A DNA stretch of 40,214 nt, from the IMG/VR virus record IMGVR_UViG_3300009159_000131, positions 1 through 40,214 of that record. One strand, written 5' to 3'. Within the stretch, counting starts at the first letter, position 1, and each line of letters opens with the position of its first letter. The stretch comes from a virus. A program made the translations under genes and the position numbers. The notes under the pieces are model-generated. The model was given only the letters and a program-made list of their open reading frames with translations, made no database searches and was not told where the DNA came from. Positions 1-40,214 of this stretch are shown here, one piece after another.

Positions 1-366
1 GGGCAATTCAACCGGATCAGGAATCCTTCGAACCGAGTGACGTTGCATGAACTCCAAGTCAACCCACTGAGGATCAAATTTAATCTTGAGCCCAACCATC
101 ATAGCCACTGTCAGCCTTGGTCGCTCATGTCGTGCGATCCTTTCTCCGTGATTGGCCTTGTGGCAGATTGAGCAGAGCATCACAACTAATCGGCGATCCT
201 CGCGTCGTGGCTTGTTGACAACGTGAGCGCGTTCAATCGTCCATGGCACAAAATAGTTGACCGGCCTCCGATCTGCATAGCATGCCCAACAACTGCGGAG
301 GTATAGCCGCATGTCGTCGTAGCTCTGCTTGGCGTTGTAGTCTGGGTCAAGCCACGGTTCGTTCAT
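1..366 (-). CDS. HNH endonuclease-like protein (3' end cut by window edge)
   Basis: The 122 visible codons start at ATG 366 and run off the left edge of the window without a stop. The protein has a CWAC pair near residues 28-31, an E-R-A-H-V-V core near residue 50, a second pair in CSICH near residues 72-76, and N-H right after it. This spacing of two cysteine pairs around a histidine core is that of HNH-family nucleases with a structural zinc. Phage HNH proteins nick or cut DNA during packaging or act as homing enzymes; which applies here cannot be told. The start overlaps the stop of the preceding gene as ATGA, so it belongs to the same operon. The missing C-terminus prevents a check of the final histidine. 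Confidence 0.8.
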   Translation of the reverse strand, partial: MNEPWLDPDYNAKQSYDDMRLYLRSCWACYADRRPVNYFVPWTIERAHVVNKPRREDRRLVVMLCSICHKANHGERIARHERPRLTVAMMVGLKIKFDPQWVDLEFMQRHSVRRIPDPVELP

Positions 367-671
367 CTTCTGTGCCGTCTACTGCTGTGTTTCTTGACTG
401 GTTTTGTGAATCCAAAGTGCCTCTTTGCCTTGGCGACTTCGCTCAGATACTTTTGCCGCGCGTTGATTCGGTCGTATCGCCTCTGCTCAAGCTTCCATGC
501 CGTTGGAACGAATGGCTCGAATATCTCTTCGGGCGCGTCGTACTCGATGTCAACTTGCCTTACCAACAGCTTGACTTGCCCTACCACCAGCTTGACGTGA
601 TTGAATATGCACGTCGCGTTGGTACTTGCAAACGCTGTTGATGATCCATGCGGGCCTTGGTCTGGTGCCAT
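363..671 (-). CDS. hypothetical basic protein, 102 aa
   Basis: This frame is open further upstream, but that part lies over the end of the DUF3820-like gene. The ATG at 671 overlaps that gene's stop as TGATG, which decides the start. The product has no family I recognise. It has a hydrophobic and acidic middle (near V-R-Q-V-D-I-E-Y) and a strongly basic tail of Lys, Arg and His, which suggests nucleic-acid binding. It sits between the DUF3820-like gene and the HNH gene with overlaps on both sides, so it is translated with them. Confidence 0.65.
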   Translation of the reverse strand: MAPDQGPHGSSTAFASTNATCIFNHVKLVVGQVKLLVRQVDIEYDAPEEIFEPFVPTAWKLEQRRYDRINARQKYLSEVAKAKRHFGFTKPVKKHSSRRHRR

Positions 672-1036
672 CACTCTTGGTCCTGCCTTCGTTGCGCTCG
701 CCTGCTCTGCATGTATCGTCGAACCTTGATTGACTTGTCGGCAAGCCATGCGATGTACTCCATCGGGATGTTGCAAAACAACTCGCCTTGGTACTTTCCA
801 AAGTCTATCTTTGTGTGCTCGAACTCGTCCGCTTCGGCATCTGTCATTGCGCTGCTTCCAAGCTCGGCGGCCCTGTCCTCCCACATTTGGTAAAGCATGC
901 CCTCGGTATTGAAGTGGTCCCAAAAGGCTTCGACTACGTTTGGAGGCTGGCTCTCAAGCTCGGCCAACGCAAGTATCGTCTTGGCTATGCCTCGGCCCTG
1001 GATACGTTCTTGGATGCGTTCTGCGTCTGTTGTCAT
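671..1036 (-). CDS. DUF3820-like protein, 121 aa
   Basis: The C-terminal half carries the pattern F-G-K-Y-x-G-E-L-F followed by I-P-x-E-Y-I-A-W-L-A-D (about residues 79-101). This is the hallmark of the DUF3820 group, small proteins seen in phages and bacteria, sometimes fused to nucleases. No reaction is established for the family. The N-terminus is helical and charged. The start overlaps the upstream stop as ATGA and the stop overlaps the next ATG as TGATG, so it is the middle gene of a translationally coupled run that ends at the HNH gene. Confidence 0.75.
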   Translation of the reverse strand: MTTDAERIQERIQGRGIAKTILALAELESQPPNVVEAFWDHFNTEGMLYQMWEDRAAELGSSAMTDAEADEFEHTKIDFGKYQGELFCNIPMEYIAWLADKSIKVRRYMQSRRAQRRQDQE

Positions 1037-1230
1037 TGGTCCAATTCTTTCCTAAGTGTTTCCAATAGCTTCCGATCGGTTTCGTGTGCAAACTTGGCCG
1101 GTATCTCTTTGGGCACCGGGTTCGCCACAAGCAGGTCATACGCGAACAACCAAGCTGGAATTGTAGCCCGTCGCTCTATGTCTCGCATGGCGTCCTCAAC
1201 TCGTCGGCTATTCTGTTCTTGCCAGGCCAC
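1033..1230 (-). CDS. hypothetical small charged protein, 65 aa
   Basis: A short helical, charged protein with a P-A-W-L-F-A-Y-D-L-L segment near the middle. I recognise no family. It overlaps the end of the upstream gene by 23 bases and its stop overlaps the next start as ATGA. Overlaps on both sides and a composition unlike an out-of-frame shadow support it as a real gene. Confidence 0.6.
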   Translation of the reverse strand: MAWQEQNSRRVEDAMRDIERRATIPAWLFAYDLLVANPVPKEIPAKFAHETDRKLLETLRKELDQ

Positions 1231-1699
1231 GGAACAATTCTCCTCTCGCCCGTTGCTCCAACATTTCGTGAATCGTTGTCGGATGTAGTTTGATGTGCTC
1301 CAACGCTAGTGCCTTCCGCTCGTCCAAATAGACAGCCCTCTGCCTCTCGGACAGCGATAGCCAGCAGCGTTCCTCGTCCATTGCCTCACATGTCGCGTAG
1401 GTCGTAATACGGTGCACAAACGCAACGCTGACGGCCTCGCCGTAGACCCGAATGAATCCGTCTGGATGCGTCTCGATGACAACGCATTGCCGCTTGTTCT
1501 TGAATTCAAGTTCTTGCTCCACCTGATTGCGAATGTACTCTTCGAACTCGTACCCTGCTTCGGTTGCCAACAGTCGCCTGAAGTAATGCTTGGCGAACCA
1601 TGTCAGGAACCGTGATCCGCGCGATGTCTCGACAAGCCACTTGGCAAGCTGGCGGAACCCGTTGAACTGCATCCAAGCGTCGTCGTTTGTCATCGCCAT
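1208..1699 (-). CDS. hypothetical protein, 163 aa
   Basis: No family is recognised. The N-terminal 50 residues are aromatic-rich and helical (W-F-A-K-H-Y-F-R-R-L-L), the middle looks like beta strands (V-V-I-E-T-H-P-D-G-F-I-R-V-Y), and the C-terminus is a long charged helix. Met-1 and Met-3 are both possible starts. It begins 35 bases after the SF2 helicase stop in the same operon, so a role in DNA metabolism is possible by position only. Confidence 0.65.
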   Translation of the reverse strand: MAMTNDDAWMQFNGFRQLAKWLVETSRGSRFLTWFAKHYFRRLLATEAGYEFEEYIRNQVEQELEFKNKRQCVVIETHPDGFIRVYGEAVSVAFVHRITTYATCEAMDEERCWLSLSERQRAVYLDERKALALEHIKLHPTTIHEMLEQRARGELFRGLARTE

Positions 1700-1734
1700 T
1701 GCCTAATGACAAACGGGAGGTGTGTGCGAAAAAG

Positions 1735-3342
1735 TCATTGCTTCACTTTCTTTTTTTTGTTCGTCCACGGAAAAACCTTGTCAACGTTCAAATGCCACTG
1801 GCTCGAAGTCTTATCGGGAGGTCGGTGGGACAGGTCAGTTATGCTTCCCTGAATCCCTGCGTCCTTGCATCGCGCTGACCAAATCTTGACAGCACTTGAA
1901 ATCGGTTGCTCGTTTGAGCCGCATGTGAATAACACGCTTAACCAAATCGAGTCCGCCGTCAAGTTCTTCTTTTTCTTCGGTCTATTTACTAAGCCCTTTT
2001 GTAGCTTCAACGTTCCATCTATTTGTCGGATTGCTCGAACCGAGGTCTTGTGTGAATGACCGCATCCTGGGCACCTGATTCCGCGCGTACGCCACACCGA
2101 ACACTTGGGGCAACATATACCCTCGATCTCTTCGGGCTTCTCTGCTGACTTGATTTGCTCGATCCTTTCGCGTGCTATGGATACGTTTGTGTCTCCCAGC
2201 TTCCAATGACGTTCCATGTTTGGCGACCCATGGCGCCAATAGTCGCCTCCGTGTGATTGCCATATCTTGAAATCATATCCGGCCTGAAATCGCTGAATGC
2301 GTCCAACGCTTTGCAGGTACGTTGCAATGCCTCCAAACACTGTCGCACCGATGCCGTGATAAATCCAAGGCATGTCAATTGCTTCTCGGAGAACAAATCG
2401 ATTCATCAAAACTTTGATCTCGCCCGATTCGCTCATCTGTAAAATCTGTCGGCGAGTCTCTGGCGTCGTGTCGTACCGCTCCAAGTTGATGGCTCCGGTA
2501 CTTGTTCGAACTGGTAGCAAGCATTCCTTGCCGTCGAGGTGGGCAACTGGCACGCCATGCTTTGCCCATTGTTCCGCGAACCACTTGGACCCTTCAAGCG
2601 ATGGCGCAAACAACAACGCGGGCCGAGAGTCTGGATTGAACTTGCGCCAGTAGCTGTATGCGTCTCCGATAATTGCTGTAGCTCTCTCCTGAACCTTCCC
2701 CGGTGAAAACTCTCCGTCTGCATTCTTGGCTAGTCCGGCACAATCGATCTCGCTTGGCGAGTACACTCGCACCGGCAAGTGGGCATTGACCTTCCGACAC
2801 TCCTGATAGCCTCCAAATGACACCAGCTTTTCGTAGAACAATCCGCAGCCAACGGGCGTTGCAGAGAATCCAAGAATCGTCGCCCCAGTCTCGTAATGGC
2901 CCTTAAGTTCGACGTTGCCGGATACCCCTCCAAACGTGATAGCCCTAGCCTTGCCCTCGACTTGGTTGTGGGCCTCATCGAACACAACGAGCGAAGGCGT
3001 CCCGATGTCCCACTCACCCTTGTTGACTGCCCGCGAGAACACGCTGTCCGTCATGCAAATCTGGATCGGCTTTGTGAAGTCTGGTTCTACCCCTGCGACC
3101 TGGACACCGTGCTCGATTCCCTGGGCGTTAAACACGTCGGAAAGCTGTTCTCGCAGCATAGATCGGTGCAAGTATATTTTGACCGTCCCACCGTTGGCGA
3201 CTTCTTCTTGAGCAAGCTGGACCATCATGCGAGACTTTCCACTGCCGCATGGTCCGGTTGCAAGAATCGTTTTTGCGCCTTGGATACGGGCAAGCTTTAA
3301 GTCTTGCTTGCCTCGTTCTTGGTGGGGCCAGTTAGCACTCAC
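1735..3342 (-). CDS. DEAD/DEAH-box superfamily 2 helicase with zinc ribbon
   Basis: An ATP-driven nucleic-acid helicase or translocase of 535 residues. Motif I G-P-C-G-S-G-K-S lies at 30-37, motif II D-E-A-H at 122-125, motif III S-A-T-P at 160-163 and motif VI Q-S-V-G-R-I-Q-R at about 344-351, so both RecA-like domains are complete. A C-x2-C...C-x2-C zinc ribbon follows at about 411-427, and the C-terminus is basic and ends in a lysine run. The start is GTG, overlapping the ParB-like gene's stop as GTGA. With the ParB-like and ERF genes upstream it probably serves replication or recombination of phage DNA. The exact substrate is unknown. Confidence 0.9.
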   Translation of the reverse strand: MSANWPHQERGKQDLKLARIQGAKTILATGPCGSGKSRMMVQLAQEEVANGGTVKIYLHRSMLREQLSDVFNAQGIEHGVQVAGVEPDFTKPIQICMTDSVFSRAVNKGEWDIGTPSLVVFDEAHNQVEGKARAITFGGVSGNVELKGHYETGATILGFSATPVGCGLFYEKLVSFGGYQECRKVNAHLPVRVYSPSEIDCAGLAKNADGEFSPGKVQERATAIIGDAYSYWRKFNPDSRPALLFAPSLEGSKWFAEQWAKHGVPVAHLDGKECLLPVRTSTGAINLERYDTTPETRRQILQMSESGEIKVLMNRFVLREAIDMPWIYHGIGATVFGGIATYLQSVGRIQRFQAGYDFKIWQSHGGDYWRHGSPNMERHWKLGDTNVSIARERIEQIKSAEKPEEIEGICCPKCSVWRTRGIRCPGCGHSHKTSVRAIRQIDGTLKLQKGLVNRPKKKKNLTADSIWLSVLFTCGSNEQPISSAVKIWSARCKDAGIQGSITDLSHRPPDKTSSQWHLNVDKVFPWTNKKKKVKQ

Positions 3343-4247
3343 TTCGTTGCCGCCAACCTCGCAGAAAACGCATCAAGCAATTCTCGGAAGTCCGCATAGA
3401 GTCCAGCCGCTTCGACCTCGCGTACAAGCTTCCCGAGAGCTGTTTCAATCTTGCTCTTGTCGATCTTATCGGCATTGCTCACCTGAGCAATGTTCTCAAT
3501 CTGATCGGCTTGGCAATTCAGACAAACCCTACCGCCGCTGTCACTTAGCGCCCAATCTCCTCCACCGCATGTTACGCACGTTTCCCCCTTCTCAATGTCG
3601 AGCTCGTCGTTGGGGGTGTCTTGGGCCTTGGATGGCTTATTTGGCGGCTTGTCGGAGTCCTTAGACTTCGAAACCTTAACCTTCTTCGGAACGCCGACGG
3701 AAGGCTCTACGATCTCTTGAAGCTTTGGTTGCTCTACCGCCTTCTTTGGCTTGGTCTCTTTCTTGGGCTGCACTGTGTGATTGTAAATCGAAGTCACGTG
3801 AACTCCGATGATCTCGGCAATCGCCTTGCGGCTGAAGCCCTCGAACGCAGCTTCCGCAAGGGCAACGGCCTTCTTGATGTCCGCTTTCGTTCGCCTCAGT
3901 CCGTGCGTTTGATTTGCCCCGCAAGCCTCTCGAACTGCCTCTTCCATCGTTCCGACCGATACCGCCACGTTTACCCGCGTCTTGCTGGCTCGAGTCAATG
4001 CCGCGTACCTCGTGAACCCATCGACTAAGTGAAGCTCGCCAAACACTTCAACGCATCGAAGCGGTGGTAGCTCTTTGCCCGACTTGATGACCTGGAAGTA
4101 TTCTTCTACCGTCGCCTCGCTCATGCTTTCCCGGCATTGAAGCTTTGGGTCAATCACGATCAGCTCGCGGTCAACAACTCGGTTCTTGATAGCTGCTTTC
4201 TTGGGCGCGGCTGCTGGTTTGGCCTTCAATCGTTCTGCAATTGTCAT
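3339..4247 (-). CDS. ParB/Srx-fold DNA-binding protein with zinc finger
   Basis: The N-terminal half is a ParB N-terminal-like domain: L-V-D-G-F-T-R-Y-A-A-L at 74-84 matches the D-G-x-x-R core, and A-N-Q-T-H-G-L-R-R-T-K-A-D at 111-123 matches the conserved stretch of ParB-like phage proteins. A helix-turn-helix follows at about 138-157, then a lysine/proline-rich linker, then a zinc finger with C-x2-C at 224-227 and 242-245. The fold can bind or hydrolyse nucleotides and bind DNA. In phages such proteins are linked to partition, transcription control or nuclease activity. No ParA partner is seen, so plasmid-style partition is unlikely within this window. It lies between the ERF and helicase genes. 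Confidence 0.82.
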   Translation of the reverse strand: MTIAERLKAKPAAAPKKAAIKNRVVDRELIVIDPKLQCRESMSEATVEEYFQVIKSGKELPPLRCVEVFGELHLVDGFTRYAALTRASKTRVNVAVSVGTMEEAVREACGANQTHGLRRTKADIKKAVALAEAAFEGFSRKAIAEIIGVHVTSIYNHTVQPKKETKPKKAVEQPKLQEIVEPSVGVPKKVKVSKSKDSDKPPNKPSKAQDTPNDELDIEKGETCVTCGGGDWALSDSGGRVCLNCQADQIENIAQVSNADKIDKSKIETALGKLVREVEAAGLYADFRELLDAFSARLAATK

Positions 4248-4262
4248 GGTGCTGTTGGAACC

Positions 4263-5171
4263 CTACTCGGAAGCTTTCAATCGGTTGGCCAAGTCGGCAC
4301 GTTGCTCGACTGTAAAAAGGCCCATACCGGCAAGCGCTGGAATCTTGTTGGCGATGACCGCCAGCGTTACGGACTCAGGTGCAAGCTCGATCCATCGAAG
4401 AAGAAGCTTGTATTGCAAGTCACCCCATATAACGCGGTCGATCTTGTTCGCAATGCCCTGTGCGTTGATCCATGTTTCGGCCTTGTCGCATTGGTCAATC
4501 GCAATCGTCGAAAGCTTTGCCGCAAACTCGTTGATCGTATCGACGGAGAGCTTTTTGGGCTGCTCTTCTGTAATCGATTCGGCAGATGCAGGCTTCGTGG
4601 TTGGAGCTTTGGCCAGTGCCGCTCCAGCGTGATACTTTGATCCGCTTGAAACGTCCTTCGCCTTGTTGTTGTTCTTGACTGGCTCGATACCGCCTTCTGG
4701 ATGGCTTGCGTACTTGTCGGGATCGTCGCCCGTCTCGATCATAAACGTCTGCCGAAAAGCGTACTTGTTCGCGCCGGTCATCGCCTTGTTGAATGCCTTG
4801 TCGCCCGAGTCCATGCCCTCGCCAAACGATTCAACGTCTCGCCATGTCTTGGATGCTCCGTGGGTAAATCGATAGACGGCTTTCACGCATACGCGGAACT
4901 GATAGGAGCTGTATTGATTCCCATCATTCGAACGGCGAACAGTTTCAATCCTTTCGTTAGAAATCACCGTCATTTCTTTTGCGTGCTGACTGATTCCAGC
5001 CGCGATCATTTCGGGACGCAGTGCTGCAATGAAATCTGACTCTTTGGCAAACGAGTATCGCATACCGCCGCCGTCAACGTTGCCTCCCTTATGCACGTAG
5101 CCGATTTTCTTGTAGACGGCGTCAATTGCCGCGTCAATGTGTGCCGGTTGCTCTGTTTGTGCCTCAGCCAT
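4263..5171 (-). CDS. ERF-family single-strand annealing protein
   Basis: The N-terminal 150 residues fit the ERF superfamily of phage recombinases: an M-R-Y-S-F-A-K-E-S-D-F-I-A-A-L stretch, then A-A-G-I-S, a beta-rich V-C-V-K-A-V-Y-R-F segment, and G-D-K-A-F-N-K-A-M-T-G-A-N-K-Y-A-F-R-Q. ERF proteins form rings and anneal complementary single strands. An ATG at 5171 with GGAG six bases ahead is chosen over an in-frame TTG four codons earlier, which overlaps the binding site itself. The RecE-like exonuclease lies immediately upstream, the usual partner that makes the 3' overhangs. A terminator-like palindrome and promoter module A separate the two, so this gene begins its own transcript. Confidence 0.85.
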   Translation of the reverse strand: MAEAQTEQPAHIDAAIDAVYKKIGYVHKGGNVDGGGMRYSFAKESDFIAALRPEMIAAGISQHAKEMTVISNERIETVRRSNDGNQYSSYQFRVCVKAVYRFTHGASKTWRDVESFGEGMDSGDKAFNKAMTGANKYAFRQTFMIETGDDPDKYASHPEGGIEPVKNNNKAKDVSSGSKYHAGAALAKAPTTKPASAESITEEQPKKLSVDTINEFAAKLSTIAIDQCDKAETWINAQGIANKIDRVIWGDLQYKLLLRWIELAPESVTLAVIANKIPALAGMGLFTVEQRADLANRLKASE

Positions 5172-5207
5172 CGGAATCTCCAAAAAAGTGTGTTGAACCT
5201 ACCTACC

Positions 5208-5238
5208 ACCTAAGCCCGAAAGCTCGGTTTCCATTCTA
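5208..5238 (-). promoter_or_regulatory. promoter module A (TAGAAT, 12 bases, TTCGGGCTTAGGT)
   Basis: On the minus strand TAGAAT (5238-5233) is followed after exactly 12 bases by TTCGGGCTTAGGT (5220-5208), then a G/T-rich GGTAGGTAGGTT leader and the ERF gene. The same 31-bp layout recurs six times in the window, plus one degenerate copy. The hexamer resembles a bacterial -10 box. No -35 at 17 bases is recognisable here, because that stretch is filled by palindrome P1. Confidence 0.7.
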
Positions 5239-5266
5239 AAAAGAATCGACGGTCAAATCTTTTTTT
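5238..5266 (-). terminator. palindrome P1, probable terminator
   Basis: This is an imperfect copy of the repeated palindrome (one mismatch and one G-U pair in the arms), flanked by A and T runs. It lies about 35 bases after the stop of the RecE-like exonuclease gene. In RNA it makes a hairpin followed by a U tract, as in a Rho-independent terminator. It touches the -10-like box of module A, so it could also be an operator. Confidence 0.6.
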
Positions 5267-5301
5267 AGTCGTCCGCCAACGAAATCGTTGGGCTTACGCG
5301 A

Positions 5302-6147
5302 TCAGAACAAGTTGACTTCGTCAAATCCTGGCCGCTGCCAAACGTTCTCGTCCTTGGTTTCTGCAAAGTCCTTCCAGTTGGCAAACATGCCTTGGTGGGC
5401 CTCGTCGATTCGGCGTTCCGCAGCTTCCAACGTCTCTGGCTTCGGGCTCCAAATCTCAACCCTAAAAGGCTCTTTGGACTCCACTACAACGAACTCCACT
5501 TCGAGCCAATCGCCCGTCAACGCGTGCCATAGCCTGCGATAATAGGCCGCGCTGATGTCCCATCCGAGGTCGAACGGCTTGTACCGCATAGACTTCTCGC
5601 TCAGGTCGCCAGTGGTCTTGAGGTCTTTGATCCTAGTGTACACCCAATCTAGTCGCCCGCGAACGGGCCACGGATACTTTTGCAGCTCGTCGCACTCGTT
5701 GACAAAACAGACTTCCGCGTCCGCCGTGATGGTCAGCTCCTTTCGCGCGTCTTGCTCCTCGAACAAGCTCTTGGCCTTCGGATGGCCACGAACAGCGTCA
5801 AGCATGTTGTCCATCGTCACAACTTCGGAAGCCTTCACCAGCAACTGACCGCAGTTATCTTTTTTAAATTGCTCCCAAGCGCCTCCGGCCCTTGAGCCCG
5901 ACTTGCTCAAGATCTCTTGAGGGATAACAACGTAGGACCGCAAAATGGCGTCAAGCAACGCTTCTTCATGGACAACCGACCCGAACTCCATTTGCGCCGT
6001 CGCCTGCTTGCGTTGGCCCAAGTAGTGCGTTCGGAAGTACCCTCGGACGCTTGTGAGGTAGTCCTTGGTCTGAGAGGCTGACGTTTCAGTTTTGCGAGCG
6101 TGATAGGTGCTAGCCTCTTCAAAGTGTACCCTTCCGTTTGTCCACAT
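5302..6147 (-). CDS. RecE/exonuclease VIII-like PD-(D/E)XK nuclease
   Basis: A 281-residue 5'-3' exonuclease of the PD-(D/E)XK fold. F-G-S-V-V-H-E-E-A-L-L-D at 55-66 supplies the early histidine/acidic motif. G-R-L-D-W at 164-168 and I-K-D-L-K-T-T at 173-179 supply the metal-binding Asp and the catalytic Asp-x-Lys. A-A-Y-Y-R-R-L-W near 200-207 matches the late aromatic/Arg motif. Such enzymes resect double-stranded DNA for an annealing protein; the ERF gene is next downstream. The start ATG follows a GGAGGGG-type binding site that lies over the end of the preceding small gene. Confidence 0.85.
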   Translation of the reverse strand: MWTNGRVHFEEASTYHARKTETSASQTKDYLTSVRGYFRTHYLGQRKQATAQMEFGSVVHEEALLDAILRSYVVIPQEILSKSGSRAGGAWEQFKKDNCGQLLVKASEVVTMDNMLDAVRGHPKAKSLFEEQDARKELTITADAEVCFVNECDELQKYPWPVRGRLDWVYTRIKDLKTTGDLSEKSMRYKPFDLGWDISAAYYRRLWHALTGDWLEVEFVVVESKEPFRVEIWSPKPETLEAAERRIDEAHQGMFANWKDFAETKDENVWQRPGFDEVNLF

Positions 6148-6150
6148 CGA

Positions 6151-6333
6151 TTACCACCCCTCCTCGGGCTCACCGTCTAGCTTAGCCTTCAAATTGTCCA
6201 GCCTGAGCAGCAACGCCGCCGTGTCGTCTATGCCTGGAACGTCTGTCGGCGTTGAGCTTACGAATTGTTCCAACGCTTCCACAATGTCACATAGCTCTTG
6301 GAATGTCACATTGATACTAATCTGTTTGCTCAT
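6151..6333 (-). CDS. hypothetical small protein, 60 aa
   Basis: The open frame extends upstream, but ATG 6333 is the likely start because GGGGGAG lies eight bases before it and the preceding part reads like a shadow. The product is a short amphipathic protein (I-N-V-T-F-Q-E-L-C-D-I-V-E-A-L) with an acidic end. It resembles no family I know. It ends three bases before the exonuclease ATG, and its last codons hold the exonuclease's ribosome binding site. Confidence 0.6.
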   Translation of the reverse strand: MSKQISINVTFQELCDIVEALEQFVSSTPTDVPGIDDTAALLLRLDNLKAKLDGEPEEGW

Positions 6334-6391
6334 CGCGTTCTCCCCCATCGTGGCATAATCATGCCGTCGAAACCATCGCCACGAAAAAGCA

Positions 6392-6667
6392 TCAACTTGC
6401 AAATTTGACTCCTCCCACATTTCTGTACAGGTGGCTATTCTGCTTGAGCCAAAGTATCTCGGCGTTGATTGCATCTTGACGCCTCGTAAAACCGCTTAGA
6501 ACGGGTCCGCCGCTCGGTCCCATGTCTGCCTCCCATTCTGTTCCAACAGGCTCGACGTGAGACGCCCTGACGATCTTTGACGGACCTAGCGTGACAAGCT
6601 CGGCGAGGTCATCCGTCCAGATGAACCGGAGGCTTCCGTCTGGCAGTATCGTGATTGTATTTTCCAT
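6392..6667 (-). CDS. hypothetical protein, 91 aa
   Basis: A small alpha/beta protein opening with a beta-hairpin-like stretch (I-T-I-L-P-D-G-S-L-R-F-I-W). The sequence G-F-T-R-R-Q-D-A-I-N-A-E-I-L-W-L near residue 59 looks like an amphipathic helix. No family is recognised. Its start overlaps the end of the upstream 78-residue gene by 59 bases, an unusually long overlap in this window. Both frames look coding. Confidence 0.6.
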   Translation of the reverse strand: MENTITILPDGSLRFIWTDDLAELVTLGPSKIVRASHVEPVGTEWEADMGPSGGPVLSGFTRRQDAINAEILWLKQNSHLYRNVGGVKFAS

Positions 6668-6845
6668 CGACCGTATCCTTTATTCGAATTCGAACGCTTT
6701 GGGGGGCGTCAACCGCGATCCTGCCTTGCTTGCTCTCGGCACGCGAGAGGTACAGGTCAATCGTGATCGGCTTGCCTTGTGCGTCGAACACTTGGGAGAG
6801 TTCTATGCACCTGGTTCCCCTAGCTGTTAAATCTATTGCGTACAT
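6609..6845 (-). CDS. hypothetical protein, 78 aa
   Basis: A short beta-rich protein (I-D-L-T-A-R-G-T-R-C-I-E-L near the start, then V-R-I-R-I-K-D-T-V-D-G). No family is recognised. The ATG lies only one base after TTCGGGCTTAGGT of promoter module B, so the AGG inside the conserved box may double as a weak ribosome binding site. If module B is a promoter, the 5' leader is only about 20 bases. Confidence 0.6.
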   Translation of the reverse strand: MYAIDLTARGTRCIELSQVFDAQGKPITIDLYLSRAESKQGRIAVDAPQSVRIRIKDTVDGKYNHDTARRKPPVHLDG

Positions 6846-6846
6846 T

Positions 6847-6877
6847 ACCTAAGCCCGAATCATTGGGTGTTGTTCTA
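6847..6877 (-). promoter_or_regulatory. promoter module B (TAGAAC, 12 bases, TTCGGGCTTAGGT)
   Basis: TAGAAC at 6877-6872 and TTCGGGCTTAGGT at 6859-6847 on the minus strand have the same 12-base spacing as the other copies. The -10-like hexamer overlaps the stop codon of the preceding 312-residue gene. The box ends one base before the ATG of the next gene. Confidence 0.7.
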
Positions 6878-7813
6878 TTCCAGATTGAATTTTCTCTTTG
6901 GGGCCACGTTGACCACATCGGCTCTGGACTCCAAGACTTTCGCCCTAGGCTCCACTTTTTGCTTCTGCTTGCCAACCTGAACGCCTTGCACGTTAGGCTT
7001 TGCGGCCTTGATCGCTTCTATGAAGTCCATCTGCTTTTGCGTCATCGTAGACTCACATTGGTCACAAATACCAATCTGATGTGGTTTGAAAGTAACAAGG
7101 TTCAATTGCGAAGGTTTCTTTGCCTGCACTTGTTTCTTGATCGGCTTAGACTGAGGATGTCCCGGCGTTCCCGTTTTTAGGTAGTTCTCCCAAGCTGTTG
7201 GATATGTTATCCATTCGCACCTATTCATTGCTTCGTTGACGACCAATCCAGCCGGAAAGAATTTGTCGGTGTCGTTCTTTGAAAATGCGGGCCACAGGTC
7301 GGACTTGGTTGGGTCGCTTGGAACCACTATTCCCGTGAACTTTCTGAACTGGTCTTGGTAGTATTCAAACGAAGATGGTAGCCCAGGTATTCTCTTGCAA
7401 TCGTCCAGCGCCTTGAGGTACCGCGTGATGCTCTTGTGCGTCTTGAATCCCGCTGCTGTCGTCAATGGCTTTAGCTGCAATACGATCTCTACCAACGTCG
7501 CCTCTTTTTTCATCCTCTGATCGTACTTGCGGAAGTCCTCGCGGATAGTTTGAATTGTTACTCCGTCGGATGGCAACGGAATTCCAATGGAGCAATACAG
7601 CTCGTCAATGTACTGCGGTTGGCTACCAAGAACGATTGCCGCTTTGAGGTCGTCCATTAAATACTTGATCGCCTCGCGCACATCATGCGAAGCTGTCGGT
7701 TGGTTCTCATTCCATGTCACTTGGTCGCATGCGTACTCAGGACAGGACCATCTAGGCCCCCACTTGGTATTTTGCTTTTTGCATTCTGTCCCGTGTACCG
7801 CACAAGCGACCAT
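6875..7813 (-). CDS. hypothetical protein with N-terminal zinc-finger-like cysteines, 312 aa
   Basis: No family is recognised. The first 30 residues contain C-A-V-H-G-T-E-C and later C-P-E-Y-A-C, a possible Cys/His zinc site. A further C-D-Q-C occurs near residue 250. The middle is helical, with F-E-Y-Y-Q-D-Q-F-R-K-F and W-P-A-F-S-K. The C-terminal 60 residues are Lys/Gln/Pro rich and probably disordered. The gene follows the 139-residue gene after five bases. Nucleic-acid binding is plausible from zinc ligands and basic tail, but is inference. Confidence 0.65.
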   Translation of the reverse strand: MVACAVHGTECKKQNTKWGPRWSCPEYACDQVTWNENQPTASHDVREAIKYLMDDLKAAIVLGSQPQYIDELYCSIGIPLPSDGVTIQTIREDFRKYDQRMKKEATLVEIVLQLKPLTTAAGFKTHKSITRYLKALDDCKRIPGLPSSFEYYQDQFRKFTGIVVPSDPTKSDLWPAFSKNDTDKFFPAGLVVNEAMNRCEWITYPTAWENYLKTGTPGHPQSKPIKKQVQAKKPSQLNLVTFKPHQIGICDQCESTMTQKQMDFIEAIKAAKPNVQGVQVGKQKQKVEPRAKVLESRADVVNVAPKRKFNLE

Positions 7814-7818
7814 GATAT

Positions 7819-8238
7819 CTACGCAATTTCGTTTGCAACCGTTTGATTCAGAATCTTGTCGACGACTCCCTTGAGAAAATCGTACTTGCCCGTTAGCTCG
7901 TCGATCTGCTTTTGCTGGGCGCTCAATCGTTTGTCAACCGATGACTCTTCCAAGGCTGGCTTAAGAAACGTTTTGATGTCTCTCTCCGCTGCCTCGATAG
8001 CCATTTTCAGCGAGTAAGGAGTTACGCTGAATCCAAGCTTGTCGCCGACAAACGCGGCCAGTCCGACCCATGTATCATGCGTCTGCTCAGCCAACGTTTT
8101 GCAGAACGCGACTAGGGTGTGCGTCTGCTTGAAGCTCAACCGTGTTCTCGGCTCGTTGGCCTCAATGGTTGGAGGCTCAATGGTTGGAGGCTCAATTGTT
8201 ACGGCTGGGATTGGCTGCTCGTTCAACGGGTCGTACAT
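7819..8238 (-). CDS. hypothetical protein, 139 aa
   Basis: Residues 14-28 carry a duplicated I-E-P-P-T motif encoded by a tandem DNA repeat near 8165-8196. The middle part (F-K-Q-T-H-T-L-V-A-F-C, then W-V-G-L-A-A-F-V-G-D-K-L-G-F-S-V-T-P-Y-S-L) could be a helical DNA-binding-like domain, and residues 105-125 are likely coiled coil. No family is recognised. A GGAAAAG sequence six bases ahead supports ATG 8238. About 160 non-coding bases with two inverted repeats lie upstream. Confidence 0.65.
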   Translation of the reverse strand: MYDPLNEQPIPAVTIEPPTIEPPTIEANEPRTRLSFKQTHTLVAFCKTLAEQTHDTWVGLAAFVGDKLGFSVTPYSLKMAIEAAERDIKTFLKPALEESSVDKRLSAQQKQIDELTGKYDFLKGVVDKILNQTVANEIA

Positions 8239-8272
8239 AATTCTTTTCCGAAATTGTGATTGAAACTAAAAG

Positions 8273-8287
8273 GCCCATTACGTGGGC
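8273..8287 (-). terminator. weak hairpin with short T run
   Basis: GCCCA and TGGGC flank a five-base loop, and on the minus strand the stem is followed directly by CTTTTAG. This could be a weak intrinsic terminator between the DUF2997 gene and the 139-residue gene. The stem is only five pairs. Confidence 0.3.
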
Positions 8288-8356
8288 AAGTCGGCATTTC
8301 TCACGCGTCGTCGATGGAATATAGGTAACGCGCAGTTGATGCTTGCCAGCTAATTT

Positions 8357-8380
8357 CACGTGAGTTATGCCCCTCACGTG
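8357..8380. promoter_or_regulatory. inverted repeat CACGTGAG / CTCACGTG
   Basis: Perfect 8-base arms around an 8-base spacer lie in the 160-base gap between the DUF2997 gene and the 139-residue gene. There is no T run, so a protein-binding site or an RNA hairpin is more likely than a terminator. The arms contain a CACGTG palindrome of their own. Confidence 0.4.
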
Positions 8381-8399
8381 CATGAGCGCTCTACTGGCT

Positions 8400-8582
8400 T
8401 TACGCTTGCTTCCCAACCGCTGCGGTCTTTTTAAAGTCCGCTGTCACTTCGCTCTTGGTTACGTTGCCAAGAGCCTTTTCGATGGCCTCAGATACCTTCT
8501 TGCAGTGAGGGCCGGATACACCTTCGACACCGACCTTCACGTTACCGTCTTTGTCTACGCTAACGATTACTGTCTCTGCCAC
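8400..8582 (-). CDS. DUF2997-family small protein, 60 aa
   Basis: The sequence V-D-K-D-G-N-V-K-V-G-V-E-G-V-S-G-P-H-C at about 9-27 followed by a helix (K-K-V-S-E-A-I-E-K-A-L-G) matches the DUF2997 pattern: a two-strand hairpin, a G-x-x-C turn and a helix. The family often sits next to DUF1257 (Ycf35) genes, as it does here with one small gene between. The biochemical role is unknown. It begins two bases after the stop of the 78-residue gene. Confidence 0.75.
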   Translation of the reverse strand: MAETVIVSVDKDGNVKVGVEGVSGPHCKKVSEAIEKALGNVTKSEVTADFKKTAAVGKQA

Positions 8583-8584
8583 GA

Positions 8585-8821
8585 TTACTCGGCCTCCGAT
8601 GTTTTTAGGCGTGACGGATTACCAAGCGCCACCCGAACAGCGTCGTTGGCTACTGCTAGATTTTTGCCTAGCGTGTACATAATCGGCTCTCCCTCAAGGG
8701 CGTCCACCCAAACAACCAGACGGGCCACCAAAAGTTCAAACTTAGCGCGTTCGTGGCGTTCGCTTTGTGCCTTTAGCTCAACGGCTTGAAGGCGTTCGAT
8801 TTCGTTCTGAGTGTTGCTCAC
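8585..8821 (-). CDS. hypothetical helical protein, 78 aa
   Basis: A short protein with a coiled-coil-like N-terminus (E-I-E-R-L-Q-A-V-E-L-K-A-Q-S-E-R) and a second helical part. I recognise no family. It lies between the DUF1257 and DUF2997 genes with 13- and 2-base gaps, so it is co-transcribed and probably co-translated with them and may act with the pair. Confidence 0.6.
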   Translation of the reverse strand: MSNTQNEIERLQAVELKAQSERHERAKFELLVARLVVWVDALEGEPIMYTLGKNLAVANDAVRVALGNPSRLKTSEAE

Positions 8822-8834
8822 TTCTTTTCGTTTC

Positions 8835-9314
8835 CTATCTTGTACAAACCAATTTTATCTCGCCGTTTTTTCCCGACTGCTCTTTGACCGCGAAGCCTTG
8901 CTTTTTCGCGTTCTTCTTTGCAACTTCCAATGCGTACATCTGCTGCAACTTTCCAATGCCCTTTTTGGCCGTGTCCGTCTCGGCAGAAACGTGATTCATC
9001 AAGCCTTGGCCGCCTGCAAAGAAATCCCATAGGAGAGCGAATCCACCCTTGGGGTTCTCGACAACCCCAATCTCGTATGCCCGTCTGCCGGTGTCGTCCT
9101 TCACGCTCAGAGCGTGGAGACACTTGCCGTACTCCTTCGGGTCGATGCCGAGCCGTTTGTAGGCCGCATCGTCCTCGTCGTAGTCGTCCATCCATCGACC
9201 GTACCAACGGAAGTTCTTTTGGTCCTTCTTGAATTCTAGCCCGCAGCGCTCGGCTGCTTTGGCTAAACAATCCAGATCTTTGATCTGGACTTCGACTGTT
9301 GCTATGTGTGAAAT
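8835..9314 (-). CDS. DUF1257/Ycf35-like protein, apparent ATT start
   Basis: The 159-residue reading begins (M)SHIATVEVQIKDLDCL, the typical start of DUF1257 (Ycf35), continues through F-R-W-Y-G-R-W near 40-46 and W-D-F-F-A-G-G-Q-G near 103-111, and ends in a helical, lysine-rich tail. The family is known from plastids, cyanobacteria and various bacteria; its function is not settled. The codon at the expected start (9314-9312) is ATT, with AAGGAG seven bases before it. No ATG, GTG or TTG lies between the in-frame TAG 11 codons upstream and this site. The next ATG (9191) would remove 41 conserved residues. Promoter module C is just upstream. Confidence 0.82.
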   Translation of the reverse strand: MSHIATVEVQIKDLDCLAKAAERCGLEFKKDQKNFRWYGRWMDDYDEDDAAYKRLGIDPKEYGKCLHALSVKDDTGRRAYEIGVVENPKGGFALLWDFFAGGQGLMNHVSAETDTAKKGIGKLQQMYALEVAKKNAKKQGFAVKEQSGKNGEIKLVCTR

Positions 9315-9352
9315 TTTGTTGCTCCTTAAAGCTGGAAAACCCGTTCCCTACC

Positions 9353-9383
9353 ACCTAAGCCCGAAACATTGCTGGGCGTTCCC
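9353..9383 (-). promoter_or_regulatory. promoter module C (GGGAAC, 12 bases, TTCGGGCTTAGGT)
   Basis: The box at 9365-9353 is exact. The hexamer 12 bases before it is GGGAAC, keeping only the GAAC part of the other copies, so it is probably a weaker promoter. It stands between the 108-residue gene stop and the DUF1257 gene. Confidence 0.6.
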
Positions 9384-9384
9384 G

Positions 9385-9711
9385 CTATTTTTGCAAGTCT
9401 TTCAACTTAGCCTTGGCCGCTTCCCATCGGCGTGCCTTTAGATCGTCCTTGAAATAAATGTCGTAGTTCCATTCGCAAAATCTCTTTTGCACAGGAAGGC
9501 TTTCAACCCACTTAACAAAGTCATCGCTCACCATAAACATCGTCCCGCCTACGGGGAGGTCGCTTCTGTGAACCTGATCTATGGTAACGTCGTTAGCCTT
9601 GATCCATTCCATCGCTATGTCGTGACGAATTGATTCAAGAATTGTTAGCTCCTGAACTTTCAACGCAGATATCTGCGTGCGGACTTGTTCTAGTTCTGCT
9701 TCGCGGTTCAT
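9385..9711 (-). CDS. hypothetical protein, 108 aa, paralogue of the gene at 10945-11352
   Basis: An N-terminal coiled coil (about 1-30) is followed by a domain with W-I-K-A-N-D-V-T-I-D and F-V-K-W-V-E-S-L then F-C-E-W-N-Y-D-I-Y. The same pattern (W-I-R-A-N-N-V-T-L-D, F-K-D-W-M, Y-F-E-W-N-K-R-I-Y) occurs in the 135-residue protein at 10945-11352, so the two are paralogues. No database family comes to mind. ATG 9711 follows a strong GGAGG and is four bases from the upstream stop. Confidence 0.75.
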   Translation of the reverse strand: MNREAELEQVRTQISALKVQELTILESIRHDIAMEWIKANDVTIDQVHRSDLPVGGTMFMVSDDFVKWVESLPVQKRFCEWNYDIYFKDDLKARRWEAAKAKLKDLQK

Positions 9712-9714
9712 GTT

Positions 9715-10626
9715 CTAATCCTCCAAGGTGAATTTGCGAATCGATGCGGTCGTTGTGAACTTTGCCAGCGACTCGCCCACTTCCGTCAGCTTGGCCTTAA
9801 AGTCTGCCTTGTTCGTGCCTTGCTTGAGACTCTTGACTGTGACGTCCCCGGCGAGCGACTTTGCCTTTTCAACCAGCTCGGCAAGGTCATTGTTGTCGCT
9901 GATCGACATTTCCGAGAACCGCTTGGCAAAGTCAACAAGGTGGTCAATCTTTGACTGCTTGATGATGTGCTTCTTGCCGTCCTCCTCAGACTGGTCCGTA
10001 AGCTTTTCAAGCAGCTCCGATACCATCGTGGCGAACTCCTCTTGGAGAGCCGTCTCCGCTGCGATAGCCGCTTGCTCGAACTGGGCTACGATCTTCTTCC
10101 GCTCGGCCTCAAATAGCTCTGGCGCTATCGTTTTGAGCCTTGAATCCGGTTCGATTGCTGGGTAGCTGATCGTGATGCCAAACGCGTTTCGGATGTCGAA
10201 ATCGTAGTCCGACTCAACAAACAAATCGACTAGCCGAGTTTTGGCGTCTGCAACGACATCGGGCCATCGGTCGTACACCTGATCGCATGCCTCGATCGCT
10301 TCGATCTGGCATTCCGAAATTGCCGAGTTCATCCACTCGATCTTGTCGGTTCGAATCAGGCGAACGCCGTCTTCGTACTTGACCGTCGCGGCCCGCCATA
10401 TTGCTTTGGCCTTGGTCGCTGCTTTGAATAGCGGCTTCACGAATTCCAGCTTGCGGTTCAAGAACTCGCGGGAGCCCTTGACCGAACCGGTTTCCGCGCT
10501 GAACGCCTCGGCCATTTTCTTGCGTTGGGGCTCGGTCATCTTGCGGCTGCACATCACTTGCCGAATTTCGAGCTTGCAACCGCTGGTCAAGTTCTTGAGC
10601 TTCGCGCCTAAATCTTGTTCTGCCAT
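9715..10626 (-). CDS. hypothetical helical protein, possibly DUF3150-like, 303 aa
   Basis: A mostly helical protein without catalytic motifs. The layout (long N-terminal helices, a central W-P-D-V-V-A-D-A-K-T-R-L-V-D-L-F stretch, an I-S-Y-P-A-I segment, then long charged helices) recalls DUF3150-type phage and integrative-element proteins that accompany AAA ATPases. This is a resemblance, not a firm match. ATG 10626 begins with M-A-E-Q-D. It is preceded by the degenerate module D and followed after three bases by the paralogue gene. Confidence 0.6.
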   Translation of the reverse strand: MAEQDLGAKLKNLTSGCKLEIRQVMCSRKMTEPQRKKMAEAFSAETGSVKGSREFLNRKLEFVKPLFKAATKAKAIWRAATVKYEDGVRLIRTDKIEWMNSAISECQIEAIEACDQVYDRWPDVVADAKTRLVDLFVESDYDFDIRNAFGITISYPAIEPDSRLKTIAPELFEAERKKIVAQFEQAAIAAETALQEEFATMVSELLEKLTDQSEEDGKKHIIKQSKIDHLVDFAKRFSEMSISDNNDLAELVEKAKSLAGDVTVKSLKQGTNKADFKAKLTEVGESLAKFTTTASIRKFTLED

Positions 10627-10666
10627 CGTCCTGTTTCCCTGTTAAAGTGTTTGGAACCTACCTACC

Positions 10667-10697
10667 ACCTACGGGTAAACAGTTGATTCATGGTTAA
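10667..10697 (-). promoter_or_regulatory. degenerate promoter module D
   Basis: At the place expected for a module the minus strand reads TTTACCCGTAGGT, matching 8 of 13 positions of the box, with TTAACC 12 bases ahead. It is continued by GGTAGGTAGGTT, the same leader as module A. It precedes the 303-residue gene. Confidence 0.4.
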
Positions 10698-10948
10698 GCC
10701 TTAAAGTCAAATAAAGTTTTGAATCTAAAAACTGGCACAACCCAGCCATGTGTCCGGATTTCTGCATGCATGATGGAATTGGTTTGATGCCACCGAATCA
10801 ATGAATCGCACAATCGATTCAGGTCTAAGCCTGTCCGTTTGTGAATTTCTGAGGGTGTTTCGTATTTGCTGATAAGCACTCGCAATGGATCGCTTGGAAT
10901 AGGATCTGTTGAGCTAAAAACAGGCCGCTGCTTTCGTGTTTGCGTCAT
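10694..10948 (-). CDS. hypothetical small protein, possible helix-turn-helix, 84 aa
   Basis: The segment T-P-S-E-I-H-K-R-T-G-L-D-L-N-R-L-C-D-S-L-I at about 31-51 has the spacing of a helix-turn-helix, so DNA binding is possible. The start overlaps the upstream paralogue's stop as ATGA. The end reaches into the degenerate module D. No family is recognised. Confidence 0.55.
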   Translation of the reverse strand: MTQTRKQRPVFSSTDPIPSDPLRVLISKYETPSEIHKRTGLDLNRLCDSLIRWHQTNSIMHAEIRTHGWVVPVFRFKTLFDFKA

Positions 10949-11352
10949 ATTTCCACGTATCCGGGCACGTCTTCAATTCGAGCTACTCGACGGCTTGGTA
11001 ATCGATTGGATTCGTAAAATTCCAATCGATTGTAGATGCGCTTGTTCCATTCGAAGTAACGAGTTCTGATGTCGTTTTTCTGCATCCAGTCCTTAAACTG
11101 ATTTACCACTGTGAAATAGGGCATGTCATTTGGAACCTTGCGAGCAATTGAATCTGCAAGGCTTCCCGAAATCGTAATGTCGTCAAGAGTTACGTTATTT
11201 GCACGAATCCAACGTTTCGATTGGCATTTGTCCAAAAGCTGATTCAACTCGATTTCACGCTTGTTAAGTTTTGTAATCTGCGATTCGATTTCGCTGAGTT
11301 CTTTTGCGAATTCATGTTCGCGAGCAAATAGTTCATGGTCTGTCACAATCAA
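10945..11352 (-). CDS. hypothetical protein, 135 aa, paralogue of the gene at 9385-9711
   Basis: It has an N-terminal coiled coil (about 8-45), then the domain shared with the 108-residue protein: W-I-R-A-N-N-V-T-L-D, then F-K-D-W-M-Q-K, then Y-F-E-W-N-K-R-I-Y. It carries about 25 extra C-terminal residues. Function is unknown. It overlaps the truncated helicase by four bases (ATGA) at its start. Confidence 0.75.
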   Translation of the reverse strand: MIVTDHELFAREHEFAKELSEIESQITKLNKREIELNQLLDKCQSKRWIRANNVTLDDITISGSLADSIARKVPNDMPYFTVVNQFKDWMQKNDIRTRYFEWNKRIYNRLEFYESNRLPSRRVARIEDVPGYVEI

Positions 11353-12068
11353 ACCTCTGCTAACTGGTAAGCCGACGACTGAAATAGGATCTGCTCACGC
11401 AAAAACGTTTTGCGTTGTGCAATCAGCTTCTCCGCTTCCTCTTGCTGCTTGGTTGCTTGCTTTTGTCCTTTGTCGTCCAGCTGCCTGAAGAACCTCTTGA
11501 GCATCTCACTGTTGTTCAGTTCTCCGATTGCTTCCGAGGTTGTTCCCAGCTCGACATAATCATTCGGGCTTGGAGTCGCAGTTGCCATCAGCCGATATTG
11601 GAGCTTCGACGCAAACCGAGTGATCTGCTTTTGTGTTGTGCCTCCAAGCGATTTCAGGATGCTTGACTCGTCGCAAATGATCCCGCTGAAATCTAGTGGA
11701 TTGAACTTTTGCAGTTGCTCATAGTTTGTCACCCAAATGCACTTAGACTTGTCCCACTCGCCATGCCTTGATCGCTGAGCATCTATGCCAAACTTCTCCG
11801 CCTCGCGTATCATCTGCGTTCCAACCGCGATTGGAGTCAACAACAGTACTGGCTTGTTTGTTTTGCGAACTACTTGTTCACCCCATGAGAGTTCACAAAT
11901 TGATTTGCCTAGCCCACAATCTGCAAACAGTGCTGACCGACCGTGACGGCAAGCAGTTTCCACAATGTGATTTTGAAAAGGAAACAACTTGTCCGTTAGC
12001 TTTTTTGGCTTGAAGCCACTGTCACGCGTAAGTTGTGACTTTTCTTCGATAAATTTTGCGTAGTTCAT
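11349..12068 (-). CDS. SF2 (SNF2-like) helicase, RecA1 domain only
   Basis: The 239 residues hold a Q-motif-like L-F-P-F-Q at 28-32, motif I D-C-G-L-G-K-S at 50-56, motif II D-E-S-S at 133-136 and motif III T-A-T-P-S-P-N-D at 163-170. These match phage helicases of about 450-650 residues. The second RecA domain with motifs IV-VI is missing; the protein stops after R-F-F-R-Q and a Gln/Lys-rich helix. It cannot be a full translocase unless another protein supplies the second lobe. No frame downstream continues it. AGGAG eight bases before ATG 12068 and module E upstream indicate it is expressed, so it may be a kept fragment rather than a dead gene. Confidence 0.8.
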   Translation of the reverse strand: MNYAKFIEEKSQLTRDSGFKPKKLTDKLFPFQNHIVETACRHGRSALFADCGLGKSICELSWGEQVVRKTNKPVLLLTPIAVGTQMIREAEKFGIDAQRSRHGEWDKSKCIWVTNYEQLQKFNPLDFSGIICDESSILKSLGGTTQKQITRFASKLQYRLMATATPSPNDYVELGTTSEAIGELNNSEMLKRFFRQLDDKGQKQATKQQEEAEKLIAQRKTFLREQILFQSSAYQLAEV

Positions 12069-12084
12069 AAATTGGTCTCCTGAT

Positions 12085-12115
12085 ACCTAAGCCCGAAAAC
12101 TTGCCAGACGTTCTT
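12085..12115 (-). promoter_or_regulatory. promoter module E (AAGAAC, 12 bases, TTCGGGCTTAGGT)
   Basis: The box at 12097-12085 is exact; AAGAAC at 12115-12110 is at the fixed 12-base distance. It overlaps the last codon of the AAA+ gene and precedes the truncated helicase by 17 bases. Confidence 0.68.
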
Positions 12116-13610
12116 ACGCCTTTTGAAACCTTCGGCCCGTTGCCGCCTTGCTGGCCTCTGGCTTGGTGCGTTGGTAAGTTCCTGGGTAGCTTGCCGATAG
12201 GAAACGTCCCTCGGCTCCTGCTCGCAACTTTTCGATTGAGTCCGCAGCATGCTTCGATACTGGGACGATGTACTCGGCGGCTTCGCTTGGCTCGATCTCA
12301 AGATTGTGGGCAAACTCGCAACACGTTTCGATCTCTGCCCCTGTCCACTCGTTCGCGTGGAGGGCCTTGGTTTGCTCGATCGTCAATCTAAACTTTTCTC
12401 GATAGATTTTCCAAATCTCGTTTCGTTCCTCCAAGTCGGGCAAGTCAAAGAACCATGTTCCGAGCTTGAATCGACGCTTGAGTTCGGGAGGCAAGACGGA
12501 CAAAGAATTGCAGGTCGCAATCCAAAGTGTCTTGCCACCGCTTACCGCGTTGATGACCTTCAGGGCTTCTCGTATCTGTTGCTCACTTTGACCAACTAGC
12601 GAACCCTTGGCTGCTCCGAGGTCAAGCTGAATTGTCGGAATGCTTTGATCGCTTCCGCACGCTTTGGCTGCTGCCGACTTCGAAGCGCCGGGAGGTCCGA
12701 CCAGAATACAGCCCGTCGCCCGATTGTCCTGCATCCATGAAAGCAGAGTTCCTACTTGGTCCTGGCTTGTTCCGCTCATGTCGGTACCCGCAGCACCAAG
12801 GGCCTTCTCGATCTCGTCGATAAACACAATCGCGTTAATGTTGCTCTTGCCTGCGATAACCTGTGCGATGAACTTCTTGAACTGAGGAATCCCGCCGATC
12901 TTGTCCATGCTGTTGGACCCCGAAACAACTTGGAGAGCCGGAGTCTCGTTGATCTTTTTTTCCTTCGACTCCCAAAGGCCACCCATTGAAAGACCGTGCT
13001 TGTCGATTGCAAGGCTTGCAAGGTTCTCCGCTGCGAACGCTGTGACGCCAAGAGCCGCACATCCTGCCGCGTCTCGCACGTCTTGGCTTGCTTCGATCTC
13101 AGCCGCATCGCAAACGCTTCCGATGACTTGCGATAGTTGCTTGGAGTCTGGCAGTGGCTCGATGATGGCGATTACGTCTTGCTGCAATTCGACTGGCAAC
13201 CGACCGCCCGAGCCCATCAAGACCAACATTTTTTGGCCGCTCTTGAAAATGTCGCGGAGGTTCCAGATCGCTTGAACGACCGTGAATTGATCCAAGAATT
13301 GGTGTGCGTTGTGGATCAGAATTACCATCGGGAGCGACTGATCGACTTTTGCCAAATCGACCAACAGTTCCAAGGGGTTGCCAACGTACTCGTCTTGCCC
13401 CTTTAGATTACCGGTGGAAGTCTTGGGGGTGAAAACGTACCATCCTCGAACGCAGTCCCAAGCAACGATGTTCACTTGCTCTTGGAATTTTGCCGTGGCA
13501 AACTCCGCAACAATAGCTTGATTTGTCGCCCCTGGATCGCTCGTCTCGAACGACACCAACGGAACCCCAACCCGATATGCTTTGACCAGCTTTGCGTAGA
13601 CCGACAACAT
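12114..13610 (-). CDS. Ycf46-like AAA+ ATPase with permuted core (Walker B before Walker A)
   Basis: The N-terminal 200 residues resemble the degenerate ATPase domain of Ycf46 proteins (V-I-L-I-H-N-A-H-Q-F-L-D at 96-107; L-P-V-E-L-Q-Q-D-V near 138-146). The C-terminal half is an AAA+ domain in unusual order: Walker B I-V-F-I-D-E-I-E-K-A at 261-270, then L-L-S-W-M-Q-D-N, then Walker A G-P-P-G-A-S-K-S at 305-312, then S-L-V-G-Q-S-E at 337-343, sensor 1 W-I-A-T-C-N at 363-368, and E-L-K-R-R-F at 376-381 as possible arginine fingers. In standard AAA+ proteins Walker B follows Walker A. All catalytic residues are present, so it should be active. The role is unknown; such ATPases remodel or load other proteins. 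Module F precedes it. Confidence 0.88.
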   Translation of the reverse strand: MLSVYAKLVKAYRVGVPLVSFETSDPGATNQAIVAEFATAKFQEQVNIVAWDCVRGWYVFTPKTSTGNLKGQDEYVGNPLELLVDLAKVDQSLPMVILIHNAHQFLDQFTVVQAIWNLRDIFKSGQKMLVLMGSGGRLPVELQQDVIAIIEPLPDSKQLSQVIGSVCDAAEIEASQDVRDAAGCAALGVTAFAAENLASLAIDKHGLSMGGLWESKEKKINETPALQVVSGSNSMDKIGGIPQFKKFIAQVIAGKSNINAIVFIDEIEKALGAAGTDMSGTSQDQVGTLLSWMQDNRATGCILVGPPGASKSAAAKACGSDQSIPTIQLDLGAAKGSLVGQSEQQIREALKVINAVSGGKTLWIATCNSLSVLPPELKRRFKLGTWFFDLPDLEERNEIWKIYREKFRLTIEQTKALHANEWTGAEIETCCEFAHNLEIEPSEAAEYIVPVSKHAADSIEKLRAGAEGRFLSASYPGTYQRTKPEASKAATGRRFQKA

Positions 13611-13648
13611 TCTTTTGTCGCTGTTCGTTTGAGTTTGATCTGTCTCAA

Positions 13649-13679
13649 ACCTAAGCCCGAACGGCTGTTTTTTGTTATA
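13649..13679 (-). promoter_or_regulatory. promoter module F (TATAAC, 12 bases, TTCGGGCTTAGGT)
   Basis: TATAAC at 13679-13674 and the exact box at 13661-13649 have the 12-base spacing. This is the copy closest to a classical TATAAT. It is in an AT-rich intergenic stretch of about 185 bases between the SNase-like gene and the AAA+ gene. Confidence 0.72.
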
Positions 13680-13745
13680 CGCGATTCCAAAAAATCCAGA
13701 AAATTGGCTAACGTGTACGTATATATACTACACGTCGGGACATCC

Positions 13746-13772
13746 AAAAAAGAATCGACGGTCGATTCTTTT
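13746..13772 (-). terminator. palindrome P2, probable bidirectional terminator
   Basis: Two perfect 12-base arms (AAAAGAATCGAC and complement) flank a single G. The A run and T run at the ends make a hairpin with a U tract in either direction. It lies about 25 bases after the SNase-like gene's stop and before promoter module F. Confidence 0.65.
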
Positions 13773-13796
13773 AGGACCCGACCACCAACGAAAACA

Positions 13797-14222
13797 CTAG
13801 GTTTTTGGAATTATCAAATTTGCGTTTTCTACAACTGCCGAAAGTTCCGCATCGGTCCAATATTGTCGAGCTGATTTTCCGTCGTATCGCTTTGCAAGTC
13901 CCATCCGAATCAGATACTCGGATAGTGATTGATCTGGATGTTCGCGGTCGATGAACGTCCCAACGCTTCGACCGTACATGTCGAGGTCCTTTGACAGCCA
14001 TCGCAAACGGTACTTGGTTTGGCAAATTGGAGTCAGCCAAAGTTCAACGACTTTGGCGACTAACTTTCCTGCGCTTGTATTTTTCTCTGGCGCGTCAACG
14101 CCTTCTAATCGGGTTGTGATTCCTTGGGTCGTTCTCCACCCACGGTCAAGAATTAGCTTCTGCGTGTCGCCGTCAACGACTTCGAACGATAGGACAGGGC
14201 AGTCAAAGGTTTCTATACGCAT
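13797..14222 (-). CDS. SNase-like (thermonuclease-family) nuclease
   Basis: A 141-residue protein with the staphylococcal nuclease pattern: V-D-G-D-T at 16-20, R-L-E-G-V-D-A-P-E at 38-46 and D-M-Y-G-R at 81-85, then L-I-R-M-G-L-A near 104-110. These supply the calcium-binding Asp residues, the two catalytic Arg and the general-base Glu of the family, so phosphodiester cleavage of DNA or RNA is expected. No signal peptide is seen, so it acts in the cytoplasm, for example in host DNA breakdown. It overlaps the zinc-protein gene by ten bases. Confidence 0.85.
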   Translation of the reverse strand: MRIETFDCPVLSFEVVDGDTQKLILDRGWRTTQGITTRLEGVDAPEKNTSAGKLVAKVVELWLTPICQTKYRLRWLSKDLDMYGRSVGTFIDREHPDQSLSEYLIRMGLAKRYDGKSARQYWTDAELSAVVENANLIIPKT

Positions 14223-14503
14223 TGTTTGGCTTCCGTTTCAAAACGACCGTAAATTGAACCAGCTTGATCCGGTTCGTTGCTGTTCGTGCATGCGTGCCGA
14301 TGGTCGCTCGCCTTAGGACATCGCTTGTTCCCGCAAGTCGGGCAAACGATCATCGTAGACAGGCTCAGGGCCGCGTTTGGGAACATTGGGGATCGGATAT
14401 CGTGTTCCTTGATGCAAGCGTGGCAAACGCACTCTGGAGGTGGTTTAGAGGGGTCTGCAAACTCCCGAGCCATCCTCAAGTTTTCCGCAGCTAGTCTATC
14501 CAT
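14213..14503 (-). CDS. hypothetical zinc-binding protein, 96 aa
   Basis: Cysteines and histidines are clustered as C-x-C-H-A-C near 25-30, C-P-T-C near 54-57 and C-P-K-A-S-D-H-R-H-A-C near 62-72, enough for one or two zinc sites. The tail E-P-D-Q-A-G-S-I-Y recalls small zinc proteins of unknown function in other phages. ATG 14503 follows GGAG. It is the first gene of the leftward early block, facing the plus-strand promoter across about 90 bases. Confidence 0.72.
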   Translation of the reverse strand: MDRLAAENLRMAREFADPSKPPPECVCHACIKEHDIRSPMFPNAALSLSTMIVCPTCGNKRCPKASDHRHACTNSNEPDQAGSIYGRFETEAKQCV

Positions 14504-14539
14504 TTAATTCTCCGTTCAGTCCATACCGCCCCTTTATCC

Positions 14540-14555
14540 TTGGATGCCCATCCAA
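14540..14555. promoter_or_regulatory. palindrome TTGGATGCCCATCCAA, possible operator
   Basis: A perfect 7-base inverted repeat with a 2-base centre lies in the divergent gap between the leftward early block and the rightward structured-RNA block. Its size and place suit a dimeric repressor or activator site controlling one or both. No cognate regulator gene is recognised in the window. Confidence 0.4.
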
Positions 14556-14589
14556 CGCGAGACGCTCAAAGAAATCTTATCCTCCGCTC

Positions 14590-14618
14590 TAGACTTCATC
14601 AAATGAGTTCTCTAAAAT
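14590..14618 (+). promoter_or_regulatory. plus-strand promoter, TAGACT - 17 - TAAAAT
   Basis: A -35-like TAGACT (14590-14595) and a -10-like TAAAAT (14613-14618) are 17 bases apart, the ideal sigma-70 spacing. Predicted transcription starts near 14625, exactly where the first hairpin of the RNA candidate begins. Confidence 0.5.
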
Positions 14619-14624
14619 AATTGG

Positions 14625-15095
14625 CGTCGATGGAGTAGAAACCGTTGACGACAATAGTTCCACAAAACAATCATATTAGAGCCCAGGTTTCTGGAGTTCT
14701 TGGTAATGCGACGTGGAACCGTGTTGTCAAGATTTCTACCTCCGGAAACCTGGGCTTTCTTCGTTTGCGGGGCGAGTCAAGTACTCAGCCCCTATCTGGC
14801 AAAATGGTTAAACGGTCATGCTACCAACCGAATTAGGACAACGAAGGCATGGCGAACAAAGTCCGAAATCTACCGCACGCCGGGGGTAGTGCTTTTCTCA
14901 TTCGAGAACTGAACGATTGGCGCAACGCGGACGGGGTGGATACCCCTAGACGGCGATTGAAGTAATTCGATCAAAGAGATTTTGGTGCCGAGGGACCGTT
15001 GAAAGGCGGGGATGCTGGCAGGTTGACTACGGAAAGGACTAAGAAACATTCGTTCCGAGTCTGGTTTTTTAAGCGGAGGTACCAGGGTTTTTTGC
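14625..15095 (+). ncRNA. candidate large structured RNA, about 470 nt
   Basis: This stretch has no convincing gene. On the plus strand it folds locally into a series of hairpins: 14626-14649 (8 pairs, two G-U); 14680-14696 with 14740-14756 (17 pairs, one G-U, with further pairing in the 43-base loop); 14769-14792 (9 pairs, one bulge); 14806-14829; 14933-14946 (GGGGT/ACCCC); 14955-14972 (7 pairs closed by the GNRA-type loop GTAA). It ends with CTGGT/ACCAG at about 15061-15087 followed by GGGTTTTTT, a terminator-like end. A promoter lies just upstream. No known RNA class is recognised. A 69-codon plus-strand frame (14707-14912) runs through it and is the main alternative. Confidence 0.5.
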
Positions 15096-15140
15096 GCTCG
15101 TAAATAACGAAAGACCCTTTTGAGGAAGTGAGACGGACAA

Positions 15141-15488
15141 ATGCCAAAAGATGACTGGGGACGTGCAAGACGCAAACAAGCTGGAGAACGCGAAAGGTCG
15201 AGACTAGATTTTGAGGATCGCGAACAACAGCGAGCGCTTTCCATGGCTCAACGACAAAACGCCAAACGTACAACGATAAGTTCGAACGCTTGGGATAATC
15301 TCGATGAGGTTCAAGACACCATCGCATTTTACGGAATGACGATGACCGTCTACGGCCTACGACTAGGAGAGGTTTCGGAATGGCAGTACCGCAACGACAA
15401 GGAAGAAATCATCCTGCGATATTGGCCGACAACCAACAACGCAAAGGCCCACACCAGAAACGCACCAAAGGTACGCACACGCGGATAG
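15141..15488 (+). CDS. hypothetical basic protein, 115 aa, plus strand
   Basis: It begins M-P-K-D-D-W-G-R-A-R-R-K and has a strongly charged N-terminal helix, a central segment (I-A-F-Y-G-M-T-M-T-V-Y-G-L-R-L) and a basic tail. No family is recognised. A GGA five bases before the ATG and GAGGA farther upstream are weak binding sites. It is one of only two convincing plus-strand genes and lies directly downstream of the structured-RNA candidate, so it may act with it. RNA binding is possible from charge but is inference. Confidence 0.6.
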   Translation: MPKDDWGRARRKQAGERERSRLDFEDREQQRALSMAQRQNAKRTTISSNAWDNLDEVQDTIAFYGMTMTVYGLRLGEVSEWQYRNDKEEIILRYWPTTNNAKAHTRNAPKVRTRG

Positions 15489-15497
15489 CGAGACTCA

Positions 15498-15725
15498 ATG
15501 GATATGGCAATAGACTTAAACTTCACGCCACAAAAACGAATTGGCAATCGATATCGAACTCTTTGTGACCATTCTTTGCAGACTCAAAAGCAATGCGAGT
15601 ACTGCGGCTCCAAAGGAAATTTGACGGCTGTTTTGCATCCAGGCGTTTTAATGGAAGATGCAACGATGGAAACGATTTGCGTTACCTGTCCCGGATGCCT
15701 AAAAGACCATCTGTCGGCCAAATAA
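15498..15725 (+). CDS. hypothetical zinc-ribbon protein, 75 aa, plus strand
   Basis: C-E-Y-C near residue 34 and C-V-T-C-P-G-C near residue 61 form two cysteine pairs about 25 residues apart, typical of a zinc ribbon or an HNH-like zinc scaffold without the catalytic histidine. It starts nine bases after the previous plus-strand stop and ends just before a strong hairpin terminator, so the two genes form a short operon. Confidence 0.65.
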   Translation: MDMAIDLNFTPQKRIGNRYRTLCDHSLQTQKQCEYCGSKGNLTAVLHPGVLMEDATMETICVTCPGCLKDHLSAK

Positions 15726-15761
15726 AAAACGCCGAAGGCTTTTAAGTTCCTCCGGCGTTTT
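15726..15761. terminator. bidirectional intrinsic terminator
   Basis: AAAACGCCG and CGGCGTTTT form nine pairs, extended inside by AGG/CCT. The A run on one side and T run on the other allow it to stop both the rightward two-gene operon and the leftward late operon that ends at 15807. Confidence 0.75.
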
Positions 15762-15806
15762 CCAGGTCCGTCCATTTCGACTAGGTAATCTTACCAAGTC
15801 CAGAAA

Positions 15807-16109
15807 TCAATTCAAGTGCGATGGCGTTCTAAATAACGCAGGCGGGGCAAGAATCGGGCAAAGTTCGGAATATGCTTTTGCAAATCCCTCGGCCAGAATT
15901 CCGAGCCGTTCGCAGTTGACTGAATCAAAAGACGCCTCAACATCAATTGCAGGGCTAGCATCAACAAGCGCAGAACTCAAAAGTACTTGATCTTGGAACG
16001 CTTGTGACGTCTCGGCAAATTTCGCTCCCATCACAACAGGAGCTAACGCGAACATCATATCGATTGCTTGAGATTGCGACGGCTTGAACGGTGTAGGCTG
16101 GTCACTCAT
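15807..16109 (-). CDS. hypothetical protein, 100 aa
   Basis: A helical, alanine-rich protein without recognised motifs. Its start overlaps the preceding gene's stop as ATGA and it is the last gene of the leftward late run before the terminator at 15726-15761. Two moderately hydrophobic stretches (M-M-F-A-L-A-P-V-V-M near residue 18 and a later one) are too short to call membrane segments. Confidence 0.6.
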   Translation of the reverse strand: MSDQPTPFKPSQSQAIDMMFALAPVVMGAKFAETSQAFQDQVLLSSALVDASPAIDVEASFDSVNCERLGILAEGFAKAYSELCPILAPPALFRTPSHLN

Positions 16110-16345
16110 GGAAAATACTTTCTCACTTGCTTTGCGAATTCGTGGGGAAACGTTTCTTCAAGCATAGCGTCTAACTGCTTGTCATGCAAAGCAAGACGCG
16201 TTGAATGATCGGCAAGCGTGATCGCGTTCGACTTCGTTGTCTTGATTACCGTGTTCAGCAACACGAACGACTGAGCTTGGCCCGCGATCAGAAGCAACTG
16301 TAAAACGAGAATGAAGCACAGACACGAACTAACTCTTTGTTTCAT
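16106..16345 (-). CDS. small secreted or membrane-anchored protein, 79 aa
   Basis: Residues 8-24 (C-L-C-F-I-L-V-L-Q-L-L-L-I-A-G-Q-A) form a signal peptide or membrane anchor, followed by a helical domain that should be outside the membrane. Size, anchor and place after a multi-pass membrane protein are like phage spanin or accessory lysis proteins, but no family match is seen. It overlaps both neighbours. Confidence 0.55.
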   Translation of the reverse strand: MKQRVSSCLCFILVLQLLLIAGQAQSFVLLNTVIKTTKSNAITLADHSTRLALHDKQLDAMLEETFPHEFAKQVRKYFP

Positions 16346-16736
16346 CGGTGTCCTCTTCTTTTTCGCTCTTAACGTCTTCCGGTTTCAAAAAGGTTACGAA
16401 TCGAGTTAGCAACGTTGGAAAGATTTTGTCAGGGTCTTTAATGGCAACGCCAATTACGGCCGAACCACAAATGAAAAACCAACGACCATGAGTAGCGGTA
16501 TCCCCAAAATCGCGCTGACCGTCAGCCAGAAGACCAACAATTCCGAAAGCAAGAAACCCCGACAGACAACTGCGACTAAGGAGGTTCCAGCGATCGGCAC
16601 TAGGGTCTTCGCGCATTGAGCGAACCAAAGAACTCGCGAATGCGACCGCCCAGCATATGGCGTAGAACTTGACTGTTTCATAGTTGATTTCATGCACTTG
16701 GTTCTCACTGATGGATAGGGGGGTGGATGCAACCAA
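16329..16736 (-). CDS. membrane protein with three hydrophobic segments, holin-like, 135 aa
   Basis: Hydrophobic stretches at about 24-40 (V-K-F-Y-A-I-C-W-A-V-A-F), 58-72 (S-G-F-L-A-F-G-I-V-G-L-L) and 86-99 (W-F-F-I-C-G-S-A-V-I-G-V-A-I) are followed by a charged, acidic C-terminal tail. Three helices and a charged tail are typical of class I holins, which form holes in the inner membrane. The family is not recognised, so this is inferred from topology and neighbours. The start is TTG with AGGA six bases ahead. Confidence 0.5.
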   Translation of the reverse strand: MVASTPLSISENQVHEINYETVKFYAICWAVAFASSLVRSMREDPSADRWNLLSRSCLSGFLAFGIVGLLADGQRDFGDTATHGRWFFICGSAVIGVAIKDPDKIFPTLLTRFVTFLKPEDVKSEKEEDTDETKS

Positions 16737-16776
16737 CCTCTATCCTATCCATTTAACCTACTGACTGCGCACCACA

Positions 16777-17082
16777 CTACCGACAGCGCGAAAACAAACG
16801 CTGCAAGGGTCGAGTGCCAAACGGACTTCGCAAGATTGTTCGAACCGGAGTTCGTCTTGCCACCGCTCGGTACTCCTCGACCGCCGCAACTGTTACAGGA
16901 ATGCAATCCTGGCCAGCCATCGACATTGGAGCCGCCACTGCCGAAACCAATCGAACTGGCGCAGAAGCGGCACGCTGAACGACCTCGGCGACCTTTGGAA
17001 GCAAGCAAACTCCATTTTCGCATTGAGCGTTCGAAACGCTTGCAAAGCACATTGCTAAAACCAAAGCAAGTATCATTTTCAT
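16777..17082 (-). CDS. small exported protein, 101 aa
   Basis: Residues 1-19 are a signal peptide (M-K-M-I-L-A-L-V-L-A-M-C-F-A-S-V-S-N-A) with a likely cut before Q-C-E-N-G-V-C. The mature part has two cysteines at its start and a basic, arginine-rich end (R-T-P-V-R-T-I-L-R). ATG 17082 is chosen because AGGA lies nine bases before it; the frame continues six codons upstream. A second frame over the same bases ends in a hydrophobic helix, so a frameshift or nested gene is possible. Confidence 0.5.
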   Translation of the reverse strand: MKMILALVLAMCFASVSNAQCENGVCLLPKVAEVVQRAASAPVRLVSAVAAPMSMAGQDCIPVTVAAVEEYRAVARRTPVRTILRSPFGTRPLQRLFSRCR

Positions 17083-17133
17083 AACTGAAATCCTAATCAT
17101 AAAAAGTTAAGCAAATCTTAAACACCACAAAAA

Positions 17134-18174
17134 CTAAACGCTCGGAAACACGATCGGTAAGCCTTCGATCTCGCCGATAGATGCTACGTCAACATCCCTC
17201 TTGTAAATCTTGGCAAGCTCGGTGTCAGAAATGTTCCAGCAATGCGACTCGTACGCTTGGTTTCTTTGATTCCAAGAACGTGTAGTCATCCTGGAAAACC
17301 TGTCGCCATCGCTGGCGATCCGGTATCCAGGAAAGTCTTGGTTGTGGTCCCATCGGTTTCTGTCGTCAATTCCATGGATATCAAATCCGTCCTTGTGCCT
17401 GCCGATCTTCTTGAAGGCAAGCGACGAACAGATAATCATCGGCTTGCATTGGTCCTCTTGGAGCCTGTGCTGTTCGACAGTCGTGACGTCAACTGACTCT
17501 TTGAGCGCACAAGTCCGGTATGGCTGCAAATCCTTGTTCCATGCCCAGTTTCCGATTTGACGATACAACGAAGCACTGCGAGGCTCAGGATAGTTTTCTT
17601 GTGAACCGGCTCCGTTTGCCTCGTTGAGCTGCTTGACCTTGGGAGTGTTGCAAAGCACGACACCCTGCGTCAACGACTTTATCATCGGAGCCTTGTACAA
17701 TCCGTCGCCTGATCGCATCTTGGCTATCTCGCGTGCGAAACCGTACTGGACGCAGTGAGGAGCGATGGAAGACAAACCAAGCTCTGTCGTACCTGTGTAA
17801 GCCTCTGGGTCGCCCCTGAGACAAATCTCCCAGCACATTCGCTCAACCCATGGACGGAACGTATTACTCCAAACGCAAGAACCAATGTCTTGAGGATACC
17901 ACATGAACTGAGTACCAAGAACAAACTCTACGATCAGCGTTAGGTCGTTCGAACCAGACGCTCGACCTTTAGAGACTTGGAACTCGTCCCACGCTTTAGC
18001 AAGCTCGTGAGGAACCGCAACCGCATCGCGCTGCTCGAATACTTGCGGAGCTTCAAGAGCAAACTTGTCTTGCTCCATCTTGGAAACAAAAATCTTTTCC
18101 TTTGGGCTCGCGTTGATGGTTGGGATCTCGAATCCCATTGGCCCAACGACGATCGGCATTTCATCAGTTGACAT
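17134..18174 (-). CDS. hypothetical protein, possible papain-like cysteine protease, 346 aa
   Basis: The frame is open farther upstream, but ATG 18174 overlaps the preceding gene by 11 bases and what lies before it reads as a shadow. Motifs recall papain-type peptidases: P-Q-D-I-G-S-C-V-W-S-N at 94-104 (compare D-Q-G-x-C-G-S-C-W), W-D-H-N-Q-D-F-P-G-Y at 275-284 (compare D-H-x6-G-Y) and R-S-W-N at 299-302 (compare N-S-W-G). The order Cys, His, Ser-Trp is right, but identity is low. It has no signal peptide. Flanked by secreted and membrane proteins it could be the endolysin or an ejected protein; it could also be unrelated. Confidence 0.55.
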   Translation of the reverse strand: MSTDEMPIVVGPMGFEIPTINASPKEKIFVSKMEQDKFALEAPQVFEQRDAVAVPHELAKAWDEFQVSKGRASGSNDLTLIVEFVLGTQFMWYPQDIGSCVWSNTFRPWVERMCWEICLRGDPEAYTGTTELGLSSIAPHCVQYGFAREIAKMRSGDGLYKAPMIKSLTQGVVLCNTPKVKQLNEANGAGSQENYPEPRSASLYRQIGNWAWNKDLQPYRTCALKESVDVTTVEQHRLQEDQCKPMIICSSLAFKKIGRHKDGFDIHGIDDRNRWDHNQDFPGYRIASDGDRFSRMTTRSWNQRNQAYESHCWNISDTELAKIYKRDVDVASIGEIEGLPIVFPSV

Positions 18175-18496
18175 TGTTTTCCCGATTTTCGACAAGAGTA
18201 CGATTTGTGGCAATTGAACCAATGGCGTTCTCGACCATCGTTTCTCTGAGTACCGATAGAACTTCGTCAGGTACTTCGAACGGCTCTTGTGTCTTTGTGC
18301 CGTCTGAGAACTTTGAGGCCGCTGGACGTACCGCATCGCTAACCGCCCACGATTGCAGGATAGCCGCGATAGCAAGAGCCTCGTTCAAGTGATCTGGAAA
18401 GTACATTCCTCCCAAGACAGTGAGCAACGAAATCATCGTCGCCCAAGTCCGCTTGGATTGAAACTGAATCGACAGCATATCAAAAAAGCTTTTCAT
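18164..18496 (-). CDS. hypothetical protein with hydrophobic segments, 110 aa
   Basis: Hydrophobic stretches at about 20-32 (M-I-S-L-L-T-V-L-G-G-M-Y-F) and 40-52 (A-L-A-I-A-A-I-L-Q-S-W-A-V) are separated by a short polar turn, giving a hairpin topology. The remaining half is soluble. Small phage holins have this form, but no family match is seen. The N-terminus M-K-S-F-F-D-M-L is amphipathic. It overlaps the previous gene as ATGA. Confidence 0.55.
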   Translation of the reverse strand: MKSFFDMLSIQFQSKRTWATMISLLTVLGGMYFPDHLNEALAIAAILQSWAVSDAVRPAASKFSDGTKTQEPFEVPDEVLSVLRETMVENAIGSIATNRTLVENRENNVN

Positions 18497-19278
18497 TCTA
18501 CCTTTGCTCCATAACCTCTCGCCATCGCGCGAAAGTAGTCGATGACAACGCCTTTGCCCATCGGACCGCGTGTAGCGATGTCTGCATTGATCTTGGCGAC
18601 GATATCCGCGTACTTCGCTACGTCCGTCCCAAGCACTGCTACGCGATCGGCAGAGGCCCCGGTGAAGGCTTCCAGGATCTGAAACGAAGGCTGCTTAGAA
18701 AGCTTGTCGGCGTACTTCAAGTAGATCGCCCCGACCTCGGTTCGCTTCGGCAAGCCTGCGGACCACTGGGCGATTCGTTGGCCAATATTGTCGAATCCGT
18801 CTGGCGGTACCTCTGGGTCCGGCTTAGGCTTCGGATTAGGTTTAGGCTCTGGAGGAGGAATATCGCCGAGCGTTATCGGAAACGCTTCAAGCTCCTGAAC
18901 GGCAAGAAATGTATCTCCGTTGGAATCTTTCGTCGCAATAAATCCAGTTACCTCGACACTGTATTTACCCAGACCAGTGATCGCGAATTCCTTGCGACCA
19001 ATTTGCGTGACGTTTGCGCTTTCCATCACGATTTCATTGCCAACAAGCTTTGCACGAACCGCGCGAACTTTCGCAGCATCGACATCGCCCTTGACGACAA
19101 CGAAACCCATGTCACCTTCAGACACTTTAGATCCTTTGCCGTAGAAGGCTCGGTTGCCAACAAGCCTTGGGGGCGAACTAAATTCGGCATAGCTCTCGAT
19201 TCGAACCGAGACGGTCATCGGCTCTTGAGCAGTGGCGAGACTGCACAGAGCCAGTAAAATCAAAATAAATCGCATCAC
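18493..19278 (-). CDS. exported protein with proline/lysine-rich linker, 261 aa
   Basis: A signal peptide at 1-17 (I-L-I-L-L-A-L-C-S-L-A-T-A) is followed by a beta-rich domain (about 20-135), then a P-P-P-E-P-K-P-N-P-K-P-K-P linker near 142-155, then a helical C-terminal domain of about 100 residues. Two domains on a rigid linker suit a protein that spans the periplasm or an envelope layer. No family is recognised. It is in the run of envelope proteins before the possible protease. Confidence 0.65.
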   Translation of the reverse strand: MMRFILILLALCSLATAQEPMTVSVRIESYAEFSSPPRLVGNRAFYGKGSKVSEGDMGFVVVKGDVDAAKVRAVRAKLVGNEIVMESANVTQIGRKEFAITGLGKYSVEVTGFIATKDSNGDTFLAVQELEAFPITLGDIPPPEPKPNPKPKPDPEVPPDGFDNIGQRIAQWSAGLPKRTEVGAIYLKYADKLSKQPSFQILEAFTGASADRVAVLGTDVAKYADIVAKINADIATRGPMGKGVVIDYFRAMARGYGAKVE

Positions 19279-19310
19279 CTGTTCTCCGTTCTTGAATCAG
19301 CCAGCAGAAT

Positions 19311-19766
19311 CTATATTTTGAAGATCATCGCAAGCAGCAAGGGTAACACCTGCTTCAAAATGTCCATGATGATCTGCTTCAACTCTGGGCTGATCGCAAT
19401 CGGTGTATCGCCGGTGAACTCTTCTGCGCCGAACGTTGCCTGCATTTTCTGGAGTCGCTTGTTCTCAGCAAGCTTAAGCGTAATCCGCTCAACGAGCTCT
19501 TCCCTGTTATCAGGATCTTTGAGTGAACGCTGAACGATTTTACGCTTTAACCACGGAAGCTTCGACACTTCTTCATCGAGCATCTTGTTGAGTGTAGTCG
19601 TGTCATCGACTGGGGCGACATCTGGATCGGACAGGGAGTCCTGCATCAGAACTGATGAGGTAGGCTTGGCGATATTCTGGTCACGCTTCGATGGCTGTTG
19701 AGCCATCGCAGGGACCGACAACAGGCAGAAAGCCAACAGCAAAAACCATTTTACGAACCGAACCAT
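19311..19766 (-). CDS. exported protein with hydrophobic C-terminus, 151 aa
   Basis: The signal peptide lies at 1-22 (W-F-L-L-L-A-F-C-L-L-S-V-P-A-M-A), the middle is charged and helical, and the last 20 residues are hydrophobic (I-I-M-D-I-L-K-Q-V-L-P-L-L-L-A-M-I-F). It may be anchored at both ends of the mature chain or inserted from the periplasm. No family is recognised. It is the first gene after palindrome P3, following about 145 non-coding bases in which no clear promoter was found. Confidence 0.6.
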   Translation of the reverse strand: MVRFVKWFLLLAFCLLSVPAMAQQPSKRDQNIAKPTSSVLMQDSLSDPDVAPVDDTTTLNKMLDEEVSKLPWLKRKIVQRSLKDPDNREELVERITLKLAENKRLQKMQATFGAEEFTGDTPIAISPELKQIIMDILKQVLPLLLAMIFKI

Positions 19767-19913
19767 TTTTCAATCTCCGAGGGGTACAAAAACTTTACTA
19801 CGAAACAAATCGATTCCTAACTATGTTCGATTGAATCTTTCCGCACAAGGTTTCAGCCAAAGTTTGCGCACCAGATTTTCAGAAACCCAATGTTTTCATT
19901 GACGGACGCGTTG

Positions 19914-19940
19914 AAAAAGATTCGACCGTCGATTCTTTTT
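19914..19940 (-). terminator. palindrome P3, probable terminator
   Basis: A copy with a single arm mismatch lies 8 bases past the FkbM gene's stop. A and T runs at the ends give a hairpin with a U tract. It separates the glycosylation genes from the envelope-protein genes. Confidence 0.6.
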
Positions 19941-19947
19941 GCAATCG

Positions 19948-20562
19948 TCAAAGCGTTCGATTTGCTCCGAACAAACCAATCCGTTCTCCCGTTTGATGGC
20001 TTGAGAACGCAAAACCCTTGGCAATTAAATCGGCTCGAATTCCGTCAACGACGCCGTGGAACTCTCCGACAATGGAAACCACGTTTTTAAGCTGTGAAGC
20101 TCTGAGCGCTCCAAACTCTGCTCCCTCGCAATCCAACTTCAACAGTATCGGCATATCGACTTCGGCAATGAGTTTATCAAGCGTTATACCTTCGACCGCT
20201 CCAGTTAGGTTGGGAACGTATAGGGCACCACCTGTGTTCGGCCAAGTGTCATGTGCCTTAGAAAACCTTACTCCTTCGTGAGTAGATATCGCTTTGTTAT
20301 GCACGGCAAGCCTACCGTCATTCAACAAGTGCTTGCAGTTGAATCGTAGTAGATCAAAATTGTTTTCGTCTGGCTCAACCGCGATGATCCGTCTTGCTCC
20401 AAAGGATTCAGCCAGCGAACAGAAAGCACCGATATGAGCACCCACATCAACAACGCAACCACCGAACATTCCTTTGATGCCGTACTCGTTTCCGTGCCTA
20501 ACACTGTTCCAGATATCTTCGTCCCATGAATCTTTTCTAAACACAATTGGTGGAACGTGCAT
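19948..20562 (-). CDS. FkbM-family SAM-dependent methyltransferase
   Basis: V-V-D-V-G-A-H-I-G-A-F near 37-47 is the SAM-binding glycine loop, I-I-A-V-E-P-D-E-N-N near 59-68 the acidic ribose-binding strand, and L-L-K-L-D-C-E-G-A-E near 140-149 the FkbM signature. The family O-methylates sugars and small molecules. Directly after a glycosyltransferase it most likely methylates the sugar that enzyme adds, on phage tail proteins or on the host surface. It starts three bases past the glycosyltransferase stop. Confidence 0.85.
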   Translation of the reverse strand: MHVPPIVFRKDSWDEDIWNSVRHGNEYGIKGMFGGCVVDVGAHIGAFCSLAESFGARRIIAVEPDENNFDLLRFNCKHLLNDGRLAVHNKAISTHEGVRFSKAHDTWPNTGGALYVPNLTGAVEGITLDKLIAEVDMPILLKLDCEGAEFGALRASQLKNVVSIVGEFHGVVDGIRADLIAKGFAFSSHQTGERIGLFGANRTL

Positions 20563-20564
20563 AG

Positions 20565-21878
20565 TTATCTCTTAATTGTTGTGAGTCGGATCGGCATACG
20601 TTCGTGCTCAAGCCAATGACCACACCATGAGCCGTCTGACTGCATGGTTAGGTGACACGTAGGCCGATCAATCCGTGAAATCGTTAGAGTCATAATTCCG
20701 TCAACATCGTTCAACCACCATCGAGACTCGCACTCTGCTTTTCCAATGGTGATTGTGTGCCCTGCATCTAACTTGATAGGTCTTGAGTCGAATCCAACGC
20801 GCTCGTAAATAAACGTATTGCCAACGAGGACATCGTGAGCGTCTTGCTCGGTCCTAGTCATTCTGGAATTTTCCCATAACGTTCCGGACCATACCATTTT
20901 CAGAAGTCCGCATAGGTCTTGGCATCGCTGCTCGTTTGCCAAAGAGTCAGTGAAACGATTCGTTCCATCAAGTCTCCATTTGTCTTGCACCCGATGTTGA
21001 AACAAAACCTTTTCAGTATCCTCAATGTCCCACTGAACAATCGTGTGATTGTTCCATCCCGGCGGTCGCTTTGGGCTGGCATACTCAAGACCAAGTTTCC
21101 TCCAAGCAAGGTGGAACGTTTCCTTGTCGCCGTACACGTGACCAAACGTGAAGTCAGAATGAGCCGCGTACCACATAGCCAACTGGAAAGGCAATGAACT
21201 TTTGTTCTTGTGCACCATGAATTGTCCAGACTCAAGAGCCCATTCATTTCTAGCCGCCTCTTCGTTGGCATATTTGTCGATACCGAACAAACTCCATACG
21301 TCGGGCTTGAGAGTCCAATTTGCATAATCCGGCCAGAACGCTGACCCATGCTTCGAATAGCTTGGACGGTCGAATAGATCGGTCACATCACGAACCGGCG
21401 CAGAGTCCGCATCAAGAAACAAAACCTCTTCGAACGGACTGTTCCAAACGCTGTATAGCTTCAATTCCCAGCCGCAAAGTATCCTGAATGGTTTTTCCTG
21501 CTCAACCTTCCGCGCGTCCACACACTCGACGCCAAGCGGTTCTAGTAGCCTTTTGATGAACGGGTCAACTTCGTTGTCGCCGAGATACCAAAGTTGGATC
21601 GGTAGCTTGCAACCTTGCTCGCGAATCAAGTTGACTCCCACCCACACTGAGGGCAAATACTTGAGCCCTCCGCCGGCAATGACAATGCCACGCTTCTGAG
21701 GGTATTGAATTGGTCTTGAATCGATTGTCGGTATAAATCGATCGACCATCATTCGGTGAGCTTGCTTGACGTTCTCACGTTGATGCCAGTCGCCAATCCA
21801 CGGCCCAGGCGGACAGTTATCGACCAGCTCAACTACTTCTTCGGCGGTCATTTCTTCTCTGAAATCGCTGCATTCCAT
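20565..21878 (-). CDS. glycosyltransferase (MNN1/GT71-like or GT8-like)
   Basis: The sequence R-G-I-V-I-A-G-G-G-L-K-Y near 63-74 is a nucleotide-sugar-binding start, P-I-Q-L-W-Y-L-G-D-N-E near 93-103 follows, and L-F-L-D-A-D-S-A-P at 153-161 holds the D-x-D metal/sugar site. E-V-D-P-F and W-A-L-E-S-G-Q-F-M-V-H also fit alpha-mannosyltransferase-like enzymes. The last 130 residues form a second, beta-rich domain. It transfers a sugar to an unknown acceptor. The start overlaps the upstream stop as TAATG, so it is coupled to the tail operon. Confidence 0.82.
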   Translation of the reverse strand: MECSDFREEMTAEEVVELVDNCPPGPWIGDWHQRENVKQAHRMMVDRFIPTIDSRPIQYPQKRGIVIAGGGLKYLPSVWVGVNLIREQGCKLPIQLWYLGDNEVDPFIKRLLEPLGVECVDARKVEQEKPFRILCGWELKLYSVWNSPFEEVLFLDADSAPVRDVTDLFDRPSYSKHGSAFWPDYANWTLKPDVWSLFGIDKYANEEAARNEWALESGQFMVHKNKSSLPFQLAMWYAAHSDFTFGHVYGDKETFHLAWRKLGLEYASPKRPPGWNNHTIVQWDIEDTEKVLFQHRVQDKWRLDGTNRFTDSLANEQRCQDLCGLLKMVWSGTLWENSRMTRTEQDAHDVLVGNTFIYERVGFDSRPIKLDAGHTITIGKAECESRWWLNDVDGIMTLTISRIDRPTCHLTMQSDGSWCGHWLEHERMPIRLTTIKR

Positions 21879-22360
21879 TAGCTCAACACCTTTGATCGTT
21901 TAAGGCACTCGTCTACCAGTTGTCCAGTCGTAAGATACCCGGCTAAAGCGACACGCACCATATCCAACCACGAAACGTACTGTGTGTTTAAGTGTCTGAT
22001 TATTGCATCGCGTCGTTCGTAGCAGCCAATCGTTCCCCATAGGTCCATTTCAGTTGCGTAGGCGTCGCACTCGCAAACGTCGCTCTTGATAATCCCTATT
22101 TCTTTAAGGACGTTGCGAAGACACGTTCCCGGCTTGTTGAATGTGGTTGCCCTATGCAGTTGACGCAGTGTGTTCAATAGTTCGGTCGATGGCGCTACCT
22201 GATATGCAATCGAACACGTCACAACGTTGAGTGCCTGTGGCCTATCGGTTTTCGTCTTGCACGCTGTGCAAGTTCTAGGAGTTACAGTAACGGGCATGCC
22301 TATAAGAGATGATGCTACGTTGCAACTATTACTAGAAGTTAAGTAAGGGCATTTATCCAT
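21878..22360 (-). CDS. hypothetical cysteine-rich protein, 160 aa
   Basis: Paired cysteines occur throughout (C near 4 and 13, C-T-A-C near 31-34, C-E-C near 96-98), suggesting metal binding or disulfides. The C-terminal half is helical (W-L-D-M-V-R-V-A-L-A-G-Y). No family is recognised. It overlaps the Ser-Gly-repeat gene by eight bases and the glycosyltransferase gene as TAATG, so it may be a tail accessory protein or a glycosylation target or helper. Confidence 0.6.
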   Translation of the reverse strand: MDKCPYLTSSNSCNVASSLIGMPVTVTPRTCTACKTKTDRPQALNVVTCSIAYQVAPSTELLNTLRQLHRATTFNKPGTCLRNVLKEIGIIKSDVCECDAYATEMDLWGTIGCYERRDAIIRHLNTQYVSWLDMVRVALAGYLTTGQLVDECLKRSKVLS

Positions 22361-23045
22361 GACTGCACAAGTCCGTCGTTAGTACCCAATTGCCGACTCC
22401 TGGGCTACCAATTGGGTCTGGCTCTACCCAGGTACTTAGGCAAAATCCGCCAGTGCAGGTTGAAAAGTCGGAATCACGTCGGCAATCGTTCATAAATGTT
22501 TGTCCATTAAAATCTCCCGGTGTCCCAGGTGCCGAACCGCAAGCACAATCTCCGAACGGTGGGACATATCCTGACGATCCAGAACCCGAACCAGACGATC
22601 CAGAACCGCTACCTGAGCCTGATCCACTTCCCGAGCCAGAACCAGAACCAGAACCGCTACCTGAACCACTTCCAGAACCAGACGATCCTGAGCTACCGCT
22701 TGACCCCGAGCCAGAACCAGACGAGCCACTTGAACCGGATGAGCCACTTGAACCGGATGAACCCGACGAACCGTGAGCACAACAAGCGATTCCATAAATG
22801 GGCGTTGCGTCTTCCACTCCAAGGAACCGCATCAAGAACCGACCGATCTTTGGAAAGTCGCATTCGCTAAACCCGTAGATCGGAGTGGAATCCTCAATGC
22901 CGATCAGCTTGCCTTGGTATCGCTTGCCAGCGATTGAACCTGAGCCAGAGCCTGGAGTGTTTCCCGGGCATCCAGCCGAGTAGATTTGCGTTCCATCCTC
23001 AATTCCAACAAATCGACCTGTGTACTTCTGTTTCATTAGGGTCAT
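22353..23045 (-). CDS. virion-associated Ser-Gly-repeat protein, 230 aa
   Basis: Three imperfect units open the protein: G-R-F-V-G-I-E-D-G-T-Q-I-Y, G-K-L-I-G-I-E-D-S-T-P-I-Y and R-F-L-G-V-E-D-A-T-P-I-Y. A tract of about 65 residues made only of Ser and Gly follows (DNA about 22565-22765), then a cysteine-containing C-terminal domain. Such a tract is a flexible linker. It may also accept O-linked sugars, and a glycosyltransferase lies two genes downstream. It is probably a tail-tip or fibre component. The start overlaps the upstream stop as ATGA. Confidence 0.7.
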   Translation of the reverse strand: MTLMKQKYTGRFVGIEDGTQIYSAGCPGNTPGSGSGSIAGKRYQGKLIGIEDSTPIYGFSECDFPKIGRFLMRFLGVEDATPIYGIACCAHGSSGSSGSSGSSGSSGSSGSGSGSSGSSGSSGSGSGSGSGSGSGSGSGSGSGSGSGSGSSGSGSGSSGYVPPFGDCACGSAPGTPGDFNGQTFMNDCRRDSDFSTCTGGFCLSTWVEPDPIGSPGVGNWVLTTDLCSHG

Positions 23046-23587
23046 CCGTTCACATCCCTGACTCTACATGCACGAACAGTCACCCAAGTCTTGGTCAACG
23101 TAACAAACCTCTGTACGTTACCAGGATAGTACCCATCCGCATCTCTGGTATTGCTCGTGACCTGAACTACTTCGACCTCCGATACGTTGATTTCGACCAT
23201 CCAGGTTTCTGAGCTGCCCTCAACGTGCGGATAAGTGTTGTCCCTAGTCTTCACAATAAAAGCGATGCCGGTGTTACCGAGGATGAACGAGTCTTCAACA
23301 GGACCTACTGTATCCCCAATCACTGTTGAGGCTAGGCAAAGTGCTTGAGCAGGCATTGCCGAAGTGCATCGACCCTTTGCATCGGCTTCAACATACTCGC
23401 CGAGATTGAAAACTACTCTTGCCGAGTCTTGACGTTGCTCGTCAACATACGTTGGCCTTCGAATCAAATAGATAATTTCGTTCTGCTCTTCGATGGTGTC
23501 CGTGACAACCATCGTCCCGTATGGGGGAACCGTGTAACCGCTGTCGTTCCTGAACGCGTATTGGCGAATGTCGTCTGTCTTGGTCAT
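23042..23587 (-). CDS. hypothetical tail-region protein, 181 aa
   Basis: A beta-rich soluble protein (Y-G-T-M-V-V-T-D-T-I near 23-32, W-M-V-E-I-N-V-S-E-V-E-V-V near the C-terminal third) with no recognised family. It overlaps its neighbours as ATGA on both sides, between the hub-like protein and the Ser-Gly-repeat protein, so a minor tail role is likely by position. Confidence 0.6.
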   Translation of the reverse strand: MTKTDDIRQYAFRNDSGYTVPPYGTMVVTDTIEEQNEIIYLIRRPTYVDEQRQDSARVVFNLGEYVEADAKGRCTSAMPAQALCLASTVIGDTVGPVEDSFILGNTGIAFIVKTRDNTYPHVEGSSETWMVEINVSEVEVVQVTSNTRDADGYYPGNVQRFVTLTKTWVTVRACRVRDVNG

Positions 23588-25359
23588 CGTACTTTCTTGG
23601 CCTCTCTGCGAGCTTGGGCGCGGGCCAATACAGCCTTCTGATTGGCGATAAACTTGTTGTTGGCAAGCTCCTGCAATCTACGGACCTTTTCATCGTAGGT
23701 AAATCGCTCGATTGGGTTCTCGCTTTGCCAGTCAATCGTAGTTGTACACTCCCCGGCGTCAGAACGCTCAAGACGAATAGAACTGATTGATCCATCTGGC
23801 GAGTAGTCGAACATGAACCCCTTTGCAGGTACAGAAACCGATTCGCCGAGGTTGTACTTTGCGATCTCTTTCAAGGCATATTTTCTGGCTTGATATTCAA
23901 ACTTGGAAACCTCCGTTTGATTCAAGCCCCTGGAGTCTGCAACGCCGCACTCATACTCCAAATCGTCTACCCTGATCGTATGCGTGACCCCGCGCGAAAC
24001 GTATCTGCTGTTGGGCTTGTAGTCGTAGAACTGGCGGATTGGTTCAGCGGTTATAGGATCTCGCACAATGAACGAAGTGCGCAAAAGGATCTTTGCCGGT
24101 TGAAACTTATCCGCCGCAACTACGTTTCCAGTTCGTTTGATCGAGTAGCATTGAACGCCGAACTTGACCAAGCCCTTTTCCTCGTCGATCTCAAACGCAC
24201 CATGATAAACGTGTGCTGGGAACGTGGTTCTAAGATAATCGCCTTGCGCTGAGGCATAGTGATCGGCATTGAATAAAGGGTTAGCACCGTTTGCCGGAAT
24301 CGGATTGACGTTGTTGAGTTGCGATGGTCGCAGGTCATGGAAGTACCCAATGACCTCGGCCGGAACTATGCCTTCGAACTCGCTCCACAATGTCAATTGA
24401 TTGCTGCTCAACGGGATTATTCGTTCTACATCCAAATTGTCGAGCAACTGAGCGCTCCAAGTGTTGGCCGAGAGCCTTGAGCCCGTAGGCGTTGGGATCT
24501 TTAGGTAGGTTCCTCGCTTACCTTGGACTCGGTACAGTTTCCAGATGCACGACTGAGCAAGCTCGATTTTCTTTGCATCAGCTAGCTGGCGGAAATCATA
24601 GCTGCAATACGCAAACGTCTTTTGACCTCCAACAGTTGGGCAGTATGACAACTCCGCTAACGGTTTGACCTCGAACGTGTCGATCTCATACCCAACAGCT
24701 TCGAGTGGCAAGTCACGTTGGAACATGATTGGCGCTCCCTCGACGCGAAGCGTTTCTGGAATCACCGGAGGCTCGTAGGCCGTTGTGAAGTCCATGACTC
24801 TTTGATCGTTTGGAGGGTTTCTACCGCCGCCAATTCTGCGAAGATAAACCTTGTCGTCCATCCCCAGCGAGACTATCACCCCAAAGGGTTGAATCAGAGT
24901 TTCAAGCTGTTCGGATGCAAGCTGTCCTCCAAACTCGGCAAGAGGGAAAACGTCATCAGGCAGAACAGAAACATCAACGCCGACTTCACCCATAGCTTGA
25001 AGGCATAGCGTTGCAAGCTGTCGCACGTTTTTTACATTCTTTTTGACCCCTCGAATGTACGTGTTGTACTGGCCGTAGATATTCCTAAACCGCCACGCCC
25101 ACCTGCGATCCTCGAATTGCACGTCTTTGTATCGACCGTTCGAACCTTGCGTTATCGTCTGGCGGACCACTCGGCAATTTGCAAGCGTGATGAAGCTGTT
25201 GCCGTATGAGACCTGAATGTTCCCGTATCTTGGAAGGTCCACCCCAAGGATGAACTTTGCTTGGATCGGGTCCGCAACCGTAGAAGCAGTCCGTGAGACT
25301 TGAAAGCCAGCGTCTGCGTCGAAGCCTGCAAAGATTAGTCGCCCCTGTGGAACTGCCAT
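23584..25359 (-). CDS. large tail protein, baseplate-hub-like, 591 aa
   Basis: This is the largest gene after the tape measure gene and in the position of tail-tip hub or tail-associated protein genes of siphoviruses. The N-terminal part is beta-rich (L-P-R-Y-G-N-I-Q-V-S-Y-G near 42-53; W-R-F-R-N-I-Y-G-Q-Y), the middle has repeated beta segments, and the last 40 residues are a basic helix (A-N-Q-K-A-V-L-A-R-A-Q-A-R-R-E-A-K-K). The hub assignment rests on size and order, not on a clear motif. The start overlaps the upstream stop as TAATG. Confidence 0.6.
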   Translation of the reverse strand: MAVPQGRLIFAGFDADAGFQVSRTASTVADPIQAKFILGVDLPRYGNIQVSYGNSFITLANCRVVRQTITQGSNGRYKDVQFEDRRWAWRFRNIYGQYNTYIRGVKKNVKNVRQLATLCLQAMGEVGVDVSVLPDDVFPLAEFGGQLASEQLETLIQPFGVIVSLGMDDKVYLRRIGGGRNPPNDQRVMDFTTAYEPPVIPETLRVEGAPIMFQRDLPLEAVGYEIDTFEVKPLAELSYCPTVGGQKTFAYCSYDFRQLADAKKIELAQSCIWKLYRVQGKRGTYLKIPTPTGSRLSANTWSAQLLDNLDVERIIPLSSNQLTLWSEFEGIVPAEVIGYFHDLRPSQLNNVNPIPANGANPLFNADHYASAQGDYLRTTFPAHVYHGAFEIDEEKGLVKFGVQCYSIKRTGNVVAADKFQPAKILLRTSFIVRDPITAEPIRQFYDYKPNSRYVSRGVTHTIRVDDLEYECGVADSRGLNQTEVSKFEYQARKYALKEIAKYNLGESVSVPAKGFMFDYSPDGSISSIRLERSDAGECTTTIDWQSENPIERFTYDEKVRRLQELANNKFIANQKAVLARAQARREAKKVR

Positions 25360-26597
25360 TAGAGAGTTATGCCCACTCCTTTGTCTACCTTAACATCGGC
25401 GATTCTGCACCCGATCAGAACGATTCCAGTCGTGAACGTCACTCGTCCATTTGGGTCTCGAATCTCGCCGTCCCGGTACAGGTCACAAGCCGCTACCGTC
25501 TTGGTCGTTCCTACGTTGCCAAAATTGATGATTCCCGAAGGTTCGATGGTCGCCTTTGTGGTTATTCCTCCCGAGCTGTCCCAGTCGATCTGAGCACGAT
25601 TAGACGCCTTCACGTTAGCCGCTGCCGATGCCTTGGCGACAACCACCCTAGCGCTATCTCGCGCCGTCAGGGTTGTCATTGCTCCCTCGATCAGCATTTG
25701 ACCGCCAACGCACAAAACGGTCGTGCAGGTCACTTTACTTGTTGCATGAACATCTGGAGTGGATTGTCCGCCCTCGCGTTGAATCACGTTGATAGTCGAT
25801 ACAGTCGAAGTGCTCAACGAATCAAACTTAACCGACCCGGCGTAGACGTTCGCAGTTGTTCCGGATCCCGTACCAACAATCTGAGCAGGGTATCCGTTCG
25901 AAGTGTTCGCAGTCGTTCCGTGTACCGTCAGCGTGACGTTCGAACCTTGAAAGTCGTAATACTCCAAGGTTGGATGATTCCCAGTTCCGTAGCCAAGCTC
26001 AACCGCAATCGCTGAACCAGTGCCCAGCGTCAACCTCCGCGTTCGGTATTCCTGATAGCCGTTTGGATTCGTGGCCGGTAATCCAATCTGGCCTTGATAG
26101 CTCGCCATCCGCTTGAACGATGCGTAGTTGTTCGTGTCGGTCAGCCCGTAAAGAATCGACACCGAACTCACCGCGCCGTCGATCTCAATATCGTCCGCAG
26201 CCGATGGAACCGTACCACCAACCCAATTTGCAGCAACGTTCCAAAAGTTAGGACCGCTTGCCGCCGTTGGAGTTGTCACGGTTGCGGTTCCCGTTGTCGC
26301 CGATGCCGTCACAACAATTCCGCCGACTCCCGCTTGAGCCGTCAATTGAAGTCCGCTTAATGTAGGATCTTCTCGCCTCGCTGCGACCATCTCTTGAATC
26401 TCGGGCTCAGCACTCGAATTCCAAGCGCTAACCAGTGCGTCAATGAGGTCGCCGAGTACGGTTGTCGTGGTCGTGTAGGATATCGTTTTGCCGTTGATAA
26501 TCGCCGAGTACGTTTGTCCAACGACAATCGAGCTGTAAACGATCTTCGTTACCTGGGCGACGCTTGCAGCCGCTCCTAGCCATTGCTTTGTTGCCAT
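25359..26597 (-). CDS. beta-solenoid-like tail fibre or tip protein, 412 aa
   Basis: Threonine/valine/glycine-rich throughout. The segment F-W-N-V-A-A-N-W-V-G-G-T-V-P-S-A-A-D-D-I-E-I near residue 118 is the short motif common at the start of right-handed beta-helix domains of surface proteins. The first 110 residues look like a separate globular domain (V-V-G-Q-T-Y-S-A-I-I-N-G-K). A receptor-binding or tail-tip role is inferred from fold and place. Confidence 0.6.
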   Translation of the reverse strand: MATKQWLGAAASVAQVTKIVYSSIVVGQTYSAIINGKTISYTTTTTVLGDLIDALVSAWNSSAEPEIQEMVAARREDPTLSGLQLTAQAGVGGIVVTASATTGTATVTTPTAASGPNFWNVAANWVGGTVPSAADDIEIDGAVSSVSILYGLTDTNNYASFKRMASYQGQIGLPATNPNGYQEYRTRRLTLGTGSAIAVELGYGTGNHPTLEYYDFQGSNVTLTVHGTTANTSNGYPAQIVGTGSGTTANVYAGSVKFDSLSTSTVSTINVIQREGGQSTPDVHATSKVTCTTVLCVGGQMLIEGAMTTLTARDSARVVVAKASAAANVKASNRAQIDWDSSGGITTKATIEPSGIINFGNVGTTKTVAACDLYRDGEIRDPNGRVTFTTGIVLIGCRIADVKVDKGVGITL

Positions 26598-26600
26598 GTG

Positions 26601-27323
26601 TTAGACCCGTCTGTGGGGTACTCCGTAAAGTGGTTGATGCCATGCGAATTCGTAGGACCAAGATATCTCGTACTCGGTATCAATGTTACCAAGAACCCTT
26701 GGAGTGCTGATTGTAATCTCTGGACGCTTGAGCACTGCATAGGGCCAAATCGGTGGAGGAATGAATGGCCTAGCGAGCAATCCTGTTGCACTTCCCGATT
26801 GTCGGTATCGGTATGCCTTGTTCTGGAAAAAGATTTGACGCTCTGGAAGATTTACCGCGCCGCCAACATAGCCCTCTTCTCGACCGCCTTCGATCTCGGT
26901 CAACTCTTCGTCGAACTTCAAAAGGTCACTACCCGCGCCCGCAAGCCGCTCGGCCTCATAGGTTACACGATAGGACATACCATTGCCGTAGATGTCACCT
27001 TCTGCGTTCGGGAACCCTGAATCAACAATGTACGGTCCAACAAGGCAACGACTGGCATACAAGGCAAGTTTTGTATCTACGTTGGCAAAGTCCTCCATGA
27101 ACGCGATATCGACACCCTCTTGGCTAAAATTTGCTTCAAGTGTGTTGAGTGCTGCGGTCATCAAGCGCTCAGATGACTTGTTCTCAAGGATCAGCCGTCC
27201 AGTGATATCCCAACGCTCGATCATCTTGGATACCTTGCGAGTCACATCGTAGACAGGCTTGTAACTGATCTGAGCCACTGCCTCGTTCAACGGTCGAACT
27301 GCTCCACCTATTCTTAGCCTCAT
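26601..27323 (-). CDS. minor tail protein (distal tail-like), 240 aa
   Basis: It is the first gene after the tape measure gene, where siphoviruses usually encode the distal tail protein. The chain is alpha/beta with I-E-R-W-D-I-T-G-R-L-I-L-E near 35-47 and a C-terminal W-S-Y-E-F-A-W-H-Q-P-L-Y-G-V. There is no decisive motif, so the name comes from gene order. It overlaps the tape measure stop as ATGA. Confidence 0.55.
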   Translation of the reverse strand: MRLRIGGAVRPLNEAVAQISYKPVYDVTRKVSKMIERWDITGRLILENKSSERLMTAALNTLEANFSQEGVDIAFMEDFANVDTKLALYASRCLVGPYIVDSGFPNAEGDIYGNGMSYRVTYEAERLAGAGSDLLKFDEELTEIEGGREEGYVGGAVNLPERQIFFQNKAYRYRQSGSATGLLARPFIPPPIWPYAVLKRPEITISTPRVLGNIDTEYEISWSYEFAWHQPLYGVPHRRV

Positions 27324-29479
27324 ATTGTGGTCCCCGTTCGATTCTTGAACCGGCGATTGTTCTCTGCTTGCTCAGTTGTGATCTCTTGAACACGCTTTGC
27401 AAGATCGCTGTTTTGAATTGCTTGCTGGACGTTGATTTGCTTTGCGATCGATTGCGCCTCGGCTTCAATGTCCCTATCAATTTTGACGACGATATCCGTT
27501 TTCTGCTTGACCTCTACCTGAAGCTTCTTCCGAATGGCATCAAGCTGTTGAACTTCCTGACGTTGCTCTCGACCAAACGCCGCATCAAATCCGCCCGCCT
27601 TTGCTCTACTTTGAGCGAACGCGGAAATCTGTTTGTCAGTGCGTCCCGAAAGCCCTCTAAGCTTGCTGATCTCTTCCGGACTTACCGATTTGTCGCCTTG
27701 GTCAACTCGCCTCTTGATGGAAAGAATATCCTGTTGCTCTTCGTCCGACTTCATTCCAAACGACTCACGCGCCGACATATTAGATTCGCGTTTTGCCCTG
27801 ATTTGGTCCTCGATCGAACGCAACAGGTCTTTTGATTTTGATAGCGATTCGTTCGCAGCCGTTTTTTGCTCTCGGGAGATTTCTCTCTCGTGGCTTAGAC
27901 GCTTCTCCATCCACTTGATTACCTGATCTCGAGCGCCCGCAGTTCCTTGGATTGCTTCTTTGGAGTACTTTGCAATCTCTTGCTCGATGATCTTGGTTTT
28001 CTCTGCCGACGTTCCTTGCTCATACCGATTGCGAAGCATGGCCTCTTGGATCGTCAGTTGCTCTTTCATAAATCCGGACTTACGCGATTCGGACTCGGAG
28101 AAAGACGCCCTGTCCTTTGCGTTAGCTTCCATCATCAGCTTTGCACGCTGATCCAAACGATTCGTTAGCTTCTCACTTTCGATCAAATCTTTCTTCGCTG
28201 CCGAACCGGTTTCATTTCCTTGAGCCGTACTACTTCCAGACGTTGCACTCAGCACTAACCACTGGCTGAACCGAAGGTCTTTTACCCCCCTAGCGCTATT
28301 GTCGCCTGCCGCACGTTTAGGAGGGTCCTTTAACGTGTCTCGCAACCCTAGCAACGCTGCTCCAACGGCAACAGCTCCCGCAGCGACAAGGCCAAACGGA
28401 CCCGTCAGTATTGCGGCAACTCCACCCGCTACGCCGCCCATCGAGCCCAATGCGCCAAGACCGCCCGCCGCCGCACCGCCCGCTGCTGCTGCTCCGGACG
28501 CCCCATTCGCAAGGCTCAACGCTTTCTGCGCTGCTGCTTGGGCCAATGTCGCCTTGGTCAGTCCCTGCATGATTTGATCAGTTTTGGTGAGAATCCTGCC
28601 AAGACCGCTCAGGATATCAACCGCCCCTTGGACGCCCAGCAAAGCGTCTTTGACCTTGTTCAAATCCTTTTCGCCAATCAGCCCTATCATCGTCAAGCCG
28701 CGAGCAAACCTCATCCCGGCTTCACCCATCTCGATGAAGTTGTTGGCAACCTCACGGCCCGCAGTTCGTGCTTGCTGTTGAAACCGTCTGGAAGCATCTT
28801 CGAGTGCAACCTGTTTCCGCTTGTCCGCTTCGACAATCTTATCGGCTTGCTTGATCGCAGCCGCCAACGCTTCTTCGTCTCGCCTTTTCTGCTCTGCAAA
28901 CTTCTTTGCCGCAGACTCGGCCAAGGACCGGTCCCTGGCTATTTGCCGTTCCTCAAGTTGCTTTTGCTTCTCGGCTGCTTTGACCTCTTGGTCGAGCCTC
29001 TTTTTCAGTTCGGCCTCATGTCGCTTTGTTCGCTGTTGGTCAAGCTTGTCGAACTCCGCGATCGCATCCGCTGCCTCTTGTGCCGAAGCGGAATATTCAG
29101 AACTAATTGGTTGGTTGTTTGAATGAGCCGAGACAGCCATGTTTTGCTGCTTGACAAACTCCTCAGCCGCTTTGTTTCGGCGTTCCAACGACTCTTTGTA
29201 TCTTTGCTCCTCGTCAGATAGCTTCGACTTGTAATAGGCGTTTTTGGCGTCTACAGCCGACCTCCACCGAGTATCGGCGTCGGTGTGAATCTGGACAACT
29301 GCGCGGGCCTCTTCTGCCGCGATCGAAATTGCTTTGCGGGAGTTTTCAACGGTTGCCTTTGCGGTCCTAGATTGGATTGCGTCCATCTCTTTACCGAACG
29401 AAGAGAGTAGCGTCCGCGCAGCTGGGTCAAGGCTCGCCTTTAAGACGAACATAACTCCGCGTTCTGCTAGGTCTGACAT
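27320..29479 (-). CDS. tape measure protein, 719 aa
   Basis: The N-terminal 270 residues are an almost unbroken charged coiled coil rich in Ala, Glu, Lys, Arg and Gln. A glycine/alanine-rich hydrophobic region follows at about 320-385 (G-A-A-A-A-G-G-A-A-A-G-G, then A-A-I-L-T-G-P-F-G-L-V-A-A), then more coiled coil. This is the classic tape measure layout: the protein sets tail length and its hydrophobic part enters the host membrane. At about 0.15 nm per residue the tail would be roughly 105-110 nm. It follows the chaperone pair by seven bases, as in lambda. Confidence 0.88.
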   Translation of the reverse strand: MSDLAERGVMFVLKASLDPAARTLLSSFGKEMDAIQSRTAKATVENSRKAISIAAEEARAVVQIHTDADTRWRSAVDAKNAYYKSKLSDEEQRYKESLERRNKAAEEFVKQQNMAVSAHSNNQPISSEYSASAQEAADAIAEFDKLDQQRTKRHEAELKKRLDQEVKAAEKQKQLEERQIARDRSLAESAAKKFAEQKRRDEEALAAAIKQADKIVEADKRKQVALEDASRRFQQQARTAGREVANNFIEMGEAGMRFARGLTMIGLIGEKDLNKVKDALLGVQGAVDILSGLGRILTKTDQIMQGLTKATLAQAAAQKALSLANGASGAAAAGGAAAGGLGALGSMGGVAGGVAAILTGPFGLVAAGAVAVGAALLGLRDTLKDPPKRAAGDNSARGVKDLRFSQWLVLSATSGSSTAQGNETGSAAKKDLIESEKLTNRLDQRAKLMMEANAKDRASFSESESRKSGFMKEQLTIQEAMLRNRYEQGTSAEKTKIIEQEIAKYSKEAIQGTAGARDQVIKWMEKRLSHEREISREQKTAANESLSKSKDLLRSIEDQIRAKRESNMSARESFGMKSDEEQQDILSIKRRVDQGDKSVSPEEISKLRGLSGRTDKQISAFAQSRAKAGGFDAAFGREQRQEVQQLDAIRKKLQVEVKQKTDIVVKIDRDIEAEAQSIAKQINVQQAIQNSDLAKRVQEITTEQAENNRRFKNRTGTTI

Positions 29480-29486
29480 AACAATC

Positions 29487-29891
29487 TCACTTCGTTAAAA
29501 TCGCCGCAATCAATCCTTCAATGGCTCCGCTCGTCTTTGCTCTGGTTATCCGTTCCTCAGCCTCGTACAACTCCGCAAACAACCAAGTTAAAAAGTAGTC
29601 CTGGCTCTCTGCGATCGTTAGGCACCTCCCCGATGTCGCCCGCGACGCCCTGTATAACTTGATCGCTTCCAGTTGTTGCGGTGTCAAATCTGGCTTGTCT
29701 TTCCAATGTCCTTTCGGGCATCCGACCGACAACTCGCAAGGAACCTTCCCAACTCGTGGCTCGTAACCTTCGTTTGGGAATCGTTTCTTGGTCGGGTCGC
29801 CGTTGGGCTCGAACATATACGCACGGCATAGGTCGCAGGATCGCCCTCGAACCGGACTGTCCGAAAGCGATAGGGCGAATGCCGTAACTAT
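29487..29891 (-). CDS. tail assembly chaperone T extension, read by -1 frameshift
   Basis: From the A7 run at 29897-29891 the -1 frame is open without a stop to 29487, adding 134 residues to the upstream protein (fusion of about 257). It contains C-D-L-C and C-E-L-S-V-G-C, a possible zinc site, then a helical C-terminal domain (F-L-T-W-L-F-A-E-L-Y-E-A-E-E-R). In lambda the fused GT protein recruits the tail tube to the tape measure protein; this gene is at that place. An internal ATG at 29816 exists and independent initiation there is possible, but it would drop the C-D-L-C pair. Confidence 0.75.
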   Translation of the reverse strand: MVTAFALSLSDSPVRGRSCDLCRAYMFEPNGDPTKKRFPNEGYEPRVGKVPCELSVGCPKGHWKDKPDLTPQQLEAIKLYRASRATSGRCLTIAESQDYFLTWLFAELYEAEERITRAKTSGAIEGLIAAILTK

Positions 29892-29897
29892 TTTTTT
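29888..29897 (-). other. programmed -1 frameshift slippery site, A AAA AAA before TAG
   Basis: In the chaperone frame the codons are GCA AAA AAA TAG, so the heptamer A AAA AAA fits the X XXY YYZ rule and lies directly before the stop. Slipping back one base reads ATA GTT ACG and enters the long open T frame. The position, right upstream of the tape measure gene, is where siphovirus G/GT frameshifts occur. Confidence 0.72.
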
Positions 29898-30259
29898 GCT
29901 TGCTCCTCCAATGTTCCTGGGTTCTCAAAACGTTCTGGAATGGGCTTCGAAGGATCGGACTGTACGATGATCCAAAAAACTCTTTTGAGTAACGCATGGG
30001 ACAAATCTGAGCCTAGCGGAGCTAACAATGACCAGTGCGTGAGCGAGCCTTTGACTTCTTTTTGCATATTGTCCAACGTGTCACCAGCCTTGGAGGCGTC
30101 CTTGATGATTGCAGACGTAATCAACCGTTCGCATTCAGGGGGCGACTTGACTCGGTACTGGAAGTAAAGCTCTGGATGCAGCCCAACCACTTCTTCAACG
30201 TATCCGGCTTGCACGCCTCCGGCCCGGTAAATTCCATCTTTCCAACTCAAATCGCTCAT
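29888..30259 (-). CDS. tail assembly chaperone G, 123 aa
   Basis: A small helical protein (W-S-L-L-A-P-L-G-S-D-L-S-H-A-L-L-K-R-V-F-W near 76-96) immediately upstream of a frameshift site and the tape measure gene, the signature of lambda gpG-type chaperones. These proteins coat the tape measure protein and are absent from the finished virion. Most ribosomes should stop at TAG 29888, and a minority make the GT fusion. A hairpin terminator lies between this gene and the tail tube gene, which would lower its level. Confidence 0.72.
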   Translation of the reverse strand: MSDLSWKDGIYRAGGVQAGYVEEVVGLHPELYFQYRVKSPPECERLITSAIIKDASKAGDTLDNMQKEVKGSLTHWSLLAPLGSDLSHALLKRVFWIIVQSDPSKPIPERFENPGTLEEQAKK

Positions 30260-30271
30260 TCTTCTCTCCGT

Positions 30272-30303
30272 TAAAAAACATAGCCACGAAACTTATTCGT
30301 GGC
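30272..30303 (-). terminator. intrinsic terminator after the tail tube gene
   Basis: GCCACGAA and TTCGTGGC form eight pairs around a 5-base loop. On the minus strand the stem is followed by TATGTTTTTTAAC. It lies 35 bases past the tail tube stop, so it may reduce read-through into the chaperone and tape measure genes. Confidence 0.75.
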
Positions 30304-30337
30304 CATTGTTAGCTTTTCAAGACCATCACGCAATAGA

Positions 30338-31246
30338 TTAGGTCTTTATCAATCGAACAACGTGATCGGTTGCACCCGCAAGTGCATTGGTTGATCGGTA
30401 TGCCATCATCTTGAGTGGCATCGACAATCTGCCCTCAACGGGAATCGTGGGTGCTCCGTCTGGAATTTTTAAATTGGCGAACGAAAATGTATACGTGTTG
30501 GTTCCATCGTTGACAGCAAGTGATGCCGCCGCGCCCGCAAGAGCCGCACGATACAGCGTTTTGTTGTTCGAAAGACTGTTGGTTGCGTCTCGGAAGTCGA
30601 AGGTCATGTCCAGCGACACTTCCATGTTTCCGGCCTCGTACAGAGTCGGAGTCAACGAGTTTTCGATGGTCGGGATCAAGTTGTTGTTGATGGTAAGCGT
30701 AAAGCTCTGAGGGGTGTACGGTGTTCCCGAGTAGGTAAAAACAACGTCTTGGAATGTAAGGGCTACTCCGCACGACGGAGCCACTGGGCTAACTGGCCAC
30801 GACCCACCAGAAGATTCCAATTCACCAACGCAAGCAAAAGACCAATCCAAGTAGTTCGACTCCGAACCAGAAAGCGTAAATTGATTCACTCGTAGCTTGT
30901 TGTACAGATAAAACTCAACAACCTTATCAACGAAGGCAAAGAACTTTGCATCCGACGACGAGGCATTTTCTCCTGGAATCAGCGTTGCTCCAGAGGCGGC
31001 AAAGAACACGCGCGGCATGATCCAATCTATCTCGGCTGCATTCAAACGACCCGAGAACGTTCCCTGACACAAGTCCTTTAAGACTCTTGCCCGGCAAGAT
31101 GCAGGTTGCCGTGTTCCCCTATGCCCCTCACTGGCACCAAACTCACGAGTGCCGACAAGTGAGCATTCTCGAAACTCGAACCACTGCGGGCTAGAGAGTG
31201 CCGCATCGGCGGACAGCATCATTCTGGTTGCGACGGATTGTGCCAT
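30338..31246 (-). CDS. major tail tube protein, 302 aa
   Basis: A beta-rich protein with no membrane or enzyme motifs, located just before the tail chaperones and tape measure genes. Segments such as G-V-A-L-T-F-Q-D-V-V-F-T-Y-S-G-T-P-Y near 176, M-E-V-S-L-D-M-T-F-D-F near 220 and Y-T-F-S-F-A-N-L-K-I-P near 262 form strand pairs typical of tail tube folds. It would assemble as stacked rings making the tail. The terminator right after the gene fits a product needed in many copies. Confidence 0.75.
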   Translation of the reverse strand: MAQSVATRMMLSADAALSSPQWFEFRECSLVGTREFGASEGHRGTRQPASCRARVLKDLCQGTFSGRLNAAEIDWIMPRVFFAASGATLIPGENASSSDAKFFAFVDKVVEFYLYNKLRVNQFTLSGSESNYLDWSFACVGELESSGGSWPVSPVAPSCGVALTFQDVVFTYSGTPYTPQSFTLTINNNLIPTIENSLTPTLYEAGNMEVSLDMTFDFRDATNSLSNNKTLYRAALAGAAASLAVNDGTNTYTFSFANLKIPDGAPTIPVEGRLSMPLKMMAYRSTNALAGATDHVVRLIKT

Positions 31247-31309
31247 TTTAAAAAGCCCTTTGTTGCAAAACGTATTTCGTCGTTATTCTATCGCCGCGCT
31301 GCGCACCAA

Positions 31310-31726
31310 CTAACCGCGAATCGATTTCATCATTTCGATCCAAGCCGGAATTGCCGTCACGCTGCTCTTGTAGACCAAAGGCAATTGATCCATCATCACA
31401 CCCTCGGCGTTTGCAATTGGATGTCGCTCGACACAATGAATCGCATCGTCTCCCGACATTGGCAAGCAAGTTGCCGGCACGATATCGATCTCTTCCAAGT
31501 CAGGAATTCGGTTAAGTGTTCGGAACATCCAAACCGCTTCGTCCTCAGTTTCGGCACAAACCAAGCTTGTAACGTCTAGGTGTTTTGCCACCCACCAACC
31601 ATCGACTGTCGCCTTGGTTTCTGGCTCGGTTTGTTGGGTAGATTCTGACCCAAAAAGAATAGACGGTCTATTCTTTTCTTCTTCCAAGTCCTGTGTTTTC
31701 ATTGGTGCGTCATTTTCGGAACTCAT
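31310..31726 (-). CDS. hypothetical tail-region protein containing palindrome P4, 138 aa
   Basis: The N-terminal 35 residues are acidic and low in structure. They include K-N-R-P-S-I-L-F, encoded by palindrome P4. The rest is a compact domain (V-D-G-W-W-V-A-K-H-L near 41-50, then W-M-F-R-T-L-N-R-I-P-D-L). No family is recognised. It begins nine bases past the upstream stop, between the tail terminator-like gene and the tail tube gene. The hairpin in its 5' coding part may limit transcription or translation. Confidence 0.65.
   Translation of the reverse strand: MSSENDAPMKTQDLEEEKNRPSILFGSESTQQTEPETKATVDGWWVAKHLDVTSLVCAETEDEAVWMFRTLNRIPDLEEIDIVPATCLPMSGDDAIHCVERHPIANAEGVMMDQLPLVYKSSVTAIPAWIEMMKSIRG
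31652..31677. repeat. palindrome P4, inside a coding sequence
   Basis: Arms AAAAGAATAGAC and its exact complement flank one central base. It is the only one of the five copies that lies within a reading frame, at codons 18-26 of the 138-residue gene, about 55 bases past the stop of the previous gene. Confidence 0.7.
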
Positions 31727-31734
31727 AATTTGCC

Positions 31735-32262
31735 TTATAAACTGGAAGAGTTAAATCTAAGTGCTGTTACCCTCACAAACACCAAACAACCGGAGGCGTC
31801 AAACCCAGCTTCGAAGGCTGGATCAACGAACGTTTTATCCGGCATTACCTGGGTCATCTGCAAAACGGTCTTGGCATATTTTCCGGCTGTCGTGGCCGTG
31901 TCAAACGTCGCGTTTAACGCTCGCATTGTAGCGGGAAGAAACGCCGCCGACTTGTTGCGGAATATTTCTTCCACTCGCTCGATGTGCGCCATGTGAGACT
32001 CCATGCCGCTCGTTAGGTCTGAGTCGCTTGGGTTTACGATCACCACATTGCATGGGAAAACAAGCTCATCCTCCTGAACCGTGTTAAACGGCGAGGTAAC
32101 GCCTCTTGGAGCCGGAGTGACGAAAGCCCCAGGTAGCCACGTAGAGCCCCGATTGTACGGCTTTTTGCGAACCTTGAAGACTCTTGATGTTAGGTCTGCG
32201 TCCGCGTTCAGTGTCGCGGCTACCGCTGTTAGGATTGCATGAAATCTACTACCTGATGCCAT
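31735..32262 (-). CDS. tail terminator/joining-like protein, 175 aa
   Basis: ATG 32262 overlaps the upstream stop as TGATG, which decides the start; the frame continues farther upstream as a shadow. The chain has an N-terminal helix (F-H-A-I-L-T-A-V-A-A-T-L-N near 6-18), a central P-C-N-V-V-I-V-N-P-S segment and a beta C-terminus. Small alpha/beta proteins at this place, after the tail completion protein and before the tail tube, are usually tail terminators that cap the tail. The assignment is by order and general fold. Confidence 0.55.
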   Translation of the reverse strand: MASGSRFHAILTAVAATLNADADLTSRVFKVRKKPYNRGSTWLPGAFVTPAPRGVTSPFNTVQEDELVFPCNVVIVNPSDSDLTSGMESHMAHIERVEEIFRNKSAAFLPATMRALNATFDTATTAGKYAKTVLQMTQVMPDKTFVDPAFEAGFDASGCLVFVRVTALRFNSSSL

Positions 32263-32717
32263 CACGGACCCCCAAATAGAACAAGAACCACACCCGTCGC
32301 GAACTCGTCGACGACCTCGGACATCCAAGAATCATTGAGCCACAAAAACGGCCTTGCTGGAATCCGCGAAGTTCCGCCTTGCTGCCATCCAGAGTAAAAC
32401 AAACTCGTACCCAACGCCATCTCGCGATCACCAATTTGTTGGACTGATCCTTTTTCGCCAGTCTCCGTTACTGACCTGAGCAAATCGCCGCTCAGAATCA
32501 ACAACGGGTGAGGCCCGTATTTTGCTATCGTGTACGGCGCGTGAGGAGCCCAGTCACCCGATGGACCCTCTGCACGTTCGAAGTTGTCTCCGAAGGCATT
32601 TTGAAGGTTTGGCACGATCCTAGTAAACGCCGCCGCAAACGATCCTCGTTCCATTTCCTGAGAAAGCTCGTCGATCCAATATTCTGCCTCCTCGGCTGGG
32701 AACTCTTTCGGGATCAT
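32262..32717 (-). CDS. phage virion morphogenesis / tail completion protein, 151 aa
   Basis: W-A-P-H-A-P-Y-T-I-A-K near 56-66, L-L-I-L-S-G-D-L-L-R-S-V near 71-82, F-Y-S-G-W-Q-Q-G-G near 106-114 and I-P-A-R-P-F-L-W-L near 118-126 match the conserved blocks of the phage virion morphogenesis family (Mu gpG-like): W-x-P, L-L-x-S-G-x-L, Y-x-x-x-x-Q-x-G, and A-R-P-F-L. These proteins complete the head-tail junction. The start overlaps the upstream gene as ATGA. Confidence 0.8.
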   Translation of the reverse strand: MIPKEFPAEEAEYWIDELSQEMERGSFAAAFTRIVPNLQNAFGDNFERAEGPSGDWAPHAPYTIAKYGPHPLLILSGDLLRSVTETGEKGSVQQIGDREMALGTSLFYSGWQQGGTSRIPARPFLWLNDSWMSEVVDEFATGVVLVLFGGP

Positions 32718-33013
32718 CGCAACTGGCCTTGGTACTCAGTCACATGAATATTAGAGGCCGCTGCGGACGGGCCATTGATAGCTCCAATCGCAGGCGCAGC
32801 CATGTTCAACGTCGATACGTGAATCGGAACTCCGACCGGAAGATACATCCCCGTCGCGTCCGCTGTTTGCGAGCCGTCTCCCACTTCTACGTAGGCATCG
32901 GAAGTTCTCGCAATCAGCATTACCGCTTTTGTTCCAGCCGTTAAATTTGTAGACGACGATGTTCCGCTTGTCGTAATAACTTTACCCGTCAACGGGCCTA
33001 TCATAATTTTCAT
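32714..33013 (-). CDS. small structural protein, 99 aa
   Basis: A beta-rich protein (V-I-T-T-S-G-T-S-S-S-T-N-L, then Y-V-E-V-G-D-G-S-Q, then V-G-V-P-I-H-V) like small head-fibre or decoration proteins. No family is named. It begins two bases after the 272-residue repeat protein gene and overlaps the tail completion gene as ATGA. Confidence 0.6.
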   Translation of the reverse strand: MKIMIGPLTGKVITTSGTSSSTNLTAGTKAVMLIARTSDAYVEVGDGSQTADATGMYLPVGVPIHVSTLNMAAPAIGAINGPSAAASNIHVTEYQGQLR

Positions 33014-33015
33014 GT

Positions 33016-33834
33016 TTACTGCTCCTTAGTGGTTCTCTTGCAAAAGCATCTATATTGGGAATGATCCATTAGCGTCTTCGAACTTTTGATTATCCAAGTG
33101 CAGTCGAATGCTACTAGCCTATCTCCAATACTCGGCCTGATTGGATTTGATCCGCTCATTAGTGTTGGTGCAAACACAACGAAAACTAGGTCAGTTGGCT
33201 CGTAACCAATTGTAGAAGCTGCGACTACAACCTCGTTGTGGGTAGGCGATGCTCGTTTCGCTTTTACTCCGGAAGCGGGAGCAGCAAGATTTGTAACCCC
33301 GGCTGAATCGAATTCGTATCCAAGATCTTCAATACCGTCTAAGTATAACCAGTCGTCTTCATAATCTACACTCAGTAGATTTGTAATTACGCCAGTTCCA
33401 ACTACAGCCTGCACACCCGAAGTACCCGTGGCAGTACCAGTGAGCGAAAGATTTCCCGCAGCCGATCCGCGAATTAGGACCGTACCCGTCGCGCTGCCAG
33501 TCAGTGGTAGATCACCGGAAGCAATTGCAATGCTCCCGCTGATAGTCGATCCGGTCGCGCTGCCGGTGAGAGGCAAGCTACCCGCAGCCGTTGCGGTAAT
33601 CAGTACAGTCCCGCTTGAACTGCCAGCTAGTGGTAAATCACCGGAAGCCGAGCCACGAACCAGCACCGTGCCAGTTGCAGAACCCGTAAGCGGTAAATCT
33701 CCGGACGCCGTACCCTGAACAAGAACCGTGGACGTCGCGCTGCCGCTCATAGGCAAGCTACCAGATGCAACGCCGTTAATTCCACTGACAATCACACTAC
33801 CACTGCCGGTAGCTGGCATTCGAACGCGCAGCAT
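33016..33834 (-). CDS. structural protein with six 20-residue beta repeats, 272 aa
   Basis: Residues of about 20-145 consist of six near-tandem units of about 20 residues built on A-S-G-D-L-P-L-T-G-S-A-T-G-T-V-L-V-R-G. The C-terminal 125 residues form a separate domain (W-L-Y-L-D-G-I-E-D-L-G-Y-E-F near 166) ending in a cysteine-containing basic tail. The repeats probably form a beta-solenoid or extended fibre, and the tail domain may attach to the capsid or neck. No family is known to me. Confidence 0.65.
   Translation of the reverse strand: MLRVRMPATGSGSVIVSGINGVASGSLPMSGSATSTVLVQGTASGDLPLTGSATGTVLVRGSASGDLPLAGSSSGTVLITATAAGSLPLTGSATGSTISGSIAIASGDLPLTGSATGTVLIRGSAAGNLSLTGTATGTSGVQAVVGTGVITNLLSVDYEDDWLYLDGIEDLGYEFDSAGVTNLAAPASGVKAKRASPTHNEVVVAASTIGYEPTDLVFVVFAPTLMSGSNPIRPSIGDRLVAFDCTWIIKSSKTLMDHSQYRCFCKRTTKEQ
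33415..33790. repeat. 60-bp coding tandem repeat, six units
   Basis: About six units of roughly 60 bases, alike but not identical, encode the 20-residue repeats of the 272-residue protein. Third-position differences between units show that they are not freshly copied. Confidence 0.65.
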
Positions 33835-33835
33835 G

Positions 33836-34594
33836 TTAGTCTCCGATCAGTGGTGGTTGGTTGCGGAATGGATGACTTGCTACGAGCGTGTTGTCACTGC
33901 CCCACCATTTCCACGCAAGATATCCCTCGATCAATTCGATTGTGTTTATTACCGCTCCGCTTAACAAAACAATTACTTCGTTTATTTCACCAGTAATCGC
34001 GCGACTTGGGGGGCTAAAATTGTTACATCCGACGTGAGTCAATGCTTGAGTGGAAGTATAAGCAGAAGTTGGGACATGAGATTGAACACAAAGGGAGCTT
34101 GGTCGTGCTGTAGTTAGGCCATCCCCTATAGACGTTCCGTTTCTTCGATTGATACCGTTTAGCGTAGCGGAGCTTGTGAAGGTGCTGTTAAATATTTGTG
34201 TGTTGTTTAAATGTCCATGATAGGGTGCCTTAGCACTTGTAAGTACTGCGCCAATCGGCTCAACATATCCTACTGTAGAAGAGTCTCGGTAAACTAAAAA
34301 CAAACCTTGATGGTCGTTTACCGTTATCGTCATGAAAGCACTTCCACCGAAAAACAAGGATCTTTTCCCGTTCACCGTGGTTATGGTTGGCTGATATCCA
34401 GTAAGGTTTTGAATCGCATTTCGACCGTTACCGGACTTGTCCCGCCACTGACTAACACCGGTAGCAATTGTGATCGTGGACAAATCGTCTACGTCCAGCC
34501 ACATCGCAATCGCCGAATTTGAAGCAAGCAGCGAAGGATTCCACAACCGCTTTTGCAAGCGTGCTTCGTCTGTTCGAGATACGCCGCGAGGCAT
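33836..34594 (-). CDS. LamG/concanavalin-like lectin-domain protein, 252 aa
   Basis: M-W-L-D-V-D-D-L-S-T-I-T at 31-42, V-S-Q-W-R-D-K-S-G-N-G-R-N-A at 47-60, and near the end G-E-I-N-E-V-I-V-L-L with I-E-G-Y-L-A-W-K-W-W-G then A-S-H-P-F form the known pattern of LamG-like jelly-roll domains found in marine bacteria and phages. Such domains bind glycans. Placed among head and connector genes, it may decorate the capsid or neck. The start overlaps the upstream stop as TAATG. Confidence 0.78.
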   Translation of the reverse strand: MPRGVSRTDEARLQKRLWNPSLLASNSAIAMWLDVDDLSTITIATGVSQWRDKSGNGRNAIQNLTGYQPTITTVNGKRSLFFGGSAFMTITVNDHQGLFLVYRDSSTVGYVEPIGAVLTSAKAPYHGHLNNTQIFNSTFTSSATLNGINRRNGTSIGDGLTTARPSSLCVQSHVPTSAYTSTQALTHVGCNNFSPPSRAITGEINEVIVLLSGAVINTIELIEGYLAWKWWGSDNTLVASHPFRNQPPLIGD

Positions 34595-35013
34595 TAGCTA
34601 ACATCCTCGTTGAACGGACGGACGTAGAGTTCGTTTCCGCTGGCCGCCGTGCTGACGCCAGAATTGTTAACGATTTGAAGCACGCACGCGAAAGGGTATA
34701 GACGGACCATCGGGAACGTAACAACCTTTGCGCCCGCCGTCGTTGTAAGTGCCGCTGTATATACGTCAAACGAACCCGCATTAAGATCTGGCGTGTCGGT
34801 CCCATCCCCAGCGTAGACCCGCAACGTTATCGACCCTCCTGCCGTTGGCGTTAGCGAACCAAGCTTGACCGTGACTATAGAATACAGATCGCGGTTCGTG
34901 CTGTTGTCGTACGTTATTGCCGTCCCAGCAGAGCCGTTTGCCAACGAATTGAAAGTCGTGCTGGCAAGATTCGAACTTCTAGCGCTTGGTGACGCCCATT
35001 TTGCAACAGCCAT
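34594..35013 (-). CDS. beta-rich structural protein, 139 aa
   Basis: Rich in Thr, Ala, Gly and Val with alternating hydrophobic strands (L-Y-S-I-V-T-V-K-L-G-S-L; I-T-L-R-V-Y-A-G-D-G; C-V-L-Q-I-V-N-N). It looks like a small virion decoration or jelly-roll protein, but no family is recognised. It begins directly after the previous stop and ends in TAATG overlap with the lectin-like gene. Confidence 0.6.
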   Translation of the reverse strand: MAVAKWASPSARSSNLASTTFNSLANGSAGTAITYDNSTNRDLYSIVTVKLGSLTPTAGGSITLRVYAGDGTDTPDLNAGSFDVYTAALTTTAGAKVVTFPMVRLYPFACVLQIVNNSGVSTAASGNELYVRPFNEDVS

Positions 35014-35454
35014 TTACTTTGATCCCCTAGCTAATCCGACTGATCGGGCTGATACGTTGATGCCGTTATATTCGGCCCATGATGGATAACGCTCGCGCTT
35101 TGAAAGGCTGTACAACAAGTCGCGTTGCGCTGTCGTAATCAAGCCGCTATCGACGAAACTTTGCATTTGTTGCCGACTTGTCTCCAGAGCCATGTTCAGC
35201 CCTCTCCTCCCCTCAAGGACTCGCATTCCCCACTTCACTACAGAATTGGTAGAAGAAAGTTGCTCAAGGGTGTTCAGAATTTCGGCCCCTGCGACAGTGC
35301 CTAAAATGTTCATGACTGTTCCTGGATCGATATTCGTTTCGGCCCAAGTTGTAATTACTGGTAACGTAGGATCGGGAGCGTTGAGAATGCTCGCAGCCGC
35401 CCAATCTGGTAGTGCTGCAACATCAGCAAGTTGTAATCGTTCTTGTAGCGTCAT
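35014..35454 (-). CDS. hypothetical head/connector-region protein, 146 aa
   Basis: Helical in most parts, with L-P-D-W-A-A-A-S-I-L-N near 15-25, M-N-I-L-G-T-V-A-G-A near 48 and Y-S-L-S-K-R-E-R-Y-P-S-W-A-E-Y near the C-terminus. ATG 35454 with AAGG seven bases ahead is chosen; ten more codons are open upstream. No family is recognised. The position among small head genes suggests a head-tail connection role. Confidence 0.6.
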   Translation of the reverse strand: MTLQERLQLADVAALPDWAAASILNAPDPTLPVITTWAETNIDPGTVMNILGTVAGAEILNTLEQLSSTNSVVKWGMRVLEGRRGLNMALETSRQQMQSFVDSGLITTAQRDLLYSLSKRERYPSWAEYNGINVSARSVGLARGSK

Positions 35455-35496
35455 AGTTTTGCCTTGCGTGTATATCGATCCCAAACAAAAACAAAA

Positions 35497-35898
35497 TCAC
35501 CCACCGCCAGCGTTGATCGTGAAAGCTGTAACTGTTACTTGCTGGCCCGATGCGATCGAAACGTTGTCTAAGGTCATGTCTCCACCGCCGCCCGTTGCCG
35601 TAACTGTGCCTTGAATATGACACGTCGCGCCTTGGTTGATCCTAAAATGTGCAGCCGTTCCGGTCGCATCGGCAGAGGGGTCTTGCCATGTACCGCTCAG
35701 CGCTTTAGCACCGCTGGAGGCCGCTGCCATCCAATCCGACGGCAAAACCAAAGTTGCCAACACAGTCCCGCTCGCAGCCGCCGCGCAGTTGGCTGGCACC
35801 GAACCGCTCCGGATTTCGAGAGTCGGCGCAGTGCTAACCGTCGTTTCGATCGCGTCAAGAGACGCATTGCGAGCTGCGGTAGAAAATTGAAAAGTCAT
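35497..35898 (-). CDS. beta-rich structural protein, 133 aa
   Basis: It starts M-T-F-Q-F-S-T-A-A-R-N-A and is rich in Ala, Thr and Gly, with a C-terminal beta region (V-T-V-T-A-F-T-I-N). ATG 35898 has AAGGA nine bases ahead; the frame is open farther upstream. The N-terminal segment A-R-N-A-S-L-D-A-I-E-T recalls small phage head proteins of unknown role. No family is named. Confidence 0.6.
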   Translation of the reverse strand: MTFQFSTAARNASLDAIETTVSTAPTLEIRSGSVPANCAAAASGTVLATLVLPSDWMAAASSGAKALSGTWQDPSADATGTAAHFRINQGATCHIQGTVTATGGGGDMTLDNVSIASGQQVTVTAFTINAGGG

Positions 35899-35923
35899 TG
35901 CAAAATATCCTTTAAGTTTCTGT

Positions 35924-36196
35924 TTATCGCGAGTAACCGTTATCACCCTCTGTCACTACTTCCCACGCACCGTCTTCGTTATCAATCGCCGCTTGGACAG
36001 CACTTTCATCGAGAATTAGCTTGTTAATCTGGCCAAGCTCTTCGTACAAAGACTTGCGCCATTGCACGTGATCGATCGCCGTTCCTCCGTCTGAGGTCAT
36101 CGCGTTGGGCTTGCCACCCACGCTCGTTTTCGTCATGGCATTTAGATCGGCAAGAATAGTTGCCCGTCTTGCTTTTAGATCATCTATCAATGCCAT
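35924..36196 (-). CDS. small helical head-region protein, 90 aa
   Basis: It starts M-A-L-I-D-D-L-K-A-R-R-A-T-I-L-A-D-L-N-A-M. Two helices with an H-V-Q-W-R-K-S-L-Y-E-E-L middle and an acidic tail. ATG 36196 with GGAGG five bases ahead is chosen over an upstream in-frame TTG that lies on the binding site. Small helical proteins of this size after the capsid gene are often head-tail connector parts. Confidence 0.6.
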   Translation of the reverse strand: MALIDDLKARRATILADLNAMTKTSVGGKPNAMTSDGGTAIDHVQWRKSLYEELGQINKLILDESAVQAAIDNEDGAWEVVTEGDNGYSR

Positions 36197-36213
36197 GACT
36201 GCCTCCAATCAAT

Positions 36214-36726
36214 CTACTGCGGGTTGAGAACCTTTTCGTCTGCCACGTCGAGCAACGTTTGCTCGTCGTCCGTAAGTGTGCCGCCGTTCTCCGACTTCTT
36301 TCGAAGCTTCGAAACAAACTGCGATTGTTTGATTCGTGCGTCTCGTCTTGGGTCAACGCACTTTGCTGAAACTGGGTGCAAGCTTGGGTCAATCTGTAGC
36401 CCTGGACGCTCTGGATGCGATCTTGTGAGTATGAACCACCGGATCGCCTCGGACTCGTCGCACGCCTCTACAATCTCGTTTGGAAGCCCTGGGTGCGGCT
36501 TTTTGAGACCTACTTCGAACTTGTAGCCCTCGCCCTTCGTGATATCCGTTGCACCGCGAACCGTTCGATTTGCTAACGAGTCTTGATTAGCCTGAGCAAC
36601 CTTTTGAGCCTCGGCAAGTTCTTTTTCTCGCTGCTCGATTATCTTGTTTGCGGCCTCCAATTTTGCTTGGAGGTCGGAAACTGAATCAGCTTTTGCAACT
36701 TCGGAATTCTTTGGATCAGAGGCCAT
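36214..36726 (-). CDS. hypothetical protein after capsid gene, 170 aa
   Basis: An N-terminal coiled coil (L-Q-A-K-L-E-A-A-N-K-I-I-E-Q-R-E-K-E-L near 19-37) is followed by a domain with F-E-V-G-L-K-K-P-H-P-G-L-P and I-R-W-F-I-L-T-R, then a charged C-terminus. No family is recognised. The gene is separated from the capsid gene by two hairpins, one with a T7 run, so it should be made in lower amount than capsid protein. Confidence 0.65.
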   Translation of the reverse strand: MASDPKNSEVAKADSVSDLQAKLEAANKIIEQREKELAEAQKVAQANQDSLANRTVRGATDITKGEGYKFEVGLKKPHPGLPNEIVEACDESEAIRWFILTRSHPERPGLQIDPSLHPVSAKCVDPRRDARIKQSQFVSKLRKKSENGGTLTDDEQTLLDVADEKVLNPQ

Positions 36727-36737
36727 TTGACACCTAC

Positions 36738-36768
36738 AAAAAAAGGAACGTGTTGATAACTCACGTCC
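36738..36768 (-). terminator. intrinsic terminator after the capsid gene
   Basis: GGGACGTG and CACGTTCC pair on the minus strand (one mismatch) around a 9-base loop and are followed by TTTTTTT. It lies 40 bases past the capsid stop. Confidence 0.7.
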
Positions 36769-36792
36769 CTAGTGTAAGATTTTCAATCCGTT

Positions 36793-36816
36793 TGCACTAG
36801 CCGATGGCTAGGTGCA
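36793..36816 (-). other. hairpin at the capsid stop codon
   Basis: TGCAC-C-TAGCC and GGCTAGTGCA form ten pairs with one bulged base around a 3-base loop, and the capsid stop codon TAG is inside the stem. Without a T run it is more likely an RNA 3'-end stabiliser working with the terminator that follows. Confidence 0.5.
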
Positions 36817-37977
36817 CTTGAGCATTCGTCGTCGATCCTTGACCGCTGGCGCTCCTCGTTCGCTGCTCTTGAACCGAACAACAACATCGCGGGTGAACCC
36901 TACTTCGTTGTTGTCGGGAGCCTGAACAGTTTGCAAAGGCCAGTTTTGCATATAAGCAAACGCGGACTTTGGATCGCCTGCGAACCATGTCGTATCCGAG
37001 CTTGTTCGTTGGCGAACGTACTGGCCGGAAACAACGCTGTAAGGCGTCTTAACTAGGTTTCCGTTGTTGTACGTTTGCTGTACAGCCGTCTGTGTTGCCG
37101 TTCGAACCATCGAGGCGGTTTGAATCCGGCCAGCAGTGATTTCAAGAGCCTTCGGAACCAATACCACTTTCAGGGTCAGCGCGATTGGCTCACCAGTGTT
37201 TGGATCAGTCATGACGTTAAACTTCTGCTGTGCAGTGTCAATCGAAGTCCAATCCGTAAGTGTGTTGGTCACACTGTTGTCGGACTGGTAGGTCGCTTCT
37301 GCTGCTCCACCGTTGCGTCGGTAGATAGTCGTCACGCCCGTCACACAGTCGAGAATTCTCTTCTCTTTGGAGATTCGAATTGCATCGCCTGTTTGCCCGG
37401 CACGTTGCATTAACAATCCAGTGCGGTCGAAGTAAATAATTTCCTTCGTCACGTCCAAGATCAAACCGCGCTTGATCGTTTCAGGAGTGTCAACCCATTC
37501 TTCGGAGAACGTCGCGTTGGGGTACGGAGCGGCCTCGTTGACGATTTCGACATCATCACCAATACGGCCAATGCCTGGAAGCTTCTCGCCGTTGAAAGAT
37601 GTTTGTACAGTCTCAACGAGTTGATCGCCAACAAACTCAGGCGACTCGTATGCAAGCAACGTTCCGGTGTACGCAATCTGACCGATAATGTTTGCGAAGT
37701 TCGAAGTATCAACCGCGTTGGCCGATTCTTGAACATGGAACCCACCCGATTCTCTAGGGTCGAGAAACCGAACCGCCTCGCGTCCATCTTCAACGAACTG
37801 CTCAAACAGTTCTTTGACCGACCATCGTTCTTGGATGCCTTCGCCTTCTTCGCGTAGGCTACCGATAAAGTTTTCTCGGAAGTCCGACTGTGCAGCTTTA
37901 CCGCCTTTATTCGCCAACTCGAATTCCCTGCGGAGCTTTTGATGGCGAATGGTTTTCGTACTTGTGGTTCGTAGCAT
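36808..37977 (-). CDS. major capsid protein, 389 aa
   Basis: The length, the position after the protease/scaffold gene and the fold-like segments identify an HK97-type shell protein: a charged helical N-terminal arm (about 1-70), then D-V-E-I-V-N-E-A-A-P-Y-P-N near 145, L-I-L-D-V-T-K-E-I-I-Y-F-D-R-T near 170, and a long C-terminal alpha/beta part with P-W-P-L-type beta strands near its end. ATG 37977 has GGAG five bases ahead and is preferred to the TTG 19 codons upstream, whose stretch is a triple CAACAACCTTTTT repeat. The flanking terminator and leader fit high expression. Confidence 0.8.
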   Translation of the reverse strand: MLRTTSTKTIRHQKLRREFELANKGGKAAQSDFRENFIGSLREEGEGIQERWSVKELFEQFVEDGREAVRFLDPRESGGFHVQESANAVDTSNFANIIGQIAYTGTLLAYESPEFVGDQLVETVQTSFNGEKLPGIGRIGDDVEIVNEAAPYPNATFSEEWVDTPETIKRGLILDVTKEIIYFDRTGLLMQRAGQTGDAIRISKEKRILDCVTGVTTIYRRNGGAAEATYQSDNSVTNTLTDWTSIDTAQQKFNVMTDPNTGEPIALTLKVVLVPKALEITAGRIQTASMVRTATQTAVQQTYNNGNLVKTPYSVVSGQYVRQRTSSDTTWFAGDPKSAFAYMQNWPLQTVQAPDNNEVGFTRDVVVRFKSSERGAPAVKDRRRMLKCT

Positions 37978-37986
37978 CTCAGCTCC

Positions 37987-38022
37987 AAGGTTGTTGAAAA
38001 AGGTTGTTGAAAAAGGTTGTTG
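37987..38022 (-). repeat. three tandem 13-base units in the capsid leader
   Basis: On the minus strand CAACAACCTT is repeated three times at a 13-base period (units at 37987, 38000 and 38013) joined by TTT. The array ends directly at the capsid gene's ribosome binding site. Its C/A/T-only make-up would keep the leader free of secondary structure. Confidence 0.7.
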
Positions 38023-38034
38023 AGTTAGGGCCAA

Positions 38035-38763
38035 CTAGAGTTTTTGATAGCAGGCGACCGCGTCAACGTTTAGCAACTGATTGACAGCCGTTCCAGCTTT
38101 GACACCAACAGCGAAGTTCATTTCGGTCGGCGACGCGTATGTGCGGTCCATCATCTTGTAGACGGTAGAACCGTTGATCTTGAAAATGACGTCCATCAAC
38201 GTCGCCGTCTTAGGAATGCAGTCTACTTCCAGCAATGTGAAAACACCTGCTGCGGTTGCCCCAACTTGAGCAGACTTGGTTAGCGAGTTTGTTGCGGTCA
38301 ACTCTGCAAGCGTTTGAGTCGTTCCGTCCGAATAGGCGACGTGCCAATTTAACGAACCGTCTCGCATGTAGAAACCAGCGCCGGAAAAGTTCGTTTTAGG
38401 ACCTGCTCCATCATCTACAATCGCGTTGGCTGCAACTGCGTTCATTACTCCAACCCACGCGTTAGCCGCATTGGTTGCAGCCTGGGCAAGTTGTACTCGT
38501 GCTCGAAGGTGCAATGGCTTGCCAGGCGCGAACAAGAACAACTCGTTGGTCGTAAGCAAGTAGCATTCGTCATTGTCAACCGCCGTACCGTCGCCAGATG
38601 TCAGCACAATCACGCCGCCAGCTGCATCCGACATTGTTGCCGTTCCGGCGTCTGCCGATGTCGTCGTGAACATCGTCGTGTTCTTACTTAAAAAGTGATC
38701 GACGAATCCGGCGTATAGGCTGAAATCGTGAACGGATTGTGGAAGGTTTAGGCCCTTGGACAT
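38035..38763 (-). CDS. beta-rich capsid-associated protein, 242 aa
   Basis: It lies between protease and capsid genes, where lambda-like phages encode a decoration protein. It has many short strands (G-V-I-V-L-T-S-G-D-G-T, L-H-L-R-A-R-V-Q-L, F-T-L-L-E-V-D-C-I, V-I-F-K-I-N-G-S-T-V-Y-K), the mark of a jelly-roll or lectin-like fold. GAGGA eight bases before the ATG is a strong binding site. No family is named. A capsid decoration role is inferred from place and fold. Confidence 0.62.
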   Translation of the reverse strand: MSKGLNLPQSVHDFSLYAGFVDHFLSKNTTMFTTTSADAGTATMSDAAGGVIVLTSGDGTAVDNDECYLLTTNELFLFAPGKPLHLRARVQLAQAATNAANAWVGVMNAVAANAIVDDGAGPKTNFSGAGFYMRDGSLNWHVAYSDGTTQTLAELTATNSLTKSAQVGATAAGVFTLLEVDCIPKTATLMDVIFKINGSTVYKMMDRTYASPTEMNFAVGVKAGTAVNQLLNVDAVACYQKL

Positions 38764-38845
38764 GATCTGTTATCCTCTAAAGTTTTGGCGAGTAACCACC
38801 GATTAAAAGTTAAAAAACGTGTATTTTCGTTGACGGCCTGATTCG

Positions 38846-38871
38846 AAAAGAATAGACCGTCGATTCTTTTT
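38846..38871 (-). terminator. palindrome P5, probable terminator
   Basis: A copy with one arm mismatch, starting at the TAA stop codon of the protease gene. The T run at its end suits termination between the protease and the decoration/capsid genes. Confidence 0.6.
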
Positions 38872-40051
38872 AGCCGATTGCTCGCATGAATTCTTCGCGA
38901 GTCTTGGGCTTGTATTCGCCCGTCTCGCCGTACAACTCATCGACGCCTTCGGACAAAATTGATTTGGAAACCGCTGGCTTGTCGGACGCCTTGCGAACCT
39001 GTGCCCAGCTCTCAACCAGTGCGGGACGGTCAGCCTCGGGCAATGTTGCCAGAACCTTTAAGCGGAATGGATCGACGGCGCGGTTCGAAGACTCAAGCAA
39101 CTTGCGACATGCTGCTTCGGTTTTGATCGATTGCAACTCGGCTCTTGTGGCTTCGAGTTCTTCTCGCAAGTTCCCAGTCTCACCCCCTGAACCTTCCATG
39201 CTGCCCTCTGACGATGCTTTGTCAGGTGGCGGCGTCTTTGCCTTGCCCTCGCCTGTGATCGCTGCCATAGCGGTCTCAGAGGCTTGCATAATCGTTTTAA
39301 GCTTGGCTAGCTTGCCTGGAATGTCGAGTTCCGGATCGTCAAGGACGGAAACCAACGCAGCCTTAAACGCGTGTTCAACTTGTTCTTCTGGCGTGCTTTC
39401 GATCGGCTCGCCTGCATCGTCCATTTGATCCATTGACGATTCAACGGGCATCTCGGCCATCATCGGATCGCCGGAAATCATGTCCTCAAGGATCTTGGCA
39501 AACTTGCTCTTATTGGCCGCGATCTCTTTGATCGTTTTCTTCATGGGAAAGTCCTTGGATTCAAAAAGACCGGAATTGGTTGCAGGGTCGTTGACGATAT
39601 CGACCGAGTTGACTTTATGGATTTTGGTGACCTCTTTGAGCCCACCTGGGATTGACACTTCATCGCCGCTTGCGTCATGGCTCATGCCAAACGTTTCAGG
39701 CATTCGCTCCGCTGCTTCGATAAGAACGGGAGTCTGCGAGTGATTGACCAAGTAATGGATATCAGCCCTCAGACCCCCGTCTTCGGAGACGCGGACATTC
39801 TTGAGCACTCCCCACTTATCTCGGATACTGCGAGGGCCCGTAGTGCCGTTCTTTGCGGGAACAACGTGATCCAAATAGATTCGTGAACCCTCGTAGACCG
39901 GGACAGCTTCTTGGAGCATCTTGGTTGGGTACGTGCGACCGTTGCGGCTCTTGTTGCCGATAACCTTGACGCCACGGATAACCCCCGCCGCCTTGTCGAT
40001 CGACTCGTAGCCGCTCCCGATAACAGATTCCCGCCACTTGGTTGTAGTCAT
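38870..40051 (-). CDS. prohead protease fused to scaffold, 393 aa
   Basis: The N-terminal 170 residues match phage prohead proteases of the gp21 type: V-I-G-N-K-S-R-N-G-R-T-Y-P, then Y-L-D-H, D-K-W-G-V-L-K-N-V-R-V, F-G-M-S-H-D-A-S-G with likely active-site residues, and V-N-S-V-D-I-V-N-D-P-A-T-N. The C-terminal 200 residues are acidic and helical with coiled-coil heptads (L-R-E-E-L-E-A-T-R-A-E-L-Q-S), the usual scaffold part. The enzyme cuts scaffold and capsid arms during head maturation. ATG 40051 has AGGG only two bases ahead; an upstream TTG at 40072 (seven more codons) is the alternative start. Confidence 0.85.
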   Translation of the reverse strand: MTTTKWRESVIGSGYESIDKAAGVIRGVKVIGNKSRNGRTYPTKMLQEAVPVYEGSRIYLDHVVPAKNGTTGPRSIRDKWGVLKNVRVSEDGGLRADIHYLVNHSQTPVLIEAAERMPETFGMSHDASGDEVSIPGGLKEVTKIHKVNSVDIVNDPATNSGLFESKDFPMKKTIKEIAANKSKFAKILEDMISGDPMMAEMPVESSMDQMDDAGEPIESTPEEQVEHAFKAALVSVLDDPELDIPGKLAKLKTIMQASETAMAAITGEGKAKTPPPDKASSEGSMEGSGGETGNLREELEATRAELQSIKTEAACRKLLESSNRAVDPFRLKVLATLPEADRPALVESWAQVRKASDKPAVSKSILSEGVDELYGETGEYKPKTREEFMRAIG

Positions 40052-40104
40052 GTCCCTAAATTTACGGGCCAACTGCGCACCAAAATATCGATGCGAAAAA
40101 ATGC

Positions 40105-40135
40105 TAGAATATTTTTTGGCCGTTCGGGCTTAGGT
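40105..40135 (+). promoter_or_regulatory. promoter module G, rightward (TAGAAT, 12 bases, TTCGGGCTTAGGT)
   Basis: TAGAAT at 40105-40110 and the exact box at 40123-40135 have the 12-base spacing. It is the only copy reading rightward, away from the late operon. It is followed by a hairpin and a terminator rather than a gene. Confidence 0.72.
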
Positions 40136-40206
40136 AGTGACGCTGTGTAGGCGTCAGTTCTGCCAGCCTCCCGCCCACGTTTTGCAACACTCGGGCGGGA
40201 GGTTTT
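40117..40206 (+). ncRNA. candidate 90-nt RNA between module G and a terminator
   Basis: Transcription from module G would begin near 40117, include the box, form the hairpin TGACGC/GCGTCA (40138-40156), and end in the terminator at 40167-40206. No start codon with a binding site is seen inside. It may be a small RNA, or a leader with an attenuator if a rightward gene lies past the window edge. Confidence 0.42.
40167..40206 (+). terminator. strong rightward intrinsic terminator
   Basis: CCTCCCGCCC and GGGCGGGAGG pair perfectly over ten bases with a 16-base loop, followed by TTTTAC. The T run is only on the rightward side. Confidence 0.75.
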
Positions 40207-40214
40207 ACAAAACA

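Follow-up and report, generated by a model that had tools for sequence, protein, structure and literature searches.

The 40,214-base stretch of DNA analysed here (the window), a fragment of an uncultivated phage, raises the question of what reads an asymmetric 13-base box, TTCGGGCTTAGGT, of which it holds six exact copies, five leftward and one rightward, each with a hexamer exactly 12 bases ahead of it. The model that we find most reasonable takes these modules as promoters of a phage-encoded sigma factor of the ECF type that drive replication and recombination genes, a reading to which, judging from the sequences, we give a probability of about 0.85. The first-pass annotation of the window had all six positions and strands right (Table 1), and the hexamers lie where it placed them, with identical spacing in 6/6 copies. 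All hexamers end in AAY, and the AA at -15/-14 relative to the box is invariant in the six copies; when six sites were picked at random 20,000 times, a dinucleotide shared by all six somewhere between -60 and -5 arose at a frequency of 0.0001. The copies stand before genes and on the gene strand, the leftward ones all ahead of early or replication genes, and the late region of the window holds none, as had also been claimed. A sharp gap sets the exact copies off from background, since a mismatch search of the window found none with one or two mismatches and the 13 other matches with up to three mismatches all have exactly three, against 8.7 expected by chance. The 12-mers of the box are the most repeated 12-mers of the window.

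Table 1. Copies of the module in the window and the predicted transcript of the rightward copy; promoter parts, starts and driven genes are predictions.
Feature	Position	Strand	Putative -35 hexamer	Predicted +1	Associated gene or remark
Box	5208..5220	-	TAGAAT 5233-5238	about 5203	putative promoter of Erf-like / ParB-like / helicase operon
Box	6847..6859	-	TAGAAC 6872-6877		gene 6609-6845 starts at box position 15
Box	9353..9365	-	GGGAAC 9378-9383		would drive gene 8835-9314, probable ATT start
Eroded copy	10667..10679	-			before gene 9715-10626; leader shared with 5208; full modules at orthologs in relatives
Box	12085..12097	-	AAGAAC 12110-12115		would drive helicase-like gene 11349-12068
Box	13649..13661	-	TATAAC 13674-13679		would drive AAA ATPase gene 12114-13610
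Box	40123..40135	+	TAGAAT 40105-40110	about 40140	
Predicted transcript of rightward promoter	40138..40214	+			5' hairpin, then strong hairpin followed by UUUU

Two entries of the table need qualification. The rightward copy was correctly given as to position and strand, but it points off the contig end; its promoter would, to judge from the sequence that follows, yield either a small RNA or the attenuated leader of genes that run rightward past the contig end, the RNA of 40138-40214 folding at -36.6 kcal/mol (z -4.5) with its first hairpin directly at the predicted start and the second, strong one terminator-like. The degenerate copy claimed at 10667 stands only in part: the downstream leader GTAGGTGGTAGGTAGGTTC is common to it and 5208, and the orthologous genes carry the module in relatives, but most of the box is lost, the hexamer is shifted out of register by one base and nothing except the leader is shared. 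Where measured, the box begins 15, 30, 50, 52 and 52 bases from the start codon, and several of the genes have a separate ribosome site. The apparent ATT start of gene 8835-9314 (minus strand; AAGGAG-N7-ATT TCA CAC ATA GCA ACA) agrees with the start of its ortholog in the related contig G001 (GTG AGT CAT ATT GCG ACG).

Relatives of the window were found through its replication genes. A sister contig matches the window exactly from 10670 to 40214; both contigs of this phage stop at that last base, though the portal region of the relatives should follow. The AAA ATPase as query led to two contigs of 59.7-60.0 kb, G001 and G002, at 54% identity, which are syntenic with the window at protein identities of about 30-60%, and an alignment of the helicase brought in 19 further relatives, giving 21 related contigs with a helicase 56-61% identical. 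The Erf-like protein and the head protease as single queries gave no relative, or the sister contig alone, and a helicase search of GTDB genomes gave no relative. The ATPase matches MAGs of Planctomycetaceae, Armatimonadetes and Acidobacteria at about 41-49%, a distance that does not allow a host to be named; among cultured phages there was no capsid match, the ATPase reached at most 34% and the sigma factor described below had only two weak matches.

The motif search of relatives that the annotation had proposed fared differently for letters and for geometry. Viral contigs scanned with AAY-N12-TTCGGGCTTAGGT gave only the sister contig and apparent chance matches whose surroundings did not match, and TTCGGGCTTAGGT is absent from G001 and G002; yet in the well-covered relatives the corresponding genes follow a module that keeps the geometry and differs in its letters, and this supports the annotation's reading of the module as a promoter. 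In G001 and G002 another box, GGTGGCGTTA, precedes the counterparts of the five genes behind 13649, 12085, 10667, 9353 and 6847: the box at G001 18805, for example, stands before the ortholog of the helicase-like gene 11349-12068, and the box at 26805 before that of gene 6609-6845, whose in-frame GTG lies at box position 16. At -15/-14, where the window has AA, TT is invariant in all ten listed sites of G001. Most relatives with sufficient sequence share the spelling GSTTT-N13-GGTGGCGTTR, G005, G006, G020 and G021 have a GGYGGCATTG variant, and G018 has TTGAGAC-N14-CTCGGCTTAGTAGG, with a spacing from -35 to box about one base longer. In nine relatives GGTGGCGTTR occurs 63-66 times, always on the gene strand (0 copies opposite). 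The 33 pooled non-redundant A-type sites have RSTTT at -18..-14 ahead of the box and TGG behind it at 17-19; of the 51 A-type sites that lie outside gene bodies, 40 have T-rich cores (background 12.7%), and about 15/66 A-type boxes lie inside predicted gene bodies. Every close relative examined has the module upstream of its ATPase ortholog, and the box types follow the helicase tree, in which the window forms a long separate branch. Among the short contigs, no box was found in G009 and a single possible copy in G013.

Other features of these genomes deserve mention on their own account. G001 and G002 each hold 23 exact copies of a perfect palindrome, TGGAAACGTTTCCA, with essentially no near copies; it is scattered (for example at G001 23347, 25871 and 53076), late genes included, often overlaps a predicted start site of the putative sigma promoters, and is stoperator-like or parS-like. 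It is absent from the window, and in a sister clade (G005 and G021) GGCAACGTTGCC replaces it. The window has a palindrome around AAAAGAATCGACGGTCGATTCTTTT at 5239, 13748, 19928 and 38859, four intergenic copies between same-strand genes that are terminator-like or operator-like. The large terminase of G001 (40102-42576; L062:102-2576) has an apparent intein-like insert, judged by eye.

The comparison across relatives bears directly on which part of the module does what. The annotation read the hexamer as a -10 element, saw no -35, and expected transcripts to start about 7 bases after the hexamer, an assignment of parts that is probably wrong: the relatives have GSTTT, which is not a -10, at the same offset, the hexamer behaves as a -35 element of the ECF type (GAAY), and the -10 element would lie within the box. 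We took as +1 the G of the conserved TGG of the relatives, box position 18, a start that was inferred and not mapped. This puts the hexamer of the window in the -35 region and its 13-base box at -17 to -5, with the upstream element of the relatives at -35..-31 and their box at -17..-8. The promoter of the ECF factor sigma-H of Mycobacterium tuberculosis has GGAAYA at -34..-29, GTT at -11..-9 and an optimum spacer of 17 bp (PMC6411747). Although this promoter was not used in choosing +1, GAAY falls at exactly -33..-30 in 5/6 copies of the window (AAY in 6/6), and the GTT of the relatives falls at exactly -11..-9, where the window has CTT. The window thus holds an upstream element of the GGAAY type expected at about -34 to -30, which in the relatives has drifted to GSTTT and TTGAGAC, and, with +1 placed by inference, a -10 core behind a rigid spacer of about 17 bp. 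Start codons at box position 15 (the ATG of gene 6609-6845) or 16 (the GTG of its G001 ortholog) are as expected if transcription starts there, and would leave these mRNAs leaderless or nearly so; that of gene 6609-6845 is, on its sequence, probably leaderless.

A phage-encoded factor had been anticipated as an activator or antitermination factor; the idea of such a factor stands, and it is probably a sigma factor instead. In the relatives a sigma gene lies in the module-driven operon, downstream of the main helicase. In G001 it occupies 37320-37811 and encodes a protein of 149 residues, or slightly longer, that matches Pfam Sigma70_r4 at 6.5e-12 and Sigma70_r2 weakly (0.006). Twelve versions from the family, of 149-166 aa, all match the ECF model TIGR02937, the first member well above the cut-off, and the protein has regions 2 and 4 and no region 3, as do ECF sigma factors of about 150-180 aa. 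The best fold matches of its predicted structure are sigma-H and sigma-L (pLDDT 80; pTM 0.42, so that domain placement is uncertain). The gene is present in 18/22 records, always 1.07-2.48 kb after the helicase, which is 18/18 of those long enough; the four records without it, the window included, extend only 0, 2, 382 and 1737 bases beyond the helicase. The window, at 40.2 kb, shows no sigma gene and ends 1737 bases past the helicase, the operon behind box 5208 runs toward the place where the relatives encode theirs, and the window phage presumably encodes one there as well; a scan for a contig extending the window leftward toward this place found nothing. Such a sigma factor is missing from twenty phages whose ATPase is less closely related (41-50%), save for one partial match at 1e-4, and 19 of these, those whose upstream sequence was read, have no module ahead of the ATPase. 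PF00940, for a polymerase of the T7 type, was absent from nine records in a search whose control also gave no match.

In our model host RNA polymerase, equipped with the phage sigma factor, would recognise each module as a two-part promoter. Region 4 of the sigma factor would bind the hexamer (TAGAAY and variants) as -35 element, region 2 would bind the box as an extended -10 element with the strand-opening region, and transcription would begin some 15-18 bases past the box's first base. The sigma factor would first be made from an initial promoter of host type and would then amplify its own operon, a positive autoregulation that probably follows from the promoters also driving the sigma gene, and switch on the AAA ATPase, the helicases, the exonuclease and the Erf-like annealing protein. 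As the late region holds no box, late genes would use something else. An ECF -10 element does not usually require as many as thirteen invariant bases, so part of the box may serve another protein or act once transcribed, and its upstream half may have room for a second reader. Against the model stand also the CTT in place of GTT in the -10 core of the window, the sigma gene unseen in the window, the A-type boxes (about 15/66) inside predicted gene bodies and the longer spacing in G018.

It is very unlikely that the hexamer is instead a -10 element for host sigma-70, with the box as a downstream element that is bound or transcribed, such as an activator or antitermination site. TAGAAT and TATAAC do resemble -10 elements, and the unusual invariance of the box fits a bound or transcribed element; GGGAAC and AAGAAC, however, are poor -10s, and the orthologous sites of the relatives have GCTTTC, GTTTTT or GTTTA at this offset, none of them a -10. 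Hexamer and box change together across relatives, which a host -10 would not explain, and whereas a single RNA element would persist across lineages, the box does not. We hold it just as improbable that the phage exploits an ECF sigma factor of its host, even though ECF promoters in general have such letters and geometry and the window itself shows no sigma gene, given that the gene stands at one place in all 18 relatives that are long enough and that box type follows the phage tree.

That the module is no promoter at all, being an operator, a stoperator or another protein-binding repeat serving partition, replication or recombination, seems scarcely credible. An asymmetric 13-mer that is oriented with transcription and lies between genes would suit such a role; against this, it has a fixed second element at -35 distance, stands only at promoter positions and in few copies, no repressor was found, and the separate genome-wide palindrome of the relatives fits the role better. 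The sigma reading accommodates a phage-specific motif that stands on the coding strand before one temporal class of genes, as the leftward copies of the window and the 0 minus-strand copies of the relatives show. Overall, the interpretation first offered for the module is partly supported, with its assignment of parts probably wrong, and the correction is of a tempting misreading, in which the -35 element of an ECF promoter is taken for a -10.

The wider scenario, to which we would give even odds, is that an uncultivated phage family, possibly infecting Planctomycetes, inherited one ECF sigma factor with its promoters and that sigma factor and promoters drifted until orthologous genes had at least three or four mutually different promoter specificities, with the box of the window becoming fixed, perhaps through a second protein. 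If true, this would be a natural series of sigma-promoter pairs, showing a phage-borne sigma factor and its promoters drifting together while staying at the same genes. The series would allow the contacts between sigma residues and promoter bases to be tested, and its pairs could serve as independent switches. The model also yields, from sequence alone, a transcription scheme for phages none of which is in culture.

Comparison with known systems places the module as follows. The operators and stoperators of mycobacteriophage L5 occur in more than 20 copies, at promoters and in short intergenic spaces genome-wide, and bind a monomeric repressor (PMC9283540). The window shares with them an asymmetric 13-mer oriented with transcription, a likeness that had been drawn before, but its six copies are all bipartite, stand at promoter positions and avoid the late region, so the module lacks defining features of a stoperator of this type. 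Nor does the suggested likeness to the start-associated sequences of cluster K mycobacteriophages hold beyond an asymmetric 13-mer ahead of genes in one orientation, as these sit immediately at the start codon (PMC3203893) and the box starts 15-52 bases away, several genes having a ribosome site of their own. With ECF promoters such as those of M. tuberculosis sigma-H (PMC6411747) the module shares GAAY at -33..-30, the 17-base spacing and TT at -10/-9, the relatives having GTT at -11..-9; unlike them it belongs to a phage-borne system, is conserved over 13 bases in its -10 region, and has a -35 element that in relatives drifted to GSTTT or TTGAGAC. The closest precedent is that of phages 7-11 and phiEco32, whose working mode is alike. 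Sigma factor SaPh711_gp47 reads the late promoters of 7-11 as GTAAtg-(16)-aCTA, with 16-base spacing, and the distant sigma factor phi32_gp36 reads another motif at the middle and late promoters of phiEco32, at similar genome positions (PMC8948821). Unlike these phages, the family described here has the module before replication and recombination genes instead of structural genes, an ECF-type -35 element in the window, several spellings within one family and no cultured member. The relatives nevertheless have the defining features of the 7-11/phiEco32 type, while in the window a sigma gene is unseen and would lie beyond the contig end: phage-specific promoters are few, host core polymerase would work with a phage sigma factor, the promoters are bipartite as in 7-11, and they keep corresponding positions although sigma factors and promoter letters differ.

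Follow-up and report, generated by a model that had tools for sequence, protein, structure and literature searches.

Can an AAA+ motor work when its Walker B unit stands ahead of its Walker A unit? AAA+ proteins are among the most-studied molecular motors and the order of their motifs is treated as fixed. An open reading frame in the 40,214-nucleotide stretch of viral DNA analysed here (IMG/VR virus record IMGVR_UViG_3300009159_000131; hereafter the window) departs from that order. The frame, read from the minus strand (12114-13610), encodes 498 amino acids. It reads, without a break, Walker B (IVFIDEIEKA, residues 261-270, 12801-12830), Walker A (GPPGASKS, residues 305-312, 12675-12698), SLVGQSE (residues 337-343), sensor 1 (WIATCN, residues 363-368, 12507-12524), the arginine-finger box (RRF, residues 379-381, 12468-12476) and WTGAEI (residues 422-427, 12330-12347), which residue conservation in 76 relatives places in the classic-AAA sensor 2 region. 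A first-pass annotation had listed coordinates and residue numbers for the motifs without stating the strand, and all of them proved correct when re-read in the frame. The classic linear order, beta1-alpha1-beta2-alpha2-beta3-alpha3-beta4-beta5, is not kept: beta3-alpha3 comes ahead of beta1.

Block order in the window ATPase and its relatives

Pfam, PHROG 8638 and AlphaFold2 identify the whole frame as a permuted Ycf46-like AAA+ ATPase. Pfam yields partial AAA matches only, and PHROG 8638, the best PHROG, matches in four stretches. While this profile aligns to Aeromonas phage HJ05 as a single collinear piece (12-552), its positions in the window protein, in locus L002 and in Tunturiibacter phage Tunturi_3 run in the order 16-287, 365-406, 307-363 and 406-548, the end points of the pieces differing by a few positions among the three. 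A collinear match to the whole Ycf46-like family profile thus fails, and the out-of-order pieces indicate that two adjacent blocks, A and B, have been exactly exchanged.

Read along the protein, block N (residues 1-230, 12921-13610) corresponds to the N-terminal domain found in Ycf46-like proteins; it follows the canonical profile in order (positions 16-287) and is covered by full-length Foldseek matches to tandem AAA proteins. A linker with an IGG motif and helix alpha0 follows (residues 231-258, 12837-12920; G240 invariant in all 76 relatives, helix at 242-253). The moved beta3-alpha3 unit, block B (residues 259-297, 12720-12836), corresponds to profile positions 365-406 and stands before block A, beta1-alpha1-beta2-alpha2 (residues 298-359, 12534-12719), which corresponds to positions 307-363 (strands 299-304 and 326-329, helix 341-357). 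Block C, from beta4 to the C-terminus (residues 360-498, 12117-12533; profile 406-548), carries sensor 1, the arginine box and the helical lid, and is collinear to its end with canonical relatives. Both termini are in place and the inner unit alone is permuted, so the protein as a whole has not been circularly permuted.

Block models gave the same picture across the family. The order N-B-A-C was found in 76/76 permuted proteins, while 77 of 78 canonical proteins (bacterial, plasmid and cultured-phage relatives) read N-A-B-C and the 78th showed A-B only. With the canonical block order restored, the mean best-domain score against the canonical HMM climbed to 325 bits from 105. The score increased in every one of the 76 permuted proteins (by 220 bits on average and never by less than 155), and in each of them the restored order was the top-scoring of the six block orders tried. 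When the permuted and Planctomycetes profiles are aligned with each other (hhalign), they stay collinear for 438 columns (E 6.5e-90), including the N-terminal domain. The exceptions are block B, inserted ahead of Walker A, and the canonical beta3-alpha3, for which the alignment opens a gap behind alpha2. Block B itself is 59-64% identical to the canonical Planctomycetes blocks. Profile mapping and relatives therefore bear out the first-pass reading of Walker B ahead of Walker A in one frame and, with the trees and structure model presented below, its proposal that in a Ycf46-type ATPase beta3-alpha3 moved in front of beta1.

Such an order might instead be an assembly artefact, or reflect a chance DEIEK in the linker with the true Walker B elsewhere. 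The first-pass annotation had suggested a search for DEIEK shortly before a P-loop, and when IMG/VR DNA was scanned for the motifs alone (DEIEK, then G.[PA]G..K[ST] 33-42 residues on), 102 stretches came up. Among the 81 that were read, 79 belong to the permuted ATPase family. The other two show that the spacing does arise by chance: L200 and L212 encode PhoH-like proteins with a coincidental DEIEK stretch ahead of the P-loop. Against an artefact, however, the order recurs in many independent contigs and in the complete isolate genome of Tunturi_3; against a chance motif, no other part of the permuted protein matches the beta3 positions of the canonical profile; and against a hidden second Walker B, the gap between alpha2 and beta4 has no residues for another beta3. 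Contigs, profile and model together refute these explanations, whose probability we regard as practically nil.

Predicted fold and catalytic residues

The AlphaFold2 model of the permuted ATPase, built from 67 aligned sequences (the window and IMG/VR sequences only), has a mean pLDDT of 93 and a pTM of 0.87. Its elements are alpha0 (242-253), beta3 (260-264), alpha3 (281-295), beta1 (299-304), alpha1 (311-317), beta2 (326-329), alpha2 (341-357), beta4 (361-367) and beta5 (385-387). A weaker model of a canonical Planctomycetes protein (pLDDT 74), used for element order alone, runs beta1, alpha1, beta2, alpha2, beta3, alpha3, beta4. Because residues 358-360 alone separate alpha2 from beta4 in the permuted protein, no other strand can replace beta3. 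An acidic pair after residue 343 in the Walker B position, the finding that the first-pass annotation had named as fatal to its reading, is thereby excluded, the more so as D265 and E266 are present in all 76 relatives.

In the AAA+ sheet, with strand order 5-1-4-3-2, beta3 lies beside beta4 and beta4 beside beta1. The Walker B strand should thus lie beyond the sensor 1 strand, on the side away from Walker A, and not between the Walker A and sensor 1 strands as first predicted. On this established topology the new connections join neighbouring strands, so the fold can stay unchanged: the chain would enter at beta3, run through alpha3 into beta1 and come back to beta4 after alpha2, so that with three rewired loops (linker-beta3, alpha3-beta1 and alpha2-beta4) the sheet and the ATP site would remain as they are.

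The same arrangement could also be read as a domain swap, in which each subunit of the ring lends its beta3-alpha3 to the core of its neighbour and the site is rebuilt in trans. Ring AAA+ proteins do share sites between subunits, and beta3 sits directly after a flexible linker behind alpha0, as a swapped element might. However, confidence in the monomer model is high across almost all of the core, beta3-alpha3 included, falling to 80 only around residues 271-280, and the connecting loops are short, with three residues leading from alpha3 (281-295) to beta1 (299-304). A swap between subunits is accordingly very improbable, and we favour a core completed within one chain.

Searched with Foldseek against the PDB, the model matches tandem AAA proteins first and over its full length (Rix7, NVL, p97), and against BFVD ycf46-named phage proteins come on top. 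The matches to tandem AAA proteins suggest that the N-terminal domain derives from an AAA module, and block N is probably a degenerate AAA-like first domain ahead of the active permuted module, as judged from the model.

Eleven positions are invariant in 76/76 relatives: D265, E266, E268, K269, G305, G308, K311, G340, T366, N368 and R380. They include a Walker A P-loop with its catalytic lysine (G305, G308, K311), a Walker B of the hhhhDE type preceded by strand 260-264, and the polar sensor 1 residue N368 on beta4. In the arginine box R379 is present in 71/76, and the two residues that part the arginines in canonical relatives are absent. Position 310, before the Walker A lysine, is alanine in 39 relatives, glycine in 30 and serine in 7, the window protein having serine. 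MCM and RavA ATPases also tolerate a residue other than glycine there. The first-pass statement that all key residues remain thus holds for D265, E266, K311, N368 and R380, but not for Gly310, replaced in 46/76, nor for the shortened arginine box.

Those two changes would be compatible with a rearranged domain that folds and binds nucleotide or partners without hydrolysing ATP. Yet the invariance of D265, E266, K311, N368 and R380 would be unexpected in an inactive enzyme, and the Walker A glycine is kept in 30/76. We therefore consider a pseudo-ATPase improbable. The invariant catalytic residues and the confident model support the first-pass view of a working rearranged fold as opposed to decay, and the protein is very probably a functional AAA+ remodelling ATPase of Ycf46-like descent whose core carries a non-circular block permutation. 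At the sequence level, the beta3-alpha3 unit with Walker B now comes first and the beta1-alpha1-beta2-alpha2 unit with Walker A second, and the N-terminal domain, beta4 with sensor 1, the arginine box and the helical lid keep their places. Such an enzyme would likely form a ring and remodel a protein client with ATP.

Distribution, origin and gene neighbourhood

IMG/VR holds at least 274 relatives, of which the best 80 were retrieved, and the permuted-type relatives that were read have an identical block order throughout. Where a regular expression left relatives unresolved, representatives were read or the block models decided. The GAY version of the motif pattern occurs in 84/86 permuted loci and in 0/72 canonical loci. 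When about 85,000 species genomes of prokaryotes were scanned, 80 loci came up, eight of them permuted (L093-L100), from Armatimonadetes, Bryobacterales, Nitrospirales and Myxococcales MAGs; at least three of these (L095, L097, L098) have phage-like neighbours, among them helicases, an Erf annealing protein, an integrase and a ribonucleotide reductase. The remaining cellular relatives that were read, Planctomycetes included, are all canonical (in L149, for example, Walker A is at 309 and Walker B at 366), as are the relative on a Candidatus Manganitrophus plasmid and those in the cultured phages HJ05, JP1, L338C, RcTiptonus, SM1, DLP5 and Javan368. Within 50,697 phage records the permuted form was found in Tunturi_3 alone. 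This distribution across phage, plasmid and cellular genomes indicates a phage-dominated clade. The window itself encodes a helicase, a ParB-like protein, an Erf annealing protein, exonuclease VIII and a head maturation protease, a content that most likely makes the contig a tailed phage. Between 20565 and 29479 it also contains four large frames (437, 591, 412 and 719 aa) without a PHROG match, possibly unrecognised structural genes.

In a quick tree of the restored sequences (SH-aLRT support, no bootstrap), the 32 permuted rows form one group with support of 100, sister to the canonical Planctomycetes proteins (97), with Manganitrophus next when all blocks are used. The tree built from the unmoved N and C blocks only recovers the permuted group (100) and its pairing with Planctomycetes (98). 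The simplest reading of these sequence comparisons is that the permuted form has a single origin. The permutation probably arose once, and as a route we infer that the segment from beta1 to alpha3 was probably duplicated in tandem, after which copy one would have lost its first half and copy two its second; the block models found no duplicated block, and no duplication intermediate, among the 76 permuted and 78 canonical proteins.

The neighbouring genes are those frequent around Ycf46-like proteins, although they do not strictly define them. On the minus strand the window carries a 303-aa partner gene of the DUF3150 family (9715-10626; its relatives hit Pfam DUF3150 in 6/22), a DUF1257 (Ycf35) gene (8835-9191; Pfam 4.1e-6) and a DUF2997 gene (8400-8582; Pfam 4.5e-15). 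By rough counts, made with iterative searches over loci of unequal length, 85/90 permuted and 29/72 canonical loci have a relative of the DUF3150 gene close to the ATPase; the corresponding figures are 47/90 and 46/72 for DUF1257, and 51/90 and 51/72 for DUF2997. The four-gene cassette of ATPase, DUF3150, DUF1257/Ycf35 and DUF2997 is common to phages, plasmid and Planctomycetes, with varying gene order. For cyanobacteria, a gene cluster consisting of DUF2997, DUF1257 (ycf35) and a ferredoxin gene, fed7, has been listed (PMC4284462).

Since the cassette is found on both the permuted and the canonical side, it is probably older than the rearrangement, and permuted and canonical ATPases probably share one task, the ATP-driven remodelling of a client with partners. 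The DUF3150, DUF1257 and DUF2997 products would be the likely partners in that remodelling. Searched against the PDB, the profiles of DUF3150 and DUF1257 gave no useful match. A defence role was considered and is unsupported, as PADLOC gives partial IetA matches only, within part of the AAA domain. A short SNF2-like helicase gene (11349-12068, 239 aa) lies directly downstream of the ATPase, with similar genes in 3/90 permuted loci, and a staphylococcal-nuclease-like protein (SNase domain) is encoded just upstream (13797-14222).

Searches of openly accessible papers turned up no description of an AAA+ ATPase with a permuted core, and no PHROG family represents the permuted form: the canonical 8638 gives the strongest PHROG match among the scanned members, all 68 of which hit it. 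This is apparently an undescribed, phage-dominated variant of the Ycf46-like family with a non-circularly permuted core. Taken globally, we think it likely that the permuted proteins are a natural, phage-dominated AAA+ clade with the Walker B unit ahead of Walker A, of a single origin from an ancestor shared with Planctomycetes Ycf46-like ATPases, acting as an active motor and not described before. Profile libraries rely on motif order, and both Pfam AAA and PHROG 8638 match the protein in pieces only; the ATPase marks a phage gene family under-annotated by collinear profiles and ties phages to the Ycf46, Ycf35, DUF2997 and DUF3150 genes.

Comparison with known systems

The closest canonical counterparts are the Planctomycetes Ycf46-like ATPases (L101-L124; L114 is from Rhodopirellula solitaria). 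They form the sister clade, have the same N-terminal domain and share the C-terminal lid and tail (WTGAEI..CC, VPV, GR.LSA, G.Y). Their loci hold the same DUF1257, DUF2997 and DUF3150 neighbours in a cassette order of their own, DUF1257-DUF2997-ATPase-DUF3150. They differ in having Walker A before Walker B, and show 26-31% identity (tblastn). Phage proteins that are Ycf46-named or Ycf46-like (PHROG 8638; Aeromonas HJ05, Pseudomonas SM1, Agrobacterium JP1) are full-length homologues, all in canonical order. The one relative found with the same permutation among the 50,697 phage records is Tunturi_3 gp103 (XOB77284.1), which is 34-35% identical and annotated as 'ATPase' only; its Walker A reads GVPGVSKS, its DUF2997 and DUF3150-like genes lie at greater distance, and no DUF1257 gene was found in the stretch around gp103.

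The best PDB fold matches, p97/Cdc48, Rix7, NVL and AFG2, are alike in the P-loop, sensor 1 and GAE/GAD region, but have two canonical AAA modules in canonical order and are about 12-14% identical when the folds are aligned. Circularly permuted GTPases of the YlqF/RsgA type are P-loop NTPases that remain functional with a changed motif order. Theirs is a true circular permutation of the GTPase fold, whereas the window ATPase has an internal swap with unchanged termini. A widespread family with such a swapped core would mean that the AAA+ fold tolerates non-circular rewiring, and offers a direct test of the connections that couple the ATP site, sensor 1 and the pore loops.

Follow-up and report, generated by a model that had tools for sequence, protein, structure and literature searches.

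A probable small antisense RNA gene at the late/early gene junction of a tailed phage, and a predicted large RNA on the opposite strand in its relatives

The non-coding locus and its neighbours

The window analysed here, which is the whole 40,214-base stretch of an IMG/VR virus record, belongs to a tailed phage as judged from its capsid and tail-tube proteins, and almost all of the phage genes are located on the minus strand. Codon scoring detected no gene in any frame of either strand between positions 14504 and 15140, in agreement with a preliminary description of this DNA, which had pointed out a region of about 470 bases without a convincing gene. The frame 14707-14912, named there as a possible coding alternative, obtained a codon score of -0.16, compared with +0.2 to +0.4 for real genes, and is accordingly non-coding by this measure. 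A search of the region for tRNA and tmRNA returned none, and the Rfam scan that had been proposed as a check, performed at gathering thresholds and at an E-value of 10, gave chance matches only, with no family, GOLLD and ROOL included, at its gathering score. No DNA similarity to the region was observed among named phages, and its only relative at the DNA level is a near-identical contig from sample 3300010885.

The region contains a sigma70-type promoter on the plus strand (TAGACT-17-TAAAAT, 14590-14618), which matches the consensus at 9 of 12 positions with a 17-nt spacer and corresponds to the well-spaced promoter reported earlier. It is one of only six sites in the 40 kb, both strands counted, that combine 9/12 or more matches with 5/6 or more in the -10 box, and transcription from it would oppose that of the adjacent phage genes. 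At the RNA locus of the window, the minus strand showed no clear promoter. Elsewhere, two exact copies of GGTGGTAGGTAGGTTC are situated just upstream of minus-strand genes (5195-5210 and 10654-10669, minus strand), and are possibly a promoter element of the phage's own. The protein encoded at 3339-4247 (minus strand), which gives weak matches to sigma-70 region 4 and to a zinc ribbon and is kept in relatives, is a candidate phage transcription factor.

Two small plus-strand ORFs follow the region, as had been described. ORF1 (15141-15488, 115 aa, codon score +0.17) possesses a basic N-terminus and has an 11-bp hairpin just 5' of it (15084-15118, plus strand), recognised by helix detection and folding; ORF2 (15498-15725, 75 aa), with a weakly gene-like codon score, contains a CxxC...CxxC pattern. 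Homologues of ORF1 were sought in viral contigs, named phages, the relatives discussed below and genome contigs, and those of ORF2 in the first three of these sets; both searches led only to the near-identical contig of sample 3300010885, apart from one weak match to ORF2 (E 0.003), whose frame holds no convincing gene. Neither protein has a credible homologue, and the suggestion that they act as partners of an RNA gained no evidence. The boundary between ORF2 and the adjoining minus-strand genes is occupied by a bidirectional terminator-like hairpin read from the sequence (AAAACGCCG...CGGCGTTTT, 15726-15762). A palindromic, terminator-like repeat, AAAGAATCGACCGTCGATTCTTTT, is dispersed over the window (5238-5295, 13747-13810, 19877-19940, 31649-31677 and 38813-38871), mostly between gene blocks.

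Folding and strand

The proposed small RNA of about 140 nt (14625-14765, plus strand), whose start is placed from the -10 box, would be constructed of a 5' hairpin, a linker and a long terminator-like hairpin. The 5' hairpin (14625-14650) comprises 9 bp, including two G-U and no A-C pairs, and is predicted with a pair probability of 0.99. The long hairpin (14678-14758) consists of an outer stem of 19 bp and an inner stem of 13 bp (14698-14710/14720-14732), followed by TTTCTTCGTT, and harbors six G-U and no A-C pairs. Its outer stem contains the 17-pair helix with one G-U that had been singled out previously (14680-14696/14740-14756; extension brings it to 19 pairs and two G-U), and the 7-bp stem closed by GUAA (14955-14972) and the U-run end (T6 at 15065-15070) are likewise present. 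An interrupted 12-bp hairpin followed by TGGTTTTTT (15025-15070, plus strand), which the terminator scan missed, is a possible second terminator.

Compared with shuffled sequences, the whole region folds with z values of -2.9 (plus strand) and -2.1 (minus strand). The segment 14622-14765 reaches a z of -6.0 (-5.8 for the inferred transcript), whereas the 324 nt of 14757-15080 give -0.8 on the plus strand, where 25 of 100 shuffles fold as well, and -0.1 on the minus strand. Therefore, most of the six or more strong hairpins that had been listed are at the level expected by chance, and it is the first two that exceed it. The stretch 14766-15080 (plus strand) can be regarded as non-coding and devoid of significant structure or relatives, a single-sequence model of 14757-15080 (R2) having matched none of 68 loci of related phages.

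The strand was read from wobble pairs. When helices were detected strand-blind, with G-U and A-C wobbles treated alike, those of the region showed 14 G-U against one A-C on the plus strand, while the difference between the two elsewhere in the window averaged -0.8 (sd 3.5, maximum +7); the first two hairpins account for 8 versus 0 and the remainder of the region for 6 versus 1. This bias indicates an RNA on the plus strand, and the G-U pairs to which the preliminary description had appealed do point out the strand. What had been presented as a large structured RNA is thus supported as a functional plus-strand RNA but not as a large one, since neither significant folding nor homology extends beyond about 14590-14765.

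The locus in related phages

A search with the AAA ATPase gene of the window (12114-13610) revealed 70 viral loci, those nearest the window phage matching at 54-58% identity; in genome contigs, only one 22% match and one weak fragment were obtained, which gave no clue to the host. In five of the relatives (L022, L024, L027, L028 and L033), as in the window, the locus is flanked by late genes on one side and by the ATPase on the other. L022, L023, L024, L028 and L033 contain a stretch of 22 nt that matches window 14744-14765 (20 of 22 bases identical, or 20 of 23 in L022, L023 and L028); the match lies 1.5-2.5 kb upstream of the ATPase, between it and the late genes, and its orientation with respect to the genes is that seen in the window. 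It forms part of a conserved non-coding locus of about 500 nt shared by L004, L005, L022-L025, L027, L028 and L033, which was also recognised in L104 and in record G024.

Nine or ten related phages keep the small-RNA unit at this place, and nine copies are complete. Every one of the nine has TTG-type and TA(C/A)AAT boxes separated by 16-17 nt on the strand opposite the genes, and the window promoter shares their place, orientation and spacing; the boxes are nearly invariant across the relatives and the spacers diverge. Downstream, the predicted fold of the relatives' 59-67-nt small RNA (z -3.6 to -5.0) begins with a small hairpin and closes with a terminator hairpin. The terminator stem displays compensatory changes around a constant GAAA loop in six relatives, with a covariation score, resting on four distinct sequences, that none of 500 shuffles reached, and its wobbles read as G-U on the small-RNA strand but not on the other. 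Seven further contigs containing a hairpin-half pattern were judged chance occurrences, with neither the promoter nor the ATPase nearby.

On the gene strand of the same locus, an RNA of about 480 nt is predicted in the relatives, running from TGGCGTTA, a motif with further copies upstream of other genes, and the small RNA lies opposite its 5' end. Copies were located at L033:6262-6775, L022:6095-6618, L027:6193-6722 and L004:2409-2920 (plus strand) and at L104:1840-2366 and L114:1-509 (minus strand), and ten phages carry it when the partial copy of L025 is included. The alignment comprises 105 predicted pairs, and 40 of the 79 pairs in the core change on both sides, where shuffles give 21.0 (sd 2.7) and sliding of the partners gives 5-8. 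Among the pairs of the 3' core (A5) that are predicted for either strand, G-U outnumber A-C by 11 to 2, favouring the gene strand. No Rfam family matched this RNA, which is undescribed. The motif CTTTAC...TCGGTGGCGTTA, probably a phage-specific (ECF-like) promoter, recurs 5' of genes in L022 (plus strand, 6103, 6680, 9477, 10454, 11751, 12825 and 16544), occurs also in L004, L027 and L033, and is absent from the window, where the relatives' promoter motif TGGCGTTA gave chance-level matches only.

A profile of the whole locus of the relatives gave three colinear matches to the window, namely the terminator hairpin, the promoter and the 3' GGATAAAG motif (14562-14515). This chain scored 16.8, with a maximum of 9.1 among 600 shuffles, none of which reached it, and the window locus is therefore homologous to that of the relatives. 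The third match identifies 14515-14562 (minus strand) as a remnant (TTGGATGGGCATCCAAGGATAAAGGGGCGG) corresponding to the 3' end of the RNA that the relatives encode on the opposite strand. The core of the large RNA, about 310 nt, is missing in the window between the promoter and this motif, and the large RNA models R1 and R3 matched nothing in the window on either strand, and the hypothesis that the plus strand of the window contains an inverted copy of the large RNA was accordingly rejected. A large phage RNA, of the sort that the preliminary description envisaged, is predicted at the same locus of the relatives, on the opposite strand, but its core is missing in the window phage itself. With regard to the small RNA, the window possesses the syntenic sigma70-type promoter, both hairpins and the colinear profile match, with 14744-14765 aligning to the relatives' terminator hairpin in the same orientation. 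The window version differs in its longer linker and in an enlarged terminator hairpin, where the loop arm is expanded and the T run (TTTCTT) is weak, and the sequence similarity is short (22 nt).

A probable antisense RNA and its alternatives

Considering the host-type promoter that faces the gene strand, a small cis-antisense RNA made by the host polymerase is proposed, and 14590-14765 (plus strand) is probably a small non-coding RNA gene, most likely encoding a cis-antisense regulator, that descended from the antisense RNA of the relatives. Host RNA polymerase would read it from the sigma70-type promoter against the neighbouring genes, and most transcripts would be stopped by the second, very stable hairpin; some might run on, and such leaky termination could feed ORF1-ORF2. 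The small RNA, derived from the 59-67-nt RNA that faces the large RNA at its 5' end, would pair with the opposite-strand transcript of the late/early gene junction and lower its activity or stability. Because the large RNA core is missing in the window phage, the predicted target there is the leader preceding the minus-strand genes, which start at 14503. The same loss argues against the antisense reading, as the opposite-strand RNA that motivates it is gone in the window; the short sequence similarity, the altered hairpin with its weak T run and the failure to find a clear minus-strand promoter at the locus count against it as well.

An unlikely alternative is that 14620-15080 serves as the leader RNA of an ORF1-ORF2 operon, regulating it by tandem terminators (14678-14758, 15025-15070 and 15084-15118). 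The common strand, the terminator-like hairpins ahead of the ORF1 ribosome site, the coding appearance of both ORFs and the fact that no other convincing promoter was seen are in line with this proposal, but in the relatives no such ORFs follow the promoter and hairpin, and most of the presumed leader folds at chance level. The latter observation also bears on the earlier idea of one large structured RNA of roughly 450-500 nt, which now appears quite improbable: the non-coding state, the plus-strand wobble bias and a closed multi-helix minimum-energy fold speak for it, yet 14757-15080 has a z of only -0.8, no relative and no Rfam match. It is equally improbable that promoter and hairpin serve only as punctuation of the DNA, either as a terminator or as a boundary of the late and early modules, and yield an idle transcript. 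The position at the module junction and the terminator-like second hairpin suit this explanation; against it, punctuation would require neither a second, 5' hairpin nor a conserved promoter with a terminator 40-60 nt behind it.

The proposed antisense RNA is of a kind already known. The sar RNA of P22 and the OOP RNA of lambda are small phage RNAs transcribed against neighbouring genes, with promoter, stem-loops and terminator close together in a short stretch. The window locus has its own promoter opposing the genes and a short stem-loop RNA with a terminator hairpin, the T run being weak. Pairing with an opposite transcript, as in sar and OOP, corresponds in this group to an overlap predicted in the relatives only. 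Differing from sar (68/69 nt) and OOP (77 nt) (PMC12197685), to which no sequence relation was revealed by Rfam, the RNA would have a structured non-coding leader as its target, in place of the ant or cII mRNA, and no Rfam family covers it. Small phage RNAs encoded opposite early genes control decisions such as lysis versus lysogeny or the level of replication, and few have been described outside model phages; the conservation of this layout over about 55% protein identity implies that it is under selection.

In the relatives, the layout alone resembles RNAI/RNAII of ColE1, with a short antisense RNA opposite the 5' part of a structured RNA of about 480 nt, although there is no evidence of replication priming and no sequence relation, and the core of the RNAII-like partner is gone from the window phage. 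More speculatively, and with considerable doubt, the locus might be an RNAI/RNAII-like control element in which an antisense RNA from a host promoter governs a new, large and strongly covarying RNA heading the early or replication module, the window phage having lost the partner core, enlarged the antisense gene and coupled two new genes to it. The large RNA is similar to GOLLD and ROOL (PMC12286853) in being large, structured and phage-borne, but it is shorter, matches no Rfam family and is absent from the window; undescribed as it is, it represents a more surprising object than the small RNA of the window. Skew profiles disclosed no clear replication origin. The AT skew of the gene strand declines from about +0.18 (window 1-13 kb) to about 0 (14-25 kb), with the drop near the RNA locus, and the GC skew rises downstream of the large RNA in some relatives.
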